From Chamaelirium japonicum (lineage: Eukaryota > Streptophyta > Magnoliopsida > Liliales > Melanthiaceae), in NCBI GenBank assembly GCA_947650365.1, contig CANTAL010000193.1, positions 186,001 to 250,000 of the forward strand: 64,000 nt of DNA. The letters are read 5' to 3'. This document shows, piece after piece, positions 1 to 64,000 of the stretch (within the stretch, counting starts at the first letter, position 1; every line of letters starts with the position of its first letter). The notes beneath the pieces are model-generated. The model worked only from the letters and a program-made list of their open reading frames with translations, did no database searches and was not told where the DNA came from. Made by a program: the position numbers and the translations under genes.

Positions 1-588
1 CGAATGAATTAGAATGCATCGTACGAAAGAATTAGAATGGATATATTCGTGCGAATGAATTAGAATGGATCGTACGAATGAATAAGACTGGATCGTACGA
101 ATGAATTTGAATGGATACATTTGTGCGAATGAATCTAAATGGATGTATGAATGAATTACAATGGATCGTACGAATGAATTATAATGGATCGTACGAATGA
201 ATTAGAATAGCTCATACGAATGAATTAGAATGAATCGTATGAATGAATTAGAATAGTTACATTCGTGCGAATGAATTAGAATAGATCGTACGAATGAATT
301 AGAATGGATCGTACGAATAAATTAGAATGGATCGTGGGAAAGAATTAGAATGGATCGTACGAATGAATTAGAATAGATCCACCGAATGAGTTAGAATGGA
401 TCATACGAATGAATTAGAATGGATTGTACGAATGAATTAGAATGGATTGTGCGAATGAATTAGAATGGATCGTATGAATGAATAAGAATGGATCGTACGA
501 ATGAATTAGAATGGATCGTGCGAATGAATTAGCATGAATCGTACGAGTGTATTAGAATGGATCGTACGAATGAATTAGAATGAATCGT
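1..588 (+). repeat. Satellite block, + sense
   Basis: Head-to-tail 23-mers with a few 28-mers; it continues off the left edge. Some units are diverged, for example GAATAGTTAC near 252 and a shortened unit near 380. It ends at the palindrome ATCGTACGAT (584-593), where the sense flips. Confidence 0.92.
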
Positions 589-909
589 ACGATCCATTCT
601 AATTCATTCGTACAATCCATTCTAATTCATTCGAACGAATGTATCCATTCTAGTTCATTCGTACGATCCATTCTAATTCATTCGTACGATCCATTCTAAT
701 TCATTCGTACGATCCATTCAAATTCATTCATTTGATCCATTCTAATTCATTTGTACGATCCATTCTAATTCATTCGTACGATCCATTCTAATTCATTCGT
801 ACGATCCATTCTAATTCATTTGTAAGATCCATTCTAATTCATTCGTACGATCCATTCTAATTCATTCGTACGATCCATTCTAATTCATTCGCACGAATGT
901 ATCCATTCT
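589..909 (-). repeat. Satellite block, - sense
   Basis: A short inverted block between ATCGTACGAT on its left and the 12-bp palindrome CATTCTAGAATG (904-915) on its right. The right switch lies inside the GAATG pentamer, a different register from the left one. Confidence 0.92.
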
Positions 910-1429
910 AGAATGAATTAGAATGGATCGTATGAATGAATTAGAATGGATCGTACAAATGAATTAGAATGGATCGTGCGAATGAATTAGAATGGATCGT
1001 ACGAATGAATTAGAATGGATCGTACGAATGAACTAGAATGGATACATTCGTGCGAATGAATTAGAATGGATGGTAAGAATGAATTAGAATGGATCGTACG
1101 AATGGATTAGAAGGGATCATACGAATGAATTAGAATGGATCGTGCGAATGAATTAGAATGGATCGAACGAATGAATCAGATAGGATATATTCTAGCGAAT
1201 GAATTAGAATAGATCGTAGGAATGAATTAGAATGGATCATACGAATGAATTACAATGGATCGTACGAATGAATTAGAATGGATCGTACGAATGAATTAGA
1301 ACAGATCATGTGAAAGAATTAGAATTGATTGTATGAAAGAATTAGAATGGATCGTATGAATGAATTAGAATGGATATATTCATGCGAATGAATTAGAATG
1401 GATCGTACGAATGAATTAGAATGGATCGT
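910..1429 (+). repeat. Satellite block, + sense
   Basis: About 22 units, including 28-mers near 1040, 1185 and 1370. The right switch is again ATCGTACGAT (1425-1434), the same register as at 584. Confidence 0.92.
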
Positions 1430-4400
1430 ACGATTCATTCTAATTCATTCATACGATCCATTCTAATACATTCATACGATTCATGCTAATTCATTCGCAC
1501 GATCCATTCTAATTCATTCGTACGATCCATTCTTATTCATTCATACGATCCATTCTAATTCATTCGCACAATCCATTCTAATTCATTCGTACAATCCATT
1601 CTAATTCATTCGTATGCTCCATTCTAGCTCATTCGGTGGATCCATTCTAATTCATTCGTATGATCCATTCTAATTCATTCCCACGATCCATTCTAATTTA
1701 TTCGTACGATCCATTCTAATTCATTCGTACGATCTATTCTAATTCATTCGCACGAATGTAACCATTCTAATTCATTCATATGATTCATTCTAATTCATTC
1801 GTATGAGCTATTCTAATTCATTCGTACGATCCATTCCAATTCATTCGTACGATCCATTGTAATTCATTCATACAATCCATTTAGATTCATTCGCACAAAT
1901 TTATCCACTCAAATTCATTCGTACGATCCAGTCTAATTCATTCGTACGATCCATTCTAATTCATTCGCACGAATATATCCATTCTAATTCTTTCGTACGA
2001 TGCATTCTAATTCATTCGTACGATCCATTCTAATTCATTCGTACGATCCATTCTAATTCATTCGCACGAATGTATCCATTCTAATTCATTCGTACAATCC
2101 ATTCTATTTCATTCGTACGATCCATTCTTACTCATTCGTATGATCCATTCTAATTCATTCGTATGATCCATTCTATTTCATTCGTACGATCCATTCTTAC
2201 TCATTCGTATGATCCATTCTAATTCATTCGTATGATCCATTCTAATTCATTCATACGATCCATTCTAATTCATTCGTACGATCCATTCTAATTCATTCGC
2301 ATAAATGTATCCATTCTAATTCATTCGTACGATCCATTCTAATTCATTCGCACGATCCATTCTAATTCATTCATATGATCCATTCTAATTCATTCATACG
2401 ATCCATTCTAATTCATTCGTACGATCCATTCTAATTCATTCGCACGAATGTATCCATTCTAATTCATTCGTACAATCCATTCTATTTCATTCGTACGATC
2501 CATTCTTACTCATTCGTATGATCCATTCTAATTCATTCGTATGATCCATTCTATTTCATTTGTACGATCCATTCTTACTCATTCGTATGATCCATTCTAA
2601 TTCATTCGCACGAATATATCCATTCTAATTCTTTCGTACGATGCATTCTAATTCATTCGTTCGATCAATTCTAATTCATTAGCACGATCCATTCTAATTC
2701 ATTCGTACGATCCATTCTAATTCATTCGCACGATCCATTCTAATTCATTCATAGGATCCATTCTAATTCATTAATATGATCTATTCTAATTCTTTCGCAC
2801 GAATGTATCCATTCTAATTCATTCGCACGAATGTATCAATTCTAATTCATTCGTACGAACCCATTCTAATTCATTCGTACAATCTATTCTATTTCATTCG
2901 TATGATCCATTCTAATTCATTCATATGATCCATTCTAATTCATTCGTACGATCCATTCTAATTCATTCGTACGATCCATTCTAATTCATTCGTATGATCC
3001 ATTCTAATTAATTCGTATGATCCATTCTAATTCATTCGTACGATCCATTCTAATTCATTCATACAATCCATTCTAATTCATTCGCACGAATGTATCCATT
3101 CTAATTCATTCGCACGATCCATTCTAATTCATTCGCACGAATGTATCCATTCTAATTCATTCATACGATCCATTCTAATTCATTCGTACGATCCATTCTA
3201 ATTCATTCGCACAAATGTATCCATTCTAATTCATTCGTACGATCCATTCTAATTCATTCGTACGATCAGTTCTAATTTATTCACAAAATCTATTCTAATT
3301 CATTCATACGATCCATTCTAATTCATTCGCACGATCCATTCTAATTCATTCGTATGATCCATTCTAATTCTTTCACACGATCCATTCTAATTCATTCGTA
3401 CGATCTATTCTAATTCATTCGTACGATCCATTCTAATTCATTCGTATGATCCATTCTAATTCATTCATACGATCCATTCTAATTTATTCGTACGATCCAT
3501 TCTAATTCATTCGCACAAATGTATCCATTCTAATTCATTCGTACGATCCATTCTAATTCATTCGCACGATCCATTCTAATTCATTCGTACGATCTATTCT
3601 AATTCATTCGTACGATCCATTCTAATTCATTCGTACGATCCATTCTAATTCATTCGCACGATCCATTCTAATTCATTCATAGGATCTATTCTAATTCATT
3701 CATACGATCTATTCTAATTCTTTCGCACGAATATATCCATTCTAATTCATTCGCACGAATGTATCCATTCTAATTCATTCGTACGATCCATTCTAATTCA
3801 TTCGTACGATCCATTCTAATTCATTCGTACGATCCATTCTAATTCATTCGCACGATCCATTCTAATTCATTCGTACGAGCCATTCTAATTCATTCGTACG
3901 ATCCATTCTAATTCATTCGTACAATCCATTCTAATTCATTCATATGATCCATTCTAATACATTCGTCCGATCCATTCTAATCCATTCGTACGATCCATTC
4001 TAATTCATTCGTCCGATCCATTCTAATTCATTCGCACGAATGTATCCATTCTAAATCATTCATACGATCCATTCTAATTTATTCATACGATCCATTCTAA
4101 TTCATTCGTAAGATCCTTTCTAATTCATTCGTACGATCCATTCTAATTCATTCGTACGAGCCATTCTAATTGATTCGTAAGATCCATTCTAATTCATTCG
4201 CACGATCCATTCTAATTCATTCGTACGATCCATTCTAATTCATTCATACGATCCATTCTAATTCATTCGTACGATCCATTCTAATTCATTCATACGATCC
4301 ATTCTAATTCATTTCTATTTCATTCGTACGATCCATTCTTACTCATTCGTACGATCCATTCTAATTCATTCGTAAGATCTATTCTAATTCATTCGTACGA

Positions 4401-4495
4401 TCCATTCTAATTCATTCGCACGATCCATTCTAATTCATTCGCACGAATGTATCTATTCTAATTCATTCGTACGATCCATTCTAATTCATTCACAC
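1430..4495 (-). repeat. Long satellite block, - sense (3.1 kb)
   Basis: One of the two longest uninterrupted blocks. It carries local repeats of variant strings such as CTATTTCATTC then CTTACTCATTC (about 2105, 2170, 2485, 2550, 4315), showing short-range duplication. A shortened unit lies at about 4311. It ends in a CACGTG-centred switch near 4495. Confidence 0.92.
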
Positions 4496-4920
4496 GTGCA
4501 AATGAATTAGAATGGATTGTATGAATGTATTAGAATGAATCGTGCGAATGAATTAGAATGGATCGTACGAAGAAATTATAATGGATCGTACGAATGAATT
4601 AGAATGGATCGTACGAATGAATTAGAATGGATACATTCGTGCGAATGAATTAGAATGGATACATTCGTGCGAAAGAATTAGAATAGATCGTATGAATGAA
4701 TTAGAATGGATCCTATGAATGAATTAGAATGGATCGTGCGAATGAATTAGAATGGATCGTACGAATGAATTAGAATGGATCGTGCTAATGAATTAGAATT
4801 GATCGAACGAATGAATTAGCATGGATCGTGCTAATGAATTAGAATGGAACGTACGAATGAATTAGAATGGATCGTGTGAAAGAATTAGAATGGATTATAT
4901 GAATGAATTAGAATGAATTC
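4496..4920 (+). repeat. Satellite block, + sense
   Basis: Ends with the marker series GTGCTAATG, GAATTGATCGAACG, GAATTAGCATGG and GAACGTACG, then GTGTGAAAG and GGATTGTATG, which precedes the 33-bp inverted-repeat junction at 4911. The same series recurs before six other copies of that junction. Confidence 0.92.
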
Positions 4921-4943
4921 GTACGATCCATTCGAATTCATTC
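4911..4943 (+). repeat. 33-bp inverted-repeat junction (forward), copy 1
   Basis: Perfect 11-bp arms GAATGAATTCG and CGAATTCATTC around TACGATCCATT. The right arm is a point variant of the unit (CGAATT for CTAATT); the left arm is the actual plus-to-minus join. Left flank is the GATCGAACG / GAACGTACG series. Confidence 0.94.
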
Positions 4944-5950
4944 GCACGATCCATTCTAATTCATTCATACGATCCATTCTAATTCATTCGTACGATCCAT
5001 TCTAATTCCTTCGTATGATCCATTCTATTTCATTCGTACGATCCATTCTTACTCATTGGTACGATCCATTCTAATTCATTCGCACGAATGTATCCATTCT
5101 AATTCATTCGTACGAATCCATTCTAATTCATTCGTACAATTCAATCTATTTCATTCGTACGATCCATTCTTACTCATTCGTATGATCCATTCTAATTCAT
5201 TCGCACGAATGTATCCATTCTAAATCATTCGTACGATCCATTCTAATTCATTCGTACGATCCATTCTAAATCATTCGTACGATCCATTCTAGTTCATTCG
5301 CACGATCTATTCTAATTCATTCATACAATCCATTCTAATTGTTTCACACGATCCATTCTAATTCATTCATACGATCCATTCTAATTCATTCGCGCAATCC
5401 ATTCTATTTCATTCGTACGATCCATTCTTACTCATTCATACGATCCATTCTAATTCATTCGTACAATCTATTCTATTTCATTCGTACGATCCATTCTTAC
5501 TCATTCGTATGATCCATTCTAATTCATTCGTATGATCCATTCCAATTCATTCGCACGAATGTATCCATTCTAGTTCATTCGTACGATCCATTCTAATTCA
5601 TTCGCACGATCCATTCTAATCCATTTGTACGATCCATTCTAATTCATTCGTACAATCCATTCTATTTCATTTGTACGATCCATTCTTACTCATTCGTATG
5701 ATCCATTCTAATTCATTCGCACGAATGTATCCATTCTAATTCATTCATACAATCCATTCTAATTCATTCTGTACGATCCATTCTAATTCATTCGTACGAT
5801 CCATTCTAATTCATTCCCACGATCCATTCTAATTTATTCGTACGATCCATTCTAATTCATTCGTACGATCCATACTAATTCATTCGTACGATCCATTCTA
5901 ATTCATTCTAATTCATTCGTACGATCCATTCTAATTCATTCGTCCGATCC
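4921..5950 (-). repeat. Satellite block, - sense
   Basis: Starts inside the 33-bp junction. Contains several copies of the CTATTTCATTC / CTTACTCATTC variant pair and a shortened unit near 5905. Ends abruptly at about 5950, where CGATCC meets TACGAATG without a long palindrome. Confidence 0.9.
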
Positions 5951-6009
5951 TACGAATGAATTAGAATAGATCGTGTGAAAGAATTAGAATGGATTGTATG
6001 AATGAATTA

Positions 6010-6042
6010 GAATGAATTCGTACGATCCATTCGAATTCATTC
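6010..6042 (+). repeat. 33-bp junction (forward), copy 2
   Basis: Perfect arms. The plus-sense left arm is only about 70 bp long before it meets minus units, so the copy was truncated by a later rearrangement. Confidence 0.93.
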
Positions 6043-7010
6043 GCACGATCCATTTTAATTCATTCATACGATCCATTCTAATTCATTCATACAATCCATT
6101 CTAATTCTTTCACACGATCCATTCTAATTCATTCGTAGGATCCATTCTAATTCATTCGTACAATCTATTCTATTTCATTCGTACGATCCATTCTTACTCA
6201 TTTGTCTGATCCATTCTAATTCATTCGGACGAATGTATCCATTCTAATTCGTTCGTACGATCCATTCTAATTCATTCGTCCGATCCATTCTAATTTATTC
6301 GCACGAATGTATCCATTCTAATTCATTCGTACGATCCAGTCAAATTCATTCGTACGATCCATTCTATTCTAGTTCATTCGTATGATCCATTCTAATTCAT
6401 TCGTACGATCCATTCTAATTCATTCGCACGATCCATTCTAATTCATTCGTACGATCAATTCTAATTCATTAGCACGAATGTATCCATTCTAATTCATTCG
6501 TACGATCCATTCTAATTCATTCGCACGATCCATTCTAATTCATTCGTACGATCCATTCTAATTCATTCATACGATCCATTCTAATTCATTCGCACGAATG
6601 TATCCATTCTAATTCATTCATACGATCCATTCTACTTCATTCATACTATCCGTTCTAATTCACTCATACGATCTATTCTAATTCATTCATACGATCCATT
6701 CTAGTTCATTTGCACGAATATATCCATTCTAATTCATTCGTACGATCCATTCTAATTCCTTCGTACGATCCATTCTAATTCATTCGTACGATCCATTCTA
6801 TTTTATTCATATGATCCATTCTAATTAATTCGTACGATCCATTCTAATTCATTCGTATGATCCATTCTAATTCATTCGTACGATCCATTCTTACTCATTC
6901 GTATGATCCATTCTAATTCATTCATACAGTCCATTCTAATTCATTCCGTACGATCCATTCTAATTCATTCATACGATCTATTCTTTCATACAATCCATTC
7001 TAATTCTTTC
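6020..7010 (-). repeat. Satellite block, - sense
   Basis: Separated from the previous minus block by only about 70 bp of plus-sense units (5951-6019). Opens with the series CATACAATCC, CTTTCACACG, CGTAGGATCC that follows most copies of the 33-bp junction. Ends where TTTCG meets GTGCGAATG at about 7010. Confidence 0.9.
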
Positions 7011-8862
7011 GTGCGAATGAATTAGAATGGATACCTTTGTGCATATGAATTAGAATGGATCGTACGAATGAATTAGAATGGATCATATTAATAAATTAGA
7101 ATGGATACCTTTGTGCATATGAATTAGAATGGATCGTACGAATGAATTAGAATGGATCATATTAATGAATTAGAATGGATCGTACGAATGAATTAGAACG
7201 GATACATTCGTGCGAATGAATTAGAATGGATCGTGCGAATAAATTAGACAGGATCGTGCGAATTAATTAGAATGGATCGTACGAATTAATTAGAATGGAT
7301 ACATTCGTGCGAATGAATTAGAATGGATTGTATGAATGAATTAGAATGGATCGTACGAATGAATTAGAATGGATCATACGAATTAATTAGAATGGATCAT
7401 ACGAATGAATTAGAATGGATCGTACGAATGAATTAGAATGGATCGTACGAATGAATTAGAATGGATCGTGCGAATGAATTAGAAAGGATCGTTCGAATGA
7501 ATTAGAATGGATACATTTGTGTGAATGAATTAGAATGGATCGTACGAATGAATTAGAATGGATCGTATGAATGAATTAGAATGGATCCTACGAATGAATT
7601 AGAATGGATCGTGTGAATGAATTAGAATGGATACATTTGTGCGAATGAATTAGAATGGATCGTACGAATGAATTATAATTGATCGTATGAATGAATTAGA
7701 ATGGATCGTACGAATGAATTAGAATGGATCGTGCGAATGAATTAGAATGGATCGTACGAATGAATTAGAATGGATCGTACGAATGAACTAGAATGGATAC
7801 ATTCGTGCGAATGAATTAGAATGGATCGTACGAATGAATTAGAATGGATCGTACGAATGAATTAGAATGGATCTTACGAATGAATTAGAATGGATCGTAC
7901 GAATGAATTAGAATGGATACATTTGTGCGAATGAATTAGAATGGATCGTACGAATGAATTAGAATGGATCGTATGAATGAATTAGAATGGATCGTACGAA
8001 TGAATTAGAATGGATCGTGCGAATGAATTAGAATAGATCGTACGAATGAATTAGAATGGATCGTGTGAAAGAATTAGAATGGATCATACGAATGAATTAG
8101 AATGGATCGTGCGAATGAATTAGAATGGATCGTATGAATGAATTAGAATAGATTTTGTGAATGAATTAGAACTGATCGTACGAATGAATTAGAATGGATC
8201 GTACGAATGAATTAGAATGGATACATTTGTGCGAATGAATTAGAATGGATCGTACGAATGAATTAGAATGGATCGTATGAATGAATTAGAATGGATACAT
8301 TCGTGCGAATGAATTAGAATGGATCGTGCGAATGAATTAGAATGGATACATTCGTGCGAATGAATTAGAATGGATTGTATGAATGAATTAGAATGGATCG
8401 TACGAATGAATTAGAATGGATCATACGAATTAATTAGAATGGATCATACGAATGAATTAGAATGGATCATACGAATGAATTAGAATGGATCGTACGAATG
8501 AACTAGAATGGATCGTACGAATGAAATAGAATGGATTCGTACGAATGAATTAGAATGGATACATTCGTGCGAATGAATTAGAATGGATACATTCGTGCGA
8601 AAGAATTAGAATAGATCGTATGAATGAATTAGAATGGATCCTATGAATGGATTAGAATGGATCGTGCGAATGAATTAGAATGGATCGTGCGAATGAATTA
8701 GAATGGATCGTGCTAATGAATTAGAATTGATCGAACGGATGAATTAGAATGCATCGTACGAAAGAATTAGAATGGATATATTCGTGCGAATGAATTAGAA
8801 TGGATCGTATGAATGAATTAGAATGGATCGTCCGAATGAATTAGAATGGATCATACGAATGC
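7011..8862 (+). repeat. Satellite block, + sense (1.9 kb)
   Basis: Rich in 28-bp units. Holds two copies of the marker GATACCTTTGTGCATATG (7030 and 7104), 74 bp apart, a local duplication. The GTGCTAATG, GATCGAACGG marker lies at about 8710. Ends at a switch in GAATGCTTTCTAATTCC near 8862. Confidence 0.92.
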
Positions 8863-9045
8863 TTTCTAATTCCTTAGTACGATCCATTCTATTTCATTCG
8901 TACGATCCATTCTATTTCATTCGTATGATCCATTCTAATTCCTTCATACGATCCATTCTAATTCCTTCGTATCCATTCTAATTCACTCATACGATCCATT
9001 TTAATCCATTCGTATGATCCATTCTAATTCATTCGCATGAATGTA
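8863..9045 (-). repeat. Short satellite block, - sense
   Basis: About eight units, several with CTAATTCCTTC, and one shortened unit (CCTTCGTATCC near 8965). A near copy of this block lies at about 10515-10690, with a similar left switch. Confidence 0.88.
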
Positions 9046-10087
9046 CATTCGTGCGAATGAATTAGAATGGATCGTACGAATGTATTAGAATGGATCGTAC
9101 AAATGAATTAGAATGGATTGTACGAATGAATTAGAATGGATCGTACGAATGAATTAGAATCGATACATTCATTCGAATGAATTAGAATGGATCGGACGAA
9201 TGAATTAGAATGGATCGTACGAATGAATTAGAATGTATCGTACGAATGGATTAGAATGGATCTTACGAATGGATTAGAATGGATACCTTTGTGTATATGA
9301 ATTAGAATGGATCGTATGAAAGAATGGATTAGAATGGATTAGAATGGATCGTACGAATGAATTAGAATAGATCATAGGAATGAATTAGAATGGATCGTGA
9401 AAATGAATTAGAATGGATACATTCGTGCGAATAAATTAGAATGGGTTGTATGAATGAATTAGAATGGATATGAAGGAATTAAAATGGATCGTACGAAGGA
9501 ATTAGAATGGATCATACGAATGAAATAGAATGGATCGTACGAAGGAATTAGAATGGATCGTACGAAGGAATTAGAATGGATCGTACGAAGGAATTAGAAT
9601 GGATCGTACGAATGAATTAGAATGGATATATTCGTGCAAATGAATTAGAATGGATCGTATGAATGAATTAGAATTGATCGTATGAGTGAATTAGAATGGA
9701 TCGTACGAATGAATTAGAATGGATCGTATGAATGAATTAGAATGGATCGTGCGAAAGAATTAGAATACATTGTATAAATGAATTAGAATGGATCGTATGA
9801 ATGAATTAGAATGGATCGTGCGAATGAATTCGAATGGATCGCATGATCCATTCGAATAGAATGGATCGTATGAATGAATTAGAATGGATCGGGCGAATGA
9901 ATTAGAATGGATCGTATGAATGAATTAGAATGGATCGTATAAATGAATTAGAATGGATCGTGCGAATGAATTAGAATGGATTGTACGAATGAATTAGAAT
10001 GGATCGTACGAATGAATTAGAATGGATCGTACGAATGAATTAGAATGGATCATACGAATGAGTAAGAATGGATCATATGAAAGGATT
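9046..10087 (+). repeat. Satellite block, + sense, with an internal hairpin
   Basis: Diverged plus-sense units with several shortened ones (about 9325-9350 and 9470). A 30-bp inverted repeat at 9828-9857 briefly reverses sense. Ends at about 10087, where AAGGATTCGTACG leads into minus-sense units. Confidence 0.9.
9828..9857. repeat. 30-bp inverted repeat (13-bp arms)
   Basis: Perfect arms ATTCGAATGGATC and GATCCATTCGAAT around the spacer GCAT. It reverses the satellite for less than one unit and then returns to plus sense. The ATTCGAAT variant links it to the 33-bp junction family (GAATTCG arms). Confidence 0.93.
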
Positions 10088-10186
10088 CGTACGATCCATT
10101 CTAATTCATTCGTACGATCCATTCTACTTCATTCTAATTCATTCGTACGATCCATTCTACGATCCATTCTAATTCATTCGTTTATT

Positions 10187-10231
10187 CCATTCTAATTCAT
10201 TAGCACGATCCATGCTAATGAATTAGAATGG
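10187..10231. repeat. 45-bp hairpin, 19-bp arms, spacer CGATCCA
   Basis: Left arm 10187-10205 and right arm 10213-10231 are perfect complements, beginning CCATTCTAATTC and ending GAATTAGAATGG. The 7-bp spacer CGATCCA is the reverse complement of the spacer in the sister hairpins at 23407 and 26557. It marks the minus-to-plus switch that ends the short, scrambled minus block 10088-10209. Confidence 0.93.
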
Positions 10232-10514
10232 ATCGTACGAATGAATTAGAATGGATCGTGTGAAAGAATTAGAATGTATTGTATGAATGAATTAGAATGG
10301 ATCGTATGAATGGATCGTACGAATGGAATGGATATATTCGTGCGAATGAATTAGAATGGATCGTACGAATGAATTAGAATGGATCATACGAATGCGTAAG
10401 AATGGATCGTACGAATGAATTAGAATGGATCGTACGAATGAATTATAATGGATCGTAAGAATAAATTAGAATGGATACATTCTTCCGAATGAATTAGAAT
10501 GGATCATACGAATG
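10210..10514 (+). repeat. Short satellite block, + sense
   Basis: About 13 units including GTGTGAAAG and a GAATGGAATGGATAT shortened unit near 10325. Ends at the palindrome GAATGCATTC (10510-10519). Confidence 0.9.
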
Positions 10515-11251
10515 CATTCTAATTCCTTCGTACGATCCATTCTAATTCCTTCGTACGATCCATTCTATTTCATTCGTATGATCCATTCTAATTCCTTCGT
10601 ACGATCCATTCTAATTCCTTCATATCCATTCTAATTCACTCATACGATCCATTCTAATCCATTCGTACGATCCATTCTAATTCATTCGGATGAATGTAAC
10701 CATTCTAATTCATTCATTTGATCCATTCTAATTCATTCATACGATCCATTCTAATTCATTCGTACGATCCATTGTAATTCATTCATACAATCCATTTAGA
10801 TTCATTCGCACAAATGTATCCATTCAAATTCATTCGTACGATCCAGTCTAATTCATTCGTACGATCCATTCTAACTCATTCGCAAGAATATATCCATTCT
10901 AATTCTTTCGTATGATGCATTCTAATTCATTCATACGATCCATTCAAATTTATTCGTACGATCCATTCTAATTCATTCGTACGATCCATTCTAATTCATT
11001 CGCACGAATGTATCCATTCTAATTCATTTGTACAATCCATTCTATTTCATTCGTACGATCCATTCTTACTCATTCGTATGATCCATTCTAATTCATTCGT
11101 ACGATCCATTCTAATTCATTCGTACGATCCATTCTAATTCATTCGCACGATCCATTCTAATTCATTCATACGATCCATTCTAATTCATTCATACGATCCA
11201 TTCTAATTCATTCGCCCGATCCATTCTAATTCATTCATACGATCCATTCTA
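10515..11251 (-). repeat. Satellite block, - sense
   Basis: Begins with CCTTCGTACG units like those at 8863. The right end is CCATTCTA, T, TAGAATGG (11244-11260), a 17-bp palindrome with one central base. It is followed by less than one plus-sense unit and an immediate return to minus sense at GGATCATGCGATCC (11259-11272). Confidence 0.9.
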
Positions 11252-11265
11252 TTAGAATGGATCAT

Positions 11266-12376
11266 GCGATCCATTCGAATTCATTCGCACGATCCATTCT
11301 AATTCATTCATACGATCCATTCTAATTCATTCATACAATGCATTCTAATTCTTTCACACGATCCATTCTAATTCGTTCGTACGATCCATTCTAATTCATT
11401 AATATGATCCATTCTAATTCATTCGTACGATCCATTCTAATTCATATGCACAAAGGTATCCATTCTAATCCATTCGTAGGATCCATTCTAATCCATTCGT
11501 ACGATCCATTTTAATTCATTCGTACGATCCATTCTAATTCATTCGCTCGAATGTATCCATTCTAATCCATTCGTACGATCCATTCTAATCCATTCGTACG
11601 ATCCATTCTAATTCATTCGCACGAATGTAACCATTCAAATTCATTCATTTGATCCATTCTAATTCATTCGTACGATCCATTCTAATTCATTCGCACGATC
11701 CATTCTAATTCATTCATACGATCCATTCTAATTCATTCGTACGATCCATTCTAATTCATTCGTACGATCCATTCTAATTCCTTCGTACGATCCATTCTAA
11801 TTCATTCGTACGATCCATTCTAATTCATTCATACCATCAATTCTAATTCTTTCACACGATCCATTCTAATTCATTCGTACGATCCATTCTAATTCATTCA
11901 TAGGATCCATTCTAATTCCTTCATGCAATCCATTCTAATTCATTCGCACGAATGTATCCATTCTAATTCATTCGTACGATCAGTTCTAATTCATTCACAA
12001 AATCTATTCTAATTCATTCATACGATCCATTCTAATTCATTCACACGAATGTATCCATTCTAATTCATTCATACGATCCATTCTAATTCATTCGTACGAT
12101 CCATTCTAATTCACTCATACGATCCAATCTAATACATTCATACAATCCATTCTAATTCATTTGCACGAATATATCCCTTCTAATTCATTCGTACGATCCA
12201 TTCTAATTCCTTCGTACGATCCATTCTAATTCATTCGTACAATCTATTCTAATTCATTCGTACGATCCATTCTAATTCATTCGTACGATCCATTCTAATT
12301 CCTTCGTACGATCCATTCTAATTCATTCGTACGATCCATTCTAATTCATTCGTACAATCTATTCTAATTCATTCGT
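11266..12376 (-). repeat. Satellite block, - sense
   Basis: Opens with CCATTCGAATTCATTCGCACG, the right half of the 33-bp junction, so it looks like a damaged copy of that junction. It carries the marker CATATGCACAAAGGTATCC near 11445 and CACAAAATCT at 11995. Ends at CATTCGTACGAATG (12370-12383). Confidence 0.9.
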
Positions 12377-13820
12377 ACGAATGGATACATTCGTGTGAAT
12401 GAATTAGAATGGATCGTACGAATGAGTAAGAATGGATCGTACGAATGAAATAGAATGGATTGCACGAATGAATTAGAATGGATCGTACGAATGAATTAGA
12501 ATGGATCGTGTGAAAGAATTAGAATGGATTGTATGAATGAATTAGAATTGATCGTACGAAAGAATTAGAATGGATCGTACGAATGAATTAGAATGGATCG
12601 TACGAATGAATTAGAATGAATCGTACGAATGAATTAGAATAGATCGTATGAATGAATTAGAATGGATCGTACGAAGGAATTAGAATGTATCTTACGAATG
12701 AATTAGAATGGATCGTATGAATGAATTAGAATGGATACATTCGTGTGAATGAATTAGAATGGATCGTATGAATGAATTAGAATAGATTTTGTGAATGAAT
12801 TAGAACTGATCGTACGAATAAATTAGAATGGATACATTCGTGCGAATGAATTAGAATGGATTGTATAAATGAATTAGAATGAATCCTATGAATGAATTAG
12901 AATGGATCGTATGAATGAATTAGAATGGATACATTCATGCGAATGAATTAGAATTGATCGTACGAATGAATTAGAATGGATCGTGCGAATGAATTAGAAT
13001 GGATCGTACGAATGAATTAGAATAGATACATTCGTGCGAATGAATTAGAATGGATACATTCGTGCGAAAGAATTAGAATAGATCGTATGAATGAATTAGA
13101 ATGGATCCTATGAATGAATTAGAATGGATCGTACGAATGAATTAGAATGGATCGTACGAATGAATTAGAATGGATCGTGCTAATGAATTAGAATTGATCG
13201 AACGAATGAATTAGCATGAATCGTGCTAATGAATTAGAATAGATCGTACAAATGAATTAGAATGGATCAAATGAATGAATTAGAATGGTTACATTCATGC
13301 GAATGAATTACAATGGATTGTACGAATGGATTAGAATGGATCGTACGAATGGATTAGAATGGATACATTCGTGCGAATGAATTAGAATGGATCGTACGAA
13401 TGAATTAGAATGGATCGTACGAATGAATTAGAATGGATCTTACGAATGAATTAGAATGGATCGTACGAATGAATTAGAATGGATCGTACGAATGAATTAG
13501 AATTGATACATTCGTGCGAATGAATTAGAATGGATCGGACGAATGAATTAGAATGGATCGTACGAATGAATTAGAATGGATCGTACGAATGAATTAGAAT
13601 GGATCGTACAAATAAATTAGAATGGATACATTCGTCCGAATGAATTAGAATGGATCATACGAATGAGTAAGAATGGATCGTACGAATGAAATAGAATAGA
13701 TTGTACGAATGAATTAGAATGGATCCTACGAATGAATTAGAATGGATTGTATGAATGAATTAGAATGGATCGTATGAATGAATTAGAATGGATCGTGCGA
13801 ATGAATTCGAATGGATCATA
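12377..13820 (+). repeat. Satellite block, + sense
   Basis: Begins GGATACATTCGTGTGAATG right after the 14-bp palindrome, an arrangement repeated at 15325, 39976 and 59819. Contains the GTGCTAATG / GATCGAACG marker near 13185 and GAATGGTTACATTC at 13283. Ends in an inverted copy of the 33-bp junction (13799-13831). Confidence 0.92.
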
Positions 13821-13831
13821 CGAATTCATTC
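13799..13831 (-). repeat. 33-bp junction, inverted copy 1
   Basis: Same arms, but spacer AATGGATCATA, the complement of the forward spacer type. Flanks are also the reverse complement of the forward copies, with two additional 23-mers on the left instead of the right. Confidence 0.93.
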
Positions 13832-15331
13832 TAATTCATTCATACAATCCATTCTAATTCTTTCACACGATCCATTCTAATTCATTCGTACGTACCATTC
13901 TAATTCATTAGCACGATCCATGCTAATTCATTCGTTCGATCAATTCTAATTCATTAGCACGATCCATTCTAATTCATTCGTACGATCCATTCTTATTCAT
14001 TCGCACGATCCATTCTAATTCATTCATAGGATCCATTCTAATTCATTCATACGATCTATTCTAATTCTTTCGCACGAATGTATCCATTCTAATTCATTCG
14101 CACGAATGTATCCATTCTAATCCATTCGTACGATCCATTCTAATCCATTCGTACGATCCATTCTAATTCATTCGCATGAATGTAACCATTCTAATTCATT
14201 CATTTGATCCATTCTAATTTATTCGTACAATCCATTCTAATTCATTCGTCCAATCCATTCTAATTCATTTGCACGAATGTATCCATTCTAAACCATTCAT
14301 ACAATCTATTCTAATTTATTCATACGATCCATTCTAATTCATTCGTACGATCCATTCTAATTCATTCGTACGATCCATTCTAATTCATTCGTACGATCTA
14401 TTCTAATTCATTCGTACGATCCATTCTAATTCATTCGCACGAATGTATCCATTCTAGTTCATTCGTACGATCCATTCTAATTCTTTCACACGATCCATTC
14501 TAATTCATTCGTACGATCCATTCTAATTCATTCGCACGATCCATTCTAATTCATTCGTATGATCCATTCTAATTCATTCATACTTTCCATTCTAATTCAT
14601 TCGTACGATCCATTCTAATTCATTCGCACGATCCATTCTAATTCATTCGTACGATCCATTCTAATTCTTTCATACGATCCATTCTAATTCCTTCGTACGA
14701 TCATTCTAATTCATTCGCACGATCCATTCTAATTCATTCGTATGATCCATTCTAATTCATTCATACTTTCTATTCTAATTCATTCGTATGATCCATTCTA
14801 ATTCATTCGCACAAATGTATCCATTCTAATTCATTCGTACGATCCATTCTAATTCATTCGCACGATCCATTCTAATTCATTCGTACGATCCATTCTAATT
14901 CATTCGCACGATCTGTTCTTATTCATTCGCACAATCCATTCTAATTCATTCGCACGAATGTATCCATTCTAATTCATTCGTACGATCCATTCTAATTCAT
15001 TCGTACGATCCATTCTAATTCATTCGTATGATCCATTCTAATTAATTCGTATGATCCATTCTAATTCATTCGTACGATCCATTCTAATTCATTCATACAA
15101 TCCATTCTAATTCATTCGTACGATCCATTCTAATTCACTCATACGATCCATTCTAATACATTCATACGATCCATTCTAATTCATTTGCACGAATATATCC
15201 ATTCTAATTCATTCGTACGATCCATTCTAATTCATTTGTATGATCTATTCTAATTCCTTCGTAGGATCCATTCTAATTCATTCGTACGATCCATTCTAAT
15301 TCATTCATACAATCTATTCTAATTCATTCGT
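13821..15331 (-). repeat. Satellite block, - sense
   Basis: Starts CATACAATCC, CTTTCACACG, then the complement of the GTGCTAATG / GATCGAACG marker (ATTAGCACG, CGTTCGATC; 13895-13960). This is the mirror image of what precedes the 4911-type junctions. Ends at CATTCGTACGAATG (15325-15338). Confidence 0.92.
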
Positions 15332-16540
15332 ACGAATGGATACATTCGTGTGAATGAATTAGAATGGATCGTACGAATGAGGAAGAATGGATCGTACGAA
15401 TGAAATAGGATGGATTGCACGAATGAATTAGAATGGATCGTACGAATGAATTAGAATGGATCGTGTGAAAGAATTAGAATGGATCGTACGAATGAATTAG
15501 AATGGATCGTGCGAATGAATTAGAATAGATCGTACGAATGAATTAGAATGGATCGTACGAAGGAATTAGAATTGATCGTATGAATGAATTAAAATGGATA
15601 TATTCATGCAAATGAATTAGAATGGATCATTCGAATGAGTAAGAATGGATCGTACGAATGAAATAGAATAGATTGTACGAATGAATTAGAATGGATCCTA
15701 CGAATGAATTAGAATAGATCGTGTGAAAGAATTAGAATGGATTGTATGAATTAATTAGAATGGATTGTACGAATGAATTAGAATGGATCGTACGAAGGAA
15801 ATAGAATGGATCGTGCGAATGAATTAGAATGGATCGTACGAATGAATTAGAATAGATCGTACGAATGAATTAGAATGGATCGTACGAAGGAATTAGAATG
15901 GATCGTACGAATGAATTAGAATGGATATATTCGTGGAAATGAATTAGAATGGATCGTATGAATGTATTAGAATGGATCGTACGAATGAATTAGAATGGAT
16001 CGTGTGAAAGAATTAAAATAGATCGTACGAATGAATCAGAATGGATCGTGCGAATGAATTAGAATGGATCGTACGAATGAATTAGAATGGATACATTTGT
16101 GCGAATGAATTAGAATGGATCGTACGAATGAATTAGAATGGATCGTATGAATGAATTAGAATGGATACATTCGTGCGAATGAATTAGAATGGATCGGACG
16201 AATGAATTAGAATGGATCGTACGAATGAATTAGAATGGATCAAATGAATGAATTAGAATGGTTACATTCATGCGAATGAATTAGAATGGATCGTACGAAT
16301 GGATTAGAATGGATCGTACGAATGGATTAGAATGGATACATTCGAGCGAATGAATTAGAATGGATCGTACGAATGAATTAGAATGGATCGTACGAATGGA
16401 TTAGAATGGATCCTACGAATGGATTAGAATGGATACCTTTGTGCATATGAATTAGAATGGATCGTACGAATGAATTAGAATGGATCATATTAATGAATTA
16501 GAATGGATCGTACGAATGAATTAGAATGGATACATTCGTG
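15332..16540 (+). repeat. Satellite block, + sense
   Basis: After diverged units it contains the first full copy of the 282-bp block (16256-16537). It ends at GTGCAC (16538-16543), a palindromic switch that always follows CATTC and is repeated at 17459, 21430 and 44020. Confidence 0.92.
16256..16537 (+). repeat. 282-bp higher-order block, copy 1
   Basis: Fixed order of variants: GAATGGTTACATTCATG, two GAATGGATTAG units, CATTCGAGCG, GATCCTACG, GATACCTTTGTGCATATG (176 bp in), GATCATATTAATG, then GATACATTC. Followed by the GTGCAC switch. Confidence 0.92.
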
Positions 16541-16882
16541 CACGATCCATTCTAATTCATTCGCACGAATGTATCTATTCTAATTCATTCGTACGATCCA
16601 TTCTAATTTATTCGTACGATCCATTCTAATTCATTCGTAAGATCCATTCTAATTCATTCGTATGATCCATTCTAATTCATTCATACAATCCATTCTAATT
16701 CTTTCACACGATCCATTCTAATTCTTTTACACGATCCATTCTAATTCATTCGTACGATCCATTCTAATTCATTCGTACGATCCATTCTAATTCATTCGTC
16801 CGATCCATTCTAATTCATTCGCACGAATGTATCCATTCTAATTCATTCGTATGATCCATTCTAATTCATTCGTATGATCCAT
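16541..16882 (-). repeat. Short satellite block, - sense
   Basis: About 14 units. Its sequence is repeated in the first 340 bp of the block starting at 17462. It breaks off at GATCCATTTGTGCG, where minus-sense GATCCATT joins the plus-sense 28-mer string CATTTGTGCG. Confidence 0.9.
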
Positions 16883-16929
16883 TTGTGCGAATGAATTAGA
16901 ATGGATCGTACGAATGAATTAGAATGGAT

Positions 16930-16932
16930 CGT
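16930..16932. repeat. Target site duplication (left)
   Basis: CGT, repeated at 17093-17095 on the other side of the element; three bases is the length expected for CACTA elements. Confidence 0.9.
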
Positions 16933-16945
16933 CACTACACCAAAA
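16933..16945 (+). repeat. Left terminal inverted repeat of the CACTA element
   Basis: CACTACACCAAAA, identical to the complement of 17080-17092. Weaker similarity continues inward to a GTAAC at 16956-16960. Confidence 0.95.
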
Positions 16946-17079
16946 TCAGGATTTAGTAACACAGCCAACTGTTATAAAAACGTTTAGTAACACAAAAAAA
17001 CCGTTAGGAATATGGCGTTACAAATATTTGTAACACTTTTTGTTACAACCGTTACTAATTGACCGTTACAAATTGTCTG

Positions 17080-17092
17080 TTTTGGTGTAGTG
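17080..17092 (-). repeat. Right terminal inverted repeat of the CACTA element
   Basis: TTTTGGTGTAGTG, the exact complement of the left terminus. Confidence 0.95.
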
Positions 17093-17095
17093 CGT
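17093..17095. repeat. Target site duplication (right)
   Basis: CGT, matching 16930-16932. It lies in the GATCGTATG part of the satellite unit. Confidence 0.9.
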
Positions 17096-17112
17096 ATGAA
17101 TGAATTAGAATA

Positions 17113-17800
17113 GATCGGACGAATGAATTAGAATGGATCGTACGAATGAATTGGAATGGATCAAATGAATGAATTAGAATGGTTACATTCATGCGAATGA
17201 ATTAGAATGGATCGTACGAATGGATTAGAATGGATCATACGAATGGATTAGAATGGATACATTCGAGCGAATGAATTAGAATGGATCGTACGAATGAATT
17301 AGAATGGATCATACGAATGGATTAGAATGGATCCTACGAATGGATTAGAATGGATACCTTTGTGCATATGAATTAGAATGGATCGTACGAATGAATTAGA
17401 ATGGATCATATTAATGAATTAGAATGGATCGTACGAATGAATTAGAATGGATACATTCGTGCACGATCCATTCTAATTCATTCGCACGAATGTATCCATT
17501 CTAATTCATTCGTACAATCCATTCTAATTTATTCGTACGATCCATTCTAATTCATTCGTAAGATCCATTCTAATTCATTCGTACGATCCATTCTAATTCA
17601 TTCATACAATCCATTCTAATTCTTTCACACGATCCATTCTAATTCTTTCACACGATCCATTCTAATTCATTCGTACGATCCATTCTAATTCATTCGTACG
17701 ATCCATTCTAATTCATTCGTCCGATCCATTCTAATTCATTCGCACGAATGTATCCATTCTAATTCATTCGTATGATCCATTCTAATTCATTCGTACGATC
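17113..17800. repeat. Right copy of the 0.92-kb tandem duplication
   Basis: Matches 16195-16882 at a displacement of 921 bp. Similarity continues to about 17800, beyond which the left copy has switched to plus sense. The CACTA element lies between the two copies and is not itself duplicated. Confidence 0.88.
17177..17458 (+). repeat. 282-bp higher-order block, copy 2
   Basis: Same length and order as copy 1 from which it is displaced by 921 bp; followed by GTGCAC. Confidence 0.92.
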
Positions 17801-18777
17801 CATTCTAATTCATTCGTAAGATTCATTCTAATTCATTCGTACGATCCATTCTAATTCATTCGTACTATCCATTCTAATTCATTCGCACGAATATATCCAT
17901 TCTAGTTCATTCGAACGATCCATTCTAATTCATTCATACGATCCATTCTAATTCATTTGCACGATCCATTCTAATTCATTCGTACGATCCATTCTAATTC
18001 ATTCATACGATTCATTATAATTCATTCGTACGATCCATTCTAATTCATTCGCACAAATGTATCCATTCTAATTCATTCGTACGATCCATTCTAATTCATT
18101 CGCACGATCCATTCTTACTCATTCGTATGATCCATTCTAATTCATTCGGACGAATGTATCCATTCTAATTTATTCGTACGATCCATTCTAATTCATTTGT
18201 ACGATCCATTCCAATTCATTCGTAAGATCCATTCTAATTCATTTGTACGATCCATTCTAATTCTAATTCATTCGTACGATCCATTCTAATTCCTTCGTAC
18301 GATCCATTCTAATTCATTCGTACGATCTATTCTAATTCATTCGTACGATCCATTCTAATTCATTCGCACGATCCATTCTAATTCATTCATAGGATCCATT
18401 CTAATTCATTCATACGATCTATTCTAATTCTTTCGCACGAATGTATCCATTCTAATTCATTCGCACGAATGTATCCATTCTAATTCATTCGTACAATCCA
18501 TTCTAATTCATTCGTACGATCCATTCTAATTCATTCATACGATCTATTCTAATTCATTCATACAATCCATTCTAATTCTTCCACACGATCCATTCTAATT
18601 CATTCTTAGGATCCATTCTAATTCATTCGTACGATCCATTCTAATTCATTTGTACGATCCATTCTAATTCATTCATACAATCCATTCTATTTCATTCGTA
18701 CGATCCATTCTTACTCATTCGTATGATCCATTCTAATTCTTTCGCACGAATGTATCCATTCTAATTCATTCACACGA
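17462..18777 (-). repeat. Satellite block, - sense
   Basis: First 340 bp repeat the block at 16541. Later units carry CTTACTCATTC and CATAGGATCC variants. Ends at CGATCG (18775-18780), an otherwise rare switch register. Confidence 0.92.
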
Positions 18778-19440
18778 TCGTATGAATTAGAATGGATACA
18801 TTCGTGCGAATGAATTAGAATGGATCGTGCGAATCCATTAGACTGGATCGTGCGAATGAATAAGAATGGATCATACGAATGAATTAGAATGGATCGTACG
18901 AATTAATTAGAATGGATACATGTGTGCGAATGAATTAGAATGGATTGTATGAATGAATTAGAATGGATCATACAAATGAATTAGAATGGATCGTTCGAAT
19001 GAATTAGAATGGATCGTGTGAAAGAATTAGAATGGATTGTATGAATGAATTAGAATAGATCGTATGAAAGAATTAGAATGGATCGTACGAATGAATTAGA
19101 ATGGATCGTACGAATGAATTAGAATGGATCGTACGAATGAATTAGAATGGATACATTCGTGCGAATGAATTAGAATGGATACATTTGTGCGAAAGAATTA
19201 GAATAGATCGTATGAATGAATTAGAATGGATCCTATGAATGCATTAGAATGGATCGTGCGAATGAATTAGAATAGATCGTACGAATGAATTAGAATGGAT
19301 CGTGCTAATGAATTTGAATTGATCGAACGAATGAATTAGCATGGATCGTGCTAATGAATTAGAATGGAACGTACGAATGAATTAGAATGGATCGTGTGAA
19401 AGAATTAGAATGGATTGTATGAATGAATTAGAATGAATTC
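18778..19440 (+). repeat. Satellite block, + sense
   Basis: Contains CCATTAGACTGG and GAATAAGAATGG variants shared with about 22315, 25515, 32025 and 44885, then the GTGCTAATG / GATCGAACG series (about 19305-19370) leading into the 33-bp junction at 19431. Confidence 0.92.
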
Positions 19441-19463
19441 GTACGATCCATTCGAATTCATTC
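19431..19463 (+). repeat. 33-bp junction (forward), copy 3
   Basis: Perfect arms; left flank of the GATCGAACG / GAACGTACG type, as in copy 1. Confidence 0.93.
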
Positions 19464-19752
19464 GCACGATCCATTCTAATTCATTCATACGATCCATTCT
19501 AATTCATTCATACAATCCATTCTAATTCTTTCACACGATCCATTCTAATTCATTCGTAGGATCCATTCTAATTTTTTTGTACAATCTATTCTATTTCATT
19601 CGTACGATCCATTCTTACTCATTCGTATGATCTATTCTAATTCATTCGGACGAATGTATCCATTCTAATTTATTCGTACGATCCATTCTAATTCATTCGT
19701 ACGATCCATTCTAATTCATTCGCTCGAATGTATCGATTCTAATTCATTCGCT
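19441..19752 (-). repeat. Short satellite block, - sense
   Basis: Standard series after the 33-bp junction (CATACAATCC, CTTTCACACG, CGTAGGATCC, CGGACGAATG). Ends at CATTCGCTCGAATG, an imperfect version of the 14-bp palindrome. Confidence 0.9.
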
Positions 19753-21432
19753 CGAATGAATGAATTAGAATGGATCGTGCGAATGAATTAGAATGGATCG
19801 TACGAATGAATTAGAATGGATCGTGTGAAAGAATTAGAATGGATCATACGAATGAATTAGAATGGATCGTGCGAATGAATTAGAATGGATCGTATGAATG
19901 AATTAGAATGGATCGTACGAATGAACTAGAATGGATACATTCGTGCGAATGAATTAGAATGGATCGTACGAATGAATTAGAATGGATCGTACGAATGAAT
20001 TAGAATGGATCTTACGAATGAATTAGAATGGATCGTACGAATGAATTAGAATGGATCGTACGAATGAATTAGAATGGATCGTACGAAGGAATTAGAATGG
20101 ATCGTACGAATGAATTAGAATGGATATATTCGTGCAAATGAATTAGAATGGATCGTATGAATGTATTAGAATGGATCGTATGAGTGAATTAGAATGGATC
20201 GTACGAATGAATTAGAATGGATCGTATGAATGAATTAGAATGGATACATTCGTGCGAATGAATTAGAATTGATCGTACGAATGAATTAGAATGGATCGTG
20301 CGAATGAATTAGAATGGATCGTACGAATGAATTAGAATGGATCGTACGAATGAACTAGAATGGATACATTCGTGCGAATGAATTAGAATGGATCGTACGA
20401 ATGAATTAGAATGGATCGTATGAATGAATTAGAATGGATCTTACGAATGAATTAGAATGGATCGTACGAATGAATTAGAATAGATACATTCGTGCGAATG
20501 AATTAGAATGGATCGGACAAATGAATTAGAAAGGATCGTACGAATAAATTAGAATGGATCAAATAAATGAATTAGAATGTTTACATTCATACGAATGAAT
20601 TAGAATGGATCGTACGAATGGATTAGAATGGATCGTACGAATGGATTAGAATGGATGCATTCGAGCGAATGAATTAGAATGGATCGTACGAATGAATTAG
20701 AATGGATCGTACGAATGGATTAGAATGGATCCTACGAATGGATTAGAATGGATCATACGAATGAGTAAGAATGGATCGTACGAATGAAATAGAATGGATT
20801 GTACGAATGAATTAGAATGGATTCGTACGAATGAATTAGAATGGATACATTCGTGCGAATGAATTAGAATGGATCGTACCAATGAGTAAGAATGGATCGT
20901 ACGAATGAAATAGAATGGATTGTGCGAATGAATTAGAATGGATCGTACGAATGAATTAGAATGGATCACGTCAAAGAATTAGAATGGATCGTACGAATGA
21001 ATTAGAATGGATCATCTTAATGAATTAGAATGGATCGTATGAATCAATTAGAATGGATACATTCGTGCGAATGAATTAGAATGGATCAGACGAATGAATT
21101 AGAATGGATCGTACGAATGAATTAGAATGGATCAAATTAATGAATTAGAATGGTTACATTCATGCGAATGAATTAGAATGGATCGTACGAATGGATTATA
21201 ATGGATCATACGAATGGATTAGAATGGATACATTCGAGCGAATGAATTAGAATGGATCGTACAAATGAATTAGAATGGATTGTACGAATGGATTAGAATG
21301 GATCCTACGAATGGATTAGAATGGATACCTTTGTGCATATGAATTAGAATGGATCGTACGAATGAATTAGAATGGATCTTATTAATGAATTAGAATGGAT
21401 CATACGAATGAATTAGAATGGATACATTCGTG
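19753..21432 (+). repeat. Satellite block, + sense (1.7 kb)
   Basis: Holds a diverged GAATGTTTAC block at 20575 and a full 282-bp block at 21148. The segment about 20750-21060, with the unusual GGATTCGTACG and CGTACCAATGAG strings, recurs at about 37670-38000. The 90-codon reading frame on the minus strand at 20697-20969 is a satellite artefact. Ends at GTGCAC (21430-21435). Confidence 0.92.
21148..21429 (+). repeat. 282-bp higher-order block, copy 3
   Basis: Same length; GATCTTATTAATG replaces GATCATATTAATG. Followed by GTGCAC. Confidence 0.92.
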
Positions 21433-21600
21433 CACGATCCATTCTAATTCATTCGCACGAATGTATCCATTCTAATTCATTCGTACGATCCATTCTAATT
21501 CATTAATATGATCCATTCTAATTCATTCGTACGATCCATTCTAATTCATATGCACAAAAGTACCCATTCTAATTCATTCGTACGATCCATTCTAATTCAG
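21433..21600 (-). repeat. Short satellite block, - sense
   Basis: About seven units with CATTAATATG and CATATGCACAAAAGTACC. Ends at CTAATTCAG then GATCGTACG, a non-palindromic join. The whole block recurs at 44023-44190 with the same length. Confidence 0.9.
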
Positions 21601-22006
21601 GATCGTACGAATGAATTAGAATGGATACATTCGTGCGAATGAATTAGAATTGATCGTACGAATGAATTAGAATGGATCGTACGAATGAATTAGAATGGAT
21701 CGTACGAATGAATTAGAATGGATCGTACGAATGAACTAGAATGGATACATTTGTGCGAATGAATTAGAATGGATCGTACGAATGAATTAGACTGGATCGT
21801 AAGAATGAATTAGAATGGATCTTACGAATGAATTAGAATGGATCGTACGAATGAATTAGAATGGATACATTCGTGCGAATGAATTAGAATGGATCGGACG
21901 AATGAATTAGAATGGATACATTCGTGCGAATGAATTAGAATGGATCGGACGAATGAATTAGAATGGATCGTACGAATGAATTAGAATGGATCAAATGAAT
22001 GAATTA

Positions 22007-22288
22007 GAATGGTTACATTCATGCGAATGAATTAGAATGGATCGTACGAATGGATTAGAATGGATCGTACGAATGGATTAGAATGGATACATTCGAGCGA
22101 ATGAATTAGAATGAATCGTACGAATGAATTAGAATGCATCGTACGAATGGATTAGAATGGATCCTACGAATGGATTAGAATGGATACCTTTGTGCATATG
22201 AATTAGAATGGATCGTACGAATGAATTAGAATGGATCATATTAATGAATTAGAATAGATCGTACGAATGAATTAGAATGGATACATTC
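22007..22288 (+). repeat. 282-bp higher-order block, copy 4
   Basis: Same length, but followed by plus-sense units (CATTCCTGCAAATG) with no switch. Confidence 0.91.
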
Positions 22289-23406
22289 CTGCAAATGAAT
22301 TAGAATGGATCGTGCGAATCAATTAGACTGGATCGTGCGAATGAATAAGAATTGATCATACGAATGAATTAGAATGGATCGTACGAATTAATTAGAATGG
22401 ATACATTCGTGCGAATGAATTAGAATGGATTGTATAAATGAATTAGAATGGATCGTACGAATGAATTAGGATGGATCATACGAATGAATTAGAATGGATC
22501 ATACGAATGAATTTGAATGGATCGTACGGATGAATTAGAATGGATCATACGAATGAAATAGAATGGATCATACGAATGAATTAGAATGGATCGTACGAAT
22601 GAATTAGAATGGATCGTGCGAATGAATTAGAATGGATCGTACGAATGAATTAGAATGGATACATTTGTGCGAATGAATTAGAATGGATCGTACGAATGAA
22701 TTAGAATGGATCGTATGAATGAATTAGAATGGATCGTACGAATGAATTAGAATGGATCGTGCGAATGAATTAGAGTGGATCGTACGAATGAATTAGAATG
22801 GATCGTGTGAAAGAATTAGAATGGATCGTACGAATGAATTAGAATGGATCGTGCGAATGAATTAGAATGGATCGTACGAATGAATTAGAATGGATACATT
22901 TGTGCGAATGAATTAGAATGGATCGTACGAATGAATTAGAATGGATCGTATGAATGAATTAGAATGGATCGTACGAATGAATTAGAATGGATCGTGCGAA
23001 TGAATTAGAATGGATCGTACGGATGAATTAAAATGGATCGTACGAATGAACTAGAATGGATACATTTGTGCGAATGAATTAGAATGGATCGTACGAATGA
23101 ATTAGAATGGATCGTACGAATGAATTAGAATGGATCTTACGAATGAATTAGAATGGATCGTACGAATGAATTAGAATGGATCGTACGAATGAATTAGAAT
23201 GGATACATTCGTGCGAATGAATTAGAATGGATCGGACGAATGAATTAGAATGGATCGTACGAACGAATTAGAATGGATCGTACGAATGAATTAGAATGGA
23301 TCGTACGAATAAATTAGAATGGATACATTCGTCCGAATGAATTAGAATGGATCATACGAATGAGTAAGAATGGATCGTATGAATGAATTAGATTGGATCG
23401 TACGAT

Positions 23407-23451
23407 CCATTCTAATTCATTAGCATGGATCGTGCTAATGAATTAGAATGG
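23407..23451. repeat. 45-bp hairpin, 19-bp arms, spacer TGGATCG
   Basis: Arms 23407-23425 and 23433-23451 are perfect complements (CCATTCTAATTC outermost, ATTAGCA innermost) around TGGATCG. It is preceded by GATTGGATCGTACGATCC and followed by GGAATATACG and a shortened unit GATCGTAGAATGG. This context is shared by the copies at 26557, 33787 and 48143, while 49438 shares the right side only. Confidence 0.94.
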
Positions 23452-24201
23452 AATATACGAATGAATTAGAATGGATCGTAGAATGGATCGTACGAATGAA
23501 TTAGAATGAATTAGAATGGATCGTACGAATGAATTAGAATAGATCATAGGAATGAACTAGAATGGATCGTGCAAATGTATTAGAATGGATATATTCGTGC
23601 AAATGAATTAGAATGGATCGTATGAATGTATTAGAATGGATCGTATGAGTGAATTAGAATGGATCGTACGAATGAATTAGAATGGATTGTATGAATGAAT
23701 TAGAATGGATCGTATGAATGAATTAGAATGGATCGTATGAATGAATGGATCTTACGAATGAATTAGAATGGATCGTACGAATGAATTAGAAAGGATAGTG
23801 CGAATGAATTAGAATCGATCGTACAAATGAATTAGAATGGATCGTACGAATGAATTAGAATGGATCAGACGAATGAGTAAGAATGGATCGTACGAATGAA
23901 TTAGAATGGATCGTACGAAAGAATTAGAATGGATCGTACGAATAAATTAGAATGGATACATTCGTCCGAATGAATTAGAATGGATCGTACGAATGAATTA
24001 GAATGGATCATATTAATGAATTAGAATGGATCGTAAGAATGAATTAGAATGGATACATTCGTGCAAATGAATTAGAATGGATCGTGCATGAATGAGTAAG
24101 AATAAATTAGAATGGATCATACGAATGAATTAGAATGGATCGTACGAATGAATTAGAATAGATCGTGTGAAAGAATTAGAATGGATTGTATGAATGAATT
24201 T

Positions 24202-24234
24202 GAATGAATTCGTACGATCCATTCGAATTCATTC
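24202..24234 (+). repeat. 33-bp junction (forward), copy 4
   Basis: Perfect arms; left flank has GAATGAGTAAGAATAAATTAG. First copy within the 3.1-kb tandem duplication. Confidence 0.93.
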
Positions 24235-24730
24235 GCACGATCCATTCTAATTCATTCATACGATCCATTCAAATTCATTCATACAATCCAATCTAATTCT
24301 TTCACACGATCCATTCTAATTCATTCGTAGGATCCATTCTAATTCATTCGTACAATCTATTATATTTCATTCGTACGATCCATTCTTACTCATTTGTATG
24401 ATCCATTCTAATTCATTCGGACGAATGTATCCATTCTAATTTATTCGTACGATCCATTCAAATTTATTCGTACGATCCATTCTAATTCATTCATACGATC
24501 TATTCTAATTCATTCGTCCGATCCATTCTAATTTATTCGCACGAATGTATCCATTCTAATTCATTCATACGATCCATTCTAATTCATTCGTACGATCCAT
24601 TCTAATTCATTCGTACGATCCATTCTAATTCATTCGCACAATCCATTCTAATTCATTCGCATGAATGTATCCATTCTAAATCATTCGTACAATCCATTCT
24701 ATTTCATTCGTACGATCCATTCTTACTCAT
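24212..24730 (-). repeat. Satellite block, - sense
   Basis: Follows the 33-bp junction with the usual marker series. Ends abruptly at CTTACTCAT joined to TGTACGAATG. Confidence 0.9.
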
Positions 24731-25202
24731 TGTACGAATGAATTAGAATGGATCCTACGAATGAATTAGAATGGATCGTGTGAAAAAATTAGAATGGATT
24801 GTATGAATGAATTAGAATGGATCGTATGAATGAATTAGAATGGATCGTACGAATGAATTAGAATGGATACATTCGTGCGAATGAATTAGAATGGATCGTG
24901 CGAATAAATTAGAATAGATCGTACGAATGAATTAGAATGGATCGTACGAATGAACTAGAATGGATACATTCGTGCGAATGAATTAGAATGCATCGTACGA
25001 ATGAATTAGAATGGATCGTACGAATGAATTAGAATGGATCGTACGAATGAATTAGAATGGATACATTCGTGCGAATGAATTAGAATGGATCGGACGAATG
25101 AATTAGAATGGATACATTCGTGCGAATGAATTAGAATGGATCGGACGAATGAATTAGAATGGATCGTATGAATGAATTAGAATGGATCAAATAAATGAAT
25201 TA

Positions 25203-25484
25203 GAATGGTTACATTCATGCGAATGAATCAGAATGGATCGTACGAATGGATTAGAATGGATCGTACGAATGGATTAGAATGGATACATTTGAGCGAATAA
25301 ATTAGAATGGATCGTACGAATGAATTAGAATGGATCGTACGAATGGATTAGAATGGATCCTACGAATGGATTAGAATGGATACCTTTGTGCATATGAATT
25401 AGAATGGATCGTACGAATGAATTAGAATGGATCATATTAATGAATTAGAATGGATCGTACGAATGAATTAGAATGGATACATTC
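25203..25484 (+). repeat. 282-bp higher-order block, copy 5
   Basis: Same length; followed by plus-sense units, as expected for the tandem partner of copy 4. Confidence 0.91.
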
Positions 25485-26556
25485 GTGCGAATGAATTAGA
25501 ATGGATCGTGCATATCAATTAGACTGGATCGTGCAAATAAATAAGAATAGATCATACGAATGAATTAGAATGGATCGTACGAATTAATTAGAATGGATAC
25601 ATTCGTGCGAATGAATTAGAATGGATTATATGAATGAATTAGAATGGATCGTACGAATGAATTAGAATGGATCATACGAATTAATTAGAATGGATCATAC
25701 GAATGAATTAGAATGGATCGTACGAATGAATTAGAATGGATCGTACGAATGAATTAGAATGGATCGTGCGAATGAATTAGAATGGATCGTACGAATGAAT
25801 TAGAATGGATACATTTGTGCGAATGAATTAGAATAGATCGTACGAATGAATTAGAATGGATCGTATGAATGAATTAGAATGGATCGTACGAATGAATTAG
25901 AATGGATCGTGCGTATGAATTAGAGTGGATCGTACGAATGAATTAGAATGGATCGTGTGAAAGAATTAGAATGGATCGTACGAATGAATTAGAATGGATC
26001 GTGCGAATGAATTAGAATGGATCGTACGAATTAATTAGAATGGATACATTTGTGCGAATGAATTAGAATGGATCGTACGAATGAATTAGAATGGATCGTA
26101 TGAATGAATTAGAATGGATCGTACGAATGAATTAGAATGGATCGTGCAAATGGATTAGAATGGATCGTACGAATGAATTAGAATGGATCGTACGAATGAA
26201 CTAGAAAGGATACATTTGTGCGAATGAATTAGAATGGATCGTACAAATGAATTAGAATGGATCGTACGAATGAATTAGAATGGATCTTACGAATGAATTA
26301 GAATAGATCGTAAGAATGAATTAGAATGGATCGTACGAATGAATTAGAATGGATATATTCGTGCGAATGATTTAGAATGAATCGGACGAATGAATTAGAA
26401 TGGATCGTACGAATGAATTAGAATGGATCGTACGAATGAATTAGAATGGATCGTACGAATAAATTAGAATGGATACATTCGTCCGAATGAATTAGAATGG
26501 ATCATACGAATGAGGAAGAATGGATCGTATGAATGAATTAGATTGGATCGTACGAT

Positions 26557-26601
26557 CCATTCTAATTCATTAGCATGGATCGTGCTAATGAATTAGAATG
26601 G
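26557..26601. repeat. 45-bp hairpin, 19-bp arms, spacer TGGATCG
   Basis: Identical over 45 bp to the hairpin at 23407, as expected for the second copy of the 3.1-kb duplication. Confidence 0.94.
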
Positions 26602-27351
26602 AATATACGAATGAATTAGAATGGATCGTAGAATGGATCGTACGAATGAATTAGAATGAATTAGAATGGATCGTACGAATGAATTAGAATAGATCATAGG
26701 AATGAATTAGAATGGATCGTGCAAATGTATTAGAATGGATATATTCGTGCAAATGAATTAGAATGGATCGTATGAATGTATTAGAATGGATCGGATGAGT
26801 GAATTAGAATAGATCGTACGAATGAATTAGAATAGATTGTATGAATGAATTAGAATGGATCGTACGAATGAATTAGAATGGATCGTATGAATGAATGGAT
26901 CATACGAATGAATTAGAATGGATCGTACGAATGAATTAGAATGGATAGTGCGAATGAATTAGAATCGATCGTACGAATGAATTAGAATGGATCGTACGAA
27001 TGAATTAGAATGGATTATACGAATGAGTAAGAATGGATCGTACAAATGAATTAGAATTGATCGTACGAATGAATTAGAATGGATCGTACTAATAAATTAG
27101 AATGGATACATTCGTCCGAATGAATTAGAATGGATCGTACGAATGAATTAGAATGGATCATATTAATGAATTAGAATGGATCGTACGAATGAATTAGAAT
27201 GGATACATTCGTGCGAATAAATTAGAATGGATCATGCACGAATGAGTAAGAATAAATTAGAATGGATCATACGAATGAATTAGAATGGATCGTACGAATG
27301 ATTTAGAATAGATCGTGTGAAAGAATTAGAATGGATTGTATGAATGAATTA

Positions 27352-27384
27352 GAATGAATTCGTACGATCCATTCGAATTCATTC
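27352..27384 (+). repeat. 33-bp junction (forward), copy 5
   Basis: Perfect arms; partner of copy 4 in the 3.1-kb tandem duplication. Confidence 0.93.
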
Positions 27385-27857
27385 GCACGATCCATTCTAA
27401 TTCATTCATACGATCCATTCTAATTCATTCATACAATCCAGTCTAATTCTTTCACACGATCCATTCTAATTCATTCGTAGGATCCATTCTAATTCATTCG
27501 TACAATCTATTCAATTTCATTCGTACGATCCATTCTTACTCATTCGTATGATCCATTCTAATTCATTCGGACGAATGTATCCATTCTAATTTATTCGTAC
27601 GATCCATTCTAATTCATTCGTACGATCCATTCTAATTCATTCGTCCGATCCATTCTAATTTATTCACACGATTGTATCCATTCTAATTCATTCGTACGAT
27701 TCATTCTAATTCATTCGTACGATCCATTCTAATTCATTCGTACGATCCATTCTAATTCATTCGCACAATCCATTCTAATTCATTCGCATGAATGTATCCA
27801 TTCTAAATCATTCGTACAATCCATTCTATTTCATTCGTACGATCCATTCTTACTCAT
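27362..27857 (-). repeat. Satellite block, - sense
   Basis: Repeat of 24212-24730, slightly shorter, with the same CTCATTGTACGAATG right end. Confidence 0.9.
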
Positions 27858-28593
27858 TGTACGAATGAATTAGAATGGATCCTACAAATGAATTAGAATG
27901 GATTGTGTGAAAGAATTAGAATGGATTGTATGAATGAATTAGAATGGATCGTATGAATGAATTAGAATGGATCGTACGAATGAATTAGAATGGATACATT
28001 CGTGCGAATGAATTAGAATTGATCATACGAATGAATTAGAATGGATCGTGCGAATGAATTAGAAAGGATCGTACGAATGAATTAGAATGGATGGTACGAA
28101 TGAACTAGAATGGATACATTCGTGCGAATGAATTAGAATAGATCGTACGAATGAATTAGAATAGATCTTACGAATGAATTAGAATGGATCGTACGAATGA
28201 ATTAGAATGGATCGTACGAATGAATTAGAATGGATACATTCGTACGAATGAATTAGAATGGATCGTACGAATGAATTAGAATGGATTGTACGGAATAAAT
28301 TAGAATGGATATATTTGAACGAATAAATTAGAATGGATCATACGAATGAATTAGAATGGATCGTACGAATGAATTAGAATGGATAGTGCGAATGAATTAG
28401 AATCGATCGTACGAATGAATTAGAATGGATCGTCCGAATGAATTAGAATGGATCATACGAATGAGTAAGAATGGATCGTACAAATGAAATAGAATGGATT
28501 GTACGAATGAATTAGAATGGATCCTATGAATGAATTAGAATAGATCGTGTGAAAGAATTAGAATGGATTGTATGAATGAATTAGAATGAATTC
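27858..28593 (+). repeat. Satellite block, + sense
   Basis: Begins like 24731, then diverges into a different order of units. Ends with GAATGAGTAAG, GGATTGTACG, GGATCCTATG, GTGTGAAAG and the 33-bp junction at 28584. These mark the left arm of the extended palindrome. Confidence 0.9.
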
Positions 28594-28616
28594 ATACGAT
28601 CCATTCGAATTCATTC
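28584..28616 (+). repeat. 33-bp junction (forward), copy 6
   Basis: One change in the left arm (GAATGAATTCA). Left flank has GAATGAGTAAG, GGATCCTATG and GTGTGAAAG, mirrored on the right. Confidence 0.92.
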
Positions 28617-31555
28617 GCACGATCCATTCTAATTCATTCATACAATCCATTCTAATTCATTCATACAATCCATTCTAATTCACTCATACGATCTATTCTA
28701 TTTCATTCGTACGATCCTTTCTTACTCATTCGTATGATCCATTCTAATTCATTCGGACAAATGTATCCATTCTAATTTATTCGTACGATCCATTCTAATT
28801 CATTCGTACGATCCATTCTAATTCATTCGTACGATCCATTCTAATTCATTCGTCCGATCCATTCTAATTCATTCGCACGAATATATCCATTCTAATTCAT
28901 TCGTCTGATCTATTCTAATTCATTCATACGATCCATTCTAATTCATTCGTTAGATCCATTCTAATTCACTCGTACGATCCATTCTAATTCATTCGTACGA
29001 TCCATTCTAATTCATTCGTACGATCCATTCTAATTCATTCGTACGATCCATTCTAATTCATTCGCACGAATGTATCCATTCTAGTTCATTCGTACGATCC
29101 ATTGTAATTCATTCGTACGATCCATTCTAATTCATTCGCACGATCCATTCTAATTCATTCGTACGATCCATTCTCATTCATTCGTCCGATCCATTCTAAT
29201 TTATTCGCACGAATGTATCCATTCTAATTCATTCGTACGATCCATTCTAATTCTTTCACACGATCCATTCTAATTCATTCGTACGATCCATTCTAATTCA
29301 TTCGCATGATCCATTCTAATTCATTCGTACGATCCATTCTAATTCATTCATACGATCCATTCTAATTCATTCGTATGATCCATTCTAATTCATTCGCACA
29401 AATGTATCCATTCTAATTCATTCGTACGATCCATTCTAATTCATTCGCATGATCCATTCTAATTCATTCGTACGATCCATTCTAATTCATTCGTACGATC
29501 CATTCTAATTCATTTGTATGATCCATTCTAATTAATTCGTATGATCCATTCTAATTCATTCGTACAATCCATTCTAATTCATTCATACAATCTATTCTAA
29601 TTCATTCGCACGAATGTATCCATTCTAATTAATTCGTACGATCCCTTCTAATTCATTCGTATGATCTATTCTTATTCATTCGCATGATCTAGTCTAATTG
29701 ATTCGCACGATCCATTCTAATTGATTCGCACGAATGTATCCATTCTAATTCATTCATACGATCAATTCTAATTCATTAATATGATCCATTCTAATTCATT
29801 CGTACGATCCACTCTAATTCATATGCACAAAGGTATCCATTCTAATTCATTCGTACGATCCATTCTAATTCATTCGTACGATCCATTCTAATTCATTCAT
29901 ACGATCCATTCTAATTCATTCGCGCAATCTACTCTAATTCATTCGTACGATCCATTCTAATTCATTCGTACGATCCATTCTAATTCATTCATACAATCCA
30001 TTCTAATTTATTCGCACGAATGTATTCATTCTAATTCATTCGTACGATCTATTCTAATTCATTAATATGATCCATTCTAATTCATTCGTACGATCCATTC
30101 TAATTCATTCGTAGGATCCATTCTAATTCATTCGTACGATCCATTCTAATTCATTCGCACAATCAATTCTAATTCATTCATACGATCTATTCTAATTCAT
30201 TCGCACGAATGTATCTATTCTAACTCATTCATACGATCCATTCTACTTCATTCGTACGATCCATTCTTACTCATTCGTATGATCCATTCTAATTCAATCG
30301 TACGATCCATTCTAATTCATTCGTACGATCCATTCTAATCCCTTCGTACGATCCATTCTAATTCATTCGTACGATCCATTCTAATTCCTTCGTACGATCC
30401 ATTCTAATTCCTTCGTACGATCCATTCTAATTCATTCGTACGATCCATTCTAATTCATTCGCGCAATCTATTCTAATTCATTCGTACGATCCATTCTAAT
30501 TCATTCGTACGATCCATTCTAATTCATTCATACAATCCATTCTAATTTATTCGCACGAATGTATCCATTCTAATTCATTCGTACGATCCATTCTAATTCA
30601 TTAATATGATCCATTCTAATTCATTCGTACGATCCATTCTAATTCATTCGTACGATCCATTCTAATTCATTCGTACGATCCATTCTAATTCATTCGCACA
30701 ATCAATTCTAATTCATTCATACGATCCATTCTAATTCATTCGCACGAATGTATCCATTCTAATTCATACGATCCATTCTACTTCATTCGTACTATCCGTT
30801 CTAATTCACTCATACGATCCATTCTAATTCATTCACATGAATGTATCCATTCTAATTTATTCGTACGATCCATTCTAATTCATTCGTACGAATGTAACCA
30901 TTCTAATTCATTCATTTGATCCATTCTAATTCATTCGCCCGATCCATTCTAATTCATTCGTCCGATCCATTCTAATCCATTCGCACGAATGTATCCATTC
31001 TAATTCATTCGTACGATCCATTCTAATTCATTCGCACGATCCATATTAATCCATTCGTACGATCCATTCTAATTCATTCGTACGATCCATTCTAATTCAT
31101 TCGCTCGAATGTATCCATTCTAATCCATTCGTACGATCCATTCTAATCCATTCGTACGATCCATTTTAATTCATTCGCATGAATGTAACCATTCTAATTC
31201 ATTCATTTGATCCATTCTAATTCATTCGTACGATCCATTCTAATTCATTCGTCCGATCCATTCTAATTCATTCGCACGAATGTATCCATTCTAATTCATT
31301 CGCACGATCCATTCTATTTCATTCGTACGATCCATTCTAATTCATTCGTACGAACCATTCTATTTCATTCGTACGATCCATTCTAATTCATTCGTACGAT
31401 CCATTCTTACTCATTCGTACGATCCATTCTAATTCCTTCGTACGATCCATTCTAATTCCTTCGTACGATCCATTCTAATTCCTACGTACGATCCATTCTA
31501 ATTCATTCGCACGATCCATTCTAATTCTTTCATACAATCCATTCTAATTCTTTCT
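28594..31555 (-). repeat. Long satellite block, - sense (3.0 kb)
   Basis: Contains an internal duplication with 539-bp displacement: CGCGCAATCT at 29921 and 30460, each followed by CATACAATCC, TTTATTCGCACG and CATTAATATG units. CATTCATTTGATCC markers lie near 30910 and 31200. Ends where TTTC meets TTGCGAATG near 31555. Confidence 0.91.
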
Positions 31556-32345
31556 TGCGAATGAATTAGAATGGATACCTTTGTGCATATGAATTAGAAT
31601 GGATCGTACGAATGAATTAGAATGGATCATATTAATGAATTAGAATGGATCGTACGAATGAACTAGAATGGATACATTCGTGTGAATGAATTAGAAAGGA
31701 TCGTGCGAATGAATTAGAATGGATCGTGCGAATGAATTAGAATGGATCGTGCGAATCGATTAGAATGGATCGTACGAATGAATTAGAATGGATCGTGCGA
31801 ATCAATTAGAATGGATCGTATGAATGAATTAGAATAGATTTTGTGAATGAAATAGAACTGATCGTACGAATGAATTAGAATGGATCGTACGAATGAATTA
31901 GAATGGATACATTTGTGCGAATGAATTAGAATGGATCGTACGAATTAATTAGAATGGATCGTATGAATGAATTAGAATGGATACATTCGTGCGAATGAAT
32001 TAGAATGGATCGTGCGAATCCATTAGACTGGATCGTGCGAATGAATAAGAATGGATCATACGAATGAATTAGAATGGATCGTACGAATTAATTAGAATGG
32101 ATACATTCGTGCGAATGAATTAGAATGGATTGTATGAATGAATTAGAATGGATGGTACGAATGAATTAGAATGGATCATACGAATTAATTACAATGGATC
32201 ATACGAATGAATTAGAATGGATCGTACGAATGAATTAGAATGGATCGTACGAATGAACTAGAATGGATCGTACGAATGAACTAGAATAGATACATTCGTG
32301 CGAATGAATTAGAATGGATCGTACGAATGAATTAGAATGGATCGT
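31556..32345 (+). repeat. Satellite block, + sense
   Basis: Begins with GATACCTTTGTGCATATG (31574) and the GATCATATTAATG unit. Ends at ATCGTACGAT (32341-32350). Confidence 0.91.
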
Positions 32346-32481
32346 ACGATTCATTCTAATTCATTCGTACGATCCATTCTAGTACATTCGTACGATTCAT
32401 GCTAATTCATTCGCACGATCCATTAGAATGGATCATGTGAAAGAATTAGAATGGATTTTATGAATGAATTAGAATGAATTC
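32346..32481. repeat. Two tiny opposed blocks between switches
   Basis: About 80 bp of minus units (32346-32425) meet about 56 bp of plus units at GATCCATT, AG, AATGGATC (32417-32434). The plus piece then runs into the 33-bp junction at 32472. Three switches in 140 bp make this one of the most scrambled spots. Confidence 0.88.
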
Positions 32482-32504
32482 GTATGATCCATTCGAATTC
32501 ATTC
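32472..32504 (+). repeat. 33-bp junction (forward), copy 7
   Basis: Arms perfect, spacer TATGATCCATT. Only about 56 bp of plus units precede it. Confidence 0.92.
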
Positions 32505-32883
32505 GCACGATCCATTCTAATTCATTCATACGATCCATTCTAATTCATTCATACAATCCATTCTAATTCTTTCACACGATCCATTCTAATTCATTCGTAG
32601 GATCCATTCTAATTCATTCGTACAATCTATTCTATTTCATTTGTACGATCCATTCTTGCTCATTCGTATGATCCATTCTAATTAATTCGGACGAATGTAT
32701 CCATTGTAATTTATTCGTACGATCCATTCTAATTCATTCGTACGATCCATTCTAATTCATTCGTATGATCCATTCTTACTCATTCGTATGATCCATTCTA
32801 ATTCATTCGTACGATCCATACTAATTCATTCGCACAATCTATTCTAATTCATTCGTACGATCCATTCTAATTCATTCGTACGA
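32482..32883 (-). repeat. Satellite block, - sense
   Basis: Follows the 33-bp junction and ends at the centre of the 54-bp perfect palindrome (32857-32910). Confidence 0.91.
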
Positions 32884-32910
32884 TCGTACGAATGAATTAG
32901 AATGGATCGT
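32857..32910. repeat. 54-bp perfect palindrome without spacer
   Basis: Every base from 32857 to 32883 pairs with its partner from 32910 back to 32884; the centre is CGATCG. Beyond one mismatch the symmetry continues for a further 15 bp on each side (to 32841 and 32926) and then more loosely. It is a minus-to-plus switch and the longest uninterrupted perfect palindrome I found here. Confidence 0.95.
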
Positions 32911-34614
32911 GCGAATGAATTAGAATGGATCGTACGAATGAATTAGAATGGATCGTACGAATGAACTAGAATGGATACATTCGTGCGAATGAATTAGAAT
33001 GGATCGTACAAATGAATTAGAATGGATCATACGAATGAATTAGAATGGATCTTACGAATGAATTAGAATGGATCGTACGAATGAATTAGAATGGATCGTA
33101 CGAATGAATTAGAATGCATCGTACGAAAGAATTAGAATGAATATATTCGTGCGAATGAATTAGAATGGATCGTACGAATGAATTAGAATGGATCGTATGA
33201 GTGAAATAGAACGGATAGAACGAATGAAGTAGAATGGATCGTATGAATGAATTAGAATGGATATATTCGTGCGAATGAAATAGAATGGATCGTATGAATG
33301 AATTAGAATTGATTGTGCGAATGAATTAGAATGGATCGTACGAATGAATTAGAATGGATCATACGAATGAATTAGAATGGATCGTACGAATGAATTAGAA
33401 TGAATCATATTAATGAATTAGAATGGATCGTACGAATGAATTAGAATGGATACATTCGTGCGAATAAATTAGAATGGATTGTATGAATGAATTAGAATGG
33501 ATCATACGAATGAATTAGAATGGATCGTACGAATGAATTAGAATAGATTGCGTGAATGAATTAGAATGGATCGTACGAATGAATTATAATGGATCGTACG
33601 AAGGAATTAGAATGGATCGTACGAATGAATTAGAATGGATCGTACGAATGAATTAGAATGGATCGTACGAAGGAATTAGAATGGATCGTACGAATGAATT
33701 AGAATGGATCGTACGATTGAATTAGAATGGATCATACGAATGAGTAAGAATGGATCGTATGAATGAATTAGATTGGATCGTACGATCCATTCTAATTCTT
33801 TAGCATGGATCGTGCTAATGAATTAGATAGGAATATACGAATGAATTAGAATGGATCGTAGAATGGATCGTACGAATGAATTAGAATGAATTAGAATGGA
33901 TCGTACGAATGAATTAGAATAGATCATAGGAATGAATTAGAATGGATCGTGCAAATGTATTAGAATGGATATATTCGTGCAAATGAATTAGAATGGATCG
34001 TATGAATGTATTAGAATGGATCGTATGAGTGAATTAGAATGGATCGTACGAATGAATTAGAATGGATCGTACGAATGAATTAGAATGGATTGTATGAATG
34101 AATTAGAATGGATCGTACGAATGAATTAGAATGGATCGTATGAATGAATGGATCATACGAATGAATTAGAATGGATCGTACGAATGAATTAGAATGGATA
34201 GTGCGAATGAATTAGAATCGATAGTACGAATGAATTAGAATGGATCGTACGAATGAATTAGAATGGATCATACGAATGAGTAAGAATAGATCGTACGAAT
34301 GAAATAGAATGGATCGTACGAATGAATTATAATGGATCGTACGAATAAATTAGAATGGATACATTCGTCCGAATGAATTAGAATGGATCGTACGAATGAA
34401 TTAGAATGGATCATATTAATGAATTAGAATGGATCGTACGAATGAATTAGAATGGATAGATTCGTGCGAATGAATTAGAATGGATCGTGCACGAATGAGT
34501 AAGAATAAATTAGAATGGATCATACGAATGAATTAGAATGGATCGTACGAATGAATTAGAATAGATCGTGTGAAAGAATTAGAATGGATTGTATGAATGA
34601 ATTAGAATGAATTC
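32884..34614 (+). repeat. Satellite block, + sense (1.7 kb)
   Basis: Second half is a third copy of the 23.4-24.2 kb region, with the hairpin at 33787-33831, GATCATAGG and GTGCAAATG units, and a shortened GTATGAATGAATGG unit near 34140. Ends in the 33-bp junction at 34605. Confidence 0.92.
33787..33831. repeat. 45-bp hairpin, diverged arms
   Basis: Same design and context as the hairpin at 23407, but the arms have changes (CTAATTCTTTAGCA on the left, GAATTAGATAGG on the right), so this is an older or faster-diverged copy. Confidence 0.88.
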
Positions 34615-34637
34615 GTACTATCCATTCGAATTCATTC
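34605..34637 (+). repeat. 33-bp junction (forward), copy 8
   Basis: Arms perfect, spacer TACTATCCATT. Belongs to the third partial copy of the 3.1-kb unit. Confidence 0.92.
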
Positions 34638-35783
34638 GCACGATCCATTCTAATTCATTCATACGATCCATTCTAATTCATTCATACAATCCAGTCTAAT
34701 TCTTTCACACGATCAATTCTAATTCATTCAAAGGATCCATTCTAATTCATTCGTACAATCTATTCTATTTCATTCGTACGATCCATCCTTAATCATTCGT
34801 ATGATCCATTCTAATTCATTTGGACGAATGTATCCATTCTAATTTATTCGTACGATCCATTCTAATTCATTCGTACGATCCATTCTAATTCATTCGTATG
34901 ATCCATTCTAATTTATTCGTCCGATCCATTCTAATTTATTCGCATGAATGTATCCATTCTAATTCATTCGTACGATCCATTCTAATTCATTCGCACGATC
35001 TATTCTAATTCATTCATACGATCCATCCTAATTCATTCGCACGAATGTATCCATTCTAATTCATTGATACGATCCATTCTACTTCATTCGTACTATCTGT
35101 TCTAATTCACTCATACGATCCATTCTAATTCATTCATACGATCCATTCTAATTCATTTGCACGAATATATCCATTATAATTCATTCGTACGATCCATTCT
35201 AATTCCTTCGTACGATCCATTCTAATTCCTTCGTACGATCTATTCTAATTCCTTTGTACGATCCATTCTATTTCATTCGTATGATCCATTCTAATTCCTT
35301 CGTACGATCCATTCTAATTCCTTCGTATCTATTCTAATTCACTCATACGATCCATTCTAATTCATTCGTACGATCCATTCTAATTCATTCATACAATCCA
35401 TTCTAATTCATTCGCACGAATGTATCCATTCTAGTTCATTCGTACGATCCATTCTAATTCATTCGTACGATCCATTCTAATTCATTCGCACGATCCATTC
35501 TAATTCATTCGTACGATCCATTCTAATTCATTCATACGATCCATTCTAATTCATTTGTACGATCCATTCTAATTCATTCGCACTATCCATTCTAATTCCT
35601 TCGTACGATCAATTCTAATTCATTCATACAATCCATTCTAATTCTTCCACACGATCCATTATAATTCATTCATACGATCCATTCTAATTCATTCGTGCAA
35701 TCTATTCTATTTCATTCGTATGATCCATTTTTACTCATTCGTACGATCCATTCTAATTCATTCACACGAATGTATCCATTCGT
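34615..35783 (-). repeat. Satellite block, - sense
   Basis: Usual series after the 33-bp junction, then units with CTAATTCCTTC and one shortened unit near 35328. Ends at CATTCGTACGAATG (35777-35790), preceded by GAATGTATC. The same right end occurs at 43055, and in a GAATATATC variant at 54268. Confidence 0.91.
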
Positions 35784-38739
35784 ACGAATGAATTAGAATA
35801 GAATGTACGAATGAATTAGAATGGATCGTACGAATGAATTAGAATGGATCGTACGAAGGAATTAGAATGGATCGTACGAATGAATTAGAATGGATCGTAC
35901 GAATGAAATAGAATAGATCGTTCGAATAAATTAGAATGGATCGTACGAAGGAATTAGAATGGATCGTACGATTGAATTAGAATGGATATATTCTTGCAGA
36001 TGAATTAGAATGGATCGTATGAATGTATTAGAATGGATCGTATGAGTGAATTAGAATGGATTGTACGAATGAATTAGAATGGATTGTATGAATGAATTAG
36101 AATGGATCGTATGAATGAATTAGAATGGATCGTATGAATGAATTAGAATTGATCGTACGAATGAATTAGAATGGATCGTGCGAATGAATTAGAATGGATC
36201 GTACGAATGAATTAGAATGGATCGTACGAATGAACTAGAATGGATACATTCGTGCGAATGAATTAGAATGGATCGTACGAATGAATTAGAATGGATCGTA
36301 CGAATGAATTAGAATGGATCGTACGAATGGATTAGAATGGATCATACGAATGAATTAGAATGGATCGTGCGAATGAATTAGAATGGATCGAACAAATGAA
36401 TTAGAATGGATATATTCGAGCGAATGAATTAGAATAGATCGTAGGAATGAATTAGAATGGATCATACGAATGAATTAGAATGGATCGTACGAACGAATTA
36501 AAATGGATCGTACGAACGAATTAGAATGGATCATATGAACGAATTAGAATTAATCGTACAAATGAATTAGAATGGATACATTCGAGCGAAAGAATTAGAA
36601 TGGATCGTACGAATGAATTAGAATAGATCATAGGAATGAATTAGAATGGATCGTGCAAATGAATTAGAATGGATACATTCGTGCAAATGAATTAGAATGG
36701 ATCGTGCGAATGAATTAGAATGGATCGTACGAATGAATTAGAATGGATATATTTGAACGAATGAATTAGAATGGATCGTACGAATGAATTAGAATGGATA
36801 GTGCGAATGAATTAGAATGGATCGTACGAATGAATTAGAATGGATACATTCGTGCGAATGAATTAGAATGGATCATACGAATGAGTAAGAATGGATCGTA
36901 CGAATGAAATAGAATGGATTATACAAATGAATTAGAATGGATACATTCGTGCGAATGAATTAGAATGGATCGTATGTACGAATGAATTAGAATGGATACA
37001 TTCGTGCGAATGAATTAGAATGGATCGTACGAAGGAATTAGAATGGATCGTGCGAATGAATTAGAATGGATCGTACGAATGAATTTGAATGGATCGTACG
37101 AATGAACTAGAATGGATACATTCGTGCGAATGAATTAGAATGGATCGTACGAATGAATTAGAATGGATCGTACGAATGAATTAGAATGGATCTTACGAAT
37201 GAATTAGAATGGATCGTACGAATAAATTAGAATGGATCGTATGAATGGTTTAGAATGGATACATTCGTGCGAATGAATTAGAATGGATCGAACGTATAAA
37301 TTAGAATGGATCGTACGAATGAATTAGAATGGATCAAATGAATGAATTAGAATGGTTACATTCATGCGAATGAATTAGAATGGATCGTACGAATGGATTA
37401 GAATGGATACATTCGTGCGAATGAATTAGAATGGATCATACGAATGAGTAAGAATGGATCGTACGAATGAAATAGAATGGATTGTACGAATGAATTAGAA
37501 TGGATCGTGCGAATGAATTTGAATGGATCGTACGAATGAATTAGAATGGATCGTGCTAATGAATTAGAATTGATCGTACGAATGAAATAGAATGGATTGT
37601 ACGAATGATTTAGAATGGATCATATGAATGAATTAGAATGGATCGTACGAATGATTTAGAATGGATACATTCGTGCCCATGAATTAGAATGGATCATACG
37701 AATGAAAAAGAATGGATCGTCCGAATGAAATAGAATGGATTGTACGAATGAATTAGAATGGATTCGTACGAATGAATTAGAATGGATACATTCGTGCGAA
37801 TGAATTAGAATGGATCGTACCAATGAGTAAGAATGGATCGTACGAATGAAATAGAATGGATTGTGCGAATAAATTAGAATGGATCGTACGAATGAATAAG
37901 AATGGATCGTGTGAAAGAATTAGAATGGATCGTACGAATGAATTAGAATGGATCATATTAATGAATTAGAATGGATCGTATGAATGAATTAGAATGGATA
38001 CATTCGTGCGAATGAATTAGAATGGATCAGACGAATGAATTAGAATGGATCGTACGAATGAATTAGAATGGATCAAATGAATGAATTAGAATGGTTACAT
38101 TCATGCGAATGAATTAGAATGGATCATACGAATGGATTAGAATGGATCGTATGAATGGATTAGAATGGATACATTCGAGTGAATGATTTAGAATGGATCA
38201 TACGAATGAATTAGAATGGATCATACGAATGAGTAAGAATGGATCGTATGAATGAAATAAAATGGATTGTACGAATGAATTAGAATGGATCGTACGAATG
38301 AATTAGAATGGATCGTGTGAAAGAATTAGAATGGATTGTATGAATGAATTAGAAAGGATCATATGAATGAATTAGAATGGATCGTACGAATGAATTCGAA
38401 TGGATCGTACAAATGAATTAGAATGGATCGTACGAATGAATTAGAATGGATACATTCGTGCGAATGAATTAAAATGGATACATTCGTGCGAAAGAATTAG
38501 AATAGGTCGTATGAATGAATTAGAATGGATCCTATGAATGAATTAGAATGGATCGTGCGAATGAATTAGAATGGATCGTACGAATGAATTAGAATGGATC
38601 GTGCTAATGAATTAGAATTGATCGAACGAATGAATTAGCATGGATCGTGCTAATGAATTAGAATGGAACGTACGAATGAATTAGAATGGATCGTGTGAAA
38701 GAATTAGAATGGATTGTATGAATGAATTAGAATGAATTC
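35784..38739 (+). repeat. Long satellite block, + sense (3.0 kb)
   Basis: Contains partial 282-bp blocks at 37350 and 38089 and the duplicate of the 20.75-21.06 kb segment at about 37670-38000. Ends with the GTGCTAATG / GATCGAACG series and the 33-bp junction at 38730. Confidence 0.92.
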
Positions 38740-38762
38740 GTACGATCCATTCGAATTCATTC
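38730..38762 (+). repeat. 33-bp junction (forward), copy 9
   Basis: Arms perfect; left flank of the GATCGAACG / GAACGTACG type; heads a long minus segment shared with copy 12. Confidence 0.93.
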
Positions 38763-39981
38763 GCATGATCCATTCTATTTCATTCAAACGATCCATTCTA
38801 ATTCATTCATACAATCCATTCTAATTCTTTCACACGATCCATCTAATTCATTCGTAGGATCCATTCTAATTCATTCGTACAATCTATTCTATTTCATTCG
38901 TACGATCCATTCTTACTCATTCGTATGATCCATTCTAATTTATTCGGACGAATGTATCCATTCTAATTTATTCGTACGATCCATTCTAATTCATTCGTAC
39001 GATCCATTCTAATTCATTAGCTCGAATGTATCCATTCTAATCCATTCGTACGATCCATTCTAATCCATTCATACGAGCCATTCTAATTCATTCGCATGAA
39101 TGTAACCATTCTAATTCATTCATTTGATCCATTCTAATTCATTCGTACGATCCATTCTAATTCATTAGCACGATCCATGCTAATTCATTCGTTCGATCAA
39201 TTCTAATTCATTAGCACGATCCATTCTAATTCATTCGTACGATCCATTCTAATTCATTCGCACGATCCATTCTAATTCATTCATAGGATCCATTCTAATT
39301 CATTCATACGATCTATTCTAATTCTTTCGCACGAATGTATCCATTCTAATCCATTCGCACGAATGTATCCATTCTAATTCATTCGTACGATCCATTCTAA
39401 TTCATTCGCACGATCCATTCTAATTCATTCGCACGATCAATACTAATTCATTCGCACGAATGTATCCATTCTAATTCATTCGTACGATCCATTCTAATTC
39501 ATTCATAGGATCCCTTCTAATTCATTCATACAATCCATTCTAATTCATTCGCACGAATGTATCCATTCTAATTCATTCGTACGATCAGTTCTAATTCATT
39601 CACAAAATCTATTCTAATTCATTCATACGATCCATTCTAATTCATTCACACGAATGTATCCATTCTAATTCATTCATACGATCCATTCTAATTCATTCAT
39701 ACGATCCATTCTAATTCACTCATACGATCCATTCTAATACATTCATACGATCCATTCTAATTCATTTGCACGAATATATCCATTCTAATTCATTCGTACG
39801 ATCCATTCTAATTACTTCGTACGATCCATTCTAATTCATTCGTACGATCTATTCTAATTCATTCGTACGATCCATTCTAATTCATTCGTACGATCCATTC
39901 TAATTCCTTCGTACGATCCATTCTAATTCATTCGTACGATCCATTCTAATTCATTCGTACAATCTATTCTAATTGATTCGT
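38740..39981 (-). repeat. Satellite block, - sense (1.25 kb)
   Basis: Ordered markers: CATACAATCC, CGTAGGATCC, CGCTCGAATG, CATTTGATCC, ATTAGCACG, CGTTCGATC, CATAGGATCC, CACAAAATCT (39601). The same order and nearly the same spacing occur in the block at 53019 (CACAAAATCT lies 871 bp after this junction start and 872 bp after that one). Ends at ATTCGTACGAAT (39976-39987). Confidence 0.91.
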
Positions 39982-41093
39982 ACGAATGGATACATTCGTG
40001 TGAATGAATTAGAATGGATCGTACGAATGAAATAGAATGGATTGCACGAATGAATTAGAATGGATCGTACGAATGAATTAGAATGGATCGTGTGAAAGAA
40101 TTAGAATGGATTGTATGAATGAATTAGAATGGATCGTACGAATGAATTAGAATGGATCGTACGAAGGAATTATAATGGATCGTACGAATGAATTAGAATG
40201 GATCGTACGAATGAATTAGAATGGATCGTACGAATGAATTAGAATGGATCGTACGAATGAATTAGAATGGATACATTCGTGCGAATGAATTAGAATGGAG
40301 CGTATGAATGAATTAGAATGGATCCTATGAATGAATTAGAATGGATCGTACGAATGAATTAGAATGGATACATTCGTGCGAATGAATTAGAATTGATCGT
40401 ACGAATGAATTAGAATGGATCGTGCGAATGAATTAGAATGGATCGTACGAATGAATTAGAATGGATACATTCGTGCAAATGAATTAGAATGGATACATTC
40501 GTGCGAAAGAATTAGAATAGATCGTATGAATGAATTAGAATGGATCCTATGAATGAATTAGAATGGATCGTGCGAATGAATTAGAATGGATCGTACGAAT
40601 GAATTAGAATGGATCGTGCTAATGAATTAGAATTGATCGAACGAATGAATTAGCATGGATCATGCTAATGAATTAGAATGGATCGTACGAATGAATTAGA
40701 ATGGATCAAATGAATGAATTAGAATGGTTACATTCATGCGAATGAATTAGAATGGATCGTACGAATGGATTAGAATGGATCGTACGAATGGATTAGAATG
40801 GATACATTCGAGCGAATGAATTAGAATGAATAGTACGAATGAATTAGAATGGATCATACGAATAAATTAGAATGGATACATTCGTCCGAATGAATTAGAA
40901 TGGATCATACGAATGAGTAAGAATGGATCGTACGAATGAAATAGAATAGATTGTACGAATGAATTAGAATGGATCCTACGAATGAATTTGAATGGATCGT
41001 GTGAAAGAATTAGAATGGATTGTATGAATGAATTAGAATAGATCGTATGAATGAATTAGAATGGATCATGCGAATGAATTCGAATGGATCGTA
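39982..41093 (+). repeat. Satellite block, + sense
   Basis: Begins GGATACATTCGTGTGAATG like 12377. Contains the GTGCTAATG / GATCGAACG series near 40615 and a partial 282-bp block at 40722. Ends in an inverted 33-bp junction (41072-41104). A similar order is seen at 12377-13820 and 54275-55710. Confidence 0.91.
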
Positions 41094-41104
41094 CGAATTC
41101 ATTC
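41072..41104 (-). repeat. 33-bp junction, inverted copy 2
   Basis: Perfect arms and spacer AATGGATCGTA, the exact reverse complement of forward copy 1. Confidence 0.93.
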
Positions 41105-42130
41105 TAATTCATTCATACAATCCATTCTAATTCTTTCACACGATCCATTCTAATTCATTCGTACGTTCCATTCTAATTCATTAGCACGATCCATGCTAAT
41201 TCATTCGTTCGATCAATTCTAATTCATTAGCACAATACATTCTAATTCATTCGTACGATCCATTTTAATTCATTCGCACGATCCATTCTAATTCATTCAT
41301 AGGATCCATTCTAATTCATTCGCACGAATGTATCTATTCTAATTCATTCGTACGATCCATTCTAATTCATTCATAAGATCCATTCTAATTCATTCATACG
41401 ATCCATTCTAATTCATTCGTACGATCCATTCTAATTCATTTGCACGAATGTATCCATTCTAATTCATTCATACGATCCATTCTACTTCATTCGTACTATC
41501 CGTTCTAATTCACTCATACGATCCATTCTAATTCATTCATATGATCCATTCTAATTCATTTGCACGAATATATCCATTCTAATTCATTCGTACGATCCAA
41601 TCTAATTCCTTCGTACGATCCATTCTAATTCATTCGTACGATCCATTCTAATACATTCGTACGATTCATGGTAATTCATTCGCACGATCCATTCTAATTC
41701 ATTCGTACGATCCATTCTTATTCATTCATACGATCCATTCTAATTCATTCACACAATCCATTCTAATTCATTCGTACAATCCATTCTAATTCATTCGTAT
41801 GATCCATTGTAACTCATTCGGTGGATCCATTCTAATTCATTCGTATGATCCATTCTAATTCATTCCCACGATCCATTCTCATTTATTCGTACGATCCATT
41901 CTAATTCATTCGTACGATCTATTCTAATTCATTCGCACGAATGTAACCATTCTAATTCATTCGTTTGAGCTATTCTAATTCATTCGTACAATCCATTCTA
42001 ATTCATTCGTACGATCCATTGTAATTCATTTATACAATCCATTTAGATTTATTCCCATGAATGTATCCATTCAAATTCATTCGTGCGATCCAGTCTAATT
42101 CATTCGTACGATCCATTCTAATTCCTTCGT
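41094..42130 (-). repeat. Satellite block, - sense
   Basis: Mirror-type series after the inverted junction (CGTACGTTCC, ATTAGCACG, CGTTCGATC). Its second half, with CATTCGGTGGATCC near 41818 and CATTTAGATTTATTC near 42043, matches the region around 1625-1900. Ends at CCTTCGTATGAATGAG. Confidence 0.9.
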
Positions 42131-42811
42131 ATGAATGAGTAAGAATGGATCGTACGAATGAAATAGAATGGATTGCACGAATGAATTAAAATGGATCGTA
42201 CGAATGAATTAGAATGGATCGTGTGAAAGAATTAGAATGGATCGTACGAATGAATTAGAACGGATCGTACGAAGGAAATAGAATGGATCGTACGAATGAA
42301 TTAGAATGGATCGTATGAATGAATTAGAATAGATCGTACGAATGAATTAGAATGGATCGTACGAAGGAATTAGAATGGATCGTACGAATGAATTAGAATG
42401 GATATATTCGTGCAAATGAATTAGAATGGATCGTATGAATGTATTAGAATGGATCGTATGAGTGAATTAGAATGGATCGTACGAATGAATTACAATGGAT
42501 CGTATGAATGAATTAGAATGGATACATTCGTGTGAATGAATTAGAATGGATCGTATGAATGAATTAGAATAGATTTTGTGAATGAATTAGAACTGATCGT
42601 ACGAATGAATTTGAATGGATACATTCGTGCGAATGAATTAAAATGCATTGTATGAATGAATTAGAATGGATCGTACGAATGAATTAGAATTGATCGAACG
42701 AATGAATTAGCATGGATCGTGCTAATGAATTAGAATGGAACGTACGAATGAATTAGAATGGATCGTGTTAAAGAATTAGAATGGATTGTATGAATGAATT
42801 AGAATGAATTT
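42131..42811 (+). repeat. Satellite block, + sense
   Basis: Ordinary 23-mers with GAAGGAATTAG variants, then the GATCGAACG marker and a diverged 33-bp junction at 42802. Confidence 0.91.
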
Positions 42812-42834
42812 GTACGATCCATTCGAATTCATTC
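42802..42834 (+). repeat. 33-bp junction (forward), copy 10
   Basis: Left arm diverged (GAATGAATTTG), right arm intact; left flank of the GATCGAACG type. Confidence 0.9.
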
Positions 42835-43061
42835 GCACGATCCATTCTAATTCATTCATACGATCCATTCTAATTCATTCATACAATCCATTCTAATTCT
42901 TTCACACGATCCATTATAATTCTTTCACACGATCCAATTTAATTCATTCGTACGATCCATTCTAATTCATTCGTGCAATCCATTCTATTTCATTCGTACG
43001 ATCCATTCTTACTCATTCGTACGATCCATTCTAATTCATTCACACGAATGTATCCATTCGT
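42812..43061 (-). repeat. Short satellite block, - sense
   Basis: About ten units between a diverged 33-bp junction and CATTCGTACGAATG (43055-43068). Confidence 0.9.
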
Positions 43062-44022
43062 ACGAATGAATTAGAATAGATTGTACGAATGAATTAGAAT
43101 GGATCGTACGAATGAATTAGAATGGATCGTACGAAGGAATTAAAATGGATCCTACGAATGAATTAGAATGGATCGTACGAATAAATTAGAATAGATCGTA
43201 CGAATGAATTAGAATGGATCGTACGAAGGAATTAGAATGGATCGTACGAATGAATTAGAATGGATATATTCGTGCAAATGAATTAGAATGGATCGTATGA
43301 ATGTATTAGAATGGATCGTATGAGTGAATTAGAATGGATCGTACGAATGAATTAGAATGGATCGTATGAATGAATTAGAATGGATACATTCGTGCGAATG
43401 AATTAGAATTGATCGTACGAATGAATTAGAATGGATCGTGCGAATGATTTAGAATGGATCATACGAATGAATTAGAATGGATCGTAGGAATGAACTAGAA
43501 TGGATACATTCGTGCGAATGAATTAGAATGGATCGTACGAATGAATTAGAATGGATCGTACGAATGAATTAGAATGGATCTTACGAATGAATTAGAATGG
43601 ATCGTACGAATGAATTAGAATGGATCGTACGAATGAATTAGAATGGACACATTCGTGCGAATGAATTAGAATGGATCGGACGAATGAATTAGAATGGATC
43701 GTACGAATGAATTAGAATGGATCAAATGAATGAATTAGAATGGTTACATTCATGCGAATGAATTAGAATGGATCGTACGAATGGATTAGAATGGATCGTA
43801 TGAATGGATTAGAATGGATACATTCGAGCGAATGAATTAGAATGGATCGTGCGAATGAATTAGAATGGATCGTACGAATGGATTAGAATGGATCCTACGA
43901 ATGGATTAGAATGGATACCTTTGTGCATATGAATTAGAATGGATCGTACGAATGAATTAGAATGGATCATATAAATGAATTAGAATGGATCGTACGAATG
44001 AATTAGAATGGATACATTCGTG
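43062..44022 (+). repeat. Satellite block, + sense
   Basis: Ends with a full 282-bp block (43738) and the GTGCAC switch (44020-44025), matching 21148-21435 in sequence and spacing. Confidence 0.92.
43738..44019 (+). repeat. 282-bp higher-order block, copy 6
   Basis: Same length; followed by GTGCAC and the 168-bp minus block, as in copy 3. Confidence 0.92.
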
Positions 44023-44190
44023 CACGATCCATTCTAATTCATTCGCACAAATTTATCCATTCTAATTCATTCGTACGATCCATTCTAATTCATTAATATG
44101 ATCCATTCTAATTCATTCGTACGATCCATTCTAATTCATATGCACAAAGGTATCCATTCTAATTCATTCGTACGATCCATTCTAATTCAG
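44023..44190 (-). repeat. Short satellite block, - sense
   Basis: Copy of 21433-21600, ending with the same CTAATTCAG then GATCGTACG join. Confidence 0.91.
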
Positions 44191-45899
44191 GATCGTACGA
44201 ATGAATTAGAATGGATACATTCGTGCGAATGAATTAGAATTGATCGTACGAATGAATTAGAATGGATCGTGCGAATGAATTAGAATGGATCGTACGAATG
44301 AATTAGAATGGATCGTACGAATGAACTAGAATGGATACATTCGTGCGAATGAATTAGAATGGATCGTACGAATGAATTAGAATGGATCGTACGAATGAAT
44401 TAGAATGGATTGTACGAATGAATTAGAATGGATACATTCGTGCGAATGAATTAGAAAGGATCGGACGAATGAATTAGAATGGATACATTCGTGCGAATGA
44501 ATTAGAATGGATCGGACGAATGAATTAGAATGGATCGTACGAATGAATTAGAATGGATCAAATGAATGAATTAGAATGGTTACATTGATACGAATGAATT
44601 AGAATGGATCGTACGAATGGATTAGAATGGATCGTACGAATGGATTAGAATGGATACATTTGAGCGAATGAATTAGAATGGATCGTACGAATGAATTAGA
44701 ATGGATCGTACGAATGGATTAGAATGGATCCTACGAATGGATTAGAATGGATACCTTTGTGCATATGAATTAGAATGGATCGTACGAATGAATTAGAATG
44801 GATCATATTAATGAATTAGAATGGATCGTACGAATAAATTAGAATAGATACATTCGTGCGAATGAATTAGAATGGATCGTGCGAATCAATTAGACTGGAT
44901 CGTGCGAATGAATAAGAATAGATCATACGAATGAATTAGAATGTATCGTACGAATTAATTAGAATGGATACATTCGTGCGAATGAATTAGAATGGATTGT
45001 ATGAATGAATTAGAATGGATCGTACGAATGAATTAGAATGGATCATACGAATTAATTAGAATGGATCATATGAATGAATTAGAATGGATCGTACGAATGA
45101 ATTAGAATGGATACATTCGTGCGAATGAATTAGAATGGATTGCGCGAATAAATAAGAACAGATCGTGCGAATGAATTAGAATGGATCGTACGAATGAATT
45201 AGAATGGATCGTGCGAATGAATTAGAATGGATCGTACGAATGAATTAGAATGGATACATTTGTGCGAATGAATTAGAATGGATCGTACGAATGAATTAGA
45301 ATGGATCGTATGAATGTATTAGAATGGATCGTATGAATATATTAGAATGGATCGTGTGAATGAATTAGAATAGATCGTACGAATGAATTAGAATGGATCG
45401 TACGAATGAAATAGAATGGATACATTCGTGCGAATGAATTAGAATGGATTGTACGAATGAATTAGAATTGATCGTACGAATGAATTAGAATGGATCTTAC
45501 GAATGAATTAGAATGGCTCGTACGAATGAATTAGAATGGATCGTACGAATGAATTAGAATGGATACATTCGTGCGAATGAATTATGATGGATTGGACGAA
45601 TGAATTAGAATGGATCGTACGAATGAATTAGAATGGATCGTACGAATGAATTAGAATGGATCGTACGAATAAATTAGAATGCATACATTCGTCCGAATGA
45701 ATTAGAATGGATCATACGAATGAGTAAGAATGGATCATACGAATGAAATAGAATAGATTGTACGAATGAATTAGAATGATCCTACGAATGAATTAGAATG
45801 GATCGTGTGAAAGAATTAGAATGGATTGTATGAATGAATTAGAATGGATCGTATGAATGAATTAGAATGGATCGTGCGAAAAAATTCGAATGGATCGTA
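44191..45899 (+). repeat. Satellite block, + sense (1.7 kb)
   Basis: First part repeats the region from 21601, including a 282-bp block at 44574, GAATCAATTAGACTGG and GAATAAGAATAG units. Ends in a diverged inverted 33-bp junction (45878-45910). Confidence 0.92.
44574..44855 (+). repeat. 282-bp higher-order block, copy 7
   Basis: Same length, with a diverged start (CATTGATACG); followed by plus-sense units, as in copy 4. Shorter or partial relatives start at 13283, 20575, 37350, 38089, 40722, 50558, 51464 and 55145. Confidence 0.91.
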
Positions 45900-45910
45900 C
45901 GAATTCATTC
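45878..45910 (-). repeat. 33-bp junction, inverted copy 3
   Basis: Left arm diverged (GAAAAAATTCG); spacer and right arm as in copy 2. The following minus block is cut to about 70 bp. Confidence 0.9.
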
Positions 45911-46475
45911 TAATTCATTCATACAATCCATTCTAATTCGTTCACACGATCTATTCTAATTCATTCGTAGGATCGTACGAATGAATTAGAATGGATCGTA
46001 CGAATGAATTATAATGGATCGTACGAATAAATTAGAATGCATACATTCGTGCGAATGAATTAGAATGGATCATACGAATGAGTAAGAATGGATCGTACGA
46101 ATGAAATAGAATGGATTGTGCGAATGAATTAGAATGGATCGTACGAATGAATTAGAATGGATCATGTGAAAGAATTAGAATGGATTGTATAAATGAATTA
46201 GAATAGATCGTATGAATGAATTAGAATGGATCGTACGAATGAATTAGAATGGATCATACGAATAAACTAGAATGGATACATTCATGCGAATGAATTAGAA
46301 TGGATCGTATGAATGAATTAGAATGGATCGTACGAATGAATTAGAATGGATCTTACGAATGAATTAGAATGGATCGTACGAATGCACGATCCATGCGAAT
46401 GAATTAGAATAGATCGTACGAATGAACTAGAATGGATACATTCGTGCGAATGAATTAGAATGGATCGTACGAATG
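45900..46475. repeat. Mixed-sense satellite, mostly + sense
   Basis: About 70 bp of minus units (45900-45971) switch at CGTAGGATCGTACG to plus units. A fragment CACGATCC reverses sense for less than one unit near 46384. Ends at GAATGCATTC (46471-46480), the same switch as at 10510. Confidence 0.88.
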
Positions 46476-46944
46476 CATTCTAATTCATTCGTACGATCCA
46501 TTCTAATTCATTCGCACGATCCATTCTAATTCATTCAGAGGATCCATTCTAATTCATTCATACGATCTATTCTAATTCTTTCGCACGAATGTATCCATTC
46601 TAATTCATTCGCACGAATGTATCCATTCTAATTCATTCGTACGATCCATTCTAATTCATTCGTACGAGCCATTCTAATTAATTCGTATGATCCATTCTAA
46701 TTCATTCGTACGATCCATTCTAATTCATTCATACAATCCATTCTAATTCATTCGTACGATCCATTCTAATTCACTCATATGATCCATTCTAATACATTCA
46801 TACGATCCATTCTAATTCATTTGCACGAATATATCCATTCTAATTCATTCGTACGATCCATTCTAATTCCTTCGTACGATCCATTCTAATTCATTCGTAC
46901 GATCTATTCTAATTCATTCGTACGATCCATTCTAATTCATTCGT
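46476..46944 (-). repeat. Satellite block, - sense
   Basis: About 20 units with CATTTGCACGAATATATCC near 46820. Ends at CATTCGTACGAATG (46938-46951); the flanking symmetry extends further, with one mismatch (GAAGTAG). Confidence 0.9.
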
Positions 46945-49021
46945 ACGAATGAAGTAGAATGGATACATTCGTGCGAATGAATTAGAATGGTTACATTCGT
47001 GCGAAAGAATTAGAATAGATCGTATGAATGAATTAGAATGGATCCTATGAATGAATTAGAATGGATCGTGCGAATGAATTAGAATGGATCGTACGAATGA
47101 ATTAGAACGGATCGTGCAAATGAATTAGATTTGATCGAACGAATGAATTAGCATGGATCGTGCTAATGAATTAGAATGGATCGTACGAATGAATTAGAAT
47201 GGATCGTGTGAAAGAATTAGAATGGATTGTATGAATGAATTAGAATGGATCGTACGAATGAATTAGAATGGATCGTACGAAGGAATTAGAATGGATCGTA
47301 CGAATGAATTAGAATGGATCGTAGGAATGAATTAGAATAGATCGTACGAATGAATTAGAATGGATCGTACGAAGGAATTAGAAGGGATCGTACGAATGAA
47401 TTAGAATGGATCGTATGAATGAATTAGAATGGATCGTATGAATGTATTAGAATGGATCGTACGAATTAATTAGAATGGATCATACGAGTGAATGAGAATG
47501 GATCGTATGAATGAATTAGAATGGATCGTACGAATGAAATAGAATGGATCGTGTGAAAGAATTAGAATGGATTGTATGAATGAATTAGAATGGATCGTAT
47601 GAATGGATCGTACGAATGGATTAGAATAGCTCATACGATTGAATTAGAATGAATCGTATGAATGAATTAGAATGGTTAAATTCGTGCGAATGAATTAGAA
47701 TAGATCGTACGAAGGAATTAGAATGGATCGTATGAATGAATTAGAATGGATCGTACGAATGGATTAGAATGGATCGTACGAATGAATTAGAATGGATCGT
47801 ACGAATGAACTAGAATGGATACATTCGTGCGAATGAATTAGAATGGATCATACGAATGAATTAGAATGGATCATACGAATGAGTAAGAATGGATCGTACG
47901 AATGAAATAGAATAGATTGTACGAATGAATTAGAATGAATTAGAATGGATCGTATGAATGAATTAGAATGTATCGTATGAGTGAATTAGAATGGATAGTA
48001 CGAATGAAGTAGAATGGATCGTACGAAGGAATTAGAATGGATCGTACGAAGGAATTAGAATGGATCGTACGATTGAATTTGAATGGATCATACGAATGAG
48101 TAAGAATGGATCGTATGAATGAATTAGATTGGATCGTACGATCAATTCTAATTCATTAGCATGGATCGTGCTAATGAATTAGAATGGAATATACGAATGA
48201 ATTAGAATGGATCGTAGAATGGATCGTACGAATGAATTAGAATGGATCGTACGAATGAATTAGAATAGATCATAGGAATGAATTAGAATGGATCGTGCAA
48301 ATGAATTAGAATGGATACGTTCGTGCGAATAAATTACAATGGATTGTATGAATGAATTAGAATGGATCGTACGAATGAATTAGAATGGATCGTACGAATG
48401 AATTAGAATAGATTGCGCGAATGAATTAGAATGGATCGTGCGAATGAAATATAATGGATACAAATGAATTAGAATGGATCGTGTGAATGAATGGATCGTG
48501 CGAATGAATTAGAATGGATCGTACGAATGAATTAGAATGGATCGTATGAATGAATTAGAATGGATCGTACGAATGAATTAGAATGGATCGTATGAATGAA
48601 TTAGAACGGATCGTGTGAATGAATTAGAATAGATCGTACGAATGAATTAGAATGGATCGTACGAATGGATCGTATGAATGGATCGTGCATACGAATGAAT
48701 TAGAATGGATCGTACGAATGAATTAGAATGGATACATTCGTGCGAATGAATTAGAATGGATACATTCGTGCAAAAGAATTAGAATAGATCGTATGAATGA
48801 ATTAGAATGGATCATATTAATGAATTAGAATGGATCGTGCGAATGAATTAGAATGGATCGTACGAATGAATTAGATTGGATCGTGCTAATGAATTAGAAT
48901 TGATCGAACGAATGAATTAGCATGGATCGTGCTAATGAATTAGAATAGAACGTACGAATGAATTAGAATGGATCGTGTGAAAGAATTAGAATGGATTGTA
49001 TGAATGAATTAGAATGAATTC
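46945..49021 (+). repeat. Satellite block, + sense (2.1 kb)
   Basis: Contains the hairpin at 48143-48187 and, at about 48440-48700, several shortened units (GAATGGATCG strings without AATTAG). Ends with the GATCGAACG series and the 33-bp junction at 49012. Confidence 0.91.
48143..48187. repeat. 45-bp hairpin, 19-bp arms, spacer TGGATCG
   Basis: Same as 23407 apart from one arm substitution (CAATTCTA on the left), with the same GATTGGATCGTACGATC left context. Confidence 0.92.
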
Positions 49022-49044
49022 GTACGATCCATTCGAATTCATTC
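49012..49044 (+). repeat. 33-bp junction (forward), copy 11
   Basis: Arms perfect; left flank GATCGAACG then GAATAGAACGTACG. Confidence 0.93.
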
Positions 49045-49459
49045 GCACGATCCATTCTAATTCATTCGTACGATCCATTCTAATTCATTCATACAATCCA
49101 TTCTAATTCTTTCTCACGATCCACTCTAATTCATTCGTAGGATCCATTCTAATTCATTCGCACAATCCATTCTAATTCATTCGGACGAATGTATCCATTC
49201 TAATTTATTCGTACGATCCATTCTAATTCATTCGTACGATCCATTCTATTTCATTCGTACGATCCATTCTTACTCATTCGTATGATCCATTCTAATTCAT
49301 TTTTACGATCCATTCTAATTCATTCGTACGAATGTATCCATTCCATTCGTACGATCCATTCATACGATCCAATCTAATTCATTCATACAATCCATTCTAA
49401 TTCTTTCACACGATCCATTCTAATTTATTTCTACGATCCATTCTAATTCATTAGCATGG
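49022..49459 (-). repeat. Satellite block, - sense
   Basis: Follows the 33-bp junction. Shortened units at about 49335-49365 (CCATTCCATTCG, CCATTCATACG) show local deletion. Ends inside the hairpin at 49438. Confidence 0.9.
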
Positions 49460-49482
49460 ATCGTGCTAATGAATTAGAATGG
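49438..49482. repeat. 45-bp hairpin, 19-bp arms, spacer TGGATCG
   Basis: Perfect arms as at 23407, but here it forms a true minus-to-plus switch: the left flank is a long minus-sense run, not a single reversed unit. Confidence 0.93.
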
Positions 49483-50814
49483 AATATACGAATGAATTAG
49501 AATGGATCGTAGAATGGATCGTATGAATGAATTAGAATGAATTAGAATGGATCGTACGAATGAATTAGAATGGATCGTACGAATGAATTAGAATGGATAA
49601 ATTTGTGCGAATGAATTAGAATGGATCGTACGAATGAATTAGAATGGATCGTATGAATGAATTAGAATGGATCGTACGAATGAATTAGAATGGATCGTAC
49701 GAAGGAATTAGAATGGATCGTTCGAATGAATTAGAATGGATATATTCGTGCAAATGAATTAGAATGGATCATATGAATTAGAATGGATCGTACGAATGAA
49801 TTAGAATGGATCGTGTGAAAGAATTAGAATGGATTGTATGAATGAATTAGAATGGATCGTATGAATGGATCGTACGAATGGAATGGATACATTCGTACGA
49901 ATGAATTAGAATGGATCGTAAAAATGAATTAGAATGGATCATACGAATGAGTAAGAATGGATCATACGAATGAATTAGAATGGATCGTACGAATGAATTA
50001 GAATGGATCGTACGAATAAATTAGAATGGATACATTCGTCCGAATGGATACATTCGTACGAATGAATTAGAATGGAATGGATACATTCGTACGAATGGAA
50101 TGGAATGGATACATTCGTACGAATGAATGGATACATTCGTACGAATGAATTAGAATGGATCGTACGAATGAATTAGAATTAGAATGAATTAGAATGGATC
50201 GTACGAATGGAATGGATACATTCGTACGAATGAATTAGAATGGATCGTACGAATGGAATGGATACATTCGTACGAATGAATTAGAATGGATCGCACGAAT
50301 GAATTAGAATTAGAATGGATATATTCGTGCGAATGAATTAGAATGGATACATTCGTGCGAAAGAATTAGAATAGATCGTATGAATAAATTAGAATGGATC
50401 CTATGAATGAATTAGAATGGATCGTGCGAATGAATTAGAATGGATCGTACGAATGAATTAGAATGGATACATTCGTGCGAATGAATTAGAATGGATCAGA
50501 CGAATGAATTAGAATGGATCGTACGAATGAATTAGAATGGATCAAATGAATGAATTAGAATGGTTACATTCATGCGAATGAATTAAAATGGATCGTACGA
50601 ATGGATTAGAATGGATACATTCGAGCGAATGAATTAGAATGGATCGTACGAATTAATTAGAATGGATCGTACGAATGGATTAGAATGGATCCTACGAATG
50701 GATTAGAATGGATACCTTTGTGCATATGAATTAGAATGGATCGTACGAATGAATTAGAATGGATCATATGAATGAATTAGAATGGATCGTGCGATTGAAT
50801 TCGAATGGATCGTA
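49460..50814 (+). repeat. Satellite block, + sense, with a shortened-unit patch
   Basis: Contains the irregular patch at 49870-50320 and a partial 282-bp block at 50558 that lacks one 23-bp unit. Ends in a diverged inverted 33-bp junction (50793-50825). Confidence 0.9.
49870..50320 (+). repeat. Irregular patch of shortened units
   Basis: Units lose AATTAG in different ways (GAATGGAATGG, GAATGAATGG, GAATTAGAATTAG). The 14-bp palindrome CATTCGTACGAATG occurs seven times within 390 bp (49890, 50051, 50084, 50112, 50134, 50219, 50265). Elsewhere this string is found mostly singly, at strand switches. Confidence 0.9.
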
Positions 50815-50825
50815 CAAATTCATTC
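50793..50825 (-). repeat. 33-bp junction, inverted copy 4
   Basis: Both arms carry one change (GATTGAATTCG and CAAATTCATTC); spacer AATGGATCGTA. Confidence 0.9.
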
Positions 50826-51021
50826 TAATTCATTCATACAATCCATTCTAATTCTTTCACCCGATCCATTCTAATTCATTCGTACGTTCCATTCTAATTC
50901 ATTAGCACGATCCATGCTAATTCATTCGTTCGATCAATTCTAATTCATTAGCACGATCCATTATAATTCATTCGTACGATCCATTCTAATTCATTCGCAC
51001 GATCCATTCTAATTCATTCAT
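50815..51021 (-). repeat. Short satellite block, - sense
   Basis: Mirror-type series after the inverted junction (CGTACGTTCC, ATTAGCACG, CGTTCGATC). Ends at CATTCATACGAATG, followed by three GAATGAATTA repeats in which the GATCGTAC part of the unit is missing (about 51023-51055). Confidence 0.9.
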
Positions 51022-51571
51022 ACGAATGAATTAGAATGAATTAGAATGAATTAGAATGGATCGTGCGAATGGATTAGAATGGATCGTATGTACGAATGAA
51101 TTAGAATGGATACATTCGTGCGAAGGAATTAGAATGGATCGTACGAATGAATTAGAATGGATCGTGCGAACGAATTAGAATGGATCGTACGAATGAATTA
51201 GAATGGATCGTACGAATGAACTAGAATGGATACATTCGTGCGAATGAATTAGAATGGATCGTACGAATGAATTAGAATGGATCGTACGAATGAATTAGAA
51301 TGGATCTTACGAATGAATTAGAATGGATCGTACGAATAAATTAGAATGGATCGTATGAATGGTTTAGAATGGATACATTTGTGCGAATGAATTAGAATGG
51401 ATCGAACGAATGAATTAGAATGGATCGTACGAATGAATTAGAATGGATCAAATGAATGAATTAGAATGGTTACATTCATGCGAATGAATTAGAATGGATC
51501 GTACGAATGAATTAGAATGGATCGTACAAATGAATTAGAATGGATTGTGCGAATGAATTAGAATGGATCGC
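51022..51571 (+). repeat. Satellite block, + sense
   Basis: About 23 units with a partial 282-bp block at 51464; the segment 51070-51480 resembles 36970-37370. Ends at GATCGCACGAATG, running into minus units. Confidence 0.9.
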
Positions 51572-51903
51572 ACGAATGTATCCATTCTAATTCATTCGTA
51601 CGATCCATTCTAATTCATTCGTACGATCCATTCTATTTCATTCGTATGATCCATTCTAATTAATTCGTATGATCCATTCTAATTCATTCGTACGATCCAT
51701 TCTAATTCATTCATACAATCCATTCTAATTCATTCGTACGATCCATTCTAATTCACTCATACGATCTATTCTAATACATTCATACGATCCATTCTAATTC
51801 ATTTGCACGAATATATCCATTCTAATTCATTGGTACGATCCATTCTAATTCCTTTGTACGATCTATTCTAATTCATTCGTACGATCCATTCTAATTCATT
51901 CGT
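51572..51903 (-). repeat. Short satellite block, - sense
   Basis: About 14 units, similar to 46640-46944. Ends at the centre of the 40-bp palindrome. Confidence 0.9.
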
Positions 51904-51923
51904 ACGAATGAATTAGAATGGAT
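51884..51923. repeat. 40-bp perfect palindrome without spacer
   Basis: Centred on CGTACG (51901-51906); all 20 bases on the left pair with those on the right. A minus-to-plus switch. Confidence 0.95.
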
Positions 51924-53018
51924 ACATTCGTGCGAATGAATTAGAATGGATACATTCATGCGAAAGAATTAGAATAGATCGTATGAATGAATTAGAATGG
52001 ATCCTATGAATGAATTAGAATGGATTGTGCGAATGAATTAGAATGGATCGTACGAATGAATTAGAATGGATCGTGCTAATGAATTAGAATTGATCGAACG
52101 AATGAATTAGCATGGATCGTGCTAATGAATTAGAATGGATCGTACGAATGAATTAGAATGGATCGTGTGAAAGAATTAGAATGGATTGTATGAATGAATT
52201 AGAATGGATCGTACGAATGAATTAGAATGGATCGTACGAAGGAATTAGAATGGATTGTACGAATGAATTAGAATGGATCGTACGAATGAATTAGAATAGA
52301 TCGTACGAATGAATTAGAATGGATCGTACGAATGAATTAGAATGGATTGTACGAAAGAATTAGAATGGATTGTACGAATGAATTAGAATGGATCGTATGA
52401 ATGAATTAGAATGGATATATTCGTGTGCATGAATTAGAATGGATCGTATGAATGAATTAGAATAGATTTTGTGAATGAATTAGAACTGATCGTACGAATT
52501 AATTAGAATGGATACATTCGTGCGAATGAATTAGAATGGATTATATGAATGAATTAGAATGGATCCTATGAATGAATTAGAATGGATCGTACGAATGAAT
52601 TAGAATCGATACATTCGTGCGAATGAATTAGAATTGATCGTACGAATGAATTAGAATAGATCGTGCGAATGAATTAGAATGGATCATACGAATGAATTAG
52701 AATGGATATATTCGTGCGAATGAATTAGAATGGATACATTCGTACGAAAGAATTAGAATAGATCGTATTAATGAATTAGAATGGATCCTATGAATGAATT
52801 AGAATGGATCGTGCGAATGAATTAGAATGGATCGTACGAATGAATTAGAATGGATCGTGCTAATGAATTAGAATGGATCGTGCTAATGAATTAGAATTGA
52901 TCGAACGAATGAATTAGCATGGATCGTGCTAACGAATTAGAATGGAATGTAAGAATGAATTAGAATGGATCGTGTGAAAGAATTAGAATGGATTGTATGA
53001 ATGAATTAGAATGAATTC
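51904..53018 (+). repeat. Satellite block, + sense
   Basis: Carries two GATCGAACG marker series (about 52075-52130 and 52850-52930), a local duplication, then the 33-bp junction at 53009. Confidence 0.91.
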
Positions 53019-53041
53019 GTACAATCCATTCGAATTCATTC
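53009..53041 (+). repeat. 33-bp junction (forward), copy 12
   Basis: Arms perfect, spacer TACAATCCATT; left flank has two GATCGAACG series; downstream parallels copy 9. Confidence 0.93.
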
Positions 53042-54274
53042 GCACGATCCATTCTAATTCATTCAGACGATCCATTCTAATTCATTCCTACAATCCATTC
53101 TAATTCTTTCACACGATCCATTCTAAATCATTCGTAGGATCCATTCTAATTCATTCATACAATCTATTCTATTTCATTCGTACGATCCATTCTTACTCAT
53201 TCGTATGATCCATTCTAACTCATTCGGACGAATGTATCCATTCTAATTTATTCGTACGATCCATTCTAATTCATTCGTACGATCCATTCTAATTCATTCG
53301 CTCGAATGTATCCATTCTAATCCATTCATACGATCCATTCTAATCCATTCGTACGATCCATTCTAATTTATTCGCATGAATGTAACCATTCTATTTCATT
53401 CATTTGATCCATTCTAATTCATTCGTACGATCCATTCTAATTCATTAGCACGATCCATGCTAATTCATTCGTTCGATCAATTGTAATTCATTAGCACGAT
53501 CCATTCTAATCCATTCGTACGATCCATTCTAATTCATTCGCACGATCCATTCTAATTCATTCATAGGATCCATACTAATTCATTCATACGATCTATTCTA
53601 ATTCTTTCGCACGAATGTATCCATTCTAATTCATTCGCACGAATGTATCCATTCTAATTCATTCGTACGATCCATTCTAATTCATTCGCACGATCCATTC
53701 TAATTCATTCGTACGATCAATTCTATTTCATTCGCACGAAGGTATCCATTCTAATTCATTCGTATGATCCATTCTAATTCATTCATTGGATCCATTCTAA
53801 TTCATTCATATAATCCATTCTAATTCATTCGCACGAATGTATCCATTCTAATTCATTCATACGATCAGTTCTAATTCATTCACAAAATCTATTCTAATTC
53901 ATTCATACGATCCATTCTAATTCATTCACACGAATATATCCATTCTAATTCATTCATACGATCCATTCTAATTCATTCGTACGATCCATTCTAATTCCTT
54001 TGTACGATCCATTCTAATTCATTCGTACGATCTATTCTAATTCATTCGTACGATCCATTCTAATTCATTCGTACGATCCATTCTAATTCCTTCGTACGAT
54101 CCATTCTAATTCATTCGTAAGATCCATTCTAATTCATTCATACAATCCATCCTAATTCATTCGTACGATCCATTCTAATTCATTCGTGCAATCCATTCTA
54201 TTTCATTCGTACGATCCATTCTTACTCATTCGTACGATCCATTCTAATTCATTCACACGAATATATCCATTCGT
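53019..54274 (-). repeat. Satellite block, - sense (1.26 kb)
   Basis: Matches 38740 onward in marker order and spacing up to about 54060, then differs. Ends at CATTCGTACGAATG (54268-54281). Confidence 0.91.
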
Positions 54275-55710
54275 ACGAATGAATTAGAATAGATTGTACG
54301 AATGTATTAGAATAGATCATACGAATGAATTAGAATGGATCGTACGAAGGAATTAGAATAGATCGTACGAATGAATTAGAATGGATCGTACGAATGAATT
54401 AGAATAGATCGTACGAATGAATTAGAATGGATCGTACGAAGGAATTAGAATGGATCGTACGAATGAATTAGAATGGATATATTCGTGCAAATGAATTAGA
54501 TTGGATCGTATGAATGTATTAGAATGGGTCGTATGAGTGAATTAGAATGGATCGTACGAATGAATTAGAATGGATCGTATGAATGAATTAGAATGGATAC
54601 ATTTGTGTGAATGAATTAGAATAGATCGTATGAATGAATTAGAATAGATTTTGTGAAGGAATTAGAACTGATCGTACGAATGAATTAGAATGGATACATT
54701 CGTGCGAATGAATTAGAACGGATTGTATGAATGAATTAGAATGGATCCTATGAATGAATTAGAATGGATCGTACGAATGAATTGGAATGGATACATTCGT
54801 GCGAATGAATTAGAATTGCTCGTATGAATGAATTAGAATGGATCGTGCGAATGAATCAGAATGGATCGTACGAATGAATTAGAATGGATACATTCGTGCG
54901 AATGAATTAGAATGGATACATTCATGCGAATGAATTAGAATAGATCGTATGAATTAATTAGAATGGATCCTATGAATGAATTAGAATGGATCGTGCGAAT
55001 GAATTAGAATGGATCGTATGAATGAATTAGAATGGATCGTGCTAATGAATTAGAATTGATCGAACGAATGAATTAGCATGGATCGTGCTAATGAATTAGA
55101 ATGGATCGTACGAATGAATTAGAATGGATCAAATGAATGAATTAGAATGGTTACATTCATGCGAATGAATTAGAATGGATCGTACGAATGGATTAGAATG
55201 GATCGTACGAATGGATTAGAATGGATACATTCGAGCGAATGAATTAGAATGGATCGTACGAATGAATTAGAATGGATCGTACGAATAAATTAAAATGGAT
55301 ACATTCGTCCGAATGAATTAGAATGGATCATACGAATGAGTAAGAATGGATCGTACGAATGAAATAGAATAGATTGTACGAATGAATTAGAATGGATCGT
55401 ACGAATGGATTAGAATGGATACATTCGAGCGAATGAACTAGAATGGATTGTTCGAATGAATTAGAATGGATCGTACGAATAAATTAGAATGGATACATTC
55501 GTCCGAATGAATTAGAATGGATCATACGAATGAGTAAGAATGGATCGTACGAATGAAATAGAATAGATTGTACGAATGAATTAGAATGGATCCTACGAAT
55601 GAATTAGAATGGATCGTGTGAAAGAATTAGAATGGATTGTATGAATGAATTAGAATGGATCGTATGAATGAATTAGAATGGATCGTGCGAATGAATTCGA
55701 ATGGATCGTA
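54275..55710 (+). repeat. Satellite block, + sense
   Basis: Contains the GATCGAACG series near 55060 and a partial 282-bp block at 55145. A short segment (GAATAAATTAAAATGG to GATTGTACG) is repeated within 200 bp (about 55285 and 55465). Ends in the inverted 33-bp junction (55689-55721). Confidence 0.91.
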
Positions 55711-55721
55711 CGAATTCATTC
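55689..55721 (-). repeat. 33-bp junction, inverted copy 5
   Basis: Perfect arms and spacer AATGGATCGTA. Left flank carries GAATGAGTAAG, GGATCCTACG and GTGTGAAAG; right flank carries the complement of the GATCGAACG / GAACGTACG series. Confidence 0.93.
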
Positions 55722-56532
55722 TAATTCATTCATACAATCCATTCTAATTCTTTCACATGATCCATTCTAATTCATTCGTACGTTCCATTCTAATTCATTA
55801 GCACGATCCATGCTAATTCATTCGTTCGATCAATTCTAATTCATTAGCACGATCCATTCTAATTCATTCGTACGATCCATTCTAATTCATTCGCACGATC
55901 TATTCTAATTCATTCATAGGATCCATTCTAATTCATTCATACGATCTATTCTAATTCTTTCGCACGAATGTATCCATTCTAATTCATTCGCACGAATGCA
56001 TCCATTCTAATTCATTCGTACGATCCATTCTAATTCATTCGTATGATCCTTTCTAATTCATTCGCACGATCTGTTCTTATTCATTCGCACAATCCATTCT
56101 AATTCATTCGCACGAATGTATCCATTCTAATTCATTCGTAGGATCCATTCGAATCCATTCGTACGATCCATTCTAATTCATTCGTACGATCCGTTCTAAT
56201 TCATTCGTACGATCCATTCTAATTCATTCGCACGAATGTATCCATTCTAATTCATTCGCATGAATGTATCCATTCTAATTCATTCGTATGATCCATTCTA
56301 ATTCATTCGTACGATCCATTCTAATTCATTCGTACGATCCATTCTAATTCATTCGTACGATCCATTCTAATTCATTCATACGATCTATTCTAATTCATTC
56401 ATACAATCCATTCTAATTGATTCGTACGATCCATTCTAATTCATTCGCATAATCCATTCTATTTCATTCGTACGATCCATTCTTACTTATTCGTATGATC
56501 CATTCTAATTCATTCGCACGAATGTATCCATA
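55711..56532 (-). repeat. Satellite block, - sense
   Basis: Mirror-type series after the inverted junction, then ordinary minus units. Ends at GAATGTATCCATAATTGATC, a diverged version of the switch at 60725. Confidence 0.9.
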
Positions 56533-56701
56533 ATTGATCATACGAATGAGTAAGAATGGATCGTACGAATGAAATAGAATGGATTGTGCGAATGAATTAG
56601 AATGGACCGTACGAATGAATTTGACGTACGAATGAATTAGAATGGATACATTCGTGCGAATAAATTAGAATGGATCATACGAATGAGTAAGAATGGATCG
56701 T
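56533..56701 (+). repeat. Short satellite block, + sense
   Basis: About seven units, including a truncated one (GAATTTGACGTACG near 56620). Both ends are non-palindromic joins. Confidence 0.88.
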
Positions 56702-59700
56702 CATTCTAATTCATTCGTATGATCCATTCTAATTCATTTGTATCCATTCTATTTCATTCACACGATCCATTCTAATTCATTCGCGTAATCTATTCTAATT
56801 CATTCGTACGATCCATTCTAATTCATTCGTACGATCCATTCTAATTCATTCATACAATCCATTCTAATTTATTCGCACGAATGTATCCATTCTAATTCAT
56901 TCGTACGATCCATTCTCATTCATTCGCACAATCTATTCTAATTCATTCATACGATCCATTCTAATTCATTCGCACGAATGTATCCATTCTAATTCATTCA
57001 TACGATCCATTCTACTTCATTCGTACTATCCGTTCTAATTCACTCATACGATCTATTCTAATTCATTCATATGATCCATTCTAATTCATTTGCACAAATA
57101 TATCCATTCTAATTCATTCGTACGATCCATTCTAATTCCTTCGTACGATCCATTCTAATTCCTTCGTACGATCCATTCTAATTCCTTCGTACGATCCATT
57201 CTATTTCATTCGTATGATCCATTCTAATTCCTTCGTACGATCCATTCTAATTCCTTCGTATCCATTCTAATTCACTCATACGATCCATTCTAATTTATTT
57301 GTACGATCCATTCTAATTCATTCATACAATCCATTCTAATTCATTCGCACGATTGTATCCATTCTAATACATTCATACGATCCATTCTAATCCATTCGTA
57401 CGATCCATTCTAATTCATTCGCATGAATGTAACCATTCTAATTCATTCATTTGATCCATTCTAATTCATTCGTACGATCCATTCTAATTCATCCGTCCGA
57501 TCCATTCTAATTCATTCGCACGAATGTATCCATTCTAATTCATTCGTACGATCCATTCTAATTCATTCGTAAGATCCATTCTAATTCATTCATACGATCC
57601 ATTCTAATTCATTCGTACGATCCATTCTAATTCATTCGCACGAATGTATCCATTCTAGTTCATTCGTACGATCCATTCTAGTTCATTCGTACGATCCATT
57701 CTAATTCATTCGTACGATCCATTCTAATTCATTCGTATGATCCATTCTAATTAATTCATATGATCCATTCTAATTCATTCGTACGATCCATTCTAATTCA
57801 TTCATACAATCCATTCTAATTCATTCACACGAATGTATCCATTCTAATTAATTCGTACGATCCATTCTAATTCATTCGTATGATCCATTCTTATTCATTC
57901 GCACGATCCAGTCTAATGGATTCGCACGATCCATTCTAATTCATTCGCACGAATGTATCCATTCTAATTCATTCGTACGATCCATTCTAATTCATTAATA
58001 TGATCCATTCAAATTCATTCGTACGATCCATTCTAATTCATATGCACAAAGGTATCCATTCTAATCCATTCGTAGGATCCATTCTAATCCATTTGTACGA
58101 TCCATTCTAATTCATTCGTCCGATCCATTCTAATTCATTCGCACGAATATATCCATTCTAATTCATTCGTACGATCCATTCTAATTCATTCGTACGATCC
58201 ATTCTAATTCATTCGTACGATCCATTCTAATTCATTCGCACGATCCATTCTAATTCATTCGCACGATCTGTTCTTATTCATTCGCACAATCCATTCTAAT
58301 TTATTCGCACGAATGTATCCATTCTAATTCATTCGTACGATCCATTCTAATTCATTCGTATGATCCATTCTAATTCATTCGTATGATCCATTCTAATTAA
58401 TTTGTATGATCCATTCTAATTCATTCGTACGATCCATTCTAATTCATTCCTACAATCCATTCTAATTCATTCGCACGAATGTATCCATTCTAATTAATTC
58501 GTACGATCCATTCTAATTCATTCGTATGATCTATTCTTATTCATTCGCACGATCCAGTCTAATTGATTCACACGATCCATTCTAATTCATTCGCACGAAT
58601 GTATCCATTCTAATTCATTCGTATGATCCATTCTAATTCATTCGTATAATATATTCTATTTCATTCGTACGATCCATTCTTACTCATTTGTATGATCCAT
58701 TCTAATTCATTCGGACGAATGTATCCATTCTAATTTGTTCGTACGATCCATTCTAATTCGTTCGTAGGATCCATTCTAGTTCATTCGTACGATCCATTCT
58801 AATTCATTCATACGATCCATTCTAATTCATTCGTACGATCCATTCTAATTCATTCGCACAAATATATCCATTCTAATTCATTTGTATGATCCATTCTAAT
58901 TCATTCATACGATCTATTCTAATTCATTCGTAAGATCCATTCTAATTCATTCATACGATCCATTCTAATTCATTCGTACGATCCATTCTAATTCATTCGC
59001 ACGAATGTATCCATTCTAGTTCATTCGTACGATCCATTCTAATTCATTCATACGATCCATTCTAATTCATTCGCACGATCCATTCTAATTCATTCGTACG
59101 ATCCATTCTAATTCATTCATACGATCCATTCTAATTCATTCGTACGATCCATTCTAATTCATTCGCACAAATGTATCCATTCTAATTCATTCATACGATC
59201 CATTCTAATTCATTCGCACGATCCATTCTAATTCATTCGTACGATCCATTCTAATTCATTCGTACGATCCATTCTAATTCATTCATACAATCCATTCTAA
59301 TTCATTCGCACAAATGTATCCATTCTAATTAATTCGTACGATCCATTCTAATTCATTCGTATGATCTATTCTTATTCATTCGCACGATCCAGTCTAATTG
59401 ATTCACACGATCGATTCTAATTAATTCATAGGATCCATTCTAATTCATTCGTACAATCCATTCTAATTCTTTCACATGATCCATTCTAATTCATTCGTAC
59501 GATCCATTCTAATTCATTAATACAATTCATTCTAATTCATTCGTACGATCCATTCGAATTCACTCAAACGATCCATTCTAATACATTCATACGATCCATT
59601 CTAATTCATTTGCACGAATATATCCATTCTAATTCATTCGTACGATCCATTCTAATTCCTTCGTACGATCCATTCTAATTCATTCGTACGATCTATTCTA

Positions 59701-59825
59701 ATTCATTCGTACGAACCATTCTAATTCATTCGTACGATCCATTCTAATTCCTTCATACGATCCATTCTAATTCATTCGTACGATCCATTCTAATTCATTC
59801 GTACAATCTATTCTAATTCATTCGT
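56702..59825 (-). repeat. Longest single-sense block, - sense (3.1 kb)
   Basis: About 130 units. Internal duplications are visible: CATTCTTATTCATTC then CAGTCTAATTGATTC at about 58530 and 59375, and a diverged version near 57890. CATATGCACAAAGGTATCC lies near 58038. Ends at CATTCGTACGAATG (59819-59832), followed by GGATACATTCGTGTGAATG. Confidence 0.92.
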
Positions 59826-60235
59826 ACGAATGGATACATTCGTGTGAATGAATTAGAATGGATCGTACGAATGAGTAAGAATGGATCGTACGAATGAAAT
59901 AGAATGGATTGCACTAATGAATTAGAATGGATCGTACGAATGAATTAGAATGGATCGTGTGAAAGAATTAGAATGGATTGTATGAATGAATTAGAATGGA
60001 TCGTACGAAGGAATTAGAATGGATTCGTACGAATGAATTAGAATGGATCATACGAATGAATTAGAATAGATCGTACGAATGAATTAGAATGGATCGTACG
60101 AATGAATTAGAATGGATCGTACGAATGAATTAGAATGGATCGTGCGAATGAATTAGAATGTATCGTACGAATGAAAAAGAATGGATCATGCTAATGAATT
60201 AGAATAGATCGAACGAATGAATTAGCATGGATCGT
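59826..60235 (+). repeat. Satellite block, + sense, ending at foreign DNA
   Basis: About 17 units. The last is GAATTAGCATGGATCGTG, part of the GATCGAACG series, and it breaks off at the 222-bp insert instead of continuing GCTAATG. Confidence 0.91.
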
Positions 60236-60457
60236 GGCTGTACGGTCCGATGGCAAGCCGGTTAAGCAGGAATCGAGGAAAATGCATCCTGAAGTGTTGA
60301 GCTCTTTCGGTTAAAAAAGGCAGGAAGCGAATGCTGGCTCGACCAACCCTTGATCCTAACCCCCTTAAGGTATGGTATATTCACAAAGGAAATGGAGTTG
60401 GGGCATCCGCAGGAGTAGAAGAAGATGATCTAGCACATCGGCTGGGGGGGAATGTGC
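60236..60457. other. Unrecognised non-satellite insert (about 222 bp)
   Basis: The only long stretch besides the CACTA element that is not satellite. GC is about 51% against 35% for the satellite, and it has runs such as GGGGGGG (60444-60450). The satellite reads plus on its left and minus on its right, so it sits exactly at a strand switch. I see no terminal inverted repeats and no target duplication, so it is not an evident transposon. One plus frame, from ATGG at 60250, is open to the end of the insert except for one stop after 16 codons; the translation resembles no family I know. A captured organelle or nuclear fragment used as filler in break repair is possible, but nothing identifies its source. 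Confidence 0.85.
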
Positions 60458-60731
60458 ATTCGTACGATCCATTCTAATTCATTCCTAAGTTCCATTCTAA
60501 TTCATTCGTACGATCCATTCTAATTCATTCGTACGATCCATTCTAATTCATTCATACGATCTATTCTAATTCATTCATACAATCCATTCTAATTCTTTCA
60601 CACGATCCATTCTAATTCATTCGTACGATCCATTCTAATTCATTCGCACAACCCATTCTATTTCATTCGTACGATCCATTCTTACTCATTCGTACGATCC
60701 ATTCTAATTCATTGGCACGAATGTATCCATA
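60458..60731 (-). repeat. Short satellite block, - sense
   Basis: Ordinary minus units directly after the foreign insert. Ends at ATCCAT, A, ATGGAT (60725-60737). Confidence 0.9.
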
Positions 60732-61117
60732 ATGGATCATACGAATGAGTAAGAATGGATCGTACGAATGAAATAGAATGGATTGTGCGAATGAATAAGA
60801 ATGGACCGTACGAATGAATTAGAATGGATACATTCGTGCGAATGAATTAGAATGGATCGGACAAATGAATTAGAAAGGATCGTACGAATGAATTAGAATG
60901 GATCATATGAATGAATTAAAATGGATCGTACGAATAAATTAGAATGGATACATTCGTCCGAATGAATTAGAATGGATCATACGAATGAGTAAGAATGGAT
61001 CATACGAATGAAATAGAATAGATTGTACGAATGAAATAGAATGGATCCTATGAATGAATTAGAATAGATCGTGTGAAAAAATTAGAATGGATTGTATGAA
61101 TGAATTAGAATGAATTC
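60732..61117 (+). repeat. Satellite block, + sense; left arm of a long palindrome
   Basis: From about 60920 the units (CGTCCGAATG, GAATGAGTAAG, GAATGAAATAG, GATTGTACG, GGATCCTATG, GTGTGAAA, GGATTGTATG) are the mirror image of those after 61140. Confidence 0.91.
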
Positions 61118-61140
61118 GTACGATCCATTCGAATTCATTC
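61108..61140 (+). repeat. 33-bp junction (forward), copy 13
   Basis: Arms perfect; centre of the best-preserved extended palindrome (about 60920-61370). Confidence 0.94.
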
Positions 61141-62136
61141 GCACGATCCATTCTAATTCATTCATACGATCCATTCTAATTCATTCATACAATCCATTCT
61201 AATTCTTTCACACGATCCATTCTAATTCATTCGTAGGATCCATTCTAATTCATTCGTACAATCTATTCTATTTCATTCGTACGATCCATTCTAATTCATT
61301 CGGACGAATGTATCCATTCTAATTTATTCGTACGATCCATTCTAATTCATTCGTACGATCCATTCTAATTCATTCGTACGATCTATTCTAATTCATTCGT
61401 CCGATCCATTCTAATTCATTCGCACGAATGTATCCATTCTAATGCATTCGTACGATCCATTCTAATTAATTCGTACGATCCATTCTAATTCATTCGTAAG
61501 ATCCATTCTAATTCATTCGTACGATCCATTCTAATTCATTCGTCCGATCCATTCTAATTCATTCGCACGAATGTATCCATTCTAATTCATTCGTACGATC
61601 CATTCTAATTCATTCGTACGATCCATTCTAATTCATTCGTAAGATCCATTCTAATTCATTCGTACGATCCATTCTAATTCATTCGTACGATCCATTCTAA
61701 TTCATTCGCACGAATGTATCCATTCTAGTTCATTCGTACGATCCATTCTAATTCATTCGTACGATCCATTCTAATTCATTCCTACGATCCACTCTAATTT
61801 ATTCATAAGATCCATTCTAATTCATTTGTACGATCTATTCTAATTCATTCGCACGAATGTAACCATTCTAATTCATTCATACGATTCATTCTAATTCATT
61901 CGTATGAGCTATTCTAATTCATTCGTACGATCCATTCTAATTCATTCGTACGATCCATTGTAATTCATTCATAAAATCCATTTAGATTCATTCGCACAAA
62001 TGTATCCATTCAAATTCATTCGTACGATCCAGTCTAATTCATTCATACGATCCATTCTAATTCATTCGCACGAATATATCCATTCTAATTCTTTCGTACG
62101 ATGCATTCTAATTCATTCGTACGATTATCCATTCGT
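61118..62136 (-). repeat. Satellite block, - sense; right arm of a long palindrome
   Basis: Opens with CATACAATCC, CTTTCACACG, CGTAGGATCC, CTATTTCATTC and CGGACGAATG, mirroring the left arm. Later units match the region around 1745-2000 (GAGCTATTC, CATTTAGATTCATTC, CCAGTCTAATTC). Confidence 0.91.
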
Positions 62137-62932
62137 GCGAATGAATTAGAATGGATCGTGCATGAATGTATCCATTCTAATTCATTCGTACGATCCATTC
62201 TAATTCATTAATATGATCCATTCTAATTCATTCGTACGATCCATTCTAATTCATATGCACAAAGGTATCCATTCTAATCCATTCGTAGGATCCATTCTAA
62301 TCCATTCGTACGATCCATTCTAATTCATTCGTACGATCCATTCTAATTCATTCGCTCGAATGTATCCATTCTAATCCATTCGTAAGATCCATTCTAATCC
62401 ATTCGTACGATCCATTCTAATTCATTCGCATGAATGCAACCATTCTAATTCATTCATTTGATCTATTCTAATTCATTCGTACGATCCATTCTAATTCATT
62501 CGTCCGATCCATTCTAATTCATTCGCACGAATGTATCCATTCTAATTCATTCGTACGATCCATTCTAATTCATTAATATGATCCATTCTAATTCATTCGT
62601 ACGATCCATTCTAATTAATTCATACGATCCACTCTAATTCATTCGTAAGATCCATTCTAATTCATTCGTACGATCCATTCTAATTCATTCGTACGATCCA
62701 TTCTAATTCATTCGCACGAATGTATCCATTCTAGTTCATTCGTACGATCTATTCTAATTCATTCGTACGATCCATTCTAATTCATTCGCACGAATGTATC
62801 CATTCTAATTCATTCGTACGATCCATTCTAATTCATTAATATGATCCATTCTAATTCATTCGTACGATCCATTCAAATTCATATGCACAAAGGTATCCAT
62901 TCTAATTCATTCGTACGATCCATTCTAATTCA
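62137..62932 (-). repeat. Satellite block, - sense, after a one-unit flip
   Basis: One plus-sense unit at about 62137-62158, centred on CATTCGTGCGAATG, is followed by minus units from 62159. The marker CATATGCACAAAGGTATCC occurs near 62262 and 62881. Ends at CTAATTCAG then GATCGTACG (62929-62942), the join also seen at 21600 and 44190. Confidence 0.9.
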
Positions 62933-63671
62933 GGATCGTACGAATGAATTAGAATGGATACATTCGTGCGAATGAATTAGAATTGATCGTACGAATGAAT
63001 TAGAATGGATCGTGCGAATGAGTTAGAATGGATCGTACGAATGAATTAGAATGGATCGTACGAATGAACTAGAATGGATATATTCGTGCGAATGAATTAG
63101 AATGGATCATACGAATGAATTAGAATGGATGGTACGAATGAATTAGAATGGATCTTACGAATGAATTAGAATGGATCGTACGAATGAATTAGAATGGATC
63201 GTACGAATGAATTAGAATGGATAAATTCGTGCGAATGAATTAGAATGGATCGAACGAATGAATTAGAATGGATCGTACGAATGAATTAGAATGTATCGTA
63301 CGAATAAATTAGAATGGATCGTACGATTAAATTAGAATGGATACATTCGTCCGAATGAATTAGAATGGATCATACGAATGAGTCAGAATGGATCGTACGA
63401 ATGAAATAGAATAGATTGTATGAATGAATTAGAATGGATCCTACGAATGAATTAGAATGGATCATGTGAAAGAATTAGAATGGATTGTATGAATGAATTA
63501 GAATGGATCGTACGAATGAATTATAATGGATCGTGCTAATGAATTAGAATTGATCAAACGAATGAATTAGCATGGATCGTGCTAATGAATTAGAATGGAA
63601 CGTACGAATGAATTAGAATGGATCATGTGAAAGAATTAGAATGGATTGTATGAATGAATTAGAATGAATTC
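62933..63671 (+). repeat. Satellite block, + sense
   Basis: Begins like 21601 and 44191. Ends with the GTGCTAATG / GATCAAACG series and the 33-bp junction at 63662. Confidence 0.91.
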
Positions 63672-63694
63672 GTACGATCCATTCGAATTCATTC
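63662..63694 (+). repeat. 33-bp junction (forward), copy 14
   Basis: Arms perfect; left flank GATCAAACG then GAACGTACG; right flank shortened. Confidence 0.93.
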
Positions 63695-64000
63695 GCACGA
63701 TCCATTCTAATTCATTCATACGATCCATTCTAATCCATTCGCACAATTCATTCGTACGATCCATTCTAATTCATTCGCTCGAATGTATCCATTCTAATCC
63801 ATTCGTACGACCCATTCTAATCCATTCGTACGATCCATTCTAATTCATTCGCATGAATGTAACCATTCTAATTCATTCATTTGATCCATTCTAATTCCTT
63901 CGTATGATCCATTCTAATTCCTTCGTACGATCCATTCTAATTCCTTCGTATGATCCATTCTATTTCATTCGTATGATCCATTCTAATTCCTTTGTACGAT
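63672..64000 (-). repeat. Satellite block, - sense, running off the right edge
   Basis: Starts in the 33-bp junction, then CGCTCGAATG and CATTTGATCC markers, with some of the usual intermediate units missing compared with 38740. It ends in CCTTCGTATG-type units at the window edge. Confidence 0.9.

Follow-up and report, generated by a model that had tools for sequence, protein, structure and literature searches.

How did a single inversion junction come to occur 19 times, in both orientations, in 64 kb of satellite DNA? In satellite DNA, an inversion usually goes almost unmarked, since the repeat is alike on either side of it. Here, the junction is asymmetric and carries a rare variant, so the polarity of each copy can be read and inversions can be counted and their sizes measured. 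The window referred to below is the whole stretch of DNA that was analyzed (64,000 bp).

Direct and inverted copies in the array

A two-state model described the window as follows.

1..64000, no strand: 23-bp satellite array with strand switches

The model gave at most 77 strand switches (39 convergent and 38 divergent) and 78 same-strand runs with a maximum length of 3.1 kb, the mean spacing of direction changes being ∼830 bp within the 64,000-bp array. Copies in direct and in inverted orientation occur in this array in about equal numbers. Exact repeats of at least 60 bp numbered 3,236 direct versus 3,247 inverted; the longest direct one measured 254 bp, and one inverted repeat reached 305 bp. 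When the window was cut into 160 tiles of 400 bp, the best relative was direct for 82 tiles, inverted for 70 (70/152), and tied for 2, and 6 tiles had no partner. Tiles with a best relative at ≥97% identity were divided into 28 direct and 16 inverted, and the remaining ones into 54 and 54, a trend toward direct pairs among the closest relatives that was not significant (Fisher P = 0.15). With all identities pooled, the best relative lay >5 kb away for 113 of 152 tiles. Large blocks were found in both arrangements, namely, a direct pair (22294-24515 and 25439-27665, 95.7% identity) and an adjacent inverted pair (38513-39841 and 40002-41321, 1,330 bp, 95.6%).

A 33-bp junction with two polarities

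An earlier note on this DNA had described a 33-bp inverted repeat with 14 spacers of one type and 5 of the complementary type. We searched the window for GAATGAATTCG-N11-CGAATTCATTC with up to two mismatches, using 100 shuffles as a control, and recovered this set; the pattern matched 21 times in the window and never in the shuffles. Fourteen sites are in orientation A, with spacer type TACGATCCATT, and five are in orientation B, with the complementary spacer; the other two matches (10487 and 46448) are a different junction, ending in GAATGCATTC. Relaxing the pattern to three mismatches yielded 70 matches, versus 0.03 expected, the 49 extra ones being, on inspection, ordinary units in register or the neighboring register of founder sites. 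The founder sites are listed below on the basis of the 33-bp pattern match and comparison of a flank marker (+, orientation A; −, orientation B).

4911..4943, +, founder junction A
6010..6042, +, founder junction A; second switch (5938) ∼60 bp leftwards, common to 45878
13799..13831, −, founder junction B, spacer variant
19431..19463, +, founder junction A
24202..24234, +, founder junction A; direct duplication with 27352
27352..27384, +, founder junction A; partner of the 24202 duplication
28584..28616, +, founder junction A, one arm mismatch
32472..32504, +, founder junction A, spacer variant
34605..34637, +, founder junction A, spacer variant
38730..38762, +, founder junction A; inverted pair, facing 41072
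41072..41104, −, founder junction B; 40002-41321 is 38513-39841 inverted
42802..42834, +, founder junction A, one arm mismatch
45878..45910, −, founder junction B, two arm mismatches; second switch of 6010, reversed
49012..49044, +, founder junction A
50793..50825, −, founder junction B, two arm mismatches; 50728-51022 is 4714-5008 inverted (98.0%, 295 bp)
53009..53041, +, founder junction A, spacer variant
55689..55721, −, founder junction B; 55402-56109 is 19043-19750 inverted (96.2%, 708 bp)
61108..61140, +, founder junction A
63662..63694, +, founder junction A

The arms are free of mismatches in 15 of the 19 sites, and each spacer variant differs by a single base. The GAATTC variant is rare elsewhere, since 35 of its 39 copies in the window fall inside the founder sites; at 42802, 45878, and 50793, it persists in one arm of two. 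This concentration argues for a single origin of the 19 sites, and the flank marker described below, which is also common to them, upholds the earlier view that independent origins are unlikely.

The flanks turn with the spacer

A 42-bp marker adjoins the core on the left in all 14 A sites (0 to 2 mismatches) and on the right in all 5 B sites (0 to 1 mismatch), and the 42 bp abutting the other side differ from it at 23 to 27 positions. Spacer and flank marker thus have concordant polarity in 19 of 19 sites, showing that the spacer never turned alone; inversion of only the 11-bp spacer was found at none of them. After reversal of the B sites, A and B sequences within 100 bp of the core had mean identities of 0.902 (left) and 0.922 (right), compared to 0.738 and 0.729 without reversal and to 0.818 and 0.840 for phase-matched random units. 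Hence, the B flanks are, as had been proposed, the reverse complement of the A flanks near the core, and the unrelated flanks that would have spoken against this were not seen. At 500 bp, the A-B means (0.768 and 0.834) were close to random (0.789 and 0.809), which indicates that A and B sites have, on average, only a short flank in common. The extent common to all 19 sites is about 30 to 60 bp per side, limited on the left by 32472 and on the right by 63662, and particular A-B pairs have 295 to 1,330 bp in common. Among the matches listed, inverted A-B matches across the B sites differ by 2 to 8%. Pairwise extents are noisy, and some long values of low identity were left unused.

The earlier note had also described two additional units that change sides with the flanks. 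A second marker copy, displaced outwards at +31 (up to four substitutions), does lie on the opposite side in 16 of 19 sites; of the other three, 4911 and 63662 have it at +8 only, and 50793 has it at neither position. Finally, 6010 (A) and 45878 (B) have in common an exact 31-mer across their second strand switch; this 31-mer is found once per strand and is otherwise absent from the window.

A and B sites intermix in trees

We then aligned the sites with B reversed and asked whether they fall into two clades. A single clade of reoriented B sites was rejected by the approximately unbiased (AU) test in four of four alignments: ∼60 bp per side, a core-only alignment (P = 0.0035); 300 bp (P = 3.3 × 10⁻¹²); 500 bp (P = 1.0 × 10⁻⁵); and an 11-site subset (P = 6.0 × 10⁻⁶). 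The orientation label changed five times on each of three 19-site trees, the maximum for five B sites, and did not cluster, since 500 of 500 shuffles were as low; well-supported branches require only 1, 2, and 4 changes in these trees. The core alone gave no branch with strong support, and trees from 300 to 500 bp combine several histories, as the 19 sites have only about 30 to 60 bp in common on each side. The fully supported pair 6010 (A) and 45878 (B) was flagged by the program for odd composition, because both enter reversed units next to the core. The A and B sites therefore intermix, implying either several inversions or one inversion followed by exchange with A copies.

Other junction families and relatives of the founder

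Junction families built from spanning alignments, a method that misses weak links, comprised 10 recurrent families taking in 47 of the 77 switches, and 30 switches remained single, including 28584 and 35780. With 18 members (13 A and 5 B, 28584 being missed by the strict method), the founder family outnumbers every other junction of the array, and all 82 spanning links among these sites were concordant in orientation, with no conflict. Both orientations were found in 4 of the 10 families, founder included, a figure that is soft except for the founder, as near-palindromic families (e.g., 585, 1426, and 32342) are hard to orient. The founder is thus the largest family in both orientations and not the sole one. 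Two other clusterings were left unused: local alignment fused unrelated near-palindromic junctions, and 30 bp per side fused the founder with others and made its orientation unreliable. Another family and three relatives of the founder are as follows.

39978, no strand, divergent junction F; family 12373, 15328, 39978, and 59822 one way, 43058 and 54271 opposite
11260..11286 (approximate bounds), +, truncated twentieth copy; right half kept, left half replaced
38388..38398, +, unjoined relative; GAATGAATTCG then further forward units, bearing the right-flank markers of the junction
9822..9832, +, unjoined relative; small local rearrangement behind

The arrangement at 11260 is an inverted copy of that at 9822 (90 of 91 bases). 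In its first two 60-bp windows, 38388 matched the 19 right flanks at a mean of 93% and 92%, compared to 77.6% and 77.2% for random units; in the third and fourth (81% and 62%), it was no longer clearly above background. The 42-bp marker is present in both arms of the junction (right arm at +31 in 16/19) and occurs away from founder sites in 19 of 1,426 units at up to one mismatch. This distribution is suggestive of a junction that might have arisen by fold-back duplication of one locus; wider comparison lent no support, the 90-bp arm-to-arm identity not exceeding that of mismatched pairs, with founder sites themselves among the pairs of this null comparison.

Proposed origin and turning of the junction

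We consider it probable that a single join was carried through the array by block duplication and turned on several occasions by crossover between inverted runs. In the proposed history, one illegitimate head-to-head join, in which a unit with a rare A-to-C change (GAATGAATTC) took part, would have linked two oppositely oriented runs of the 23-bp satellite and yielded an asymmetric junction. Blocks of ∼0.3 to 3 kb would then have been duplicated and moved, carrying the junction along. With homologous runs of opposite orientation following one another at intervals averaging ∼0.8 kb, a crossover between inverted runs could turn the intervening DNA and leave no new scar; through several such events, some copies may have passed from A to B. 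In this history, the 33-bp site would be a passenger and not a recombination site. The earlier note had a segment already containing an inversion amplified and repeatedly inverted as a block. The reverse-complementary flanks and intermixed trees agree with this, except that there is no single fixed block, and "repeatedly inverted" is our inference, as one inversion plus A-B gene conversion could give the same intermixing.

Inverted copies might instead have been made directly, by replication strand-switching or by reinsertion of circular DNA in either orientation, an account to which we give appreciable, if lesser, weight. It fits the 16 of 44 tiles whose relatives at ≥97% are already inverted, the distance of >5 kb to most best relatives, and the adjacent inverted pair at 38513 and 40002; it is inseparable here from duplication followed by inversion, and neither a circle nor an insertion boundary was found. 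We find it rather unlikely that one inversion produced a first B copy that was amplified, its flanks being mixed later by A-B gene conversion or unequal exchange. The flanks are mosaic-like, many pairs ceasing to match at common left distances (about 56 to 59, 78, 148, 197, and 318 to 331 bp, from noisy extents), and the core yields no strongly supported branch; nevertheless, the core-only alignment still excludes a B clade, and cross-orientation conversion tracts of up to 1,330 bp at 95.6% would be required.

It is improbable that the inverted repeat is a functional element under selection, such as a protein-binding loop or cruciform, a role that has been suggested for Tribolium inversion sites. 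It is the commonest junction, and as single-stranded DNA it is predicted to fold into a stem of 11 bp at −8.8 kcal/mol, with 1 of 200 shuffles as good; two other junctions tried also fold well, as any inverted array must. Moreover, the core is not specially conserved, with 10 mismatches in 627 positions (1.6%) versus 0.6% (28 bp left), 1.9% (50 bp left), and 1.4% (40 bp right) in the flanks. Slightly less probable still is an assembly or fold-back read artifact. Satellite arrays pose difficulties for assembly, and very close inverted pairs exist (a 400-bp tile at 99.5% and the exact 305 bp), yet fold-back artifacts yield near-perfect palindromes, while the listed A-B matches across B sites differ by 2 to 8% and the longest exact direct repeat is similar in size to the inverted one. 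Repeated independent origin at a microhomology hotspot, which the abundance of short palindromes (AATT, GTAC, and GATC) in the units could favor by easing head-to-head joins, is most improbable, given that the GAATTC change and the asymmetric marker are common to all 19 sites.

Comparison with known systems

In higher-order repeats, such as human alpha satellite, multiunit blocks are duplicated whole, ordinarily head-to-tail. The direct pair at 22294 and 25439 is a whole-block duplication of this kind, but among related blocks here, inverted orientation is about as common as direct. Site-specific inversion of phase-variable segments likewise presents one segment in both orientations; in contrast to them, the spacer does not flip alone and flank polarity follows it. 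In addition, no fixed pair of sites bounds the inverted stretches, since these range from 295 to 1,330 bp and have differing ends.

The array resembles Tribolium madens satellite arrays, where the parts of the 2026 report cited here describe strand changes at a few sequence-specific, recurrent inversion sites (98.2 to 98.9% similarity within each type), palindrome-like arrays, and macro-dyads documented exclusively in Tribolium; its authors propose that the TmSat2 inversion arose by ectopic recombination (PMC13081366). Our array likewise has opposite runs of one satellite in a palindrome-like arrangement, with up to 77 switches, and conserved recurrent inversion sites accounting for 47 of them. 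It would be another macro-dyad case, far denser than those of Tribolium: those passages give subunits of ∼110 bp and mostly two subarrays per array, each of several kilobases (PMC13081366), whereas this array has a 23-bp unit, a switch every ∼0.8 kb, and 78 runs in 64 kb. It also has both polarities of a single inversion site, their ancestry being intermixed; the same passages do not report a site of both polarities.

Should inversions prove as frequent as duplications, models of satellite evolution that rely solely on head-to-tail unequal exchange would be incomplete. More tentatively, the array may be near an orientation equilibrium, in which inverted exchange between neighboring runs would at least equal duplication and randomize block polarity, with asymmetric junctions tagging the inversions.

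Inserts and database matches

Apart from two non-satellite stretches, almost the entire window is satellite. A CACTA-like insert is present, which points to a plant as the probable host. Neither the satellite unit sequences nor the CACTA-like end was found by exact match in the papers searched. A 39-mer and the 23-mer had no exact match among the genome contigs searched, nor had a 28-mer and the 23-mer among the viral contigs searched. The insert at 60.2 kb had no match in plasmids and no Rfam match inside; of its 9 listed short ORFs, the 4 compared with Pfam had no match. Rfam matches below gathering scores, which we took as chance, numbered 19 in the satellite to the right of this insert and 7 at or beside the insert at 16.9 kb.

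A 23-bp satellite with frequent strand switches

A 23-bp satellite (forward unit GAATGAATTAGAATGGATCGTAC) is arrayed across the window. A two-state model of unit direction divided the array into 78 runs separated by 77 switches, of which 39 are convergent (a forward run followed by a reverse one) and 38 divergent; forward bases make up 54.8%. The switch count is a maximum, because six of the runs measure just 12-23 bp and could reflect either small-scale inversion or noise in the model. We found no exact match to the unit in a bacterial/archaeal collection or a viral collection. Within the unit, the most variable positions lie among the last six bases; the commonest changes are C to T, A to G and G to A, and both CG words are hit, for which CpG methylation decay may be the cause.

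The 33-bp junction occurs in two orientations

A pattern search recovered the 33-bp inverted repeat that forms the founder junction (two arms and an 11-bp asymmetric spacer) at all 19 sites proposed in an earlier note, where none was expected. Since the switch is convergent at 19 of 19 sites, orientation is not readable from run direction, and we assigned it from the asymmetric spacer and the flanks: 14 sites are A, and five, with the complementary spacer, are B (13799, 41072, 45878, 50793 and 55689). Spacer and flank disagreed in orientation at 0 of the 19 sites, and a 42-bp marker adjoins the left of the core in 14/14 A sites and its right in 5/5 B sites. The core folds as a hairpin, as do two other junctions that we tried.

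Near the core, the B flanks are indeed the reverse complement of the A flanks, as the same note had held. Over the first 100 bp, mean A-B identity was 90-92% with B reversed versus 73-74% unreversed, against a background of 82-84% for phase-matched random units. At 500 bp, mean A-B flank identity was near background, and the flank common to all 19 sites spans ∼30-60 bp per side (shortest to the left of 32472 and to the right of 63662). Particular pairs match over longer distances.

Inverted A-B matches among those listed (best 18 rows per B site): pair, length, identity
41072B and 38730A, 1330 bp, 95.6%
55689B and 19431A, 708 bp, 96.2%
13799B and 19431A, 538 bp, 94.8%
45878B and 24202A, 522 bp, 95.0%
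45878B and 27352A, 378 bp, 96.8%
50793B and 4911A, 295 bp, 98.0%

The short flank common to all sites and the long pair-specific matches therefore point to a common core with a mosaic of later neighbours.

Junction copies have likely flipped several times

We built trees of the re-oriented sites from four alignments: all 19 sites with about 60, 300 and 500 bp per side, and an 11-site subset. A and B sites were intermixed, with no B clade in 4/4 alignments, in line with the repeated inversion that had been proposed. The AU test rejected a B clade (p 0.0035, 3.3e-12, 1.0e-5 and 6.0e-6, respectively). The orientation label needed 5 changes on each of the three 19-site trees, the maximum for five B sites, and 4 in the subset tree; when only strongly supported branches were counted, 1, 2 and 4 changes were required on the 19-site trees and 2 on the subset tree. 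The clearest individual case is 6010A and 45878B, which have in common a 31-mer spanning a second strand switch; this 31-mer is present once per strand and absent from the rest of the window. Their left 140 bp gave 125 matches, 5 mismatches and 10 gap columns, and both the 300-bp and the 500-bp tree grouped the pair at full support. The tree program flagged the letter make-up of both sites in these two alignments, because both enter reversed units there. Several flips of junction copies are thus likely, not proven, since flank exchange between copies could also give intermixing.

As the likeliest course, one illegitimate head-to-head join of the satellite would have created the junction, block duplication would have spread it, and crossover between oppositely oriented runs would have turned copies, flipping the intervening DNA and leaving no new junction. 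Two alternatives are serious rivals: inverted re-insertion or strand-switching during copying, and one flip plus gene conversion.

The founder junction is not special within the array

When junction families were defined by spanning alignments at ≥93%, 47/77 switches fell into 10 recurrent families, four of them in both orientations, with 0 orientation links in conflict. The three non-founder families of this kind have 6, 3 and 2 members. One of the families in both orientations is divergent (12373, 15328, 39978 and 59822 versus 43058 and 54271). We also searched 400-bp tiles for partners, found for 154/160; the best partner was direct for 82, inverted for 70 and tied for 2, and the inverted share (70/152) was compatible with random polarity (p 0.42). 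Best partners of ≥97% were direct for 28 tiles and inverted for 16, versus 54 and 54 for the remaining tiles, a direct excess that was not significant (Fisher p 0.15).

Mismatches numbered 10/627 positions in the core (33 bp, 19 sites), compared with 3/532 (28 bp left), 18/950 (50 bp left) and 11/760 (40 bp right) in the adjoining flank. Given these counts, we did not regard the core as a selected element.

A rare variant and its unjoined relatives

GAATTC, a variant word inside the junction arms, has 39 copies in the window, 35 of them within the 19 founder sites, versus 921 for the ordinary word GAATGAATTA and 746 for TAATTCATTC. This concentration favours one origin for the junction. Units with the GAATTC-type change are also present unjoined. 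At 38388, the forward run carries on without a switch. The left flank of this relative matched the junction right flanks at a mean of 93% and 92% in the first and second 60-bp windows, where random units gave 77.6% and 77.2%, with a 95th percentile of 91.7%; its third and fourth windows (81% and 62%) did not stand out. This unit may either have survived from the pre-join state or have formed later. A second unjoined unit, at 9822, has a local rearrangement, and a truncated junction around 11260-11286 is an inverted copy of the 9822 arrangement (90/91 bases). The 42-bp marker stands in both arms, recurring on the opposite side at +31 in 16/19 sites, which suggests that the junction arose by fold-back of a single locus; a wider arm-to-arm comparison, with an imperfect null, gave no support for this origin.

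Comparison with Tribolium satellites

The closest known case is that of the Tribolium madens satellites with conserved inversion sites (PMC13081366). The present array likewise contains oppositely oriented runs and inversion sites that recur; it differs in unit length, in switch density and in the occurrence of one site in both polarities. Literature searches on satellite inversions returned no earlier report of both polarities of one site, a weak claim of novelty because it draws on part of the literature, PMC13081366 included.

Inserts and other repeats

A 160-bp non-satellite insert at 16933-17092 (CACTACACCAAAA...TTTTGGTGTAGTG) has 13-bp terminal inverted repeats (CACTACACCAAAA) and is flanked by a 3-bp repeat, CGT. 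It resembles a plant CACTA-type miniature element; a literature text search gave no match to its end sequence. At 60237-60456, ∼220 bp of unrelated DNA lies at a convergent strand switch, with no match in plasmids, none in Rfam inside the insert and none in Pfam (4/9 short ORFs). Positions 22294-24515 and 25439-27665 form a direct duplication (period ∼3.1 kb, 95.7% identity), within which lies a local inversion of 15-18 bp, seen again at 33778 and 48134. Of the exact repeats found in the window, the longest (305 bp, at 2973 and 8164) is inverted.
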